Origin: Limnomonas spitsbergensis
Taxonomy: Eukaryota > Chlorophyta > Chlorophyceae > Chlamydomonadales
NCBI GenBank assembly: GCA_037349105.1
Contig: JAYJMM010000038.1
Location: forward strand, 3,756,501 to 3,820,500
DNA: 64,000 nt
Direction: 5' to 3'
Every line of letters begins with the position of its first letter. Position 1 is the stretch's first letter. The notes under the pieces were generated by a model. The model was not told where the DNA came from. It saw nothing but the letters and a program-made list of their open reading frames with translations, and made no database searches. Shown here piece by piece: positions 1-64,000 of the stretch. The position numbers and the translations under genes were made by a program.

Positions 1-3000
1 GATATACAAGTGAAGCCGAAAGTTGGTGATGGTGGTGAAGGGTCTGGAAAGCACTCACTGCATGGCCAGTTCCCATGGAGACGCCTCCGTTGTTCTTGGT
101 GTTTCCAGGGTAGCAGGTGTGGGGGAAGTCCCTGAAGACAGGGGGGGGAGGGGGAGGAGGCGGGGAGGGGGGAGGGGGGGATGGTGGGGGAGGAGAGGGA
201 GGAGGAGGAGAGGGAGGGGGGGGAGGAGGAGGGGAAGGGGGGGGAGGGGGGGGAGGGGAAGGAGGAGGGGGGGGAGGAGGTGAGGGGGGAGGGGGAGAGG
301 GCGGGGGAGGTGAGGGGGGAGGAGGACGGGGAGGAGGAGGAGGAGGAGGGGAAGGGGGAGGAGGGGGGGGGAGGGGGAGGAGGGGAAGGGGGAGGGGGGG
401 GAGGAGGGGAGGGGGGAGGAGGAGATGGTGGGGGAGGAGAGGGTGGAGGGGGGCCGGGAGGAGGAGGAGGAGGAGGCGAAGGGGGGGGAGGAGGGGGAGG
501 CGAGGGGGGAGGGGGGGGAGGAGGAGAGGGGGGAGGAGGAGGGGGAGGGGAGGGGGGAGGGGGGGGGAGGGGGAGGAGAAGGAGAAGGGGGAGGAGGAGG
601 GTTGTAGTTCTGGCAAGCAATAGAAGTATCGTTGAATGTGCAACCACAGGTATCCTTGACAGACATAGAGGTGCCACATGTGAACTCTGAATAGTTGATT
701 CCAGTCTGAAGAACCTGGAAGTGTAGGGGAGTGGGTGATTTGCGTTAGTATCGGAATCATGTATGGTTCCAGGGGAATCAGTATCAGAAAATCAAGGTGA
801 AGGAGGGCAAATGGAGGGTTCATAACCAGTATGAAACTGCTTCGCAGCACCCGAGTGGGAGTGGGAGGCTGACTTGGTTCATAGACTGTTCATAGCATGT
901 TCCTTTGTCCTATATGTAGGACAGTTAGCAAAGTTTCTATATTTTTAGCTTTGGACAAGCATGAAAATTGCAACTCATCCCACATGCTTACCAGCAGAGA
1001 GTATTTAGGCATCATTGACTCGCAGACAGTGGTGGTCTCAGTAGATCCCGTGGCGCAGGTCTTGACACACTGGCCGGGCATGCTGGAGGCAACACAAGTG
1101 TAGAAGAGCTGAGACGAACCGAGGACCATGTTACTGTAGGTCAGCATGTAGGTTGAGAGGGCAGAGCATGTGGACGCAGTGGGGAAAGGGGGCTGGGTGG
1201 GGTTGGTGGCCTCCTTAATCACGCAGAACTCAACACAGATTTGGCACACAGGGGGCGGGGGAGGAGAGGGAGGGGGAGGAGGAGGGGGAGGAGGGGGGGA
1301 GGGAGGAGGGGGGGGGAGGGGGAGAGGGGGGAGGGGGAGAGGGAGGAGGCGGGGGAGGGGGAGAGGGAGGAGGAGGGGGAGGGGGAGAGGGAGGAGGAGG
1401 AGGTGGAGGGGGAGGAGGGGAGGGAGGGGGAGGGGAGGGGGGAGGAGGGAAAGGGGGAGGAGGGGAGGGTGGGGGAGGAGGGGGCGGGGAAGGGGGAGGG
1501 GGTGGGGGAGGGGATGGGGGGGGAGGGCTGGGGGGAGGGGGGCCAGGAGGAGGAGGGGGAGGAGGGGAGGGAGGGGGAGGAAGGGGGGGGGAGGGAGGAG
1601 GAGGGCGGGGTGGAGGAGGGGGAGGAGGACTGGGGGGAGGAGGAGGTGGAGGGCTGGGGGGAGGGGGAGGAGGAGGAGAGGGGGGAGGAGGGTGGGGGGG
1701 AGGAGGGCGGGGAGGAGGTGGAGGAGGCGGGGGAGGTGGCGGCGGAGGGGGGGGCGGGGGAAATGGGGGAGGGGGGGAAGGGGGAGGGGGAGGAGGGGGC
1801 GAGGGAGGAGGAGGGGGAGGAGGTGGGGGAGGAGAGGGGGGAGGGGGAGGAGGAGGAGAGGGGGGAGGAGGACGGGGGGGAGGAGGGGGAGGAGGAGAGG
1901 GGGGAGGAGGACGGGGGGGAGGAGGAGGAGGTGGAGAGGGAGGAGGGGGAGGAGGAGGTGAGGGGGGAGGAGGAGAGGGAGGAGGAGGAGAGGGTGGGGG
2001 AGGGGGAGGAGGAGAGGGTGGGGGAGGAGGAGGGGGAGAGGGTGGTGGAGGAGGAGAGGGAGGAGGGGGGATGTTGACGGGGCAGCAGATGGGTGCCATG
2101 TCAGTCTCAACATCCCAGTTGATGGGCCAGTAGTATTGGCCAGGCCAGACCTGGAAGAATGTTGAAATGGTGCAGGCCAGCCCCTTGGACTTGTAGCAGA
2201 AGGTGGTGCCAGCGCTGGAGGGCAGCAGCATTAGGTTGTACGCCTTTATGATCGCCTCACTTCCGTAGGACAGCCATGCAACGTTGGCAGACTGAAGCTG
2301 ACCGTTGATGTAGAGACCATCCTTGCGGTCAAAGTCGTCAATACAGGCGGGGTCTGCAGGGGAGACAGGTGGTGTGATGGGGAGACAGGTGGTGTGATGT
2401 CAGTCTCGGCAAAAAGACTGAAGGTCATGTGTTGAAATGTTGTTGTGTGCAATTTGCTAGAAAGAACTGACTAGCTCAAGCAAGCAGGGGAGGGCAGGAG
2501 GGGGGGGGCAGCACTGTCAGGAAACATAACAGGAATCGGCAGGCAGTAGAGGACTGACTAGCTCAAGCAAGCAGGGGAGGGTAGGAGGGGGAGGGCGGCA
2601 CTGTCAGGAAACATAACAGGAATCGGCAGGCAGTAGAGGACTGACTAGCTCAAGCAAGCAGGGGAGGGCAGGAGGGGGGGGGGGGCAGCACTGTCAGGAA
2701 ACATAACAGGAATCGGCAGGCAGTAGAGGACTGACTAGCTCAAGCAAGCAGGGGAGGGTAGGAGGGGGAGGGCGGCACTGTCAGGAAACATAACAGGAAT
2801 CGGCAGGCAGTAGAGGACTGACTAGCTCAAGCAAGCAGGGGAGGGCAGGAGGGGGGGGGGGGCAGCACTGTCAGGAAACATAACAGGAATCGGCGGGCAG
2901 TAGAGGACTGACTAGCTCAAGCACTGTTGTCAAGCCGTTCGCGTGCATGTTGATTTTGGCGGGCTGAAAGCGCGCATCGCTAGTTCAGATAGCTCATGCG

Positions 3001-4137
3001 CACAGTGCTCAAGGCCATGCAATGGGCATGTAGGTGTGAGTCGGCCATGCAATATACTAGTCAGGGTCTGCAGGGGAGGGGGGGGGCTTGACAGGGAGAG
3101 GTACTCTCTGACTTAAATTCGGTCCTATTCAATGCATCCTTGTCATAGGAGATAACAGTATGGTTCCCCAAATATTACAGGCACTGTTACTCACTGACTC
3201 CCATGATGAGGCGGGTTGCTCCGTAGGTGGAGATGGTGGTGTAGCAGGTGCTGGGGCTGGCAACAGGGCCCTTGTAGGACAAGGTCACGCAGTACATGCC
3301 AGGGGTAGTCTCGACAGGCTTGGTCAGGTCGAATGGGAGGGAGGTGGCGTTGTAGTCGGTGCAGCGGTGGTAAGGGAAAACGGGCCTGCTCAATAGGGGG
3401 ACATAGACACGTGTTTAGGGCAACATGCTGTAATGGGCCTGTTCAGGGAGGAGGGGCGGGCTTCAGGGGGCAGATACATCAGGTTGCATGGCCACAACAG
3501 TCAACAGGAATGCTGCATGCGCCATGCGGCAGGGGATCAGGAGATGAATAGAGGAGCTTGGCACATCATGCAGATTGGATCTCCGGCAAATTATCATGGG
3601 CGTGTGATAGGATGGTGAAGGTGGTATGGCTGACAGGCGGCGCGCTGGCAAGTAAGGCTGGCCGCATGGCGCTGATCTAGCTGATGCACTGTGGAGTAGA
3701 AAACGAGGCTCTCAGGTCCTAGTGAGCAGATGAGGGCGTCCAGCTAACCCAGAGGAACCCAGCTCTTCCAGCGAATCCCGAAAAACTCACACATGGCTTT
3801 GACCTGCGCGTTGGGAGAGAGCAAAGGATCGTCAGGGTTGGAATTCAAAAGCCCAGGGTGCACCGCAGCCGGCCTATGACCCTCTTCCATATGTAAAACC
3901 GAATAATTGCAATGCGTACTTGGCTAGCGTCGCAACATTGCTGCCATCTACGCATCGCTGGCATCCTTGTATGCGTCATGTGTAAGCCCACCCAGAGAAC
4001 CAACCCCAAAGGATGACTTGTTATCTGGTAGTTCGGCGTCACACAGTAACCGTCACTCAACCTAGCTTACCGTTGACGGTTGCGAGCGCTGCAGCGCACA
4101 CAAGGGCGGCCAGGGCCCATGACCTGGACATGATCAT
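1..4137 (-). CDS. Pherophorin-type extracellular matrix glycoprotein, 3' end beyond window
   Basis: Pherophorins are secreted hydroxyproline-rich proteins of the volvocine cell wall and extracellular matrix. The ATG at 4137 opens a 22-residue signal peptide (hydrophobic core [11 protein letters not shown]). Exons I can phase are 4071-4137, a 13-nt microexon 3791-3803, 3195-3385, 2353 down to 992, and 714 leftwards; donors are GTAAGC, GTGAGT, GTGAGT and GTAAGC. The first globular domain (exons 3-4) has the typical FPYHRC start and spaced Cys residues ([16 protein letters not shown]). It is followed by a Ser-Pro4-7 rod (about 2069-1255), a second Cys-rich domain ([17 protein letters not shown], then DTCGCTF after the next intron) and a second Pro-rich rod toward the left edge. 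Odd: the rod enters the second domain in another frame, with the break near a G8 run at 1305-1320. The family call is firm; the exact 3' structure is not. Confidence 0.88.
115..610 (-). repeat. Second Pro/Ser-rich rod of the pherophorin
   Basis: The same composition as the first rod follows the Cys-rich segment ending in CQNYN. The open frame drifts between PPPPSP and out-of-phase Leu/Ser/Pro translations, so indels in G-runs probably exist here too. To its left (115-1) all three minus frames are open for part of the way and I cannot choose the continuation. Confidence 0.7.
1255..2070 (-). repeat. Pro/Ser rod of the pherophorin (low complexity)
   Basis: A purine-only plus strand (GGAGG-type runs) encodes [13 protein letters not shown] blocks on the minus strand. 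In volvocine wall proteins such rods are prolyl-hydroxylated and glycosylated into stiff polyproline-II helices. Long G homopolymers make this stretch prone to sequencing and replication indels. Confidence 0.85.
2467..2925. repeat. 87-90 bp tandem repeat in a pherophorin intron
   Basis: About five copies start with CTGACTAGCTCAAGCAAGCA at 2467, 2554, 2641, 2731, 2818 and 2908 (last copy truncated). Copies differ mainly in the length of an internal G-run. The array lies wholly inside the intron between the two exons of the first pherophorin domain (2354-3194). Confidence 0.9.
4071..4137 (-). other. Signal-peptide exon of the pherophorin gene
   Basis: The exon encodes MIMSRS followed by a hydrophobic Ala/Leu stretch and ATVNG, and ends in phase 1 at a GTAAGC donor. 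ATG codons lie at 4137 and 4131; the first is chosen because both are in frame and nothing separates them. This is a classic secretion signal, as expected of a wall protein. Confidence 0.8.
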
Positions 4138-6470
4138 GTTGATGGCTTTCCTTGTGTTATTCTGCGTGAAGAGGAGAGAGGCAGGGTGGGGAGTGGGGAC
4201 GAAGCAGCAACAAGCGGCGGGAATGGACTGTGTATCAGTTAGTGAAGCACAGTATACGCAGGTAGTTACTGGCGTCCCGTTGATGTTGTCCTCGTCTCAG
4301 AAGTGGTTTTGAAAAGGGCTGGGAGCAGGCTGTGTAACACCTGCCCCGTACAACGCCATGCAGATAGTAGTACCCAACCGTCAATGATCGCAAGCAGTCC
4401 CTTGCTACTGCTCGGCAACATAACTAGTAATCGAGTACAATGTTGAACATATGCACAGTGAATGTGATGCTATTGCTTCTGATACGCAGTCACGTCGATA
4501 AGCGTTTATTGGGTGTTGTCATTAGGGTATGTCAATGACTGTTTGCGGCATCGGGAGGTGGATGGAATAGTGAGCGTTGCATTTTAAATTTGTAATGATG
4601 TGCCAGGTGCAATGTGTGGTTAGAATTTCGCAGTCCTAGTCATTACAGTTGTTCACGAAAAACAAGTTGCAACGGTAGAATAATGATAGCTCTGATGGGA
4701 CTCAACTGGCAGCAAGCAACTGTAGCATGGAGCATGATATTGCAAGTGGTAACGGTTGGGGGTGTAAATATGTTATGCTGTGTATTATGCATGTGTGTGT
4801 GAGTGAGAGGGCACTCATGGGCTGGGAGGTACTCACCACTATCAAGCACAACCGATGGCTGAGGTGTAGAGCTTGTCGTTATGAACGACTATTACATGTC
4901 CCATGTGCTTTTATAATCAAAGCTCGGAGTACCGTACATACCTTTTCGTTTTCGCGCGCAAAATCGATCACGTAAATGTATGCGGGATGGCGGTTTGGTT
5001 GCAGCAGCCAGGGTTGTGGCAGTTGTTAGTTTGGATTTGTTTTTGAATTTTAGGTTTATAGACAGACCGTTTCTGATCAAGCAAGGAACCGAACAATTAT
5101 AAACGTATGACAGCCCGATTTCGATTGATGGAGGAAACAAGGGTGGGGGAAAAGCACAAAAGTGTTCGAAAGTTCCTCCGTCCAGATGTTCCTCCAACCC
5201 TGTTCCACGAGGCGTGAGATGGAGGAAGAGTGGCGACATTTAAATATATATACGGTATGGGAGATCATCGCAAGGCTCTTTCCCGCAGAAAAGGGACTGC
5301 TTTGCTGCCCCCTACCACGTGCTTCCGTCCATTTCCTGCCAACCAGACAGGACGTCGGAGAGCCCGCAGGCAGGGGGCTGCAGGCCCTGGATTTTGTAGT
5401 TTTCGTTGTGCTTTTTTAAGGCTAGTCTCTTCAGGGGCAGGGGGTACGATTAGCCCGACCTTTGTGTTCTTTTCGTTTGGTGGGTGAACTTGCTATCCGT
5501 CCTCTCTTTCCTCGTATGCCTTCTCCCTTGGCTTTCCTAGCTGTCTTTTTGTTTGTTGACGTGGCCGAGCTTCATTTCAGCATGGCCCATAGGATTCCCA
5601 GAGGTATCAGAGGTGCAATGTCATTATCTTGCAAACATATCTCGTATAGCAGGCGTCTGCTGATCTTGCCTTGGGAGGCACTCACCTGCTGGCACTCATA
5701 GATTTCTGGATAGTGGATACCGTACCGCACCCTTGGACAATTAGACGGCAATCGCCAATGCTGTCACATGGGCAGGACCATGCACCTCATGCAGCTCACT
5801 AGGAGCTTGTACCTATTTCAACTGATCCTTTGCCAGCAGTTTCTGGTCAGCGATGTGTGCCTAGACTTTCACATTGCTAGATTCTACCATCTCGGGCTTG
5901 TTCCACCGACAATCTATGTTAGACAAATTCCACTCAGATGGACACCTCCTTGTCAAGGCCAGCGAGTCTGTGGCTCTGGTGGTCCAAGGCCCGGGGCCAG
6001 ACCAATATATTGTGAACCTTCCAGTTCAGCATAACATTCGAACACTTGATGCACGGGACAATCTACGGTAGGATGTACCTAACCGGAAGGATTCACTCAA
6101 ATGTGAGTATGTGACTTCAGATAAGTTCTGAAATTTCTTTAGTGAATTCTGTCCCATGAAGCGTCACATTAAATGCATGCGAAAAGTGCCCACAAAGCGT
6201 AGTTAACAGCAAGTTGTGTCTATGAAATAACATTAGGCCATGGCCAGGTGGCAGGCATTTGTTGACATTGTAGTACAGTCCAGATAATCATCATATATAA
6301 GTTAGGGTAGGGAGTGACGAGTAGCGTGCTGGAATGAATTATTTTTTGCAAAAAATAAGCCCAAGACACGAACAAGGAGTCAGCGTTTGCGAGAATAGTA
6401 CGAGCATGCACATTCCAGGCTTTTGGAACGCCAGCTCACCATCCCGTGTGTCACTACGTCCTAGGGCACC
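4138..6470. other. No supported gene; upstream of the pherophorin
   Basis: Only short open frames occur. TATA-like AT-rich tracts lie at about 5240-5260 but are not placed for the pherophorin start at 4137. A plus-strand open stretch at about 5915-6071 reads like protein (DGHLLVKASESVALVVQG, ending NIRTLDARDNLR) but has no splice or start support, and I do not recognise it. Confidence 0.5.
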
Positions 6471-7850
6471 CTAGACATGAATTGGGCCCAAGACGCGCCC
6501 GCAGAAGAAGCCGTGCCGGCAGCGAGGAGTTGGTCTTGTGACGGCACCCCAGACGCCCAAGCCGGTGACCCAAACGGCCTTGGCTTGCTGATTCCTGTTG
6601 CCTGCGGAAATTGCTGACTTGCCGCCGCAGAAGAGCTCAAATCGTTCATGAGAAGGAGGGGGAACCCAGAGGAAACACTTTGGGGCATCTATCTTTGGGA
6701 GCCACCTGGTGCTTGGCTGTCCCACATTGACCGTGATTCCGGCAGTGCTCCGCACAAAACGAGCGGCACTTCTGAGAGCCATGCGCCCTGACAGTGCAAC
6801 CAGCAATGGACACGAGAGGGGCTCGCCACCCTTGTTGCTGTGTCTGGAAACTCCACCAGCTACGTCGCCAGGCAGCTGCTCATCAAGTGAATTCAACGAA
6901 ATCTGCAGCTGTTGCAATGCTCAGGTCTGCTGCTGCTACTGCTGCTGCCAGGCAGCCAACTGCTGCTGTTGCGAGGCACCTGCCTGCTGCTTCTCCTGTT
7001 CCAACTGCCAGGCAGCCAGCTGCGGCTGATGCGAGGTTCCAGCCTGCTGCTGCTGCTACTGCTGCCGGGCAGCCAGCTGTGGCGGTTGCGAGGCTCCAGC
7101 CTGCTGCTATTGTTGCTGTTGTTGCTGCTGCTGCCGGGCAGCCAGCTGCGGCTGCGGCAATGCACCTGCCAGCTGTTGCTGCTGCTCCTGCCGCTGCTGC
7201 TGCCGGGCAGGCAGCTGCAGTTGTGGCCAGGCACCTGCCTGTTGCTGATGCTGCAAGGCAACCAGCTGCTGCTGTTGCTGTTGTTGCTGCTGAAGTTTTT
7301 GCATTTGTTGCTGCTGCTGCACTTCCACTGCCTGTCGTGCTTCGACAGGAGGCAGGGCAGGAGGCAGGGCAGGAGGCAGGGCAGGAGGCAGGGCAGAAGG
7401 CAGGGCAGGAAGCAGGGCGGGAGGCAGGGCGGGAGACAGGGCAGGAGGCAGGGAGGGAGACAGGGCAGGAGGCAGGGAGGGAGACAGGGCAGGAGGCAGG
7501 GCAGGAGGCAGGGCAGGAGGCAAGCAAGGAGGCAGGGCAGGCGGCAGGGCAGGCGGCAGGGCAGGCGGCAGGGCAGGAGGCAAGGCAGGAGGCAGGGCAG
7601 GAGTGTCATTATGGACCTTCTCCTCCAGGGAGTGCCCCTCCGATGCGAGACACTGAGCCCATGCAGCGCACCTGGCGCCCATACTGGCCACCAGGTCAGC
7701 TGAAGCGGCCCCTCGCAGCTGCCCGTGGGGAGTGCTCTCCGCCCTGTGAATGCAGTCATGCTTACATAGGAAACGCAGCTCGTCCCTGCCTTGCATTCCC
7801 CCCCTCATGCGTATCATGATGAGCCAGCCAGGGCAGCCATTGACCATCAT
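6471..7850 (-). pseudogene. Q-rich / Leu-Pro-Pro-Ala repeat coding relic
   Basis: Read on the minus strand, 7850-7620 has mixed composition, 7610-7345 encodes repeated ALPP units, and 7330-6900 encodes long Gln runs interrupted by several TAG codons where CAG is expected. A final open stretch (about 6800-6471) includes KCFLWVPPPSHERFELFCGG. CAG-to-TAG changes inside polyQ suggest a decayed coding sequence, but one of the Ala or Leu frames could be the true one. No known domain is recognised. The plus strand is also open through much of this block, so orientation is uncertain. Confidence 0.35.
7345..7610. repeat. 12-bp minisatellite, GGCAGGGCAGGA-type
   Basis: About 22 head-to-tail copies of a 12-bp unit, with variants GGCAGGGAGGGAGACA and GGCAGGGCAGGC. 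The unit is a multiple of three, so it keeps a frame open on both strands (ALPP on minus, GQEA on plus). Confidence 0.9.
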
Positions 7851-8070
7851 AGAGCAGCTGTAGCAGCTGTACCACTCGGCACCGCTTTGGACTCAGCCTC
7901 CTCTGAATATGCCAGCCCTTGTCACGCCTTAGCTGTTCTCGGCCGGCCACATGAGCGTGCCTACTCCTGCTGCCGGTGCCGGTCTTGGTGTTGGCGTTGA
8001 TGTTGCAGTTCTGTCACCGCCTGTCATGTCGCTGACTTCTGAAACAGAAAAATCGTCCTCTGTCCTCCCC

Positions 8071-9526
8071 TCATAGTCCATCCCATCCTGCCACGTCGTG
8101 GGGTGGGTGTGCCTGACGCGGACAGCTCGCTACTCCCAGACGCACGTGCCTTCCTGACCTAACCGCTGTTGGGTCTTTCCAGTGCTCGAGTGCGAAGGGA
8201 ATGCTTGCATGCGCCTTGAGGACAGCCTTCAGCGCATGGTAAGCTGTCCGGCAGAAATGTTTCGCCATGGGGTTGAAGAATCTGAGAGTCTTCAAAAGCG
8301 GCGTCGGTGGTGAACAAGGTGTTGGCCCCGCCCATGGGCCTGCACGGCTGCACTTGAGGCTTCCATCCAAGGTTACCGAGAAGTTTTTGTTGGCCAGGTG
8401 TCTCCTGATCAGCTGATGCCTGATCCGCATTTAAAAAGCAGTACTTTAAACTTTTCAGCTTGAGCTTTGCACCGAGCCCCTCCATGCAAATATCAAGCTG
8501 AGCTGTGATGGCAACGAGCCATACAGACAGCAGCAGGAGGGCGGGGGAAGGTGAGGAATACTGCAGGAGGAGGAGGATGTGCAGTCTAGGTGGTTTAGTA
8601 TGGCTTTTTCAGGTCTCAAGCTCCAAGATCAACACTCACGTGGAATTTCACACGTGTCGCCGTGATTTAGCCGTTGAAAACCCGCAACCTTCAGGTCCCA
8701 GCTGAGGATTGGCAGAGGTGGCAACCGAGAGGCTACTATAATAAATGCAAGATATAGATCGATGCCCAGAGGAGTGACGGAAGGGCCTCAGTTTCTTAAC
8801 GCTGCCGATGAGTCCGTGCGCGGTTTCGCAAATAGTAACTATGACATTAATCTTGACCGTGGCCTCAAGTGCCACCGTGACGTCAAGCTCTCCTCTTCAA
8901 TCACTCTTGATGAAGCCTAAGTCGCGCAGCGCATCTGCGACGGCAGGAAATTGCTGACGGGGAGCGCTTTGGCAGCAGAGGCAGCGATGAAGGCTTACTC
9001 CTCCTGGCCTGAGACCTTCCCGTCATGTTGGCCCAACATCAGGCGCATTAAGCTGGCCAGCAGCACCTCTCCCACCCCTGAACTGCCAAAGGGCATCCCA
9101 TGCGGTCTGCCTCCCCATGTAGTCTGCCGCCTCCCCATGCATCAGCTTCTTCGCTGGGCACCTCGGCATCCCCGGCGACATCTCTGGGGCAATCACCTTG
9201 CAGTAGCCTGGCCTCACGAAGCCAAGCCAGTAGCGAGGCTGGCTCCGGCGATGAGGGAGAGGAGGAGGGGAAGGCGCTGTCGCAGGTGGCCTATGTGGCC
9301 CGCCAGCAACAAGGGGCGGGTGCATGCGGCGGGGGGCGGCAATGCCGCCAGCCGCTTGCAGGCTTCCGTGCACGGCGCTGCGTTGTGGTACAAGTGCTTT
9401 GCGTGCGACCTGATGGACAGTAGCTGCCCCGGCAGAGGGCTGATCATGCAGCCTCATGATAGCGAGGACATCCTGCAGGTTCGCTTCTAGGGCCCATGCA
9501 AGCATGCAGTGGAAAGCGGAGAGCAT
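8071..9526 (-). other. Possible decayed minus-strand coding segments, unknown
   Basis: Two minus-strand stretches look protein-like. One is 8430-8071, containing RFFNPMAKHFCRTAYHALKA; an overlapping alternative frame at about 8485-8159 contains GGANTLFTTDAAFEDS. The other is 9526-9023, with LSAFHCMLAWALEANLQDVL. Alternation of plausible peptide between frames suggests frameshifted relics, perhaps of a mobile element gene. No family is recognised and no splice model holds. Confidence 0.25.
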
Positions 9527-9750
9527 GGTGAATATCGCGGCATGAGGCGCAAGGACGCGGTCGCCTCCACAGCTGGGCGCAGGCTAGCTGGAGCTCACGG
9601 TGCGGCTCTGTAGGAGGGCGGGCCAAGTGCTGCGCACCCGCCCACCAAACTTTCTGGACTCAGGAGCAACATTAAAGACCGCCCAGGCCGCCTGGCTCCC
9701 CTGCCCCCTGGCCCCCTGCCCCCCGCCCTCCTGGCCGCTGGCCGGAATGC

Positions 9751-10537
9751 ATGCCCCTGCAACCGCAGCAGACCCTGTGGCCAGCGGTGGCCTCCTCTGG
9801 CTTTGTGATGCAGCAGCAACTGCAGCTTGGGTCAGCAGTGCCACCTTTCATTCTGTCAATACCGCACCAGCAACCGCAGCAGACCGTGTGGCCAGGGGTG
9901 GCCTCCTCTGGCTTTGTGATGCAGCAGCAACTGCAGCTTGGGTCAGCGGCTCCCTGTGGCACAGAGATGCAGCAGCAACTGCAGCTTGGGTCAGCGGCTC
10001 CCTGTGGCACAGTGATGCAGCAGCTACTGCAGCTTGGGTCACCGGCTCCCTGTGGCACAGTGATGCAGCAGCAACTGCAGCTTGGGTCACCAGCTCCCTG
10101 TGGCACAGTGATGCAGCAGCAACTGCAGCTTGGGTAAGCGGCTCCCTGTGTTGCAGTGACTGCAGCAGCAACTGCAGCTTGGGTCAGCGGCTCCCTGTGG
10201 CACAGTGTTGCAGCAACTGCAGCTTGGGTCAGCGGCTCCCTGTGTTGCAGTGACTGCAGCAGCTGCATCAACAGCATATGGGGTCACCTTTTGGCTCACC
10301 AATGCCGATGCCGCAGCAACAAAGTCTGTGAGGCCAGCGGTGGCTGCCTCTGGCTCAGCGTTGCCAACTTTTGTCCCGCCAATGTTAAACCCGCAACTGC
10401 AGCAGCAGCATCGGGTGTCAGCACATATGTGGCAAAACTGGCAGCAACAGCCCCCCATTCAAGCGTTCGACGCCCAATCTGTTTTGCAAGCCTTTATGGA
10501 TCTTGTGCACCCTGCTAAGCGGCATAAGACTGGGTAG
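9751..10537 (+). CDS. 3' part of a Gln-rich repeat protein, reading frame broken
   Basis: The segment 9751-10137 encodes repeats of the type SAAPCGTVMQQQLQLG. After a TAA at 10135 and a frame change, 10160-10537 continues the same repeat peptide and then a non-repetitive C-terminus (PPMLNPQLQQQ, later FMDLVHPAKRHKTG, stop). A TGTAA signal 113 bp downstream supports a real transcript end. The TAA lies in GGTAAGC, which differs from the other repeat copies (GGTCAGC) and also resembles a splice donor, but I found no acceptor that restores the frame. The 5' end of the gene is not identified. Function unknown; the Gln-rich tail is common in algal regulatory proteins but proves nothing. Confidence 0.5.
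9768..10262. repeat. 48-bp coding minisatellite with two longer leading copies
   Basis: The unit consists of a CAGCAGCAACTGCAGCTTGG core plus GCGGCTCCCTGTGGCACAGTG. Around seven copies follow one another from about 9930. Two earlier copies are about 110 bp apart and carry the extra CCTCCTCTGGCTTTGTGATG segment. Confidence 0.85.
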
Positions 10538-10649
10538 TGACTGGCCCTACTGCTTCTCCATTCCGGGGTAGTGCCCATTATCTCATCATTTAGTTTTAGC
10601 TATTTGAAGCAGTATTATTATTACTCTTGTATATCCATTAGTTACCCTT

Positions 10650-10654
10650 TGTAA
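10650..10654 (+). terminator. TGTAA polyadenylation signal
   Basis: TGTAA is the usual polyadenylation signal in Chlamydomonas and Volvox. It lies in an AT-rich 3' UTR-like tract (10560-10690), 113 bp after the stop at 10537, on the same strand as the Q-rich reading frame. Confidence 0.6.
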
Positions 10655-11366
10655 ATATCTTTCTATATATTTCCCTTACAGTAGATGTGTGCTTTGCCTC
10701 CCCTCAAAAGTAACGTTGTGTAGGGGTGAGGATGCATTAAAATACTATTGGGCAATCGTCAGCGCTATGCGTCAGTCTGACTACGGTGACGAAGTTGTTT
10801 TCCTTACCTCTTTTCCTCTTCCTTATAGTTTCTTCTTTTCCGCCTTCTGAACAGTTGGGCGCCGAGCTTTTTGAGCAGATTCCAGTGCCTGAATTTGACC
10901 TTCCATTGTTCAAGCGAACATGGCTTCCGCTCATCCGGGATCTCCTGTAGCTTTGAGCGGACGGTCAATTCCTAACCCTCCACCTCCTCAGCTGCCTCCC
11001 TGGGCAGTTGCAGCACTATCGCAGGGAGAAGACTGAAGCGGACTGAGCCGCCAGGCGACCATGCCGCCTTGGCCTTTGGCAGCTGCTGCTGAGACCTCAG
11101 CTCGTGTGGTCGTGTTTGTCATGAAGCTGTCACTGACGTTACACCTCTGGGCCTTGCTCAAAAAAAACTCGGCCGTGTGGGCGCCTAAGTAGAAGGGGCA
11201 GAAAAAGAAGAAGAAAAAGGGGCAAAAAAAGTGAAGGGACAGACCAAAGGTTGGAAAGGAAAGGCAAAGGATGAAGCCAAGCCTTGCCATGCCCAACTCG
11301 GTGTTGGTTGCTTGCTCAGGGGGGGCACTGGTTTTTGCTCGCTGTCCTAGCGTATTTAGCTCCGGT

Positions 11367-12214
11367 TTACGGGCACAAGTCCCATGCATCAAATGTGATG
11401 CCCCGTTGGACTGTAAAAACTTCACAAAACTTCACATCCCACATGGAACAGCAGTTCGGCTTCGGCCGAGTAGATTGTGAAGGTCCGCAACTACCCTGAA
11501 CAGCATTTGCCCCAGGCTGGGCTGCTCCGCTGTGCACTTTGCCTGTGCCCGCACCCCCAAACGCAGCAGACCGCCTCCTTGGGGTAGGTGTGGAAGAATG
11601 CAAGTAGGGCAAAACCACTACAGAGACCACCTCTCCGTCATGCACCTCTAACTGGTTGCGCGCCTGCGCTGTAGGCAAAAATCGCCACCCCTGCTGCGAT
11701 TTTGTTCATACCCCTGAAGGGGACCACTCGATGGGACCTGCCCTGACACCAGCAAGCATGGCTTGGCCACAAGCCTGTCCCCGGGCATGAGCAAATCCAA
11801 GTCCCGGGTGAACTTGCTTGTGCCACTGCCGTTCATTGGGCAGCTGCCAGGGGGGCTATCATTCATGACTCCCAGCAGGTCCTTGTGACGCAAAAACTGA
11901 CCGAGTTGTGACGACTGATTTTGGTATTGCTGTGGCTGCAGATATTGTGGAAGTTGCTGGTATTGCTGTTGCTGCGGCGGCTAGGCAGTGGCAGCAGGGG
12001 CGGCAGGGGCAGCAGGGGTGGCAGTGTCGGCCTGGAGCTGGGCACAGGCAGCGAAGGCTGCAGCGTTCCATGCTGCCGTTTCCATCTCCAGAAAACTAGG
12101 CATCTGCATCCCCCCTGCCTCCATGATCCGCCCATACTTATATGCAGCCGGAAAGCCATCCTGCAAGGCTGTGGCCTTAAATATAGAGTTGGGTAAACTT
12201 TTTAGTGCAGCCAT
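11367..12214 (-). pseudogene. Broken Gln/Ala-containing reading frame, unknown function
   Basis: From the ATG at 12214 a minus frame encodes about 75 residues (including SFLEMETAAWNAAAFAACAQ), then an in-frame TAG at about 11984. The same frame continues through a Gln-rich linker (YQQLPQYLQPQQYQ) and a segment with LLGVMNDSPPGSC and DLDLLMPGDRLVAKPCLLVS, to about 11650. At about 11680 a neighbouring frame carries on (RNQLEVHDGEVVSVVVLPYL) to 11367. One stop plus one frameshift across about 280 codons of coherent peptide indicates a pseudogene or two base errors. I do not recognise the family. Confidence 0.4.
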
Positions 12215-13680
12215 GGGCCATCTACTGGCGCGAATTGCTTATTATTGTGAACTTCAGCCTCATCACAGCTGCCTGCATCCCGGCCTGCGGGGCAGGGTGC
12301 AACATGATACCTAGCTCCTTGGGCTGCTGACGGTAAGCCGGTCATGTGAAGTCCCGTCGGCCCTGTGGTGGCCTTCTGACAGCCTCCCTAACAGTTCCTG
12401 GTGTGCACAGCAGATACGGTACGCTCAACTAGCACCGACCTCAATGGCCATCACTATCAGCCGCTGCGGGGAGCTGGTCCCACCCGCTAGCCTTGTCTCC
12501 TTGTCCAATGCCCTATGGGCGCCCCATCGCAGCTGCGTCTCGTGTACCTTAAAAAATACACTGGCACGTACCGGTCCTACCTCATCAAGGATGATGACAA
12601 TGGATCTGGCCTAGGAGCTTTCCCCACTCTCTCTCCTAGCAGCCGATGCTGACGCCCTTCGAGCGTGCTTCGCTATTATGTTTCTGCTAGCGTAAACAAG
12701 CTCCGATTTGACAACCTGCAGTTGGAGCCAACATGCACCAGGTGAGTGCGCAATCATGTGTCTGTGCGTGCGCCTGGTGGGGTGCGGCATGTATGGGGGG
12801 CTGCAATGCGCCATTGCTGCTTAAGTAGGGGGTTGCAAGTAAAACCTCATTCATCGTAGGTAGATGCGTAAGCATGCAAAAGGGGGCCGCTGAATCTAAT
12901 CATGTTACAAATACCTACGCTAATCAGTACTCACCACACTCACAGCCTTGGATATTCCCAACTGCTGTCATGCTGTGCATACTTTCGACCCGTTACGTTA
13001 TTACGGGATTTTTACGCCAGTCACTGTTGCGAGCCAGTGTCATCCGAAACCACCACTTTAGCAACATCGAGATGCGAGCACCGTTGGCCTCGAGAGCGAT
13101 TGCAAGAGGACGGGAAAATCTGAGGAGTCTCCAAAAAGATTTAGGGCCCGACGCGTGGCCTGGGCGATGCGCATGACCCAGGGGTATGGTTTCCGGCACT
13201 GAAACGGCTTCTCGGAGACTGCACCGTTGTTTGCCGAAATAGGCTTGCCAGAAAGCGCGCATTTTTGCGACTTTTTCGGTGAAACTTGTGCCAGTCCCGT
13301 GGCTGGAGCGCGAAGCTCAATCCTGGGGGGCGGGGCACGGAATGAACTGACGTACTAAGAAGTGTAACTTGATTGACTGTTGGTCTCTATACGCCATTGT
13401 TGTGGAAGGTTCTAGCACACCAGATGAATTGAACGAACGTGTTGCTTTATTAAAGAAAGGAAAGGAAGGAAATCCGTTTTAAGGCGTGGATTTGAGGATG
13501 GCAAAGTGTGCTCACAGACTAGCCGCACTTAAGCGATCGCCTCTTGAGAGAGGGCCTGTGCACCCGCAACCTAAATTATATAAATTAATGTCGGGCTTTA
13601 CACGCTACATTACTTTGGGGCTGTAGGGTACCGGTACTTATACCTTGACGATGCCCTCTTGTTTGCACTGAGGATGAACG
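12215..13680. other. No supported gene
   Basis: A plus-strand open stretch at about 12500-12630 (LVYLKKYTGTYRSYLIKDDD) is protein-like but isolated by stops. The remainder shows nothing beyond short frames. The last 200 bases, with an AAATTATATAAATTAATG tract at 13571-13588, may include the promoter of the zinc-knuckle gene at 13681. Confidence 0.35.
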
Positions 13681-16016
13681 ATGGATGTACGTGTCCATGC
13701 GAATGTTACCGGTGTCCAGAATGTTTCTGTGGCACTCGGAGAATTTGCTAGTTGGAAATTGTTGAGCGCTACGCCGGCTTTAATGCCGGAAGTGGCAGAG
13801 AAACTTTTCGCTGCTCAGGCGATGAGACTCGGTCCTGGACGGAGTGCTCAGGTTGGAAAGCTGCAGATAAAAGCGACTTCACTGCATAGCGTACTGCAGG
13901 CTACTTGGGAGATGAACCATGTGCCTGGGGTGTCGAGTGAACGAATGACCGCGGTTCATCGAGGAGCGCAGGTGCCTTGCCAGCAGTGTCGGTGGAACGC
14001 AGAACCTTGCACATGGACTCTGACATTTGCCTCAGCGCCTGCGTCAGTTGACACAGCTGTTGTTAGCTCAGCGTTGGTCGAGGCTGTCAGCAAGGTGGTG
14101 GTCTCAAGAGAGGTGTTTGGTAAGGCGATCGTGGAAGCAGCGGAGAACCAACAGAGAAAGGCTGCAAGAGAGGCCAGCATACAGGAGGCAGGAGCTGAAG
14201 CTGTAGCGGCGAGTTCCATGTCAGATACTGATCGTAGGCAGCTGTCCTCTGTTGGAGCTGGACCATCTGCTGAGGAGATCAGCTGTGATGCTGGCTATTC
14301 CGGTTCACGGCGTTGCTCAAAACGCATGCTCGGCAAGCGAAAGGCAAGCACAGGTATTTTGGGGGGTCTGAGCATAGTACAGTGAGGCCTAGACCTGGAT
14401 GGGCTGTGGATTTTAGCTCCAGAAGAACAGAACTGCGCATGGCAGCGTTTCAGTGACATTGTACAGGTTGTCTAATGGGGGTGCATGTAGATCTAGTAGG
14501 TGAGTGTCGCACATGGCGTTGTTTCACTGATGCATTGGAGAATCGTGCAGAAACAGCGCATGTGCCTTATGCTTAGGCAAAGTAAATGACGCATGCATGG
14601 GTTCGGCAGTTGGATTGAAATTGTGCGCTCGCTTATTCTGCTGCAGGGTTCACAGTGGGTTTGTCGACTGAGGAAGGCGTGCCTGGTGATCAGGGGCCCA
14701 AGGCTGGTGATGCAGGTAGGCAAGATCTGTTGTGTTTTGTACATGTATGGAGTGCATGGCAATGTATGCGTGATGTTGTCATGGATTGTGCTATAAAAAA
14801 AATTGATTGTTCTGCTGTAATTATGAAAGGCATGGGAGTGTGTTTTAATCTCTGCATCCTGTTATTGCAGGACCCAAGGGAAAGCGAGCTCACAAATGCA
14901 GCAGCTGTGGTGAAGTTGGCCACAAGAAGCAAACCTGCCAGCGTGCGTCGCAAGGTCTGACATGTGTTGAATTTTGTTGACTTCCACTGTTGGTAGCAGT
15001 TACGTGGCAGACCCAGCTTGTCATAGGCTGGGTTTAGGGACCCTCGGATATTTGTGCAGTAACAGGGTGTGTAGCTTGTGCTGCTTCAAAGCAAATGATG
15101 GATTGAAATTGTGTGCTTGCTTGTTTTGCTGCAGGATTGACAGCGAGCTTGTTGACTGAGGAAGGCATGCCTGTTGACCATGGGCCCAAGGCCACTGACC
15201 CAGGTAGGTCCTTATTTATGGGTTGTGGGCTGTAGCTTAATTACATCAGTACTGCGCATGGTAGCATGTCATTGGCTTTTCACAGATTGTCTACTACTAG
15301 TACATGTAGATTGGGTAGGTAAGTGTCGCACATGGCAGTGTTTCACTGATGTGTTGGAGAATCGTGCAGAAACAGTGCATGTCACGTGTGCTTTGGCAAA
15401 GCAAATGTCGCATGCATTGGTTTGGCAGTTCGTTTAAAATTGTGCGCTTGCTTGTTTTGCTTCAGGATTGACAGCGGGCTTGTCAACTGAGAAAAACGTG
15501 CCTGGTGGTCAGGAGCCCAAGGCCGATAACGCAAGAAGGTCCTTATTTATGACTGCGAGCTGTAGTTTCAAGATTTACGCACTCAAACAGGTTTTTGTAC
15601 GTACGTGTGCTAAAAAGAAGGAAAGAAAGAAAACTACGCCCCGCAGGGGCGTGAGGGTACTACGTGTGCTACTAAGACTGATTCTAAGTGTAGTAGCCAA
15701 ATTGCACAGTAACCTCCGTGTTGACAACTTTGGTCCTGATGTATGTGTGTGTTGTGTCCTGTTTGCAGCCTTTTGACAGCGAAAATGCAGGAGCTGCGGG
15801 GAATCCGGCCACGATAGGAGAAATTGTCAGCAGCCGCCTCCAGGTGTGTGACTGCTACTGACATACATGACCTCATGAGACAGACCATGTTGCACGCTTT
15901 CTCCTTTCATGTTTTTGCTTTCTACAAGTTCAGAGTGTTGTTTTCTTCTCTCAGATCTAAGTGTGAAAAAGCAGCAATGCAACGTCTGCGGTTTCCAGCC
16001 TGACACCGTGTTGTAG
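13681..16016 (+). CDS. CCHC zinc-knuckle protein with tandemly duplicated exons
   Basis: Predicted exons: 13681-14353 (224 codons, unknown N-terminal domain with CQQC), 14647-14715, 14871-14954, 15135-15203, 15466 to about 15538, about 15782-15854, and a last piece ending at the TAG at about 16014. Exons 1-4 share phase 1 throughout. Exon 3 encodes KCSSCGEVGHKKQTCQ and exon 6 KCRSCGESGHDRRNCQ, two perfect CX2CX4HX4C knuckles, a motif that binds single-stranded RNA or DNA (retroviral nucleocapsid-type). The final piece starts a third, incomplete CNVC. Exons 2, 4 and 5 encode near-identical Ser/Thr/Glu/Gly/Pro linkers (LSTEEGVPG type). Problems: the exon 3 donor is GTCTGA, and the exon 5 to 6 join does not phase cleanly; the homologous acceptor before exon 6 would place a TGA in frame. 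It may be a mobile-element protein or a host RNA-binding protein. Confidence 0.6.
14450..15538 (+). repeat. Intragenic segmental duplication of intron + linker exon
   Basis: The block of about 14480-14715 recurs at about 15290-15538, and its exon with flanking intron again at about 15090-15203. Shared intron text includes TGTCGCACATGG, TTTCACTGATG and GGAGAATCGTGCAGAAACA. Divergence is modest, and the exon in each copy keeps phase. Confidence 0.8.
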
Positions 16017-16480
16017 CACACCTGTCTCGTTGATGTTCCCTCTCCTTCTTTGTTCAATTCTCCAATGTTGATTTTGTCGTCCAGGTCAGGTTCTTATCAG
16101 CCATCTCGGTCACAAGCGCTGTTTCGCTGCATTTCTTTTCCTTTTTCGTTCACTGCTCCAATGCTGATTGTTCTACAGGTCTGTCAGGCTCCCAGCTTCC
16201 GTCTCGACGGCGCCATTGCTGCGCCAGTAGTGCACAGCCTTGCCAAGACAATTTGATGTCCTCCATCCAGGTGAACGGTAAGTTCAAAATACGCACTTTA
16301 AGCTGCTTCTGTTTGTACAACGTACACCCTTAATCTTGATTGTCCTCTGAGTCTGTCCAGTTTTCAGTTGCAGTGTGCACTGTGCTTGCCTGCCCTGCTT
16401 GCTCTGCATGCTCCATTTGCCTCGCCTACCCTGCTTGCCCTGGCTGTGTTGGATTACCATGTTTGTGCATGTCCTGATGA

Positions 16481-17761
16481 CATCGTAGTGTCAGACCAGT
16501 TCCGCAGCAAGTCCAGCAGTGGCAAGCTGAGGAAGCAAGGATGATCCCCAACATGTACTGCTGCAGCTTCTGCGGCGCTACTGAGTTTGGTGGTCCAAGC
16601 AAGTCCGCAGCTGGGTTTGCCTCCACATTGCCTACCCCTGGGCTGGCGGTGCCGCCGTATGCCCTTTGCAACATGTACCTGCTGAAGCACATGAAGGACA
16701 CAGATGCAGCCAGCAACGAGCGCTGCTTTCAGTGCCGAGCCTGTCAACAGGACAAAAGCAAGCGCAAGCGCGTGCAGATGTCTCGTGCAGATGTCAGGGC
16801 AGTATGAGCATGCGCTGCTGTCAGCGCACGCGCTCGATGCCCAGATGTTAAGCCTAAGGACGTCTCGATCAACGTGCGCGAGCGCGTCTCTTGCCATGCT
16901 AAGGGCAAGGTGCGGTCCGACAGCGTGCTGCTGTGTGCGCCCATGGTGGGACGCGGTCCGATGCCTGCAGATGGTGACAGAGTCCCGCCAGAGGTGCAGT
17001 AGCTGCTGGCCACGCTCAAGCAAACCAGCCCCTTGGTGCAGCAATGCCTGACGCTGGCCGAGAAGCCGGTGCCGGGGCACGGGCTGGCGCTGCTGCCCCC
17101 AGAGTCCATCACCAAGATCACCGAAGCGGTGGCAGCCCGCGATATCCGGTGGCTTGGAGCACTGTGTGATGGAGGACGTGTTCACCCTCGTCGGCACCGT
17201 CGATGCCCAACCGCTCGTGCCGCAGCTTCGGACAGCGCCAGCAACGTTTCGCGTTGGCAAGGTTAGGCTGCGAATCGGCGGTCACGACATCGACGTGGTC
17301 ACCGACAGCAGCGGTCTGCCACTGCATGCAATTGGCCGGAAGCGCCGCCGCGACGACGACAGCTCCGAGTATTCCGACAGCGATGACGATGCAACTGTGC
17401 CAGCAGCCCCCAGCGCAGAGCAGGTCACGCTCGAGCTCGCGGTGTTCTGCGCTCTGTACCCTCACGCGCAGGACTACTTCAACAATTGCCGGCTCAGGGA
17501 CTACTTGCGCTTCCGCACGACGTTCGGCTTTTCGCCGTTCACTCTCTTCAAGCCGTACATCATGCTCATGTTCCTCATCCGGCAGTGCAACATGTTGCAT
17601 GGTCAGTGCGGTGAGGGGCTGCTGGAGCGCGACATGGCTGCCTACAAGCGCGCCCACCCCGAGGAAGCCGAGGAGGAGGCAGTGCGGCATGCCATGAAGC
17701 ACACAATGCCCTCAAGCACCCCAGGCAGCCCGGCCTGGCACGACAACGCACTGCAGCTGGC
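16481..17761 (+). pseudogene. Eroded N-terminal region upstream of the Pif1-like helicase
   Basis: A frame open from 16481 encodes a zinc-binding-like segment (MYCCSFCGATEFGG, then ERCFQCRACQQDKSKRKRVQ) and stops at TGA 16805. Adjacent frames then carry coherent peptide in turn: QYEHALLSAHALDAQML, then KPKDVSINVRERVSCHAKGK, a TAG at about 17003, then LATLKQTSPLVQQCLTLAEK, a +1 shift at about 17153, then a long segment with DYFNNCRLRDYLRFRTTFGF, and another shift just before the Walker A motif. Without transcripts I cannot exclude tiny introns, but two stops and three or four shifts in 1.3 kb look like decay. Paired Cys clusters upstream of a Pif1 helicase resemble helicase proteins of mobile elements such as Helitrons; no Rep HUH motif was identified. 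Confidence 0.5.
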
Positions 17762-20340
17762 ATGGTGCTGCTCACAGGCGGACCAGGCTGTGGCAAGGTA
17801 CAACTCCTGTGCTACATATTGGTTTGTTAGCTCTCCAGATACATCGTTATCACTTACCTTGGATAGTAAGAAAAGTCAGGGCCAAAACACAGTGCTCCCC
17901 TTGTCTGCCGAGTTTTCAACTAACCATTCAACCACTGATGAGCTTCAAAAAATGGCTGCAACACCCATACCCCTGGCTGCAACACCCATACCCTGGCTGC
18001 AACACCCATACCCCTGGCACACTGTTTGCTTCCTCGTTCTGCAGACTCACCTTGCCAAGCGCACCGCACACCACCTTGCCAGCGCTGGCAAAAATGTCAT
18101 GCTCTCAGCCATGACCGGCGCTGCTGCTGCCAACCTCAGCTGCAGTGCCTCAGTGGTGCACGAGAGCTTCGCCATCCCTGTCGATGGCTGGATCCGGCCA
18201 TTGCCTGTCTACAGCCCCGTACGTGCGTTGCTGCGGCAGGCCAATGTCTTCATCATGGACGAGATGAGCATGCTGACAACAGAGATGCTGCTCAATGTCC
18301 TCAGCCGCTTGATGCAGCTCCACGGCTGCAACTCGATAGCTGCATTGTTACAACGCGTGCTCGTGGTCTTGGTACGATTAGGTGTAACTTATCCCCTCTT
18401 GCCTCCTCTGCCACCTCATCCCTGCATGCATTGCTTGTTTATACTGCTTTCCTCGCCCACCTTGCCTGGTTTGCCTGTCTGTCTGCCCTGCCTGCTTTGC
18501 GTAACCCCTTTGCCTCGCCTGTTCTGCAGCCAAATACTCAACTTGGCCTATCTCAGGTTGGCGACCACGCTCAGCTGCCGCCCGTGTGTGACCACCGACA
18601 GCGAGCAGCACGCGCCGCAAAGGCCGCTGCCACTGCTGTGGGCTCAACCGAGCTAGACTGCGACAGCGGTGACGAAGACAACGAGCCAGAGTTCATGCAG
18701 CTGTGCCAAGAGTGCCACATCGCCCACTCGGAATTCTGGCAGACGATGACAAAGTTCCATCTGCGGTGCCAGCCTCGCTTCGATGGCGACAGTGGACATG
18801 CAGAGTTCCTGAACCTCATCCGCGAGAGCTCCATCACTCAGGAACAGCTGGATCGCCACCTGTCTCCTGAAAACGGCGTCCGCTTCATCTCCAAAGAGGA
18901 GGCCTTGCGCACTGTATCAGCCGAGGTCCGCGTCTTGTGCTCCCACCGCGCTGATGTGTGCAACTACAACGACGAGGCTGTCCGCAACACGTTTCATCCA
19001 GCCCAGCTGGTGCCGGTTGAGCTCCAAACCAACGCTACTGATGTGAAGCACATGGAAAGGTGGCTGCGCAACCCTGCCTTCCACCGCATAAAGGCCATTG
19101 CGATTGGTTGCACGGTTGTTCTCACAGCCAACATTGCGATTGACAAAGGTGACTTTTGGGAGCTCAGTTGAGGATACATGTCAAGAGCTAAGGGTTGACA
19201 ATGTCCCCAGTTTCATTGCACACAAGCTACAAACTGACACACACCGTATCATTTTTAGAAGCTCTTATGAATGTCTGTTATACATCCTCATCAAATGTAA
19301 AATGTACATCAAATTGTCCAGATTCAGCATTAAAGACTCAGGCTGCAGCTTTTCCGTGCCAACGATTGTCAGTGTTGTACTATAACCACCACACTGTCCC
19401 TTCAGTGACCTGGATATGCCACTCTCCTCTGCAGGCGCAGCAAACATTTCGACAGGCACCGTGGAAGCCCTGGAATTCCAGGTGGACAACAGCAGCAGCC
19501 GCAGCATTGTCGTGCACAACCTGGCCGACGGGCCCCCCAATGCTGGCTCCTTGCATGCAATCCACGTCCGCCTCGATGGCACTGGCACCGTCCTGCGTGT
19601 CACCCGCACCGACTTTCGCCGCAAGTACAGGCACTGCAGGACCAGCCGCGCCAAGCAAGCATTTGTGAAAGCAACGTTTCCACTTGCTCTGGTAAGCTAC
19701 GTCTGCCTGTCCACCTACCTGCTCGCATGCCCGCTTGCCTGCCCTGCCTACCCTGCCTGTTTTCTACTTTTCTCATCCTTTTTGTTCACAAAAACCTGGC
19801 CTGCAACCCTGGACTCTAAACCATAGCCAGAAACCTGATCTCAACCCCAGACCTCGTCCCCGAATCCTGGCTCTGAACTGTAGCCATGAAGCTTGGCCAT
19901 GGGCACTAGCCCTGCACCCTAGATCTGAACCCTGGCAAATCTGCCCGGCTTTAAACCCTGGTCTACATTTGCAGGCTTATTCCATCACCGGCCACAAGGC
20001 GCAAGGTGCCACGCTCACCGGCGACGTCAAGTCAGCCTTCGCCCCAGGGTCAGTGTCTCGGGTGGGAACTTGATACTTGACAGCTTTCCCTATGTCATAC
20101 AGTACGAGGAAACAAAAACTTGTGCACCAAAATGTGAAATCTCCACATTTCTTTCCAACCATTCTCTGTCAGCCTTTCAGAAAACTTCTCATTTTGCCAC
20201 CGCAGATTGCTGTACGTCATGCTCAGCCGCGTCAAATCACGCCGGCAGCTGAGGATTGTCAGCAAGCTGACGCCCGAGATGTTCCAGCCGATCCAGCTAC
20301 CCCTCTCGTTTTTGGGTGGGGACTCTCAACCGCAAAAGCT
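17762..20340 (+). CDS. Pif1-like SF1 DNA helicase core
   Basis: Six phase-consistent exons: 17762-17797, 18045-18371, 18557-19148, 19435-19691, 19975-20048 and 20206 to about 20315. Motifs appear in the family order: Walker A GGPGCGK (exon 1), motif Ia-like LSAMTGAAAANLS, Walker B FIMDEMSML, motif III VGDHAQLPPVC, a TVVLTANIAI strand near motif IV/V, the C-terminal ITGHKAQGATL, and motif VI YVMLSRVKSRRQL. These are the ATP-binding and DNA-translocating residues of Pif1/RecD2-type helicases, which unwind 5'-3'. The core looks intact, unlike the region just upstream. Its 3' end abuts a transposon at 20368; the frame would continue into that element, so the native C-terminus or last splice is unclear. 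It may be a domesticated gene, a decaying Helitron, or a host Pif1. Confidence 0.75.
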
Positions 20341-20390
20341 ACCTCATCTTCTCAACACCATACATACCGTCGGAAAAAGTGCACGTGGGG

Positions 20391-21115
20391 CGACCCACTC
20401 ACTCCACGATGGGTTCGACCGGACTCACCCCACGTGGGGCGCTTGTCGCCCCACGGTGGGTTTACCTACAATGTCCACCACCGTGGTTCCCCCACCATGG
20501 TTCATCGTAATCCCCACTGCATGTCTCCCACCCATGGTCCACCCACTGCTGTATCCTTAGGGTGGGTCCACCCACTGCATGTCTCCCACCCATGGTCGAC
20601 CCAGTGCTGTGTCCCAGGATGGGTCAACCCACTGCAGGTCTCCCACCCATGGTCCACCCACGGTGGGTTTACCTACAATGTCCACCACCGTGGTCCACCC
20701 ATATGGGTATCCCAACGCAGATATCACAGTGGCCCCCCCCACAGTGGGCCCACCCACTGCGTGTCTCCCACCCATGGTCCACCCACTGTTGTGTCCCCAA
20801 GATGGGTCAACCCACTGCAGGCGCCCCACTCATGGCCCACCCACTGTCGTGTCCTTAGGGTGGGCCAACCCACTGCATGTCTCCCACCCATGTGTCCCCA
20901 GGATGGGTCAACCCACTGCATGCGCCCCACCCATGGTCCACCCACTGCCGTGTCCTTAGGGTGGGTCCACCCACTGCATGTCTCCCACCCATGGTCCACC
21001 CACTCATGTGTCCCCAGGATGGGTCAACCCACTGCAGGCGCCCCACCCATGGTCCACCTGCTGCTATGTCTTTGGGTTGGTATCCCCACTAAAAGCTCCC
21101 CATCTATGGGCAGTA
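20391..21115. repeat. Left subterminal array, units of about 58 bp
   Basis: A recurrent CACTGCATGTCTCCCACCCA followed by TGGTCCACCCACTG and a GGGTGGGTCCA tail is spaced about 58 bp apart. Units degrade toward the transposon end, where CCCAC/GTGGG palindromes dominate. Confidence 0.85.
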
Positions 21116-21764
21116 ACCACCATGCCCATTAAATGAAAACCATTCATGTCTACCAATCCTTGTGTCTCCACTGTCATGTACTTGTATGAACTAAAAAACT
21201 ACTAGTACTATTGACAGGAAAAACCACCGACTGAATGATCAACGAGTTGAAACAGCAAGCTAGCTCACACATGTGGCACCCTAAACTGACAAGAAAGAAC
21301 AAACATATCAGAGAAAAACGAAAGCACAAGATATTAATTATCGAACATGTGTTCACCCTCATCATAATCCACATTGTTTGTCAGATGATCCCAGCAAACA
21401 AGTTATCACTCAGAGGGGTAACGTTATTGACTCAGAATTAGTGCCATCTGGCTTGTGAGCTACTTCTATGGCAGATGCTTAGCAAGGAAAAGGAAGGCGT
21501 CGCACCAGACATAAGTGAATCACGGGCTGCTTAAGCACAGATGTAGCATGTAGAGATGAGTTGGCAGTCCTCTTGGTAATGCGCGAAGCCTACAGTTGAA
21601 AAAAGGGGCAGATGTTCAGAACATTGCATATCAAGTTATGAGTGGTCATGAAGTATGATCAATTTTAGGAATTGCCAAGTACAATGCAACGGGGGCATTC
21701 AAGAAAGAGTGAGCTGTCCACCATGCAACAAGTCAATAACGTTACACCTCTGTGCACTCAATAG

Positions 21765-22480
21765 CTTTTGCTGACCCTGTCTGGCCCGACGGATTATTGG
21801 CAGCGGCAGAATAGAGCTTTCAGTAGCTTTTGCTGACCCTGTCTGGCCCCACGGATTATTGGCAGCGACAGAATAAACCTTTCAGTAGCTTTTTCTGTCT
21901 CTGTCTTGCCCCACGGATTATTGGCAGCGGCAGAATAGAGCTTTCAGTAGCTTGTGCTGTCCCTGTCTGGCCCCACGGAATATTGGCAGCGGCATCAATA
22001 GAGCTTTCAGTAGCTTTTGATGACTCTGTCTGGCCCCACGGATTATTGGCAGGGGCATCAATAGAGCTTTCAGTAGCTTTTGCTGTCTCTGTCTTGCCCC
22101 ACGGATTATTGGCAGCGGCAGAATAGAGCTTTCAGTAGCTTTTGCTGTCCCTGTCTGGCCCCACGGAATATTGGCAGCGGCATCAATAGAGCTTTCAGTA
22201 GCTTTTGCTGTCTCTGTCTGGCCCCACGGATTATTGGCAGGGGCGTCAATAGAGCTTTCAGTAGCTTTTGCTGTCCCTGTCAGGCCCCACGGAATATTGG
22301 CAGCGGAAGAATAGAGCTTTCAGTAGCTTTTGCTGTCCCTGTCTGGCCCAACGGATTATTGGCACCGGCATCAATGGAGCTTTCAGAAGTTTTTGCTGTC
22401 CTTGTCTGGCCCCACGGATTATTGGCAGCGGCATCAATAGAGTTTTCAGTAGCTTTTGCTGTCCCTGTCCAGCCCCTAAA
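21765..22480. repeat. 62-63 bp tandem array inside the transposon
   Basis: About eleven copies around CCCACGGATTATTGGCAGCG, with TTCAGTAGCT starting at 21819, 21881, 21943, 22006 and 22069 and onward. Copies are 85-95 percent alike by eye. Short frames through it are by-products of the repeat. Confidence 0.9.
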
Positions 22481-22589
22481 CCCTATTAACATTGAACTAG
22501 CACATGAACCTTATAACCGCCGAACCCGCCCCTAAACCCTATCAACCCTATGACGTTGGGACTACCATGCCCAGAGCACATTAATGGGT

Positions 22590-23010
22590 TTACCCGATTT
22601 GGTTGGCCCACGGTGGGTAAGCCACGCTATGAAATGATGGGTCTACCATGGTGTGGTCATGTAGCGTGGGTGTAACCATCCCGGAGTTCCCACTGTTGGT
22701 CCCCCCATGTGGGGATCCCCGTGATAGTCAGACGACCGTGGGTCAGCCTATCGCTGATGCCCCACTGTGGGTCCCCCCCATGTGGGGATCCCCACGATAT
22801 GGGACCATGAGTGGTACCGCCCATCGCGAAAGCCCAGTGTGGGGGAATCCTCTCACTTGGACCCACCGTGGGAGTATCCCATCAGACATGCCCCACTGAT
22901 GCCAACCCATGACGGAGCCCTACGACATGTATCCCCACGGTGGGGATACCCACTGGGTTTGGCCAATTCCCATCGGGGCGGCCCACGGTGGCCGGCGCCA
23001 CACCAATGTC
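22590..23010. repeat. Right subterminal palindrome-rich region of the transposon
   Basis: Contains repeated CCCCCATGTGGGGATCCCC-type palindromes and CCCACGGTGGG, matching the short motifs of the left subterminal array but in a different arrangement. Probably the transposase-binding zone. Confidence 0.7.
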
Positions 23011-23033
23011 CCCCACGTGCACTTTTTCCGACG

Positions 23034-23794
23034 ACATTAACCTGGACTTTTTAATTGGACTTATTTTTCATAGCCCCTGACTTCGTTTTCAATCTCTTAG
23101 TCTATTAATTGATGAACTGTTGTTGACCGCTCGTTCCTTGGTTTTCTTCTTCTTCTAAGGAAAGAAGCAATTTTCTGTTTGTCCCTCTCTTACTGTCTCT
23201 CCTATTTTTTTAATTGGCGAGACAGCAGCGCAAAACCTTCGGGCTTCATTCCTTCTTAGAGTATGGGGGTCTTTCCCTTTGTGTTCCTCTCTTTCTTTCG
23301 ATCCTCTTCTTGCCTTCAGTTTCCTCAAACTGAGTGAGCAGTTGGGCGCCTAAGGGCACACTTCAGGACTTCTCTCTTCAGGGATTGGACACATCTTTCC
23401 CTGGCCTTTACTTTGGGGGGGGACCTTCTCTTCCATTCCTTCCCCTATGCGAAACCTTATCCACAAGTGTCGGTCACGCTACCTCTTTGGGCGTGACGCT
23501 CGGCGTCACGCTCTACTGCAAGGCGTGTGCTGCGTTTTGAGAGCTGCCTTCCGGACAGTTTGCGTGTCCATGTCAGGACATGACACCGCAGGACAGCGAA
23601 GCCAAGTGATGGATCGGGCGAAATGCAAGCGTGAGAAATGTGAAAAGCGTGACGCGTCACGCACACCGTTTCGTGTCTGTGCATCATAAACGTGGAGTAT
23701 AATTTGTTTCCTCACGCGCATTATATGCGGATGAAAACGAGAATTGCGCGAGCTGACGTCAGATATTCGCGTCGGGATTTCGGAGCCGTTTCAA
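23034..23794. other. No gene seen
   Basis: A pyrimidine-rich tract (23120-23330) is followed by a CGTCACGC-rich stretch (23470-23670). No coding frame has support. The tract carries a direct CGTGACGC/GGCGTCACG theme, perhaps a small degenerate inverted repeat. Confidence 0.4.
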
Positions 23795-23818
23795 TAAATT
23801 AATATTTAAGCAAAGCTG

Positions 23819-23849
23819 TTTAAACATTTTTACATTAAAAATGTTTAAA
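23819..23849 (-). terminator. Plastid 3' stem-loop carried with the rbcL fragment
   Basis: A perfect 14-bp stem (TTTAAACATTTTTA and its complement) with a 3-nt loop lies immediately downstream of the rbcL stop. Plastid mRNAs end in such inverted repeats, which protect the 3' end from exonucleases. Its presence shows that the inserted DNA came from genomic plastid DNA or an unprocessed transcript including the 3' UTR. Confidence 0.85.
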
Positions 23850-24026
23850 TTATAGTTTGTCAATAGTATCAAATTCAAATTTGATTTCTTTCCAAACTTC
23901 ACAAGCAGCAGCTAATTCTGGAGACCATTTACAAGCAGTACGAATAACGTCTCCACCCTCACGGGCTAAATCTTTCCCTTCATTACGTGCTTGAGTACAA
24001 GCTTCTAGATCTACACGGTTTGCTAC
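23850..24026 (-). pseudogene. rbcL: Nuclear plastid-DNA insertion: 3' end of rbcL
   Basis: The minus strand encodes 58 residues plus stop that match the C-terminus of the Rubisco large subunit: [39 protein letters not shown], ending FDTIDKL. The full protein is about 475 residues, so only the last eighth is present, without a start. The segment is strikingly AT-rich and uses plastid-style codons ending in A/T, unlike both flanks. It lies beyond any chloroplast context, between a transposon and a GIY-YIG gene, so it is a NUPT and not expected to make Rubisco. The frame has no stops. One residue differs from the usual sequence (VDLEAC rather than VALEAC). Confidence 0.93.
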
Positions 24027-24803
24027 AGTTTGCTATCCACTGAAAGCCTGTGGATACACTGCGCGAAAATCGTCCACTTGCAGAAGAAAGTGCCATGAAA
24101 CGGAAAAGGAAGCCAACGCAGCTCGGCCAGCAGCCTTTTGCGCTCGCAAGAAGCAGACAGCAACACCACCCAGCCAAGAAGAAAATTGAAGTAGCACACG
24201 AGGAGGCTGGAATCCAAGTACAGCCGACATACCGTCGGTACCGTCGGAGGAGGCGAACAATACGTGTGCAGACAAGCAGAGCAAAAACCTCGTACCGGTC
24301 AACAGAAAAACATGCATGTGGTTGGCCATTTGTACATTGCATCTCTCAGGGAAAAACACTCACTAACCTCACCGCACCATCCCTGAGTACCAGTTGCAGC
24401 TTCACACTTGGCAAATTTTCTTTCTTATCAACCCAACTCGTTGGAACTCTTTCATTTCTGGCAATGGTAGCAACAGTTTTAGTGCGCCACACATGACGCT
24501 CAAACAAATCTACCACTTCTGAGAAAGCAGGTACTTCCAGGTACTTTCGGTTACTGTTGTTCCGTAGTTACTATTTTCATTTGACAGGTACAACATTTAT
24601 GTTCCTCTCACCCCATACTGTCGTGACACTTGAAGTGGTGGAAATGGTTAAGTCAGTTAAAGTGGTTGAAGTGGTTAAGGTGGTTAGGATGTACACCCCA
24701 CCATTGCTATCCAAACCGGTCATGGATGGGTTCATATACCACCTCAGCACCAACATGCTAAGGTAATAGCAAGTATTGACAGGAAGCTCATGGGAGGTGC
24801 GCG

Positions 24804-25160
24804 GTGCGATGCGCGATGCGATGCATGTGGCGTGACAAAGGGTCGGTCATCATCTATGGCTTGTACATCGAGGGCGCGGACAGCTGGTACATTGGCCAGA
24901 CAAACAATCTCCATCGCCGCCTCTCACAGCACGAACGCTCACCACCGAGGCTGATGATGCCCTTGTTACGGCCAACCGACCCGTTCATGCAGCAAATTGT
25001 TCCAGTTGTCCTAGCCCGCGTCAAAGGCAGCGCCAGCGCAAACAGGGCAGAGACGAAGTTGATTGCCCGCCTCAGCACCTGCAACAACCTGCCTGGGGCA
25101 CCTGGTGACAGCGGTCGTGGCCGGGCCATCATCCATGCCCGCAAAATAGCCAGGCACTGA
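24804..25160 (+). CDS. GIY-YIG endonuclease domain protein
   Basis: The frame encodes 118 residues spanning one GIY-YIG domain: IIYGLYIEGADSWYIGQTNN gives the GLY...YIG pair, LHRRLSQHE the conserved Arg, and AETKLIARLS with a following NN the metal-binding Glu and Asn. GIY-YIG domains nick or cut DNA in homing endonucleases, UvrC, and Penelope-like retroelements; green algae have Penelope-like elements with the domain at the N-terminus. No reverse transcriptase is readable downstream to 26266. The ATG at 24804 leads directly into the domain; an upstream open frame at 24050-24496 with basic nuclear-signal-like stretches (KRKRKPTQ, RRYRRRRR) could be a 5' exon, but no splice pair was fixed. It could be a solo element relic or a domesticated gene. 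Confidence 0.7.
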   Translation: MRCAMRCMWRDKGSVIIYGLYIEGADSWYIGQTNNLHRRLSQHERSPPRLMMPLLRPTDPFMQQIVPVVLARVKGSASANRAETKLIARLSTCNNLPGAPGDSGRGRAIIHARKIARH

Positions 25161-26266
25161 GCAGCCTTAGCGACTGGCAGTATTCACTAGCATTTGCATT
25201 AATCGGATGTGCACTCAATATTTTCGTCCTTGGTTTACCACGGTACGTACACTGAACATTTCGTGCCAAACTGGTCAAACTTGAAGTTGTAAACCATGTA
25301 AACGTACCGAGGACAGCCACTTCCACTTCCAGGCTCCAAAAAAACACAAACTACTTTTCACAGTAAGCAAGCTGTCTCAAAGGGCCCACACGTGTAACGT
25401 CATGAACCGGTGCCTCAAACCTGCCATGGCCAAGGCTCCATCCATCGACGGCTGGCGTACACATTCGTTGCCCATACATACCCGTATATGTTTTTGCCCG
25501 TACGGGCAGTATCCTGTATCACTGGCAACAACAGAATGATACTGCCTAATGAAATGACGGAGGCTTGGGGGCACCACAGTTCTAAGAGTCAAAGGAAGGA
25601 AAACGGTAGACAGAACCGAATCAGAGCAGGAAAGAGAGTACTCCCCGCCACGGCCCACCCTCCTTCCCTGCCTCCTCCTCTCCCGCCCACGCCCAGCCCG
25701 TCTCTTCTCGCGGGCATGTCTCGTCTGCTACTAGGTCTGCTACTACCTTTTGAAACAACATATCATATCAAGTAGTAAGTTACCTTGGGACGCTGGTGCA
25801 AGCACCAGCTCATAACTATAATCCACGATTGCGGCAGCAGGATAAGAAGAGTGGCGGGTGCGTGTGAGGTGAGTGTGAGGCAAGTTCATTTTCACTGGTA
25901 TGAAGGGGTTGGAGTCCACACAAGCTGACGCGCTAATCTGGTCGAGCACTGGAGACACGATCACGGGACAAGGTTGACACTGCTCTGTTCATCTTGCTAG
26001 TCATATATGAATATCGCCAGTCTCGACCCCCTTCACCAGAACTGCTCATTTCATATAATTTGCATGACTCGACTCCCTTACGACCATCCCACTGCCAGCG
26101 CGCTCTCATAATTATGAAGCACTTATAAACTTTCAGTGACACTGAATTCGAGAGCTTAAAAAAGTTCCAGCCGAGAGTCACTAATGGGAGGGCAACTGGT
26201 GACCACGCTGTGTTGTCATACACCAGGGTTGCTGTCTCGTGCGAGGAAGCAGATGTATCAGTTGCA
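25161..26266. other. Intergenic; probable promoter region of the cyclase gene
   Basis: No coding support. CATATATGAATATC (26003-26016) and ATTTCATATAATTTGC (26047-26062) are the only TATA-like tracts near the start at 26267. Nothing else recognised. Confidence 0.35.
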
Positions 26267-29200
26267 ATGATGATAAATCTATTTGGAAGAGGAGTCCGTC
26301 GAAGTCATAAACTCCTTTTCGCATGCGGTCTCGTCATCACCGCGGCATCCCAAATCTACCTCCAGCCCTCTGCAGCTGCATCGACGAGAGACTCTTTCGA
26401 AGCCTCTTTGCACGCTTCTGGTTCAAATCGAGAGCGCTGCCGCAGGAGCCTGCTCGAGGTCCCGAACGACAGCGAACCGGCACCGGTAGCTCCCTGCGAC
26501 GCTGCATGCCAGCAGCAGCAAGCCGACCTACTGCTCATATTCTTCCAAAGCCTGAATGGCCACCAGTGGCTTAACGCCTCGGGCTGGGAGGACCCCACCT
26601 TGCGGCACCATTGCACCTGGTTCGGCGTACAGTGCTGCTCCCCTAACAGCTCGACCACCGGAGGTGACTGGGCCTCTTTCCGGCACCTTTCCCTCACCTG
26701 CCTGCCATCCAACCAGCTGAATGCCTCTCACCAGCCTTCGGTGGTTGGCCTGAGCCTGGTGGGCAACAACCTCCGGGGCAGCCTGCCGCACATGTATGCA
26801 GATGCCCCGCCGACAGCTCTGAGCACATCCCTACAGGCCATGGACCTGTCTCGGAACCAGATCAGCGGGGTAATTCCCGCGAGGACGCTGTCATCCGGCA
26901 TGCTGCGGCATCTCGCTTTGGATAGCAACAGGCTTCAGGGGACGCTGCCGGACAGCCTAGGCGGGCAGCCGCTGCGCCACCTCAGCCTCTCTCTGAACAA
27001 CCTGTCGGGACAGCTGCCTGCCAGCTTCTCAAATCTATTGGAGCTAATCCTGTTTGACGCCAACCACAACAACTTCATTGGTGCGACGGAATAGGCGCAT
27101 GGGCCATGCATGGTGCAGGGCACTAAAGATGGATGGCGCATGGGCTGTGCACAATTGCATGGCAAGCACAGCACACGGGCTGTGCACGGCGCATGGCATG
27201 CATGGTGCATGGATTGCTGAGCGCATGGGATGTGTCTGATGCATGGGTACAATGGCGCGTGGATTTTGAATGACAAAGGGCATGCACGGCGCATGAACTG
27301 TGCTTGTTGCATGGGCTGCATGGCGCTTGGCCTGTGCTTGGTGCATGGTATGAAGTGTCTGAGGCTTGAGGGTTTGAGGGGTATGCAGAGTGGAACTCTC
27401 CCAGTGCGTGCCAAACCTCCTTTGGGGGGCTGTCGTGCGACTACGAATGGGCCCATTATGTCAATACTTTGATCAGCCTTTGGCCGATGGCCTAAACAGC
27501 AGGGCTCTGTGCACCAGTCCACTTTGGCCACAGGCCAGGATGCATTCGACATGTGCACAGTAAGCCGGCAGAGCTGCGCTAGTTTATGCCATGGCTGTAG
27601 AGCTAGGCACGGGTCTGAGCTTGTCGGTCGAGTGTGTGTGTGGCCAAGCTTGTGCAGCCTGCGTCATGTTAAGCATGTTAAGCATATTAAGCATGTTAAG
27701 TATGTTAAGCATGTGACCTGCTGGAAAACACTCTGATGGTCTAGTTCGTGTGCTGCTTGAGTGGTTTAAATGTATTAATACCTGTGTGCATGAATAGAGA
27801 TACCGGTATTCATACCGGCAATGGCATACAGAAATAACACTTTATACTGAGAGGCCCTGATGGCTACCTGTAGGCTCAAACCACGCCTTGGCACCCTCCT
27901 GCCGTTACTCCCGGGGTTGGGGTTGTGGGGGGACGTCAGCGGCCATACTGGCTAGCGCGTTAGTTACATGTTCCCCCATTTTGGCGACTCAACAAGTGCA
28001 GCCATGTCGCGACCTGTGTTGTGTCTTGCATGTTTCCCTTCTCTCCTCCTGCTTGCCCTCCTCGTGAGCACCTTGTTTGTCTGTATCGATTTCGCTTTTG
28101 TCACACCTAAGCACGCGAGTGAATCGTGTCACGCTTGCGCCCCCATCCCCAATTTCCCCCTCCTTCTGCTCCTCCTGTTCCAGGTCTAGTGCCTGTGGCC
28201 ATGCTGGCGTTGCCAAAGATGCTCACCTTCATGATGTCTTTCAACCAACTGAGCGGAAGCATCCCTGGATTGGACATGGCCAAAGGTATGCAAAGCAGTG
28301 CTGTGCCGATAATGGTCCTTACGGTGGCTCAATCACGCTGCTGAGTTTCAGTCACCGTAATTTCAAGGCAATTCAGCTACTTATTAGTAAGGGACTGTGA
28401 TCAATTACTTGCACGATTCCTGAATAACAGCGCAATTACACAGCACTGATAAAATGCAGCGGTCAAACCCTGGGCACACAAACCTAAAACCTGTAGATTT
28501 GAATTGCTTGCCCTCGGGTGTGATCTAATTATTTCTGGTGATGCTGATCCTTGGGGACAAGTAAATAAATAAATAATGGACCCGTGCTCCCGATCACGGC
28601 CTGGTTTGGCGGCGGCGCACCGGGCACCGGCGGTCGATAGCTGGTTCGATAATGCATATCTTTCCCTTCTCAGCGTGAATTACCAAGGGAAGGTAAAGCA
28701 CGCCTATAGAAAATACCAGTAAGTGGCTCTGTTCAATGCCTTCACCCTACACCCTAAAACCTGTGCCTCCAAAGCCCTCAAGGTATGATAGCAGGCAGAG
28801 TTCCAGGGAGGGGGTAACCAGAGCGTGACTCGTCTCCCCCCAAGTTTTTTAACGGGGCCACTGGGACAGGAGGATGGGTATGGTGCATGATCGGGTGATG
28901 GGTATGGTGCATGATCAGGTGATGGCCTGGTGTGCGTCCCCAACTCCCGGTGTCTGTGCTGTGTCAATGCAGGTCTGTCCCTGAACCGGTTGGCCATCGG
29001 GCACAACCAGCTGACGGGGCACATGCCAAGCTTCATAGGGGGCTTGCAGGTCGGGACGCTGGACTTGTCCAACAACCAACTGTCAGGTGCGGGACCCATG
29101 CTTCGATGAGGAAACATATACGATGCTTGGCAAAGGATTAAGGAAAACATATGCAAACTTGATGAATACCGGTCACCGTAATACCGGTGCCTTTTGATCA

Positions 29201-32200
29201 TGCTTGTGCCGGCTAACAAATAGTTATGCTAGTGTGATGTAATAAAGAAGTGAATCTTCGGAAATTCATATCCTGATATAGCGTCTCGAGGCGTAGATCA
29301 AGGAGGCCGTCCCCGTTGTACCGTAGCGCTGGTTAGGCTTGCACGCCATGCAGCACTGCTTGTTCCCTCTCAAACGCCCATGTCATAGCCTTCACTGACT
29401 GCTCACAGACTGTCAGGAGTAGGACCTACCTGGCTGACAGCATGGCTGGTAACTAGCCTGTCTGGCTGACAGCCTGGCTGGTAACTAGCCTGTCTGGCTG
29501 ACGGCCTGGCTGGTAACTAGCCTGTCTGGCTGACAGCCTGGCTGGTAACTAGCCTGTCTGGCTGACGGCCTGGCTGGTAACTAGCCTGTCTGGCTGACGG
29601 CCTGGCTGGTAACTAGCCGGTCTGGCTGACCGCCTGGCTGGTTCAAAGCCTGTCTGGCTGGCTGCCTGGCTGGTTCAAAGCCTGTCTGGCTGACAGCCTG
29701 GCTGGTAATTAGTTTTTCTGGCTGACAGCCTGGCTAGTAACTAGCCTGACTGGCTGACAGCCTGGCAGGTTCAAAGCCTGTCTGGCTGACAGCCTGGCAG
29801 GTTCAAAGCCTGTCTGGCTGACAGCCTGGCTGGTTCAAAGCCTGTCTGGCTGACAGCCTGGCTAGTAACTAGCCTGACTGGCTGACAGCCTGGCAGGTTC
29901 AAAGCCTGACTGGCTGACAGCCTGGCAGGTTCAAAGCCTGTCTGGCTGACAGCCTGGCTGGTTCAAAGCCTCCCTGGCTCGTTAATAGCCTGGCTGGTTA
30001 ATAGCATGCCTGGCTGACAGCCCGGCTGTAGTATTGCCTGTCTGGCTGACAGCCTTATTCACCAAACTTGCCATGGGTTGATTGGCAGGGTCTCTCCCAG
30101 CTGTTCAGCATGCAGCCCTGCGCTGCGCCTGTAGCCGCGGCCAGCTTGCATCTGTATTCATATCAATTGCTTGGCTTATATAGGGCCTAGACCCTGAATC
30201 CTACACAATTCCCCCCTCTGGGCCTTTTAGGCCTTTTAGTTGTGTCTTCGGTTGTCCTGTCTGTTGCCCCCTGGTCTTTGGTTCGGCCTTGTGTGCTTGT
30301 TTAAGTAATTAAGTGTTCTTCCGTCTTTCTCTGTGTATGTGCTGCTTTGGTTGGCCCCGCGTCTCCTCTTGCGCGTTTTGGGTTCTGTCTTGGTTCTTGT
30401 CGCTGCTTTTTCCGGGGCTCGCTTTTCTGGTCGGTTCGCTCTCCTTGTTATTTCGCTTTTCCTGTCCCTTTCGCAAAAGACTGTGGGATACGTTCACTTA
30501 ATAGCAACAACATCAATAGCCTTGCAGGGCCTATTCCCCTGGACATCGGCAACACGGGGGACCTCTTCAGCCTGCGGTTGAACAATAACCTGCTGACCGG
30601 CCCCATCCCTACAATGCACCTGACCATCCACTTGGAGGTGCGTGCCCTGGGCAGTCTTTAGTCGATGTGCGGTCTTCAAGGTGCTGCTGTTGCATGACAG
30701 CCAGCTCAGTGGCATAGTTGTTTCTCATTTCTCACTCCCCACTTCTCACTCCTCACTACCCATCTCTCACTCCTCACTCCCAACTTTTTGCTCCTCACTG
30801 CCCACTTCTCACTCCCCATCTCTCACAGTCTCACTCCCCACCTCTCACGCCCACTCCTCACATCTCACTCCCCACCTCTCACGTCCACCCCTCACTCCTC
30901 ACATCTCACTCCCCACCTTTCACTCCGCATCTATGACTCCCCACCTTTCACTCCCCACCTGTCACTCCCCACCTCTCACTCCCCATCTCTCACTCCCCAC
31001 CTCTCACTCCCCACCTCCCACTCTCCACCTCTCACTCTCCATCTCTCAACCCCCACCTCCCACTCTCCACCTCTCACTCCCCACCTCTCACTCCCCACTC
31101 CTCACCTCTCACTCTCCACCTCTCACTCCCCACCTCTCACCCAGGTGCTGCTATTGCACGACAACCAGCTCAGCGGTACACTCACCAGCCCCATCGCATG
31201 GGCACATGACCTGTTGTGGCTGGACCTGTCCAGCAATGCCAACCTCAGGTGAGTGTGGCTCGTTGAAAATATTGGGGAGGAGTGTTTATGTTTGGATCTT
31301 TTCTGAAAAGGCACCTGTTGTGGCACGACCTCTCCAGCAATGCAAACCTCAGGTGTGTTGGGCTGTTGAAATTAGAGAACACTTAAATATTTTGGAGATG
31401 TTTACATGGATTTGTGTGGGTTGGGCTCATTGGAAATCGGGTGGGAATTGTTTCATGTTCGGATTTTTCGAGCGGCGGGTGGCATCTGTTGTTGCCTGTT
31501 GCCTGTGCAGGAATGCCAATCTCGGACATTTTGAACTTTTGAAAATAGGGAAACAAATATGGAGGACATGGTTTATGCATGATTTTAGAAATGGAAACAC
31601 CTGTGGCGACCCGTCCAACCATGCCAACCTTAAGACTGGGGACGCCTTGTATGGCATAGGGTTTGTTGGACCTCCCTATCAACCCCCTGATGGCCTCACT
31701 TTATGCCCTTTAGGGCCTTCCTGCCAAACATTCATGACACAACATCCCCTTTTTCATCTCATCTCCCCTTTGATCTCATCTCCCCTTTCTGTGTACTGCC
31801 ATCCTCAACCACAGCGGCTCCCTCCCGAGCGAACTGGACAGCTTTCCTGCTCTGGAGAAGCTTGCGGTTTCAGGGACACAAATGCGGGGCACTGAGAAGG
31901 ACGCATCGAACGGCTTGCTCCCTGCCTGGCTCACCTTTGCCTCGTGAGTACACGAACAAACAGCCTGCTCCCTGTTCGGCCCTCGTTTGTCTCGCGTGCG
32001 ATGCATCGAAAAGCCAGCCTGCTCCTGGCCGGCTCAATCTTTAACACGAGTCTTGCAGAAAGGCTTAACAGGGGTGGTCCGTTGGAGGGTGCTGGCGCTG
32101 CCTCTGGGTGGGCCGCTGGGGTCCTGTCTAACTAATAACGGCAGGGTGCGGCTTCCATCAACCGCCCGCCCCTGCCCCCCCCCTCCCACCTTGGCACCTT

Positions 32201-35200
32201 GCCCCCCCGCCCGGCATCCACCTGCTACGCCGTCATCCTGTTGAATTGTGGGCCTAAGTAGGAAAATAGGAGCAAATGGCTGGGGGAAGGGGAAAACGGA
32301 AGTGGGGATAAAACCTGAACAGGGAAGGAGAGGGAAAAGGAGCTCTTTTGGGACTCAGCAACTGTGGGTCTGTCTCCACATTTGCCCCTGGAGAGATTTG
32401 TAAATGATGCATTCCCGCAGATTCAGGACATGTGACCCCAGAATAATAAAGGCCACGTCTAATTAATTACAAAATAGTCCTTTAGCATGTTGGTGGGCCT
32501 GGGGCCATGTGTTCCTTTAAAAAGATCTTACGCCCTAACAAACTGATCTTACACCCTAACAAACTGATCTTACACCCTAACAAACTGATCTTACGCCCTA
32601 ACAAACTGATCTTACACCCTAACAAACTGATCACAATTCGCTCTTCACAACCCTAAGCCGCATTGACCGGGGTACCCACTTCCCTGCCCCGTCCACCCCC
32701 CCCGCCCCTTTTACCTTGATGTGTTGCTGAGCAGGTCGGACAACGTGCTGCAGCTTGTACACGAGCGCATGGCATGCCCGCTGATTGTGCTGAAGAAGCT
32801 GGAGAACGGCAGCCTCCCCGACGCCGTGGTCGGTGTGGACCCCTACTACTACGGCTTCCAGGTAGGCTTTGGGCGAGGGTTCAGGGCCCAGGGGTTCAGG
32901 GCCCAAGGGTTCAGGGCCCAGGGGTTCAGGGCCCAGGGGTTCAAGGCCCAGGGGTTCAGGGCCCAGGGGTTCAGGGCCCAGGGGTTCAAGGCCCAAGGGT
33001 TCAGGGCCCAGGGGTTCAGGGCCCAAGGGTTCAGGGCCCAGGGGTTCAGGGCCCAGGGGTTCAAGGCCCAGGGGTTCAGGGCCCAGGGGTTTAGGGCCCA
33101 GGGCTTCAGGGCCCAGGGGTTCAGGGCCCAGGGGTTCAGGGCCCAGGGGGTTTAGGGCCCAGGGGTTCAGGGCCCAGGGGTTCAGGGCCCAGGGGTTCAG
33201 GGCCCAGGGGTTCAGGGCCCAGGGGTTCAGGGCCCAGGGGTTCAGGGCCCAGGGGTTCAGGGCCCAGGGGTTCAGGGCCCAGGGGTTCAGGGCCCAGGGC
33301 TTCAGGGCCCAGGGGTTCAGGGCCCAGGGGGTTCAGGGCCCAGGGGTTCAGGGCCCAGGGGTTCAGGGCCCAGGGGTTCAGGGCCCAGGGGTTCAGGGCC
33401 CAGGGGTTCAGGGCCCAGGGGTTCAGGGCCCAGGGGTTCAGGGCCCCGGGGGTTCAGGGCCCAGGGGTTCAGGGCCCAGGGGTTCAGGGCCCAGGGGTTC
33501 AGGGCCCAGGGGTTCAGGGCCCAGGGGGTTCAGGGCCCAGGGGTTCAGGGCCCAGGGGTTCAGGGCCCAGGGGTTTAGGGCCCAGGGGTTCAGGGCCCAG
33601 GGGTTCAGGGCCCAGGGGTTCAGGGCCCAGGGTTTCAAGGCCCAGGGGTTCAAGGCCCAGGGGTTCAGGGCCCAGGGGTTCAGGGCCCAGGGTACATGCC
33701 TGCGTAAACCCTGCATCTCGCAGCACCTTGCTTGCCCTCCTTTGTGTCCCCACACAAGAAGTGCGCAAAAATGGGCCCATGGGTTCCCAAACTCGCCCTG
33801 TCTTGCTCACCTTCATCGTTTAGGGTTACGGGTTTAAGGGTTCATGGGTCCTTTCGTGCATCTCGCAGCCGTGTATGCGCCCTTCTATGCCTCCCTGAAT
33901 CCGCCCTCTCGTGTGTGTACCTCGCAACACTGTCTTTGCCATGCTTTGTCTATCCCAAAGCCCCGTCCTGCCTCCTCAAACACGCCTTGCCTTACTTTCC
34001 TGCCCCCTCCCCCTTTCGTGCATGCATCTTGTAGCGCTGTGTCCCCCCCTCTATGTCTGCGCATGTGTGCAAGGTGTCCAGACAAGCTCTCTCAAATGCG
34101 CCTTCCTGCCCTCCCCTTTCGTGTATACATCTTGCAGCGCTGCGTATGTTCCCCGGGGACAACACCGGTCACGACCAGCGACGTTTCGGGCTCTGTGACC
34201 AGCCTGCTATGTCAGGAGGTGCGAAGGAACCTGCGGGACTTGGGGCTGTGGTGCTGGGAGGAGAGGGGGGGCGGGGCTAAGAGGGGTGTGGGGAGGGCTG
34301 TTGAGGGTTTTTAAATGAATGCAGGGATGGTTTTTAAACGAATGCTTTCACCTTGGATTTGAATTGCCTGCCCTCTGGCATGGCTTTCTTATTTTGTTTC
34401 CTTCAGTGCTGCTCCTCTCCTGTCAAACAAGAGACCAAGCCTCTTAATTTTTGACTATTAACGGATGCCGGTGGTCGATAACAGCACCTGAATTGCCTTC
34501 CCTCGCGCATGATTCGATTATTACCTTCCAGTGCTGTCCTCCTTTCGACCGAAAGGCCGAGACTCTTGATTTCACGACCATCATACTTGCTATGCACACC
34601 CTCTCCACGCCCCTCACGGGCCTCTCTCTCGACCCTTCACGCTCTCACATCGCCCCTAATCCTACACCCTCACACAGGCCACCGTCACACAGGACTTTTC
34701 ATGGTAGAAAACTTTGCTCCGTCTAGTGAAGCCCTTAACCCTGAACCCTCCCCGGCTACCCCTGAACCCTGAACCCTCCCCGGCTACCCCTGAACCCTCC
34801 CCGGCTACCCCTGAACCCTGAACCCTCCCCGGCTACCCCTGAACCCTACCCAGCTTCCCCTGAACCCTGAACCCTCCCCGGCTACCCCTGAACCCTACCC
34901 AGCTTCCCCTGAACCCTGAATCCTCCTTGGCTACTTCTGAACCCTGAACTCTCCCCGGCTACCCCTGAACCCAAAACCCTCCCCAGCTACCCCTGAACCC
35001 TGACCACCGCCCCCCCGCAGGCCGGTCCAGACGTCCGCGGCTCCCCCTCCCCGTCCAGCATCAGCTGGTACCTCCCGTTTGCGATCGTGATGGGCGTGAC
35101 GCTGCTCCTAGCCGCTGTGCTGGGCCTGCTGTGGTTCAAGCTTCGGCCAAAGCTGCGGGCGCTCAAGAAGCTAGACAAGGCAAAGCTGATGGCCCCCGGC

Positions 35201-38200
35201 AGCGGGACACCGGGTCAGGCGGTGACGCTGGTGCTGACGGATGTGGAGGGGAGCACGGAGCTGTGGTGGGTGCCTGGTTGTCGTATGCAGGAGGGGGGGG
35301 AGGGTGCTTCCTGGGTGGTGGGAATGGGCAACACGTGGCCTGGTGGTTTACGCTGGTGCTGATGCTGATGCTGCCCCTGCTGGCGTGATGGGAGTAGGAC
35401 ACAGAGATCTTGTCGTTGCTGCCAATGTTGCCAAGACCAGCGCTGAGTCCAATTTGAATGCCAATTCCTGCTGTCAGTGCTCCCTTTGCAGTGTGCTGGG
35501 AGTGGAGCACTGCGACCGCGTCGCTGCTGCCAATTTCACCATGGCCACTGCTGTCAATGCCCATGCCGATTCCTGATGCAAATCTTCCCCTTTTCTGTGT
35601 GCAGGGAGTGGGACACGGAGATTGTGTCTCTGGCTATCGACATGCACGACAAGTGAGTTGCACTCTTGAAGCACCTTCCTCGTTTTTAGGGTTCAGAGGC
35701 CATTCGAGGGTGAACAGGAATCGGGGGTTAGGGTAAAAAGGCATTTTGGGGGCCTGGGAGATCAGGAGAATTGGGATGATAAAGCAAATCTCAGATGTCT
35801 GGGACCCTGGGAAGATTTGGGGCCTGGAGGATATTTGGGTTCTGGAGGATATTTGGGGTGGTAAATAAAGCGAATAGTACTTGGACCATCGGACGAGTAT
35901 GGTGGGCTGATGGTGGATGAGGATGTGGCGACGACGGTGTGATGCTGTTGAGAATTAGGTGCTGGTGTGGAGAATCAGTTGGGGGTCAGTTGAGCACCAT
36001 GCAACCAGTCAAAAATCAGTTGGGGATCAGTTGAGCACCATGCGACCCGTCAACACTCTGTTCATAATCAGTTGAGGATCTGGCGACCGGTCGAGACTCG
36101 AGAGGCCGTTGAGAATCAGGCGACCGGTCAAGCAGCTGTTGGGGGCTTAAGGCAACCGGAATGCGATGACCCTAATGCCTTAAACACTTACATCCCTGAC
36201 CCCAGAGCCCATTGCTTGCCCCCGCAGGCTTGTGCGCGCCTTCTTGACCAAGTTCAACGGCTATGAAGTCATGACAGAGGTGTGTTTGGAGGGGGGGGGT
36301 ATGGTAAGAGGCTTTGGCCTGTGGGTTAGGGTGGGGATATGGTATGAGGCTTTGTTTCGTTATCTAAATTCCAGGCTCTGCTAGCCCTTGAACCCGTCTG
36401 GGTTTAAACCCTGAGCGCCAAGTCCGGGTAAAAATCCAGAAGCCCGTGCCAAGGTTAAAACTTTTACCTACAAGTTGGGGTTAAACTCCTGAAACCCGAG
36501 CCAAGGTTATAACCCTAACCTAAAAGCCTGGTTTTAAACTCTTGAGCCCCAAGCGGCTATGGAGTCACATTCCATATTGATGGGTGCAGTGTTTTTTCGT
36601 GACTTAGTAGCATGGCAGCTACACTCCAGCCCCTGGCCTGCGGCCCCATGTGTGGTCAGCCATGCTGCTTTGGCCACCAGTCGTAGGCCGGGCCAGGTTT
36701 GGTCCCAATCGGGCCTGTAGGGGCAGCGGGGCGGCCAGCCAAAGGTAGCCTAGTAGCTGGAGAAAGGGGTGGGGTTCTGGGGATGCATGTTGCAGCCGCG
36801 GGGCTGCCTGCCAAAGGGGGCGTCTTGTGGCCGTAAAATAATCAATGGGTCGTTGGTGCAGCGGCAGGGCTTACGATGGTAGTGGGAGCAAGATGCCGGG
36901 GCCTCCCAAACACTCGCAGTGTGTTCATGTGCCAATGAGGGGTAGGGCAGAAGATCTCACGCGGATGGTATGAGATCACAGGGAAGGCAGGAGATCCTAC
37001 GGATCTGGCATGGATCTGCTCAATCTCACATGGCCCCCCTCCCCCTACTGTGTCGTTTCAACTCAATCCAATATTATGCTCCTCCCTCCCCCCTGCTGTG
37101 CTTTTACTTTGCCGTGCCCACAGGGAGATGCCTTTTTAATCAGGTGAGGAGAGTGTGTGTGTGTGTGTGGTGGTTGGGGGAGGCACATAAGGGGAAGTGG
37201 GGGCCCAGGGGGGGCTTCTGAGGTCAGGGGGGAGGGGGGGGGAGGCAGACAGTGGAGGGTTTAGGCTTCAGAGGTGGGGGAGGTGGGAAGCCCCAGAGGT
37301 GGGTGGGGGGCAGCCGGGGAGGGGTTTAGGCTTCAGAGGGGGCAGGGGGCAGAGGGGCGGAGGGGTTCAGGGCCTAGAGGGGGGGGGGTGGAGTTAGGCC
37401 TCAGAGGGGTGGAGGGGTTGTGTCAGATTGGCTGAGGCTTAAGGAACGCAGAGCTGTGAATTTTTGACCGCTTGTGTCCTTGTCGAGCCATGCGATTTTG
37501 ACCGCTTGTACCTACTAAAGAGAAAACGGGAGGGGGACAACAAAAGATTTTATTATTTGTGTCTCGCAAAGATTATAACTGTACTGATGTGTTTTCCCGA
37601 GCGCATGACGAGGAAGAGTGTGGGCTTGATGTGTGTTGTGGGTGCAAATTAGGCCCCTGTGGGCTGACATGCCCAATGCTATAGATGCTCCTCCGCCAAG
37701 CCCTCTCACGTGCACGCGCACACACACACCTCACACATGAGCATGCAAGCACCTGTTCCCCACTAGGCAGCCGCTTCTACTTTCCGTCTCTTGTAGATCG
37801 TCCATGAGCAGAGGATACCTGCTGAAGCATCCCTCCACCCCCCTCCCTCCACCCCCCCCCCCCCCTCCAGCCCCCTTTTTTCCTTCTCTTCTCCATGGCA
37901 TATATGCCTGCTGAAGCGTCCCTCCAACCACCGATTTCCCCTCTCTTTGCGTTGGCATATAACTAATATAAGCAGAGGATGCCTGCTGAAGCGTCCCTCC
38001 ATCCTCCTGTTCCCTCTCTTCTCGTTGGCATATAAGCAAAGGATGCCTGCTGAAGCGTCCCGCCATCCTCCTGTTACCTCTCTTCTCGTTGGCATATAAG
38101 CTAAGGATGCCTGCTGAAGCGTCCCTCCATCCTCCTGTTCCCTCTCTTCTCGTTGGCATATAAGCAAAGGATGCCTGCTGAAGCGTCCCTCCATCCTCCT

Positions 38201-41200
38201 GTTCCCTCTCTTCTCGTTGGCATATAAGCAAAGGATGCCTGCTGAAGCGTCCCGCCATCCTCCTGTTCCCTCTCTTCTCGTTGGCATATAAGCAAAGGAT
38301 GCCTGCTGAAGCGTCCCGCCATCCTCCTGTTCCCTCTCTTCTCGTTGGCATATAAGCTAAGGATGCCTGCTGAAGCGTCCCTCCATCCTCCTGTTACCTC
38401 TCTTCTCGTTGGCATATAAGCAAAGGATGCCTGCTGAAGCGTCCCGCCATCCTCCTGTTCCCTCTCTTCTCGTTGGCATATAAGCAAAGGATGCCTGCTG
38501 AAGCGTCCCTCCATCCTCCTGTTCCCTCTCTTCTCGTTGGCATATAAGCAAAGGATGCCTGCTGAAGCGTCCCGCCATCCTCCTGTTCCCTCTCTTCTCG
38601 TTGGCATATAAGCAAAGGATGCCTGCTGAAGCGTCCCGCCATCCTCCTGTTACCTCTCTTCTCGTTGGCATATAAGCAAAGGATGCCTGCTGAAGCGTCC
38701 CGCCATCCTCCTGTTCCCTCTCTTCTCGTTGGCATATAAGCTAAGGATGCCTGCTGAAGCGTCCCGCCATCCTCCTGTTCCTTCCCTTCTCGTTGGCATA
38801 TAAGCAAAAAATGCCTGCTCAAGCGTCCCGCCATCCTCCTGTTACCTCTCTTCTCGTTGGCATATAAGCAAAGGATGCCTGCTGAAGCGTCCCTCCATCC
38901 TCCTGTTACCTCTCTTCTCGTTGGCATATAAGCTAAGGATGCCTGCTGAAGCGTCCCGCCATCCTCCTGTTCCTTCCCTTCTCGTTGGCATATAAGCTAA
39001 GGATGCCTGCTCAAGCGTCCCGCCATCCTCCTGTTCCCTCTCTTCTCGTTGGCATATAAGCAAAGGATGCCTGCTGAAGCGTCCCTCCATCCTCCTGTTC
39101 CCTCTCTTCTCGTTGGCATATAAGCAAAGGATGCCTGCTGAAGCGTCCCGCCATCCTCCTGTTCCATCCCTTCTCGTTGGCATATAAGCAAAAAATGCCT
39201 GCTCAAGCGTCCCTCCATCCTCCTGTTCCCTCTCTTCTCGTTGGCATATAAGCAAAGGATGCCTGCTGAAGCGTCCCGCCATCCTCCTGTTCCCTCTCTT
39301 CTCGTTGGCATATAAGCAAAGGATGCCTGCTGAAGCGTCCCGCCATCCTCCTGTTCCCTCTCTTCTCGTTGGCATATAAGCTAAGGATGCCTGCTGAAGC
39401 GTCCCGCCATCCTCCTGTTCCCTCTCTTCTCGTTGGCATATAAGCAAAGGATGCCTGCTGAAGCGTCCCGCCATCCTCCTGTTCCCTCTCTTCTCGTTGG
39501 CATATAAGCTAAGGATGCCTGCTGAAGCGTCCCGCCATCCTCCTGTTCCCTCTCTTCTCGTTGGCATATAAGCAAAGGATGCCTGCTCAAGCGTCCCGCC
39601 ATCCTCCTGTTCCCTCTCTTCTCGTTGGCATATAAGCAAAGGATGCCTGCTGAAGCGTCCCGCCATCCTCCTGTTCCCTCTCTTCTCGTTGGCATATAAG
39701 CAAAGGATGCCTGCTGAAGCGTCCCGCCATCCTCCTGTTCCCTCTCTTCTCGTTGGCATATAAGCTAAGGATGCCTGCTGAAGCGTCCCGCCATCCTCCT
39801 GTTCCCTCTCTTCTCGTTGGCATATAAGCTAAGGATGCCTGCTGAAGCGTCCCGCCATCCTCCTGTTCCCTCTCTTCTCGTTGGCATATAAGCAAAGGAT
39901 GCCTGCTGAAGCGTCCCGCCATCCTCCTGTTCCCTCTCTTCTCGTTGGCATATAAGCTAAGGATGCCTGCTGAAGCGTCCCTCCATCCTCCTGTTCCCTC
40001 TCTTCTCGTTGGCATATAAGCAAAGGATGCCTGCTGAAGCGTCCCGCCATCCTCCTGTTCCCTCTCTTCTCGTTGGCATATAAGCAAAGGATGCCTGCTC
40101 AAGCGTCCCGCCATCCTCCTGTTACCTCTCTTCTCGTTGGCATATAAGCAAAGGATGCCTGCTCAAGCGTCCCGCCATCCTCCTGTTCCCTCTCTTCTCG
40201 TTGGCATATAAGCAAAGGATGCCTGCTGAAGCGTCCCGCCATCCTCCTGTTACCTCTCTTCTCGTTGGCATATAAGCAAAGGATGCCTGCTGAAGCGTCC
40301 CGCCATCCTCCTGTTCCCTCTCTTCTCGTTGGCATATAAGCAAAGGATGCCTGCTGAAGCGTCCCGCCATCCTCCTGTTCCCTCTCTTCTCGTTGGCATA
40401 TAAGCAAAGGATGCCTGCTGAAGCGTCCCGCCATCCTCCTGTTACCTCTCTTCTCGTTGGCATATAAGCAAAGGATGCCTGCTCAAGCGTCCCGCCATCC
40501 TCCTGTTACCTCTCTTCTCGTTGGCATATAAGCTAAGGATGCCTGCTGAAGCGTCCCGCCATCCTCCTGTTCCCTCTCTTCTCGTTGGCATATAAGCAAA
40601 GGATGCCTGCTGAAGCGTCCCGCCATCCTCCTGTTACCTCTCTTCTCGTTGGCATATAAGCAAAGGATGCCTGCTGAAGCGTCCCGCCATCCTCCTGTTA
40701 CCTCTCTTCTCGTTGGCATATAAGCAAAGGATGCCTGCTGAAGCGTCCCGCCATCCTCCTGTTACCTCTCTTCTCGTTGGCATATAAGCTAAGGATGCCT
40801 GCTCAAGCGTCCCGCCATCCTCCCGTTCCCTCTCTTCTCGTTGGCATATAAGCAAAGGATGCCTGCTGAAGCGTCCCGCCATCCTCCTGTTACCTCTCTT
40901 CTCGTTGGCATATAAGCAAAGGATGCCTGCTGAAGCGTCCCGCCATCCTCCTGTTACCTCTCTTCTCGTTGGCATATAAGCAAAGGATGCCTGCTGAAGC
41001 GTCCCGCCATCCTCCTGTTACCTCTCTTCTCGTTGGCATATAAGCAAAGGATGCCTGCTGAAGCGTCCCTCCATCCTCCTGTTCCCTCTCTTCTCGTTGG
41101 CATATAAGCTAATGATGCCTGCTGAAGCGTCCCGCCATCCCCCTCCATCCCTCCTTTTCCCCTTATTCAGCTTCCACAACCCCTTTGACGCCGTGGCGTG

Positions 41201-44200
41201 GTGCTGCGCTACCCAGCTGGCGCTCCTTAGTGAGTGGTGGCAGGCAGTGGGCTGCTGGGATGGGTCATCGGTGATGTATCCTTAATACACTGCAGATTTG
41301 CTTGGCCTTCCCTCGCAATTAACGGTGCTGGGGGTTGAGGAATCCATGAATCATTGATTGTCGATGCCAATGTCCAGTCGAAGATTAAGAGCTTTTGTCG
41401 ACTGTGTGCCCTGAGAGCAGCATTAAAATAAATAATGTGTTGATGCCCGTGGGAAGGCAAATCAAATCTACAGCACTTGTGTAAGGACCCGCCTCTATTG
41501 ATCATACCTTTGAGAAACGTGTTGATATGTCTATACCCTCAACCCTCAACCCTCAACCCTGACTGCCCTGACCCCTCCCTGCACCGCAACCCTCAACCCT
41601 TAACCCCTCTCCGCCCTGACCCCTACCTGAACCTCAACCCTCAACCCTCAACCCCTCCCGTGCAGACTGCGACTGGCCGGAGGCGCTGTTGCAGGCGGCC
41701 AAGGCGGGCGTGCAGACAGTCTCTGAGCTGGAGGCCGCCCACGTGACCATGCTAGCGGAGCGGCTGGGTACCTCCAGCCTGTTCTCTGGGTGGCCGCAGG
41801 GCGCAGCATTCGACGCAAACGCGCTGCAAGCGGCACTACCACATTCGGGCAGGTGGGTGTTGTGCAGCGGGTGGGGAAAGAGGCAGGGAGGGTGGGGCGG
41901 GTGAAGTCTTGATGCTCAAGTCTAATCCATATGGGCGGCGGGTTCTGGCTCAGGACTTGGACCTGAAACCTTAACCCTAGTGGCGGTTGTGTGTGTGGGG
42001 GGGGTAGGACTTCATCTTAAACCCTGTTGTACGATTTTTCGCACTGTGACATGTTACCGGGATTCCTTCAGTCCTGAGCGACTGCGCGCCGCTCGAAGGC
42101 CATCAATTCTTGAATATTGTGTATCAGTACGCGCCGTACCCGGTCCTGACTGAAACTACTCTTCTGAACCCAGCCCACCGGTGACAACGCGGATGTGGCT
42201 TCGGCCCAGGCTGCGCTGTTTTCTTAACTCTCACGCTCCCCACGGGGTGTAGCTTTCTTCCTTCCTTTGCATTCAGCCCACCCTGTTTGTGTACCAGAAG
42301 CCCAGTGGCCATGAAAGCCGTATTGCATGCTGCCTGCGACGGACTGTAGCTCGCTGCCCCCTGTTTGTGTCCCTTTTAGTTTGTAGCAGGGGCTACGGCT
42401 TTGCACCCGCCACCGATTCTCAACTAATTCTGAACTGATCATGAGTACCGGTACTTTCTTTTTCATTCTTAACCCTGCCTCCCCCCTTGCCTGAGGGCCT
42501 GGTGACAGGGGCCACAGGATCGCGTCGGCCACCGATTCTGGAGTAATTTAAAACCATGTATTGACAAATTCTCAACCCTGCCCACCCTACCGGTATTCGT
42601 GGACCTTGTGACAGGGGCCACGGCATAACATGCACCACGGAATCTCTCAATCATTTCTTAACTGATTCCCAACCATCTCTGAACCAATTCTTTAACCGGC
42701 CCCCCCCCCTGCTTGCGGGATTTTTGACAGGGGCCACGGCATCGAGTCCAACGCCGATTGGGACCGGTTCACACGGCTGGGTGTCATCTTCAGAGGTGTG
42801 AGAGCTGGGCTCAGGTCCTAAGGCTAAGGGGGGGGAGGGGGTATCAACAGAGATGAGAAAGCTGGGCTCAGGAGATCAGGCTGGAGGGGGTATATTCAGA
42901 GGTGCGAGAGCTGGGTTCAGGTCCTAAGGAGGGGTCATTTTTAGTTGTGCGAAAGCTGAGCTCAGGTCCTAAGGCCGGGGAGGGAGGGGGTATCTTCTGA
43001 GGTGAGAGAGCTGATCTCCGGAGATCAGGCTGGTGTGTGGGCGGGTGACCGCCCTGAACCCTTCCTGAACCCTACAACCTCAAACCTTTGTGAGGACATC
43101 AGGCTGGTGGGTGGGTTGGTGTAAGGCAGTTCGAATTGTGAAGGCCCGTGTCGTGCCTTGTGGCAGCTAATAGCTCCTAATACATATAGGGCCGATTCAC
43201 GAGGTTGGGTGTCATGCTGTCATGCTCAGATGAACGTGCGTTACCAGCTGTTTAGTTATTACTTGTTACCGGCATGGCCGTTTGGACCACCGAAAGGGCT
43301 GTACCGCACCCGTACCGGATCGAAACGGCCGCGGTTGGTGAAGCAAGAGAAACGAATAATTAGTATTTTCCTGAAGTCATGTTTGCGTTGGGTATCGGTC
43401 AGGGAACTGGGAGCCGATCAGGTTTTGAGCCCAGATCGGCCAAGGGAATAGAAACGGGCTCGGTAAAACCCTGGTCTCAACGCCAGCCTAAACCAGACGA
43501 CCCTTTTTAGACCCGCGGCTCGGCTATCAGTGTTCCTGGTAGGAGTCTGCGTCAGGGTTTCATGCTGTGCGCCTGTGTCCCCTGCGCAGGCTTGAGGGTG
43601 CGCATGGCCGTCGCGACTGGCGTCACAGACCTCATGCAACTGCATCCGGTGAGGTTTGAGGATTTTCGCATGGCACCTGTCCTGCCCCTTTCCATGCCCC
43701 GCACCTCTCTCCTCCCTGCTCCCCTCCCTGCACCCATCACCCTGTACCCCCACCTGTGTCTGCCTCTTTCTATCACCGCAGGTGACGCACCGCATGGAGT
43801 ACTTTGGGCAAGTGACACGGCGGGCGCAGGCGGTCTCGGAGCTCCCCAGCGGAGGCCAGGTGGGGGGCAAAGAAAAGGGTGTAGGCAAAAATGATCCCTT
43901 TTTGTATGTTGGGTTTATGGATTTGGATTAGGGCTCGCCTGGTATAGTGTTTAGGGTGCCGCGTGTGGCCCCGCTTGCATTCCTTGGAAATGCCAATCGA
44001 TTTTGGAGCTGCTGATGCCCTGGGTGCATCCTTAAAACTGCCGGTACCAGTAATGAAACACACACATCAGGTATTACTGCTGTCACCCCTCTTGCATCGT
44101 TCGAAATGATTCGAAACATTGCGACTGCTGTCGCCCCGCCCAGGTCCTGATCGACTCGGAAACTTTCAAGGGCATCAACGCACAGCTCAACCGGTTGAGC

Positions 44201-45297
44201 ATGGCGGTCACCACTGCTGTCGGCTCCAAAACGGTGGCCAAGGTGTGTGAACTGCCGACCTGTGACAGTGTGACCCAAGGGTGTGACGTATGTACTGCGT
44301 CAGCAGTACGTTGGTCCTGATCTGGGCAGGACTGTCAGTTTCACACAAAGTCATACTTATTGCACTAGTGTGCGACCTCCGAGGGTTCTGGATGGGTGTT
44401 TAAGTATGAAGAGGGGAAATCGCATGGAGGTTATGTGTCCATGGGGCACGCGTCTGCCTGGGCTCCTAAGTCACAGTGTTCCTCTCCCCTCCCCGTCTGC
44501 TGTGAGCTTTATGGAGGTCTTCGATCTTCATTCCCTGCCTCTCTGTACGAGCGCGCATGGATTGTACAAGATCTAGGTTCCTCGTGCATTGCATGAGATC
44601 TTTCACCTAGATCTCTTGCCCCTGAAATATGTATTAATATATCCTGACCCTGCATGTCCCTGGGTTCCCCGTGCATGGCAAGATATCTTAGATCTATCTC
44701 TTGTCCCTGTCCCTCATATCTAGATCTCATGTACACGCTTTTCAGGCACCGGGTTCCTTGTGGCTCGCCCGGCCCTCGATGTCCCTCAACGGCACCCAAG
44801 AACACCCGCAGCCACGATTGAGCCTCATGGCCCGCTCGTCCTACCTCATGCGTCAGTCGGCGCAGCTCGCATCGGCGCCGATGAGCACGCCGCGGGGCGC
44901 CAGTCGCGCAACCCTGTCCAAGGTGCGGAAGGCCCCAGACACGATACAACGCGTGCCGAGATCGGCCTGGCCTATGCGACGATGGGAACGTGTTCGGGCT
45001 TTGATTGATTGTTGAATGGACACCATCTCTGCTCAGGAAAGGCTATGGGTGGTTTCGTTAGTCTTGTGCATCATGACCCGGATGTCCCTGCTCCATGCGT
45101 CGTCACTGCGTGCTTCCTCCTCCCGCAACAGCTCGTAGAGGGCATGCGGCAGTTGAACGACCGCATCCTTACTCGGAGGCCTGTTCCATGGCTTTCTCGC
45201 ACTGTCTGCTTTTCAGTTCCCTCAGCTTGAAAAGGACCTGCACGCGTACACTCACAAGGTTCATGCACACAAGCATGCCAACAAATGATCCTTGCTT

Positions 45298-45337
<40 letters not shown>

Positions 45338-48300
45338 GCTCGAGGAGGACATGCGGCAGTCCAACGAAGACATTGAGTCCGGTCCCGCCTCCGGGCCGCA
45401 TGCCATGCAGAACAGCCCAGGCAGCTCGCGGAGGGCCTCCGTGTATCCCCAGCCCGCTACGGGTAGCCCGGAAAGCGGCGTCTCGCGCCACGCATCTGGC
45501 TATGTCGCCGCGGGGGGCAGCCCCAGCGGCTTGCGGCGTGTCTCAGGCTTTGCTCCCCTCCCACCCAGCACCGGCAACAACCTGCCTGGTCTACCGAGCC
45601 ACGCGGCCTTCAGGCGCTCGATAGACACGACCCCCCGGCACTCACCGATGTTGGGCGGCCTGCCGGAGCGGGGAGGCTCCTTGCCTTCGCTTGGCCTTGA
45701 CACCCACAGCACCAAGAGGGTCATTCAGACGGACGCGGTGGAGGTGTGTTATACCCCGCCTCACTCCTCAGCCCTAAACCCTTCATCCAAAGAGAGGCTG
45801 TGGAGGCCGGCGTGAAACTCCTAAAACCTTAACCCTGATCAGGATGGGCTCCATACTTTCATTTGGTATGGACGGCCACAGCGGCAAAATGGCCATGCAC
45901 ACAAAGGCTGTGGATGTGCGTGCAGCCCCTGAAACCCTAAACCCTAAACCAGATGGAGGTGTGGAGGTGCGCACAGCCCCTGAAATCCTTTAACCTAACC
46001 CTAAACCCTAAATCAGATGAGTTTTATACCTTGACTGTGTCTGGACAGTCACAGCATCCGGATGGCCATGCACACAGAAGCTAAGGTGTGCACGCAGCCC
46101 TCTAGCACAGTCCTGAACCCTCAATCCTAAACCCTCAACCCTCAATCCTGAACGCTCAATCCTGAACCCTCAACCCTCAATCCTGAACCCTCAATCCTAC
46201 ACCCTCCACCCTCAATCCTGAACCCTCAACCCTCAACCCGTACCGACAACAAGAATTCCCAGCCCTCCCCCCCCTTTGGTCCCTCCTGACCCCTGGCTCC
46301 TCGTACCGACGAAAAGAATCCCGGGCTTTCCCCCCCTTGGTCCCTCCTGACCCCTGGCACCTTGTACCGACGTGAAGAATCCCGGGCTTTCCCCCCCTTG
46401 GTCCCTCCTGACCCCTGGTACCTTGTACCAACGTGAAGAATCCCGGGCTTTTCCCCCCTTGGTCCCTCCTGACCCCTGGCACCTTGTACCGACGTAAAGA
46501 ATCCCGGGCTTTCCCCCCCTTGGTCCCTCCTGACCCCTGGCTCCTTGTACCGATGAAAAGAATCCCGGGCTTTCCCCCCCTTGGTCCCTCCTGACCCCTG
46601 GCTCCTCGTACTGACGTGAAGAATCCCGGGCTTCCCCCCCATTGGTCCCTCCTGACCCCTGGCACCTTGTACCGTCGTAAAGAATCCCGGGCTTTCCCCC
46701 CGTTGGTCCCTCCTGACCCCTGGTACCTTGTACCGACGTAAAGAATCCCGGGCTTTCCCCCCCTTGGTCCCTCCTGACCCCTGGCTCCTTGTACCGATGA
46801 AAAGAATCCCGGGCTTTCCCCCCCTTGGTCCCTCCTGACCCCTGGCTCCTCGTACTGACGTGAAGAATCCCGGGCTTCCCCCCCATTGGTCCCTCCTGAC
46901 CCCTGGCACCTTGTACCGTCGTAAAGAATCCCGGGCTTTCCCCCCGTTGGTCCCTCCTGACCCCTGGTACCTTGTACCGACGTAAAGAATCCCGGGCTTT
47001 CCCCCCCTTGGTCCCTCCTGACCTTTGGCTCCTCGTACCGACGTAAAGAATCCCGGGCTTTCCCCCCCTTGGTCCCTCCTGACCCCTTGCACCTTGTACC
47101 GATGAAAAGAATCCCGGGCTTTCCCCCCCTTGGTCCCTCCTGACCCCTTGCACCTTGTACCGATGAAAAGAATCCCGGGCTTTTCCCCCCTTGGTCCCTC
47201 CTGACCCCTGGTACCTCGTACCGACGTAAAGAATCCCGGGCTTTCCCCCCCTTGGTCCCTCCTGACCCCTGGTACCTCGTACCAATGAAAAGAATCCCGG
47301 GCTTTCCCCCCCTTGGCCCCTCCTGACCCCTGGCTCCTTGTACCGATGAAAAGAATCCCGGGCTTTCCCCCCCTTGGTCCCTCCTGACCCCTGGCTCCTC
47401 GTACTGACGTGAAGAATCCCGGGCTTCCCCCCCATTGGTCCCTCCTGACCCCTGGCACCTTGTACCGTCGTAAAGAATCCCGGGCTTTCCCCCCGTTGGT
47501 CCCTCCTGACCCCTGGTACCTTGTACCGACGTAAAGAATCCCGGGCTTTCCCCCCCTTGGTCCCTCCTGACCCCTGGCTCCTTGTACCGATGAAAAGAAT
47601 CCCGGGCTTTCCCCCCCTTGGTCCCTCCTGACCCCTGGCTCCTCGTACTGACGTGAAGAATCCCGGGCTTCCCCCCCATTGGTCCCTCCTGACCCCTGGC
47701 ACCTTGTACCGTCGTAAAGAATCCCGGGCTTTCCCCCCGTTGGTCCCTCCTGACCCCTGGTACCTTGTACCGACGTAAAGAATCCCGGGCTTTCCCCCCC
47801 TTGGTCCCTCCTGACCTTTGGCTCCTCGTACCGACGTAAAGAATCCCGGGCTTTCCCCCCCTTGGTCCCTCCTGACCCCTTGCACCTTGTACCGATGAAA
47901 AGAATCCCGGGCTTTCCCCCCCTTGGTCCCTCCTGACCCCTTGCACATTGTACCGATGAAAAGAATCCCGGGCTTTTCCCCCCTTGGTCCCTCCTGACCC
48001 CTGGTACCTCGTACCGACGTAAAGAATCCCGGGCTTTCCCCCCCTTGGTCCCTCCTGACCCCTGGTACCTCGTACCAATGAAAAGAATCCCGGGCTTTCC
48101 CCCCCTTGGCCCCTCCTGACCCCTGGCTCCTTGTACCGATGAAAAGAATCCCGGGCTTTCCCCCCCTTGGTCCCTCCTGACCCCTGGCTCCTCGTACTGA
48201 CGTGAAGAATCCCGGGCTTCCCCCCCATTGGTCCCTCCTGACCCCTGGCACCTTGTACCGTCGTAAAGAATCCCGGGCTTTCCCCCCGTTGGTCCCTCCT

Positions 48301-51300
48301 GACCCCTGGTACCTTGTACCGACGTAAAGAATCCCGGGCTTTCCCCCCCTTGGTCCCTCCTGACCTTTGGCTCCTCGTACCGACGTAAAGAATCCCGGGC
48401 TTTCCCCCCCTTGGTCCCTCCTGACCCCTTGCACCTTGTACCGATGAAAAGAATCCCGGGCTTTCCCCCCCTTGGTCCCTCCTGACCCCTTGCACCTTGT
48501 ACCGATGAAAAGAATCCCGGGCTTTTCCCCCCTTTGTCCCTCCTGACCGCTGGTACCTCGTACCGACGTAAAGAATCCCGGGCTTTCCCCCCCTTGGTCC
48601 CTCCTGACCCCTGGTACCTCGTACCAATGAAAAGAATCCCGGGCTTTCACCCCCTTGGCCCCTCCTGACCCCTGGCTCCTTGTACCGATGAAAAGAATCC
48701 CGGGCTTTCCCCCCCGTTGGTCCCTCCTGACCCCTGGCTCCTCGTACTGACGTGAAGAATCCCGGGCTTCCCCCCCATTGGTCCCTCCTGACCCCTGGCA
48801 CCTTGTACCGTCGTAAAGAATCCCGGGCTTTCCCCCCGTTGGTCCCTCCTGACCCCTGGTACCTTGTACCGACGTAAAGAATCCCGGGCTTTCCCCCCCT
48901 TGGTCCCTCCTGACCCCTGGCTCCTTGTACCGATGAAAATAATCCCGGGCTTTCCCCCCCTTGGTCCCTCCTGACCCCTGGCTCCTCGTACTGACGTGAA
49001 GAATCCCGGGCTTCCCCCCCATTGGTCCCTCCTGACCCCTGGCACCTTGTACCGTCGTAAAGAATCCCGGGCTTTCCCCCCGTTGGTCCCTCCTGACCCC
49101 TGGTACCTTGTACCGACGTAAAGAATCCCGGGCTTTCCCCCCCTTGGTCCCTCCTGACCTTTGGCTCCTCGTACCGACGTAAAGAATCCCGGGCTTTCCC
49201 CCCCTTGGTCCCTCCTGACCCCTTGCACCTTGTACCGATGAAAAGAATCCCGGGCTTTCCCCCCCTTGGTCCCTCCTGACCCCTTGCACCTTGTACCGAT
49301 GAAAAGAATCCCGGGCTTTTCCCCCCTTGGTCCCTCCTGACCCCTGGTACCTCGTACCGACGTAAAGAATCCCGGGCTTTCCCCCCCTTGGTCCCTCCTG
49401 ACCCCTGGTACCTCGTACCAATGAAAAGAATCCCGGGCTTTCCCCCCCTTGGCCCCTCCTGACCCCTGGCTCCTTGTACCGATGAAAAGAATCCCGGGCT
49501 TTCCCCCCCTTGGTCCCTCCTGACCCCTGGCTCCTCGTACTGACGTGAAGAATCCCGGGCTTCCCCCCCATTGGTCCCTCCTGACCCCTGGCACCTTGTA
49601 CCGTCGTAAAGAATCCCGGGCTTTCCCCCCGTTGGTCCCTCCTGACCCCTGGTACCTTGTACCGACGTAAAGAATCCCGGGCTTTCCCCCCCTTGGTCCC
49701 TCCTGACCTTTGGCTCCTCGTACCGACGTAAAGAATCCCGGGCTTTCCCCCCCTTGGTCCCTCCTGACCCCTTGCACCTTGTACCGATGTAAAGAATCCC
49801 GGGCTTTCCCCCCCTTGGTCCCTCCTGACCCCTGGTACCTCGTACCGACGTAAAGAATCCCGGGCTTTCCCCCCCTTTGTCCCTTCTGACCCCTGGCACC
49901 TTGCTCCTCTGCCCATACAACTAGGTGGTGGATTGCGGGATTTTTAGACTGCAGGCGGGTGGCGAGGTTGAGTTCAACGACATCATCCAGGTCAGTGTGT
50001 AGGGGGTTAGGGTTAGGGTTTAAGGGTAGGGTTCAGACTGCAGGCGGGTGGTGAGGTTGAGTTCAACGACATCATCCACCTCTATCCATTCCAAAACATC
50101 ATTATGCTCCTGATATTATTATTTATTACAATTGTATGTCCATATACTACGTACTGGACCGTCGCACGGCCGGCCGCCCGAGCAGTTGGAAGCTCAAACC
50201 CCTCAGTCACCCAAAACCCTCATATGCCCTTAAACCACCATTAAACCACACTGACACCCATGTCCTGAAACTCCCCAAAACCCTAAACGAAAAGAAACCA
50301 CCCCACCCCACCCCACCCCACCCCACCCCTCTTTCCCCAGGTCCTGGTCCCTGGTTTGGAGGAGCGTGCTCGGTTCCTGCCCCATCTGGAGCGGAGGGGG
50401 CAGCTGACTCCCGGATACCTGGACGCACCGGCCACCGCGCTAGCGCCCCTCGGCCCTGTGGACCATGTGGGCAAGCGAGCCTATCCAGACATCACGCTGG
50501 TGTTCTGCGCTTTGCACAAGTGAGCGCAGGGATGGGGGGTGGGAGGAGGTGCTTGAGGGCAGTGTGAGGGAGAGGGGCTCCATTTGAGGGATAAGGGTCG
50601 CAGGCTCCTCGGCCCCGTGGACCCTGTCGGCAAGCGCGATTCTCCCGTTATAACGCTCGTGTTCTGCGCGTTGCACAAGTGAGTGCGGGGATGGGGGGTG
50701 GGAGGAGGTGTTGGAGGGCAGTGTGAGGGAGAGGGGCTCCAGTTGCAGGTGGTGGGATGAGGCCCCATGGACCCCGTCGGCAAGCGCAATTCTCCCGATA
50801 TAGTGTTCTGCGCACTGCACAAGTGAGTGGCTTGGGTGGGGAGGGGGAGATGTTTGGGTGGGGAGGGGGAGGTCAGCGAGGGGGGGGGGGGCTCCAGTTG
50901 CAGGTGGTGGGATGAGGCCCTGTGGGCACCGTTGGCAAGCGTGCGCGTATCCCTACTCCCTAGGTATCACTAGTGAGAGGGTGGACCATCGGTAGCAAGC
51001 GGCGGGTTGTGGGTTGCCAGCGCCCGAGCAGCACGTCGTGTTTTATGTTCTTTGCGGTGCAGGAGCGAGCTGCGGGGGGAGTGGGACATGCAGTTGCAGA
51101 GTGGCGGTCCGGCACATCAGATGCCCATACCTGATAGTTGACCCCTGAGCCCGACCCCTGGACCTGAAAGCCCAGGCGCAGAGGAACGAGATGAAATGTT
51201 GAGGCCTGGTATCTACTTGGCACTCGTCCCTCCCACATCACCTGCGCACCAAGGTGCTGCGAGATGCCCCCCCGTCACACCAGGCAAACCTGACCCCTGA

Positions 51301-54300
51301 ACCCTGCATCCTGACCCAAAACCCTGAACCCTGCATCCTGACCCAAAACCCTGAACCCTGCATCCTGACCCAAAACCCTGAACCCTGCATCCTGACCCAA
51401 AACCCTGAACCCTGCATCCTGACCCAAAACCCTGAACCCTGCATCCTGACCCAAAACCCTGAACCCTGCATCCTGACCCAAAACTCTGAACCCTGCATCC
51501 TGACCCAAAACCCTGAACCCTGCATCCTGACCCAAAACCCTGAACCCTGCATCCTGACCCAAAACCCTGAACCCTGCATCCTGACCCAAAACCCTGAACC
51601 CTGCATCCTGACCCAAAACCCTGAACCCTGCATCCTGACCCAAAACTCTGAACCCTGCATCCTGACCCAAAACCCTGAACCCTGCATCCTGACCCAAAAC
51701 CCTGAACCCTGCATCCTGACCCAAAACCCTGAACCCTGCATCCTGACCCAAAACCCTGAACCCTGCATCCTGACCCAAAACCCTGAACCCTGCATCCTGA
51801 CCCAAAACCCTGAACCCTGCATCCTGACCCAAAACCCTGAACCCTGCATCCTGACCCAAAACTCTGAACCCTGCATCCTGACCCAAAATCCTGAACCCTG
51901 CATCCTGACCCAAAACCCTGAACCCTGCATCCTGACCCAAAACCCTGAACCCTGCATCCTGACCCAAAACCCTGAACCCTGCATCCTGACCCAAAACCCT
52001 GAACCCTGCATCCTGACCCAAAACCCTGAACCCTGCATCCTGACCCAAAACCACGTACTCGCTGGTTCTCTGACTAGCCCCCCCCCCCCCCCCGGTTGTC
52101 CTGTGAGCACACCAGACACAGCCCTAAACCCTTACCCTGAACCCTACACTTAAACCCTCAACCCTAGCCCTCCAACCATAACCCATAGCCCTGAACCCGC
52201 AGGTGCTCTGATACGCCCTCCTTTTAGGTCCACACCAGACACAGCCCTAGACCCTTAAACCTCACCTTGAACCCTGAACCCGCAGGTACTCTGGCATGCC
52301 CCCCTTGTAAGTCCACACCAGAAACAGCCGTTAACTCCGACCCCTAAAACCTCACCCTGAACCTTGAAGCTTGAACCCGCAGGTACTCTGATACACCCCC
52401 CTTTCAAGTCCACACCAGACACAGCCCTAAACCCTAAAACCTCACCTTGAACCCTGAACCCTCAGGTACTCTGATATGCGCTCGTTGGACGCTCTTTTGG
52501 CGCGTAGTGTGCTGAATGTGTACACAGATACAGTGCGGAGGTCGCTCATGGTCATGGGAGGATACGAGTGTCAGGTGAGGGGGGAGGGGGGAGGGGATAG
52601 GAAGGGGGGGAGGTGTAGAAAGCAATGAGGGGTGTGAGGGGGGAGGGAGGGGGGAGGGGATAGGAAGGGGGGGAGGTGTAGAAAGCAATGAGGGGTGTGA
52701 GGGGGGAGGGAGGGGGGATACTAAGGAGGGGGTGAGGGGGAGAAAGTAATGAGGGGTGTGAGGGGGGAGGGAGGGGGGATACTAAGGTGGGGTGGAGAGG
52801 ATGCTGCGGGGGTGATTTGGAGAGGACAATTAAGGAGGTGGGGTGGAGAGGATGCTGCGGGGGTGATTTGGAGAGGACAATTAAGGAGGTGAGGGGGAGA
52901 GGATGCTGCGGGGGTGATTTGGAGAGGACAATTAAGGAGGTGAGGGGGAGAGGATGCTGCGGGGGTGATTTGGAGAGGACAATTAAGGAGCTGAGGGGGA
53001 GAGGATGCTGCGGGGGTGATTTGGAGAGGACAATTAAGGAGGTGGGGGGGAGAGGATGCTGCGGGGGTGATTAGGAGAGGTCAATTAAGGAGGTGAAGGG
53101 GAGAGGATGCTGCGGGGGTGATTTGGAGAGGACAATTAAGGAGGTGGGGGGGAGAGGATGCTGCGGGGGTGATTTGGAGAGGACAATTAAGGAGGTGGGG
53201 GGGAGAGGATGCTGCGGGGGTGATTTGGAGAGGACAATTAAGGAGGTGAGGGGGAGAGGATGCTGCGGGGGTGATTTGGAGAGGACAATTAAGGAGGTGG
53301 GGGGGAGAGGATGCTGCGGGGGTGATTTGGAGAGGACAATTAAGGAGGTGGGGGGGAGAGGATGCTGCGGGGGTGATTTGGAGAGGACAATTAAGGAGGT
53401 GGGGTGGAGAGGATGCTGCGGGGGTGATTTGGAGAGGACAATTAAGGAGGTGGGGGGGAGAGGATGCTGCGGGGGTGATTTGGAGAGGACAATTAAGGAG
53501 GTGAGGGGGAGAGGATGCTGCGGGGGTGATTTGGAGAGGACAATTAAGGAGGTGGGGGGGAGAGGATGCTGCGGGGGTGATTTGGAGAGGACAATTAAGG
53601 AGGTGGGGGGGAGAGGATGCTGTGGGGGTGATTTGGAGAGGACAATTAAGGAGGTGGGGTGGAGAGGATGCTGCGGGGGTGATTTGGAGAGGACAATTAA
53701 GGAGGTGGGGTGGAGAGGATGCTGTGGGGGTGATTTGGAGAGGACAATTAAGGAGGTGGGGTGGAGAGGATGCTGCGGGGGTGATTTGGAGAGGACAATT
53801 AAGGAGGTGGGGTGGAGAGGATGCTGCGGGGGTGATTTGGAGAGGACAATTAAGGAGGTGGGGTGGAGAGGATGCTGTGGGGGTGATTTGGAGAGGACAA
53901 TTAAGGAGGTGAGGGGGAGAGGATGCTGCGGGGGTGATTTGGAGAGGACAATTAAGGAGGTGAGGGGGAGAGGATGCTGCGGGGGTGATTTGGAGAGGAC
54001 AATTAAGGAGGTGGGGGGGAGAGGATGCTGCGGGGGTGATTTGGAGAGGACAATTAAGGAGGTGGGGTGGAGAGGATGCTGCGGGGGTGATTTGGAGAGG
54101 ACAATTAAGGAGGTGGGGGGGAGAGGATGCTGCGGGGGTGATTTGGAGAGGACAATTAAGGAGGTGGGGGGGAGAGGATGCTGCGGGGGTGATTTGGAGA
54201 GGACAATTAAGGAGGTGGGGGGGAGAGGATGCTGCGGGGGTGATTTGGAGAGGACAATTAAGGAGGTGGGGGGGAGAGGATGCTGCGGGGGTGATTTGGA

Positions 54301-57300
54301 GAGGACAATTAAGGAGGTGAGGGGGAGAGGATGCTGCGGGGGTGATTTGGAGAGGACAATTAAGGAGGTGAGGGGGAGAGGATGCTGCGGGGGTGATTTG
54401 GAGAGGACAATTAAGGAGGTGGGGGGGAGAGGTTGCTGCGGGGGTGATTTGGAGAGGACAATTAAGGAGGTGGGGGGGAGAGGATGCTGCGGGGGTGATT
54501 TGGAGAGGACAATTAAGGAGGTGGGGGGGAGAGGATGCTGCGGGGGTGATTTGGAGAGGACAATTAAGGAGGTGAGGGGGAGAGGATGCTGCGGGGGTGA
54601 TTTGGAGAGGACAATTAAGGAGGTGGGGTGGAGAGGATGCTGCGGGGGTGATTTGGAGAGGACAATTAAGGAGGTGGGGGGGAGAGGATGCTGCGGGGGT
54701 GATTTGGAGAGGACAATTAAGGAGGTGAGGGGGAGAGGATGCTGCGGGGGTGATTTGGAGAGGACAATTAAGGAGGTGGGGGGGAGAGGATGCTGCGGGG
54801 GTGATTTGGAGAGGACAATTAAGGAGGTGGGGGGGAGAGGATGCTGCGGGGGTGATTTGGAGAGGACAATTAAGGAGGTGAGGGGGAGAGGATGCTGCGG
54901 GGGTGATTTGGAGAGGACAATTAAGGAGGTGAGGGGGAGAGGATGCTGCGGGGGTGATTTGGAGAGGACAATTAAGGAGGTGGGGGGGAGAGGTTGCTGC
55001 GGGGGTGATTTGGAGAGGACAATTAAGGAGGTGGGGGGGAGAGGATGCTGCGGGGGTGATTTGGAGAGGACAATTAAGGAGGTGGGGGGGAGAGGATGCT
55101 GCGGGGGTGATTTGGAGAGGACAATTAAGGAGGTGAGGGGGAGAGGATGCTGCGGGGTGATTTGGAGAGGACAATTAAGGAGGTGGGGTGGAGAGGATGC
55201 TGCGGGGGTGATTTGGAGAGGACAATTAAGGAGGTGGGGGGGAGAGGATGCTGCGGGGGTGATTTGGAGAGGACAATTAAGGAGGTGAGGGGGAGAGGAT
55301 GCTGCGGGGGTGATTTGGAGAGGACAATTAAGGAGGTGGGGGGGAGAGGATGCTGCGGGGGTGATTTGGAGAGGACAATTAAGGAGGTGAGGGGGAGAGG
55401 ATGCTGCGGGGGTGATTTGGAGAGGACAATGAAGGAGGTGAGGGGGAGAGGATGCTGCGGGGGTGATTTGGAGAGGACAATTAAGGAGGTGAGGGGGAGA
55501 GGATGCTGCGGGGGTGATTTGGAGAGGACAATTAAGGAGGTGGGGGGGAGAGGATGCTGCGGGGGTGATTGGACAGCATTGGACAGCATTGGACATGTGA
55601 AGTTTCCAAGTTTGTCACAATATAGCTAGGTGTCCCAATGTGCTTTGGGTCTGCTCGCCTAAGAAAGCTCCAGGTTCGCCCTGGCACAGGGCTCTGGCTG
55701 AACGCGGTTGGATTTCCTTTCGCCCTCCGAGTGCTGCATGTGGATGGATTTCTTTCATTTGTGTCCCCTGGGCTTGTTTGATCTCTTCGTTTTCTAATGC
55801 TCTGCTCTGCTGCTGTGTGTTTGTAGGAGCTGGAGGGCGCCTTCATGATTGCATTTGAAAAGCCGGACGATGCGGTGGAGTGGTGCCTCATGCTGCAGGA
55901 GGTCATGATGGATGTGAGAGGACGGCAGATAAGAGGAGGGGGACGGGGGGGGGGGGGAGAGGAGAGGAGGGGGAAAGGAGGAGGGAGAGGAGGGGGGAGG
56001 AGGGGGGTAGTGCCTCATGCTGTAGAGGCGATGCCGCTGTGTGATTTCATGATGAAATGTATGGGTGATGAGACACACGAAGAAGAGGTGTAGGCTCATG
56101 GGCCTGTGCTATGCATGCTGGCATGCCATCCAAGCCACCAAGGCAGGCCCCCACATATGCTGAACCCCAGACCCAATTTGCGCAATTAGGTTCCCTGGAG
56201 GTCCTTCTGCTACCCGAGTGTGGCCATGGGCATCTAATATGCATGATATACATTCCGTGCTCCCATTGAAGCCACCAAAGCATGCCCACAAAGGCGCTGA
56301 GACCCAAACCCCATTTGTGTTATCAGGTTCCCTGGACCCCGGAGGTCCTTCTGCTACCTGAGTGTGGTGAGGTGGCAGGCCCGGGCTCCAGGGAAATGAT
56401 GTGGTGTGGACCGCGTGTGAAGATGGGGGTCTACAAGGGCATGCCCGCCAAGGTGAGGGAGGGGTGGTATGTGTTGATGCTGCTGTTGTTGCTGCTGCCC
56501 CTCATGCTTCTGATGCTGCGGCTGGTATTTGCTGCTGCTACTGTTGTTGTTGCCCCTGATATTGCTGTTACTTTTGTGGTTGTTGCCGGTGGTGTTGCCG
56601 ATGCTGATATTGTTAATGTTGATGCTGCTGTGGCTGCTGCTGATGCTGCTGCTTTAGTCTGTTGTTGTTGCTGCTGCTGCTGCTGCTATACTCTGTTGTT
56701 GTTGCTGCTGCTGCTGCTATTGTTGTTGCTTCTGATCCTTCTGATACTGCTGCTGGTAGATGTTGCTGCTACTGTTGTGATTGTTGCCGATGCTGCCGTT
56801 GATGCTGTTGATGCCTCTGTGGCTGTTGCTGATGCTGTTGCACACGTTGCTGTCGCTGTAGGTCACCCCTCACAGTACCACTGGGAGAGCAGATTACTTC
56901 GGGCCTTTGGTGAACCGCGCGGCGCGCTTCTGTCACGCAGCGGCACAGGGCGGGCAGGTAAGCCCTCTGGGTGCAGTAGGGGATGGGGGGCATGTAAGCC
57001 ACGCTGGGTGCAGGAGGGGATGGCGGGGCATGCTGGGTATGTTGTCCCCTTTGGCTGCAGGTGGTGGTCTTCCAGGCAGGGAATACTTTGCCTGATTTCA
57101 AAGATCCCGGTATGAGGGAAAATATAATCCAATGTGGTGCAACGCCCCCTTGGTAGGAGGTGGGTGTGTGCCGGGGTACTTCAACCTTGGTTCAAAGATT
57201 CCGGTGTGGGGGGACAAGTAACCCAATGTGGTGAATCCCCCCCCCCCAAGGTGCCTGTCACTAGGGGGGTCGGACTAGTTCCTTGACACCCCCCCGGCTT

Positions 57301-60300
57301 ATAATGTGACCTTATGGTTGGTGCATTAGCACACGAAAGAATCGACTGGCGTCCAGGACTTTAACCACCGAATACAAAATGGAACATCGCTTTTTACCTG
57401 GCCGATTATTTGTTGTGCAAAGGCTCCAACTGGGCACTGAAAGCCACTATTTTGGGGACTAGGCCGACCCCGCAGTGAGTAGTGACAGGCACCTTCCCCC
57501 CCCCCCCCCCCTAGTGTTGCAGGTGATGGTGCGCCGGGCACTTCAACCTTGGTTTAAAGATTCAAGGTGGTGGAGGAAATTGTGGAGGAAACAATAATCT
57601 GAATGGCAAATTTGTCCTTCCCCCCTCCACCCTGGTTGCAGGTGGTGGTGTCACGGGACCTGATGGAGGATGTGCTAGAGCGCTGGGTGGGTAGTGAAGG
57701 CCTGCAGCAGGCGGGGCGAGCGCTGAAGACACAGGGGCTCAGCTGCCCAGCAGCCCAAGTGACTGCAAGATGCTTCCGGGCCGAGGTGAGCAAGATTGCG
57801 AGTGAAGGGGGGGGCAGAATGGGGGGGATGCAGGGAGAGTGGGTAAGGAAGGAAAGGAGGGAGGGAGGGAGAGGGGTAAGGGAGAAATGAGCGTGGGTGA
57901 AGAGGGGGAGGATGGAGAGGAGGAGAAGGGAGGATGGAGGGGGGGAGGGAGGGCTAGGAGAAAGGAGAGGGGTGCAGTAGGAGAAAGTTAGAGGGGGGGG
58001 GGGGTGAGAGGAGGAGGAAGAGGGGTCCAGCAACAGAAAGGGAGAGGGAGAGGGGCAATCTTTGGCTCTGCCAAACTTATCCCTCGAAATCTCCAGAGCT
58101 TGGCTGATAAAAACCGCAAAGTCTCTTTTTGGCTTTGCCAAAGAAAAGCTCAAAAAGTGTTCATCTTTGGCAGGGTCCTTAAGGAGAAACCTCGATATTT
58201 CGAGTCCCCGCCCCCGCCACTCCCCCTGCCTGCAGGAGAAAGCGCCCCTTGTCGAAATTCTCGAAATGTCCCCGGCCCCGCCGTTCAAACCCGCCTGCAG
58301 GAAATGCGCCCCTTATGGATGATGCCCAAGGATCACAACGCGTATGTCACCGCCTCGGGTCACCCGGTGTCCCGCTGGTGCAGCCTGAACATGCATGGAG
58401 CAGCAACCGGAGGGGGAGGAGCAGGGGGAGGGGCAGGGACCTCGCTGGCCATGCAGCAGACAGCAGCGGCAGCATCGGCGGCGGCTCCCGCCGCGGCGCC
58501 GTCACTGTTAGTGGCTGGCCCGCCCGACTCCCGCTCGAGGGAGAAGAGCGGCGGTTCGAACACGGTGGAGAAGAGCGGCGTCAGCTACAGGACTTTGCTG
58601 ACAGGCTTGTCAAAGGTGAGGGCCTGCCAATGAGTCGAAGCAGGTAAAGGTGGTATGCCCTTCACCCTTTGTGACAGGCCTGTCGAAGGTAAAAGGGCCT
58701 GCCAATGGGTTGAAGTCTACTGCCCCCCCTTGCTTAATCTTATGGTCTTTGGGGTCCTGGGAAAGAGGAAGGGTCCCAAGAAAAAGCGACTTACAAGTTT
58801 ATAATCTAAAACCCTTTTCCTGCATGGGCGGTGTCGACCATGCAGGCACTTGTCTTATTCCTCATAATAATGCTAAGGTGGCATGCCCTGAACCCTTTAG
58901 GATGAGCCTCTTGAAGTTAACCTAGTTGAAGGGGAAAGCCCTCGATGAGTACAGGGTTTGGGTGGCAATCCCTCAACCTGTTGGGAAATAGGCCCGGATG
59001 TATAGGAAAGCAGTACCGGTACTGAAAAGCCTCCCTTGATTGTTTTGCTGCTTGCCCAGGTGATGAAGAAGGGTCGCTACAAAGGCAGCACCGACAATCT
59101 GGCCGCCGCCGCCGCCGCCGCTGAGACGCCGACGGCGGCTGCTGGGAGCTACACCCGCCCTTATAACCCGCCTTCTCACTCACCCACGCTTGCACGGGCC
59201 AGCGATTTCGCACCCACTTCGAGAACCAGCACCAACAAAATTGGCATTTTGGAGCCGCGCAGGCGCTCGCAGGCGCCATCCTATCGGCAGGAGGGCAGCG
59301 AGGCAGCGGCGGCGGCGAGAGACGTCTCTACATATGGCCTGAGCTGTTCTGAGGTCTCGGTCAGGCGCGCCAGTAGTGGCCTGCTGACAACGGGGAACGA
59401 CCAGCTGGATCTGATAAGCACGACAACGACGGTGGCCATGCCGACAGCGGCAGCTCCGCCGCCGCCGTCACCATCGATGGCGTCGACCGTCGCGCTGCTA
59501 CGCGGCGTGCGCGCCGCGACGGTCGCGCAGCAGCGCCACCTGGAGACCGCCGCGAGCCCGTTCGTCCTCGCGCTCGAGGCCGCGTTCACGTCGAGCGCCG
59601 GCGACCGAAGCTCGTACACGGCGGTTGCGGCGACAGCTACGATCAAGTCTGGGAAGGGATCCCGAGCCGAGGCCTCGCTGTTCTTCTCACCATCCCGGCT
59701 GTCTGAAACCGGGCCACAGGGCCTTCTGCTGGACCCGCAGAACCCGCAGCAGCAGCAGCCGGACCAGCAGGAACCGGCACAGCAGGGGGGGCAGCCGGGT
59801 CTGCAGCCGGTGCCCCGCGTCCAGGTCAGCCGCGTCGGGAGCGTCCGCTCGTTGCGCAGCTCCACCACCTGCACGGACATCAGGCAGTTGATCCAATCGC
59901 AGAAGTTTGACCGGATGCACTCGGGGGGGTGCAGCAGCAGCCCGTCCAACAGCGGCTCTCTCCCCAGGGGCAGCGCCTTGCAGAGAGATTGTCACCTCGC
60001 CAGCCCCCCTCTGCTGCCAATCAGGTGCGGCCGCCCCGCCCCGCCGGACCCTCCCATCCCACGCTATTGAGGTATCCCACCACATGCCTGTTCCCGCTAT
60101 AAAAATGTGTGACTGCCCTGCCCTGCCCTGCCTCGCCCCGCCCGCCCGCCCTTTGCTACCGAGGGCCTGTCCCATCACCCACCCCTCCCTCCTGTGGGAT
60201 CTTCCCGCCACCAGCCCATCACCAGATCCGTAACCACCCGCTGATAAGGTGCGTGCCTCGCCTGCCCCGCCCCGCCCTGCCACCCACCAAACCAAGCCCT

Positions 60301-62982
60301 GAACCCTGAACCCCAACCAAGCCCTTTTAAACCCACCACCACCACTGCCTCCTCATGCCGCCTCGACTGCACTTCTTAATGACTTCAACCCAACCACCAC
60401 CACTGCCTCCTCGTGCCTCCAGCAGCCAAAGAGATGAAAGTCTGTCTCTGGTTTTCGACTGCAACTCTTTGGTCGTCGGCTACCTGCCCATGGGCGGCGA
60501 TACAGGCGGCTACGGAGCCAGGGAGGGCAGCTACGGAGCTGTCGTGGGCAGCTCCGGAACCAGGGAGGGCAGTTACGGGGCCAGGGAGGGCAGCTACGGA
60601 ACCAACGGCGCCACGGGCCCCCGGCCTGGGCTGTCCAGGGGCATGTACATGGGAGGTAACACAGACCAGCTGCCCAGGGCCACTGGCGTGCCGACCCCGC
60701 AGCAGGCGCCGTCTCCAGGCTCCTCGGGCGCAGGATCAGGGAGGGTGCTGCACACCGTTTCGTTCGGGCCACAGCTGTCTCCTCCGCCGCCGCCGGCAGG
60801 TCTGTTTGGCCGCAAGACGCGTAGAATGCAATCTTAACACGAACAGTAACTTACCAGCCTATACTACTGCTATTATATTTCATATACTTTATAACGAGCC
60901 CTCCCCTCACCCTCACTGTGCCATGACAATCCGCAGGGGCACACGCACAGGATGCCCTCTCAACAGCCTTTGCCACTCACTACCACTGCAGATCTGTTTG
61001 GCCGCAAGACGATCAGCAGCGGGAGCTGGAGGTGGCCGGTCGGCAGGCCCAGCGTGAGGCTCGATGACCAAGGGGTCAGCGATCTGCCACAGGAGCTGCG
61101 CCGGCACATGAGCCACACCGTCCTCCCGGAGGTCGGGAGGATGCGGCTGCCGCCAAGGTCCAGGTTCAGTCAGCAGGTGAGTGCGTGCTTGCTGAACGCG
61201 TGTGTGTGTTGGAATCAGGTGTTCTTGGGCTCTTTGTCATCAGCCTTTATTTTCATACTTCAAAAAAAAACGGTGCGCTTACCATTACACAGAAGTAACA
61301 GCTTCTAGGACCCCTCTCTCCCTGTGAGAAGCACATGAGCATGAGGTTCATATGCAGGACAGTTCCCCTCACTGGGGGGGAAATAGCCAGGAGGTGAACG
61401 TTAAGGCTTCCGGACACCGGATTAAAAACTCTACGGACTGCGCCCATTTGTTGCCTGCCTGCCATACCTGCCTGCTACCCTCCCACACCCACACCTATCC
61501 CCACACTCCTGGATTAAGACTCAGGGTTCAACCCATGCTGATCCACATGCCCCCCCTCCCCCCCTGTGCAAGCAGAACCTGGTTGCGCGCAGCCTTTCCC
61601 CACTCTCCCAAGCCAGCTGCACCCTCCGCACCATGCAGTCTGCGGCAGAGCGTGCCTCCAACCTGGTCGTGGGAACTCACGCTGTCGGCGGAGGGGAGCG
61701 GGCAGGAGAGCCAGCAGCAGCGGCAGCGGTGGAAGTACCTTTAGCCACCCACAGTGAGATGCATGCGCTGGAATGCATGGCGGCGGCGGCGGCTGTGGCA
61801 GGGATGGCTTGCATAGGAGAGGAGCTGGCAAGGAAGCACTTGAGCGCTCCCGGTACGCTACCCGCCAGCACCAGCCCGCCTTGGACCCACAGCCAGCATA
61901 ACAGATCACCTGACGTCCGCGACGCAGAAAAGATGAACGGAGGCCCCGTGACCAAAGGTTACGCGATGGATGCGGCGGCGGTGGCATCGGCAGCTCTCGA
62001 GATGCACAAGCTCCCCCGTGCCCCTGCTGCCGAGGGGCTGTTGGTGGAGAGCTCAGTGCCTGACTCCGAGGCGATGCGCTTCAAACGAGGCCACAAGCAT
62101 GCTGGCCAGGCAGCCGCAGCGGCTATCATCACGCCTCTGGCTCCAGGCAGCCGACCTTCGGCGGTGCAGTACGAGCCACTGCCAGCAGTGGCCGCCGCCG
62201 CCGCCGCCGCTCCGTTCCAGACGACCGTGCTCAAGTCATCTGTCGGCGTGTTCATGTCGGCCGAGTCGTCTTTCCCTCGTGCGCTCTCTCGTCCGGTGCC
62301 GCGGGACAAAGATTCCAACCCGAGAGACCCATCGGCGCCGCCGCCTACAGAGCTCCCGCTGATGCCGCTGTCTTGCCTCAGGCTGCGGTTGCTGCTGGGT
62401 CACTGGCTTTGGGCTGGCAGTGTGCAAGTCCATGATCTGGGACTCTTCAGGTAGGCCTCATGTTCTAAGCCCTAGCCTGATCCCTAAACACGAATCCCTT
62501 GTGAAAACCGTTTGAAAGGGGGGGTTAAGCTGGCAGGTGCAATTCGTCGTGAGGGGGAATACATGAGGCTCATTTGATTAGAAGGGGACAGCAAGCCTGC
62601 ATCAGTGTGAGGGGAGCGGCCACCTTGCAGCTGCTGCATCAGGAGCTGGCAGGCAGCTGCTGAACAGCTTCCTGCTGTTCGACGCCCGCGCGCTCTGCAT
62701 CGTGAAATCCTTTCGATAGCTCGCGACCAAACCTTTGCCATATCGTGCTACCTTGCCCGATCCCCCCCTCTGCTGCTGGTGTTGCGCAGGTTCAAAGGCG
62801 TCATGGGACATCATGCCATCTGCAGTGTGACCACTCGCCGGACCAGCGGCCGCGGCTTCACCAACAACATGAAGAAGAGCAAGGGGGAGATGGTGCAGGA
62901 GGGCGTAGGGCCACTGTTCATCGTAGAGCTGCGGCCGGACGCGGTCATGAGGCCCCATGAGGCTGAGATTGAGCGTACGTGA
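26267..62982 (+). CDS. LRR-receptor with tandem class III nucleotidyl cyclase domains (giant gene)
   Basis: A predicted membrane receptor-cyclase of about 2,272 residues in 34 exons over 36.7 kb. Order: signal peptide, LRR N-cap and LRRs (to about residue 527), transmembrane helix (about 543-566), cyclase C1 (about 595-1060), cyclase C2 (about 1098-1304 plus a final strand at about 2204), and low-complexity inserts. Class III cyclases make cAMP or cGMP. All 33 junctions keep phase; most have GTGAGx/GTAAGx donors and CAG acceptors. Weak points are exon 23 (donor GTTGCA) and exon 29 (start chosen by phase). Start: ATG at 26267, with a second ATG adjacent. The stop TGA at 62980 is reached if the last GT is not used as a donor; otherwise an exon at 63664 gives TSNV and TAA. 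Introns are unusually long and repeat-filled. That it is one gene, not two, rests on phase continuity and the complementary domains. Confidence 0.82.
27085..27355. repeat. Degenerate GCATGG-rich repeat in intron 1
   Basis: Irregular repeats of GGCGCATGGGCTGTGCA / GGTGCATGG follow right after the exon 1 donor. A second short array, AGCATGTTA x5, lies at 27669-27713 in the same intron. Confidence 0.7.
29430..30060. repeat. Tandem repeat of about 36 bp in intron 3
   Basis: Repeated CTGTCTGGCTGACAGCCTGG alternating with CTGGTAACTAGC or CAGGTTCAAAGC. About 17 units; two sequence classes are interleaved. Confidence 0.85.
30722..31143. repeat. CTCACTCCCCACCT minisatellite in intron 4
   Basis: About 14-15 bp units of CTCACTCCCCACCT fill nearly the whole space between an echo copy of the next exon's start (30681-30712) and the real exon 5 (31145). 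Confidence 0.85.
32878..33692. repeat. 15-bp minisatellite TTCAGGGCCCAGGGG in intron 7
   Basis: About 54 near-identical head-to-tail copies, with a few 16-bp units that shift frame. The unit length of 15 keeps all frames open, which produces spurious reading frames on both strands. Confidence 0.92.
34735..35000. repeat. CCCTGAACCCT-rich repeat in intron 8
   Basis: Units CTGAACCCTCCCCGGCTACC and CTGAACCCTACCCAGCTTCC alternate up to 20 bp before exon 9. They resemble but do not match telomeric CCCTAAA. Confidence 0.8.
37905..41150. repeat. 64-bp minisatellite in intron 12
   Basis: About 50 copies of a 64-bp unit with GATGCCTGCTGAAGCGTCC, CATCCTCCTGTT and CTCTTCTCGTTGGCATATAAG, at exactly 64-bp spacing (38045, 38109, 38173, 38237). 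Variants GCTGAAGC/GCTCAAGC, TTCCC/TTACC and GCAAAGG/GCTAAGG are shuffled along the array. It lies between exon 12 (GDAFLI) and exon 13 of C1. Confidence 0.95.
45299..45334. repeat. (CT)n microsatellite at an acceptor
   Basis: A run of about 17 CT units forms the polypyrimidine tract of the exon 20 acceptor (CTCTGCAG ending at 45338). Confidence 0.9.
45925..46235. repeat. Interstitial CCCTAAACCCT / CCCTCAACCCT tract in intron 20
   Basis: Short telomere-like heptamer variants precede the 61-bp array. They are irregular and internal to a gene, so not a chromosome end. Confidence 0.75.
46240..49905. repeat. 61-bp minisatellite with higher-order structure in intron 20
   Basis: About 60 copies of a 61-bp unit containing AAGAATCCCGGGCTTTCCCC, TTGGTCCCTCCTGAC and CTCGTACCGA. 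A diagnostic variant (CCTTTGGCTCCTCGTACCGA) recurs at about 47035, 47817, 48366, 49158 and 49708, spacings near 13 and 9 units, which shows block duplications. Because 61 is 1 modulo 3, a few substitutions leave all minus frames open. Confidence 0.95.
50604..50678 (+). other. Duplicate of exon 22's 3' part; possible cassette exon
   Basis: The copy is preceded by CGCAG, followed by GTGAGT, and is 75 nt long. Spliced after exon 22 it would add 25 residues in frame, repeating GPVDPVGKRDSPVITLVFCA. Two further, decayed copies lie at 50761-50823 and 50917-50953. Confidence 0.5.
51292..52052. repeat. 27-bp minisatellite in intron 23
   Basis: About 28 copies of CCTGCATCCTGACCCAAAAC plus CCTGAAC. 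Being a multiple of three it opens frames on both strands (EPCILTQNP on plus). Confidence 0.93.
52575..52790. repeat. G-rich imperfect repeat at the start of intron 24
   Basis: Three or four copies of a unit of about 60 bp with GAGGGGTGTGAGGGGGGAGG immediately follow the exon 24 donor and lead into the 51-bp array. Confidence 0.8.
52791..55575. repeat. 51-bp minisatellite in intron 24
   Basis: About 54 copies of a 51-bp unit (ATGCTGCGGGGGTGATTTGG, AGAGGACAATTAAGGAGGTG, then a G-run). One copy has a single-base loss (55155) and shifts the frame. The unit is 17 codons, so long frames on both strands are artefacts. Confidence 0.95.
56474..56860. repeat. GCTGCTGTT-type trinucleotide-rich tract in intron 26
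   Basis: Impure (GCT/GTT/GAT)n runs fill the intron up to the exon 27 acceptor. They encode Leu or Ala/Val runs if translated. Confidence 0.85.
58301..62450 (+). other. Low-complexity insertion within C2, exons 29-33
   Basis: Exons 58301-58615, 59060-60024, 60426-60799, 60992-61176 and 61576-62450 encode about 900 residues rich in Ala, Ser, Gly, Pro and Gln, with poly-Ala, TTTTT and a GSYGAREGSYG repeat. No domain is recognised. They separate the body of C2 from its terminal strand. Such disordered inserts are common in Chlamydomonas proteins and may carry phosphorylation sites; that role is inference. Extended open frames and phase-matching junctions support coding. Confidence 0.7.
62790..62982 (+). 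other. Terminal strand of C2, last exon
   Basis: The junction 62450/62790 restores DLGLFRFKGV...HAICSVTT, the LG-x-F-x-(L/F)-KGV strand that closes class III cyclase domains. The exon then reads to EAEIERT and TGA. If the GT at 62979 acts as a donor, an acceptor CAG before 63664 would add three residues and stop at TAA; either way the protein ends here. Confidence 0.7.
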
Positions 62983-64000
62983 TGATGAGGGGCCGACAGA
63001 ATATGAAGAAGAGCATAGAGGAGATGGTGCTGGAGGGCGTAGGGCCACTGTTCACAGTCTTTCTTGTGGCGCTGACGCTGCACACCCTCGGGTTGTGATG
63101 GGGCCGCATCTGGAGGAAGGTATGGAGCGGATTCGCCAGGAGGGGGAAATGGAGCAGGGGCTCGGATGCGTATCAAGGGGAGGTTGGAGCAGACATATGA
63201 GGACGAGGATGAGGGGCGTTTGATGCCACCAGCTCCCTTGAGCGGAGGCCTTACGAGGAGGAGGGGAGGGGCTGGTGAGATGATGAGGGTGCGACACCCG
63301 CAGTTTTCATCTTTTAGCGACATGCTGAAAAATAAACACTGCCGGTGTCGCACTCTCACACTGCCCCGTCGACAGGGGGCCAGCAGCTCTCTCAAGTCTT
63401 TGTGAGAGCTGCTGGCCACCTGTATGCGAAAGGGGGGGGGGGGGGGCCTTTGTTGCCAGGAGCGGCATTGAGTGTTGCATAGGTTGGGGGGGGGGGGGGG
63501 GGGGGGTATTTGTCGCCTCTGTTGCTCCATATGATGGACGCAATTTTTTTGCGTGCGCATGAGGAATTTGATGGTGGCAGGACAGGTGGGGTCTAGGTGG
63601 CGCTTTCCACGCAGAAGCGAGCTCTCCATGAGGTGGAGCGTTAGTGTTTGCTAACTGTTTCAGGTCCAATGTCTAAGGATGCAGAAACTGCGGTACTGCT
63701 TTTAGAACGTTGGAACCAGGGAGGGGGGGCGAAGGCCTCCAGCACTTCCGGGGCGGGAATTTTGAAACCCCCGTAGCAGCCCCGAATTGGAAGGTCAAGT
63801 TGTATTCGGCCTTCCGGGGGTGTATTTTTTGACTTGTTGATTTCTTCCGCTCGAACTGCCTGGCTCCTAGGGGTCCAGCACGCAGTGTCGGTTGAAGATT
63901 GGGAGAGTCGAAGCCATGTCGTGGCTCCCAGGACTTTTCAAAATCATTTGAGGAATTTCACAATTGATTTGAGTACTGTCACAATTGAGTGGCCATTGTG
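62983..64000. other. Downstream region; echo of last exon, G-runs, no further gene
   Basis: 62993-63055 is a decayed copy of the last exon (GAAGAAGAGCAT...GAGATGGTGC, GGAGGGCGTAGGGCCACTGT). Two long G-runs (63429-63443, 63486-63506) and an inverted CCAGCAGCTCTC / GAGAGCTGCTGG pair (63380-63391, 63404-63415) follow. No TGTAA was seen before the window ends. Confidence 0.5.

Follow-up and report, generated by a model that had tools for sequence, protein, structure and literature searches.

A predicted LRR receptor cyclase of Limnomonas spitsbergensis with two catalytic domains of complementary active-site loss

Can two cyclase domains, each lacking catalytic residues that the other retains, build one active site in a single receptor? 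The question is raised by a gene on the forward strand of the window, the whole stretch of 64,000 nucleotides that was analysed from the green alga Limnomonas spitsbergensis (assembly GCA_037349105.1, contig JAYJMM010000038.1, positions 3,756,501 to 3,820,500). The predicted product appears to contain, in this order, a signal peptide, a plant-type LRR ectodomain, one strong transmembrane helix, a first cyclase domain (C1), a linker, a second cyclase domain (C2) and a long tail (Table 1). The first-pass annotation had placed the gene at 35021-57785, a span that needs extension on either side: the LRR ectodomain begins at 26267, and the segment that completes the C2 fold lies at 62416-62859.

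Table 1. Features of the receptor cyclase gene (positions in the window; residues of the spliced product)
Feature	Position	Strand	Basis or remark
Whole coding region, ATG to TGA	26267..62982	+	33 exons, 6762 nt CDS, 2253 aa; single open frame
Exon 1: signal peptide, LRRNT-like cap (residues 83-123), first LRRs	26267..27080	+	
N-terminal hydrophobic stretch, residues 16-34, probable signal peptide	26312..26368	+	hydropathy 1.44 over 19 residues
Exons 2-6, LRRs (28184..31943)	28184-28285, 28973-29086, 30528-30637, 31145-31248, 31815-31943	+	Pfam and solved structures
Exons 7-8, end of ectodomain and Cys-containing juxtamembrane stretch (32735..34218)	32735-32861, 34138-34218	+	
Exons 9-18	35021-35265, 35605-35652, 36228-36279, 37124-37143, 41171-41229, 41666-41852, 42731-42795, 43590-43648, 43782-43859, 44144-44242	+	
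Transmembrane helix, residues 548-566	35081..35137	+	mean Kyte-Doolittle 2.5 over 19 residues
C1 cyclase domain, residues 594-812	35219..44185	+	exons 9-18; loop insertion between two halves
C1 D601, metal Asp 1, kept	35240..35242	+	alignment
C1 D644, metal Asp 2, kept	37127..37129	+	alignment
C1 R757, beta4 triphosphate Arg position, kept	43601..43603	+	position matched by inference from alignment
C1 helix EYFGQVTRRAQA, Asn and transition-state Arg positions lost	43797..43832	+	alignments
Linker exons 19-21, continuing into exon 22 (44746..49990)	44746-44922, 45339-45743, 49955-49990	+	
Possible last beta strand of C1, residues 1035-1046 (IIQVLVPGLEER), over exon 21/22 junction	49982..50367	+	weak match
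Exons 22-27	50341-50519, 52466-52574, 55827-55913, 56327-56452, 56862-56957, 57642-57785	+	
C2 core, residues 1087-1261	50488..57716	+	exons 22-27
C2 A1094 (VFCAL), metal Asp 1 position, lost	50509..50511	+	alignment
C2 Q1133, base-selecting Lys position	52572..52574	+	alignment
C2 G1137 (ELEGAF), metal Asp 2 position, lost	55836..55838	+	alignment; one-residue shift would put Glu1136 there
C2 K1194, triphosphate Arg position, conservative change	56420..56422	+	alignment
C2 D1215, base-selecting Asp, kept	56892..56894	+	alignment
C2 N1222 and R1226 (NRAAR within VNRAAR), kept	56913..56927	+	alignment
Tail exons 28-32 (58301..62450)	58301-58615, 59060-60024, 60423-60799, 60992-61176, 61576-62450	+	
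C2 beta7-beta8 hairpin, residues 2179-2213 (VHDLGLFRFKG), over exon 32/33 junction	62416..62859	+	bacterial profile
Exon 33, with K2192 (62794-62796) and stop	62790..62982	+	
Stop codon	62980-62982	+	end of exon 33

The splice sites of the 32 introns were picked by hand under the requirement of GT-AG borders and an open frame, and for this reason the intron borders and the open frame are not independent tests of the gene model. The independent tests are the GC3 signal, which peaks in the assigned frame in 29 of the 33 exons, and the homology across exon junctions. The alternative frames of the spliced coding sequence hold 80 and 41 stops, versus an assigned frame open across 2253 codons. One frame through 33 exons agrees with the initial proposal of a single gene. 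That two adjacent genes, LRR-TM-C1 and C2, have been wrongly joined is very improbable. The halves are separated by a 4.2 kb intron (45744-49954), mostly minisatellite and with one TGTAA at 49788, and exon 21 has just 36 nt, as such a misjoining would allow; yet a single frame can be read through the joined exons and in-frame Met is absent between residues 994 and 1101, so that a separate C2 gene could not begin in exons 21-22 and retain its first beta strand. The weak match to the end of C1 also ends in exon 22, where C2 begins. This candidate strand scores -4.0 bits in the full protein, the score of the real linker is equalled by 29 of 1000 shuffled linkers, and appending the linker end to C1 brings zero gain in Pfam bits and almost none in a further scoring.

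The extracellular part is of the type found in plant receptors. The Pfam search that the first-pass annotation had suggested matches LRR families to the ectodomain (LRR_1, 7.1e-15; LRR_8, 1.2e-09) and Guanylate_cyc to C1 and C2, while the LRRNT_2 match of the exon 1 cap stays under the Pfam cut-off (17.1 versus 20.7 bits). The solved structures nearest to the ectodomain are plant LRR receptor kinases, the best being GSO1 (1.1e-78). Hydropathy reaches at least 1.4 in four peaks, of which the helix at residues 548-566 is the highest; the three weaker ones are the N-terminus, one LRR and an Ala-rich stretch of the tail. The Pfam matches, the hydropathy and the plant structures together uphold the proposed LRR ectodomain with a single transmembrane helix. 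Plant LRR receptor kinases contain a signal peptide and one transmembrane helix. GSO1, FLS2, PEPR1 and others share the ectodomain type and the single helix with the present protein, in which the cyclase pair stands in place of the kinase domain; no Pfam kinase model matches residues 1-1284 or the tail. A guanylate cyclase centre is reported inside the kinase region of AtBRI1, in the available portion of PMC5632652, and its location within that region is unlike the cyclase pair described here.

Both cyclase domains are recognizable on their own. Pfam Guanylate_cyc (PF00211, cut-off 21.9 bits) matches C1 alone with 2.6e-11 (43.9 bits) and C2 alone with 4.8e-05 (23.5 bits). The closest solved cyclases to both are the trypanosome enzymes GRESAG 4.1/4.3 (1fx2, 1fx4), with 2.1e-22 for C1 (GRESAG 4.3) and 1e-05 for C2. 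Against a profile of bacterial relatives the values are 2.1e-42 for C1 and 9.5e-36 for C2; these single-target E-values are optimistic because the 41 loci (L001-L041) were chosen by similarity to C1 and by patterns from C1, C2 and the trypanosome enzymes. The collections scanned were prokaryote and viral, and the closest sequences found in them are bacterial class III cyclases (Myxococcota, Riflebacteria, Wallbacteria, Planctomycetota and others), which have the same DLGxHRLKG hairpin; L001 is 47% identical to C1 over the best segment (query residues 2-136). Each of the 41 ORFs, some of them cut by the locus end, carries a single cyclase domain, unlike the C1 plus C2 of the algal product. C2 is strongly diverged, with a branch length of 3.2 versus 1.8 for C1.

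The available text of PMC2576301 describes six catalytic positions for Chlamydomonas CYG12, one monomer giving two Asp and an Arg and its partner an Asn, an Arg and a beta7-beta8 Lys, and ascribes a triphosphate role to the beta4 Arg position. All six have counterparts here: D601, D644 and R757 on C1 and N1222, R1226 and, as assigned by the bacterial profile, K2192 on C2. Five of the six opposite positions carry substitutions, and the sixth, the Lys of C1, was not found. The alignments and the bacterial comparison support the complementary loss claimed at first reading (metal Asp in C1, Asn/Arg in C2), and two residues beyond that claim, R757 and, on this assignment, K2192, follow the same split. 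In the alignment to GRESAG 4.1/4.3, R785 and A789 occupy the Asn and Arg positions of C1, whereas a one-residue gap in the pairwise C1/C2 alignment places T784 and Q788 there, as read earlier; as judged from the sequence, C1 is without the catalytic Asn and Arg under either alignment. The earlier residue numbers D601 and D644 match the spliced model exactly, and the former N1242/R1246 correspond to N1222/R1226, the offset of 20 residues probably coming from the other exon model (34 versus 33 exons).

At the sequence level, the pair displays the class features of PF00211, namely the domain homology, two metal Asp (C1) and the Asn with the transition-state Arg (C2). The standard base-selecting pair (Lys/Asp or Glu/Cys) is absent: C2 has Gln1133/Asp1215, a kept Asp and a Lys replaced by Gln as originally noted, and C1 has Met640/Glu778. 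The seven tabulated positions are all kept in 37 of the 41 bacterial relatives. None of them lacks both Asp, none lacks both Asn and Arg, and none has the split of C1/C2, in a set fetched with patterns that allowed D or G at the second Asp. The base-selecting Lys, where these patterns allowed K, M or Q, is Lys in all 41 versus Gln in C2.

The proposed beta7-beta8 Lys of C2 lies far from the rest of the domain. The tail, about 890-900 residues rich in A, S, P and G with zero Pfam matches, is inserted in the C2 fold, and the hairpin stands ~920 residues downstream of the C2 core, with K2192 ~970 residues from R1226. It is the third match of the bacterial profile (0.0013), collinear with the C2 core, and its score (10.6 bits, 1.7e-05) was reached by none of 1000 shuffled tails. 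Appended to C2, the hairpin gave no Pfam gain over two control pieces, from two of four controls made (23 bits for all three), and did not raise the solved-structure scores for the trypanosome enzymes; its assignment therefore comes from the bacterial profile. The hairpin, with K2192 intact at the tail end, reads correctly over a splice junction, as selection on the C2 fold would lead one to expect. No beta7-beta8 hairpin with the triphosphate Lys was found for C1.

A probable, though by no means certain, explanation from this one genome is a single-pass LRR receptor whose C1/C2 pair would form one active cyclase site. C1 and C2 would associate head to tail, in the manner of animal adenylyl cyclases, with D601, D644 and R757 of C1 and Q1133, D1215, N1222, R1226 and K2192 of C2 contributing to the active site; the mirror-image site would be inactive, with a possible regulatory role. 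Binding of a ligand or partner to the LRR ectodomain could shift the C1/C2 geometry via the helix and in this way switch cyclic nucleotide production. The residues suggest an active single-site pseudo-heterodimer, and pairing within one chain or between the two chains of a receptor dimer would both fit. The Gln for the base-selecting Lys and the strong divergence of C2 are points against it. The same two features would favour a catalytically dead pseudo-cyclase, whose C1/C2 dimer acts only as a scaffold or nucleotide sensor; this is decidedly unlikely, as six catalytic positions, K2192 included, survive complementarily, which is unexpected under random decay. For the active pseudo-heterodimer, the product would more likely be cAMP than cGMP because the base-selecting Asp is kept. 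A Gln/Asn pair serves in the mycobacterial cyclase Rv0386, and Gln at the Lys position would suit a compatible variant with cGMP as its product or with relaxed nucleotide specificity; such a variant is unlikely, given that the Asp of the Lys/Asp adenine pair (D1215) is kept and that C2 lacks the Glu/Cys pair of guanylate cyclases described in the available text of PMC2576301.

In animal transmembrane adenylyl cyclases (tmAC), the domain order is C1 then C2, C1 gives the metal Asp, C2 gives the Asn/Arg and the membrane part consists of two six-helix cassettes. The present product likewise has the metal Asp only in C1 and the Asn/Arg only in C2, but it has one strong helix instead of the cassettes, and differs further in its LRR ectodomain, in a C2 interrupted by ~900 residues and in the Gln for the base-selecting Lys. 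No animal tmAC occurs among the single-sequence solved-structure matches of C1 or C2. Trypanosome receptor-type adenylate cyclases are single-pass receptors with an intracellular cyclase, and GRESAG has a different ectodomain and a single complete catalytic domain, which dimerizes with a second copy of itself, whereas two incomplete domains and LRRs are found here. The animal C1a/C2a pair shares with the proposed arrangement one active and one dead site, with mutually supplied residues, according to the available portion of PMC2576301.

RNI-like domains are of the LRR type. The review PMC5632652 reports >100 cyclases for Chlamydomonas in >20 domain combinations, an RNI-like partner included, so that algal cyclases with LRR-like partners are already in print; neither an LRR-TM-C1-C2 layout nor a complementary active site is described in its available portion on these cyclases. 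Green-algal multidomain cyclases probably belong to the same broad family as the present gene. Such paralogues (>100 in Chlamydomonas; PMC5632652, available portion) could be partners in an obligate heteromer, in which C1 and C2 pair with domains of other cyclases and not with each other. The sequence alone is compatible with either pairing; nevertheless, both complementary halves lie in one reading frame, so that the simplest partner is another copy of the same product, and the heteromer is quite improbable.

A tentative extension of the single-site receptor, possible but doubtful, is a self-contained ligand-gated adenylyl cyclase. A plant-type LRR sensor and an internally paired C1/C2 with a single active site, its C2 fold completed from the far chain end, would let green algae convert a surface signal directly into cAMP without G protein or kinase, the animal-type division having been reached independently. 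Green algae are known to use cyclic nucleotide signals (gamete signalling, nitrate assimilation), and their source cyclases are elusive in the available account of PMC5632652; if the extension is true, receptors of this kind could be considered as the unidentified cyclases that underlie algal cAMP signals, e.g. in gamete activation. The gene would also place an animal-type pseudo-heterodimer on a single-pass LRR receptor, its domains having their nearest counterparts, within the set compared, in bacterial and trypanosome cyclases. The split predicts that D601 and R1226 are each essential and that C1 or C2 alone is dead.

The two class III cyclase domains of the receptor, C1 and C2, share out between them the catalytic residues of a single active site. 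In the Chlamydomonas cyclase CYG12, one active site takes two metal-binding Asp and the triphosphate Arg from monomer A, and the Asn, the transition-state Arg and the β7-β8 Lys from monomer B (PMC2576301). C1 holds all three monomer-A residues, and its monomer-B positions are occupied by R785 and A789, or by T784 and Q788 if a gap is placed; no Lys hairpin was found in C1. C2 holds all three monomer-B residues, the Lys probably being K2192 near the C-terminal end, and has lost the monomer-A ones, the triphosphate Arg through a conservative change (K1194; Arg in C1, R757). The complementary loss proposed in the first-pass annotation is thus borne out: the metal Asp are present in C1 (D601/D644) and replaced in C2 (A1094/G1137), whereas Asn/Arg are present in C2 (N1222/R1226) and replaced in C1 (R785/A789). 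The adenine-selecting Asp of C2 (D1215) and the Gln in place of its partner Lys (Q1133) are also as first described.

The comparison set comprised 41 bacterial class III cyclase relatives. Seven positions were tabulated (two metal Asp, triphosphate Arg, Asn, transition-state Arg, selecting Lys and selecting Asp) and all are present in 37 relatives. Four depart from this: Arg is Asn in L023 and L024, Asn is Ile in L028, and in L032 a Gly aligns with the first Asp. Neither double loss, of both metal Asp or of both Asn and Arg, occurs in any of the 41. The selecting Lys is kept in every one, although the patterns used to fetch these loci also accepted M or Q there; for the second Asp they accepted D or G. 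Each bacterial ORF carries one cyclase domain, some of the ORFs being truncated at the locus end.

On the favoured reading of this domain and residue anatomy, C1 and C2 would together form one active and one dead site, as do the C1 and C2 of the animal enzymes. From the sequence, we infer the enzyme activity, the pairing within the chain, the ligand and the product. cAMP is favoured as the product, given the retained Asp, but only tentatively, as the selecting Lys is Gln here and Lys in all bacterial relatives.

Two-domain cyclases of a similar kind occur in volvocine algae. A review puts the annotated cyclases of Chlamydomonas at more than 100; their domain combinations exceed 20, and RNI-like is one of their 13 partners (PMC5632652). 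Chlorophyte sequences with a cyclase domain are mentioned in a land-plant CAPE paper (PMC5159850). Among the papers listed by full-text searches, which covered few subscription papers, no title or abstract opening describes a pair of complementary cyclase domains on an LRR receptor. Since algal cyclases with RNI-like partners are in print and two-domain enzymes occur in volvocine algae, the receptor is not a wholly new category.

Exons were anchored by hand and with a script; the GT-AG, in-frame sites were picked by eye and are weak proof alone. The gene model also has independent support. The spliced sequence has 80 and 41 stops in the two unassigned frames, the assigned frame has the highest GC3 in 29 of 33 exons (GC3 0.76 versus a GC content of 0.56 in introns), and conserved motifs cross splice junctions in the correct reading. 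The span first annotated, 35021-57785, started at the transmembrane exon and stopped inside the C2 region, and so lacked the ectodomain and the tail. That two neighbouring genes are present instead of one is less likely, being disfavoured by the reading frame and the Met positions. The motif TGTAA, the algal polyadenylation signal, has one copy in the long intron, at 49788, and none from the stop codon to the window end. Within the single-gene model, an extra C2 exon after 51063 was tried and rejected: joining 50519 straight to 52466 stays in frame and aligns to the profile without gaps, and the added stretch, by eye, reaches a stop codon.

Features of the receptor-cyclase gene and its product (nucleotide positions in the window unless marked as residues)
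Feature	Position	Strand	Location	Details
Coding region	26267 (ATG) to 62982 (TGA)	+		33 exons, 6762 nt, 2253 aa; 32 introns, GT-AG
C1	residues 594-812			significant Pfam match
C2	residues 1087-1261			significant Pfam match
Tandem duplication	50445-50872		3' half of exon 22	includes VFCALHK codons and splice donor
Repeated acceptor side, CAGGTACTCTGATA	52108-52487		exon 23	copies upstream, spacings 83 and 97 nt
Minisatellite	29430-30055		intron	32 nt x 19
Minisatellite	32877-33692		intron	15 nt x 54
Minisatellite	37966-41144		intron	64 nt x 50
Minisatellite	46269-49903		intron	61 nt x 60
Minisatellite	51295-52052		intron	27 nt x 28
Minisatellite	52785-55570		intron	51 nt x 55

A Pfam search of the translation upheld the proposed composition, with LRR families matched (LRR_1 7.1e-15, LRR_8 1.2e-09) and C1 and C2 each matching the cyclase model. 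Compared directly, C1 and C2 match at 5e-14. A profile of 34 of the 41 bacterial relatives (seven had too little sequence after the match) gave 2.1e-42 for C1 and 9.5e-36 for C2, values that are optimistic because they are single-target and the loci were preselected by similarity to C1, using patterns drawn up on C1, C2 and trypanosome enzymes. Among solved structures, the cyclases nearest to both domains are these trypanosome receptor-type enzymes, GRESAG 4.1/4.3 (C1 2.1e-22, C2 1e-05). No close relatives of C2 were found in the genome or viral contigs searched, and none of C1 or of the cyclase alignment A1 in the viral contigs. A tree built on the 41 bacterial domains, two from trypanosomes, and C1 and C2 has long branches, and its C1/trypanosome grouping is possibly false. 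Two loci on MAG contigs titled Klebsiella pneumoniae (L014, L018) fall there among environmental proteobacterial and myxobacterial cyclases, and their labels seem doubtful.

The candidate hairpin carrying K2192 lies beyond a tail of about 890 residues. A third bacterial-profile match (2180-2215, 0.0013) is collinear with the end of the C2 core match, and with a model restricted to the C-terminal part, residues 2179-2213 reach 10.6 bits (1.7e-05 for a single target). The tail alone scores 11.9, versus a maximum of 4.6 over 1000 shuffled tails. Across the 34 bacterial sequences the conserved Lys column has 24 K, 9 R and a single N. Appended to C2, the hairpin raised the Pfam score no higher than two control pieces (four made, two used) and brought no gain against the trypanosome structures (1.4e-05 versus 1e-05); Ma1120 (4wp9) improved from 0.02 to 0.0029, the added aligned residues lying at the artificial join, outside the hairpin. 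For the last strand of C1 there is a weak candidate at 1035-1046, which scores -4.0 bits within the whole protein; the 0.2 bits of the real linker were reached by 29 of 1000 shuffled ones. Appending the linker end to C1 gave 1.2e-22 versus 2.1e-22, with the same Pfam bits and the linker end unaligned.

The ectodomain has an LRRNT_2-like N-terminal cap, scoring under the Pfam cut-off, and its closest solved structures, among the best 60 of 153, are plant LRR receptor kinases (GSO1 1.1e-78, FLS2 9.2e-75). The transmembrane helix (548-566) is the single outstanding hydropathy peak (2.5); the three lesser ones are an LRR peak at 270-288 (1.8), a tail peak at 1960-1978 (1.6) and an N-terminal one at 16-34 (1.4). 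The layout, running from a probable signal peptide through the LRRs and the helix to the cyclases, suggests that the cyclase domains are intracellular. Plant-type LRRs, gene structure and cyclases together point to a green alga.

Downstream of exon 22 its 159-nt unit recurs in a second copy, 82% identical, and a shorter third; by eye each keeps the FCAL codons, and splicing to another copy would therefore still leave C2 without the Asp. The repeated CAGGTACTCTGATA upstream of exon 23 are decoy acceptors, and large minisatellites, each with its own unit, lie in six introns of the gene.

Other ORFs lie elsewhere in the window. Near its start (890-2399, minus strand), long ORFs rich in proline (SPPPP), whose ends contain Cys, had no significant Pfam match and, by eye, resemble algal cell-wall proteins. 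An ORF at 24780-25157 is like a GIY-YIG nuclease (5.4e-04, 20.7 bits, under the cut-off of 22.6). Another, at 17052-18653, is like a PIF1/AAA-type helicase (AAA_30 1.3e-05, 25.4 bits, just under the cut-off of 27) and possibly belongs to a mobile element.
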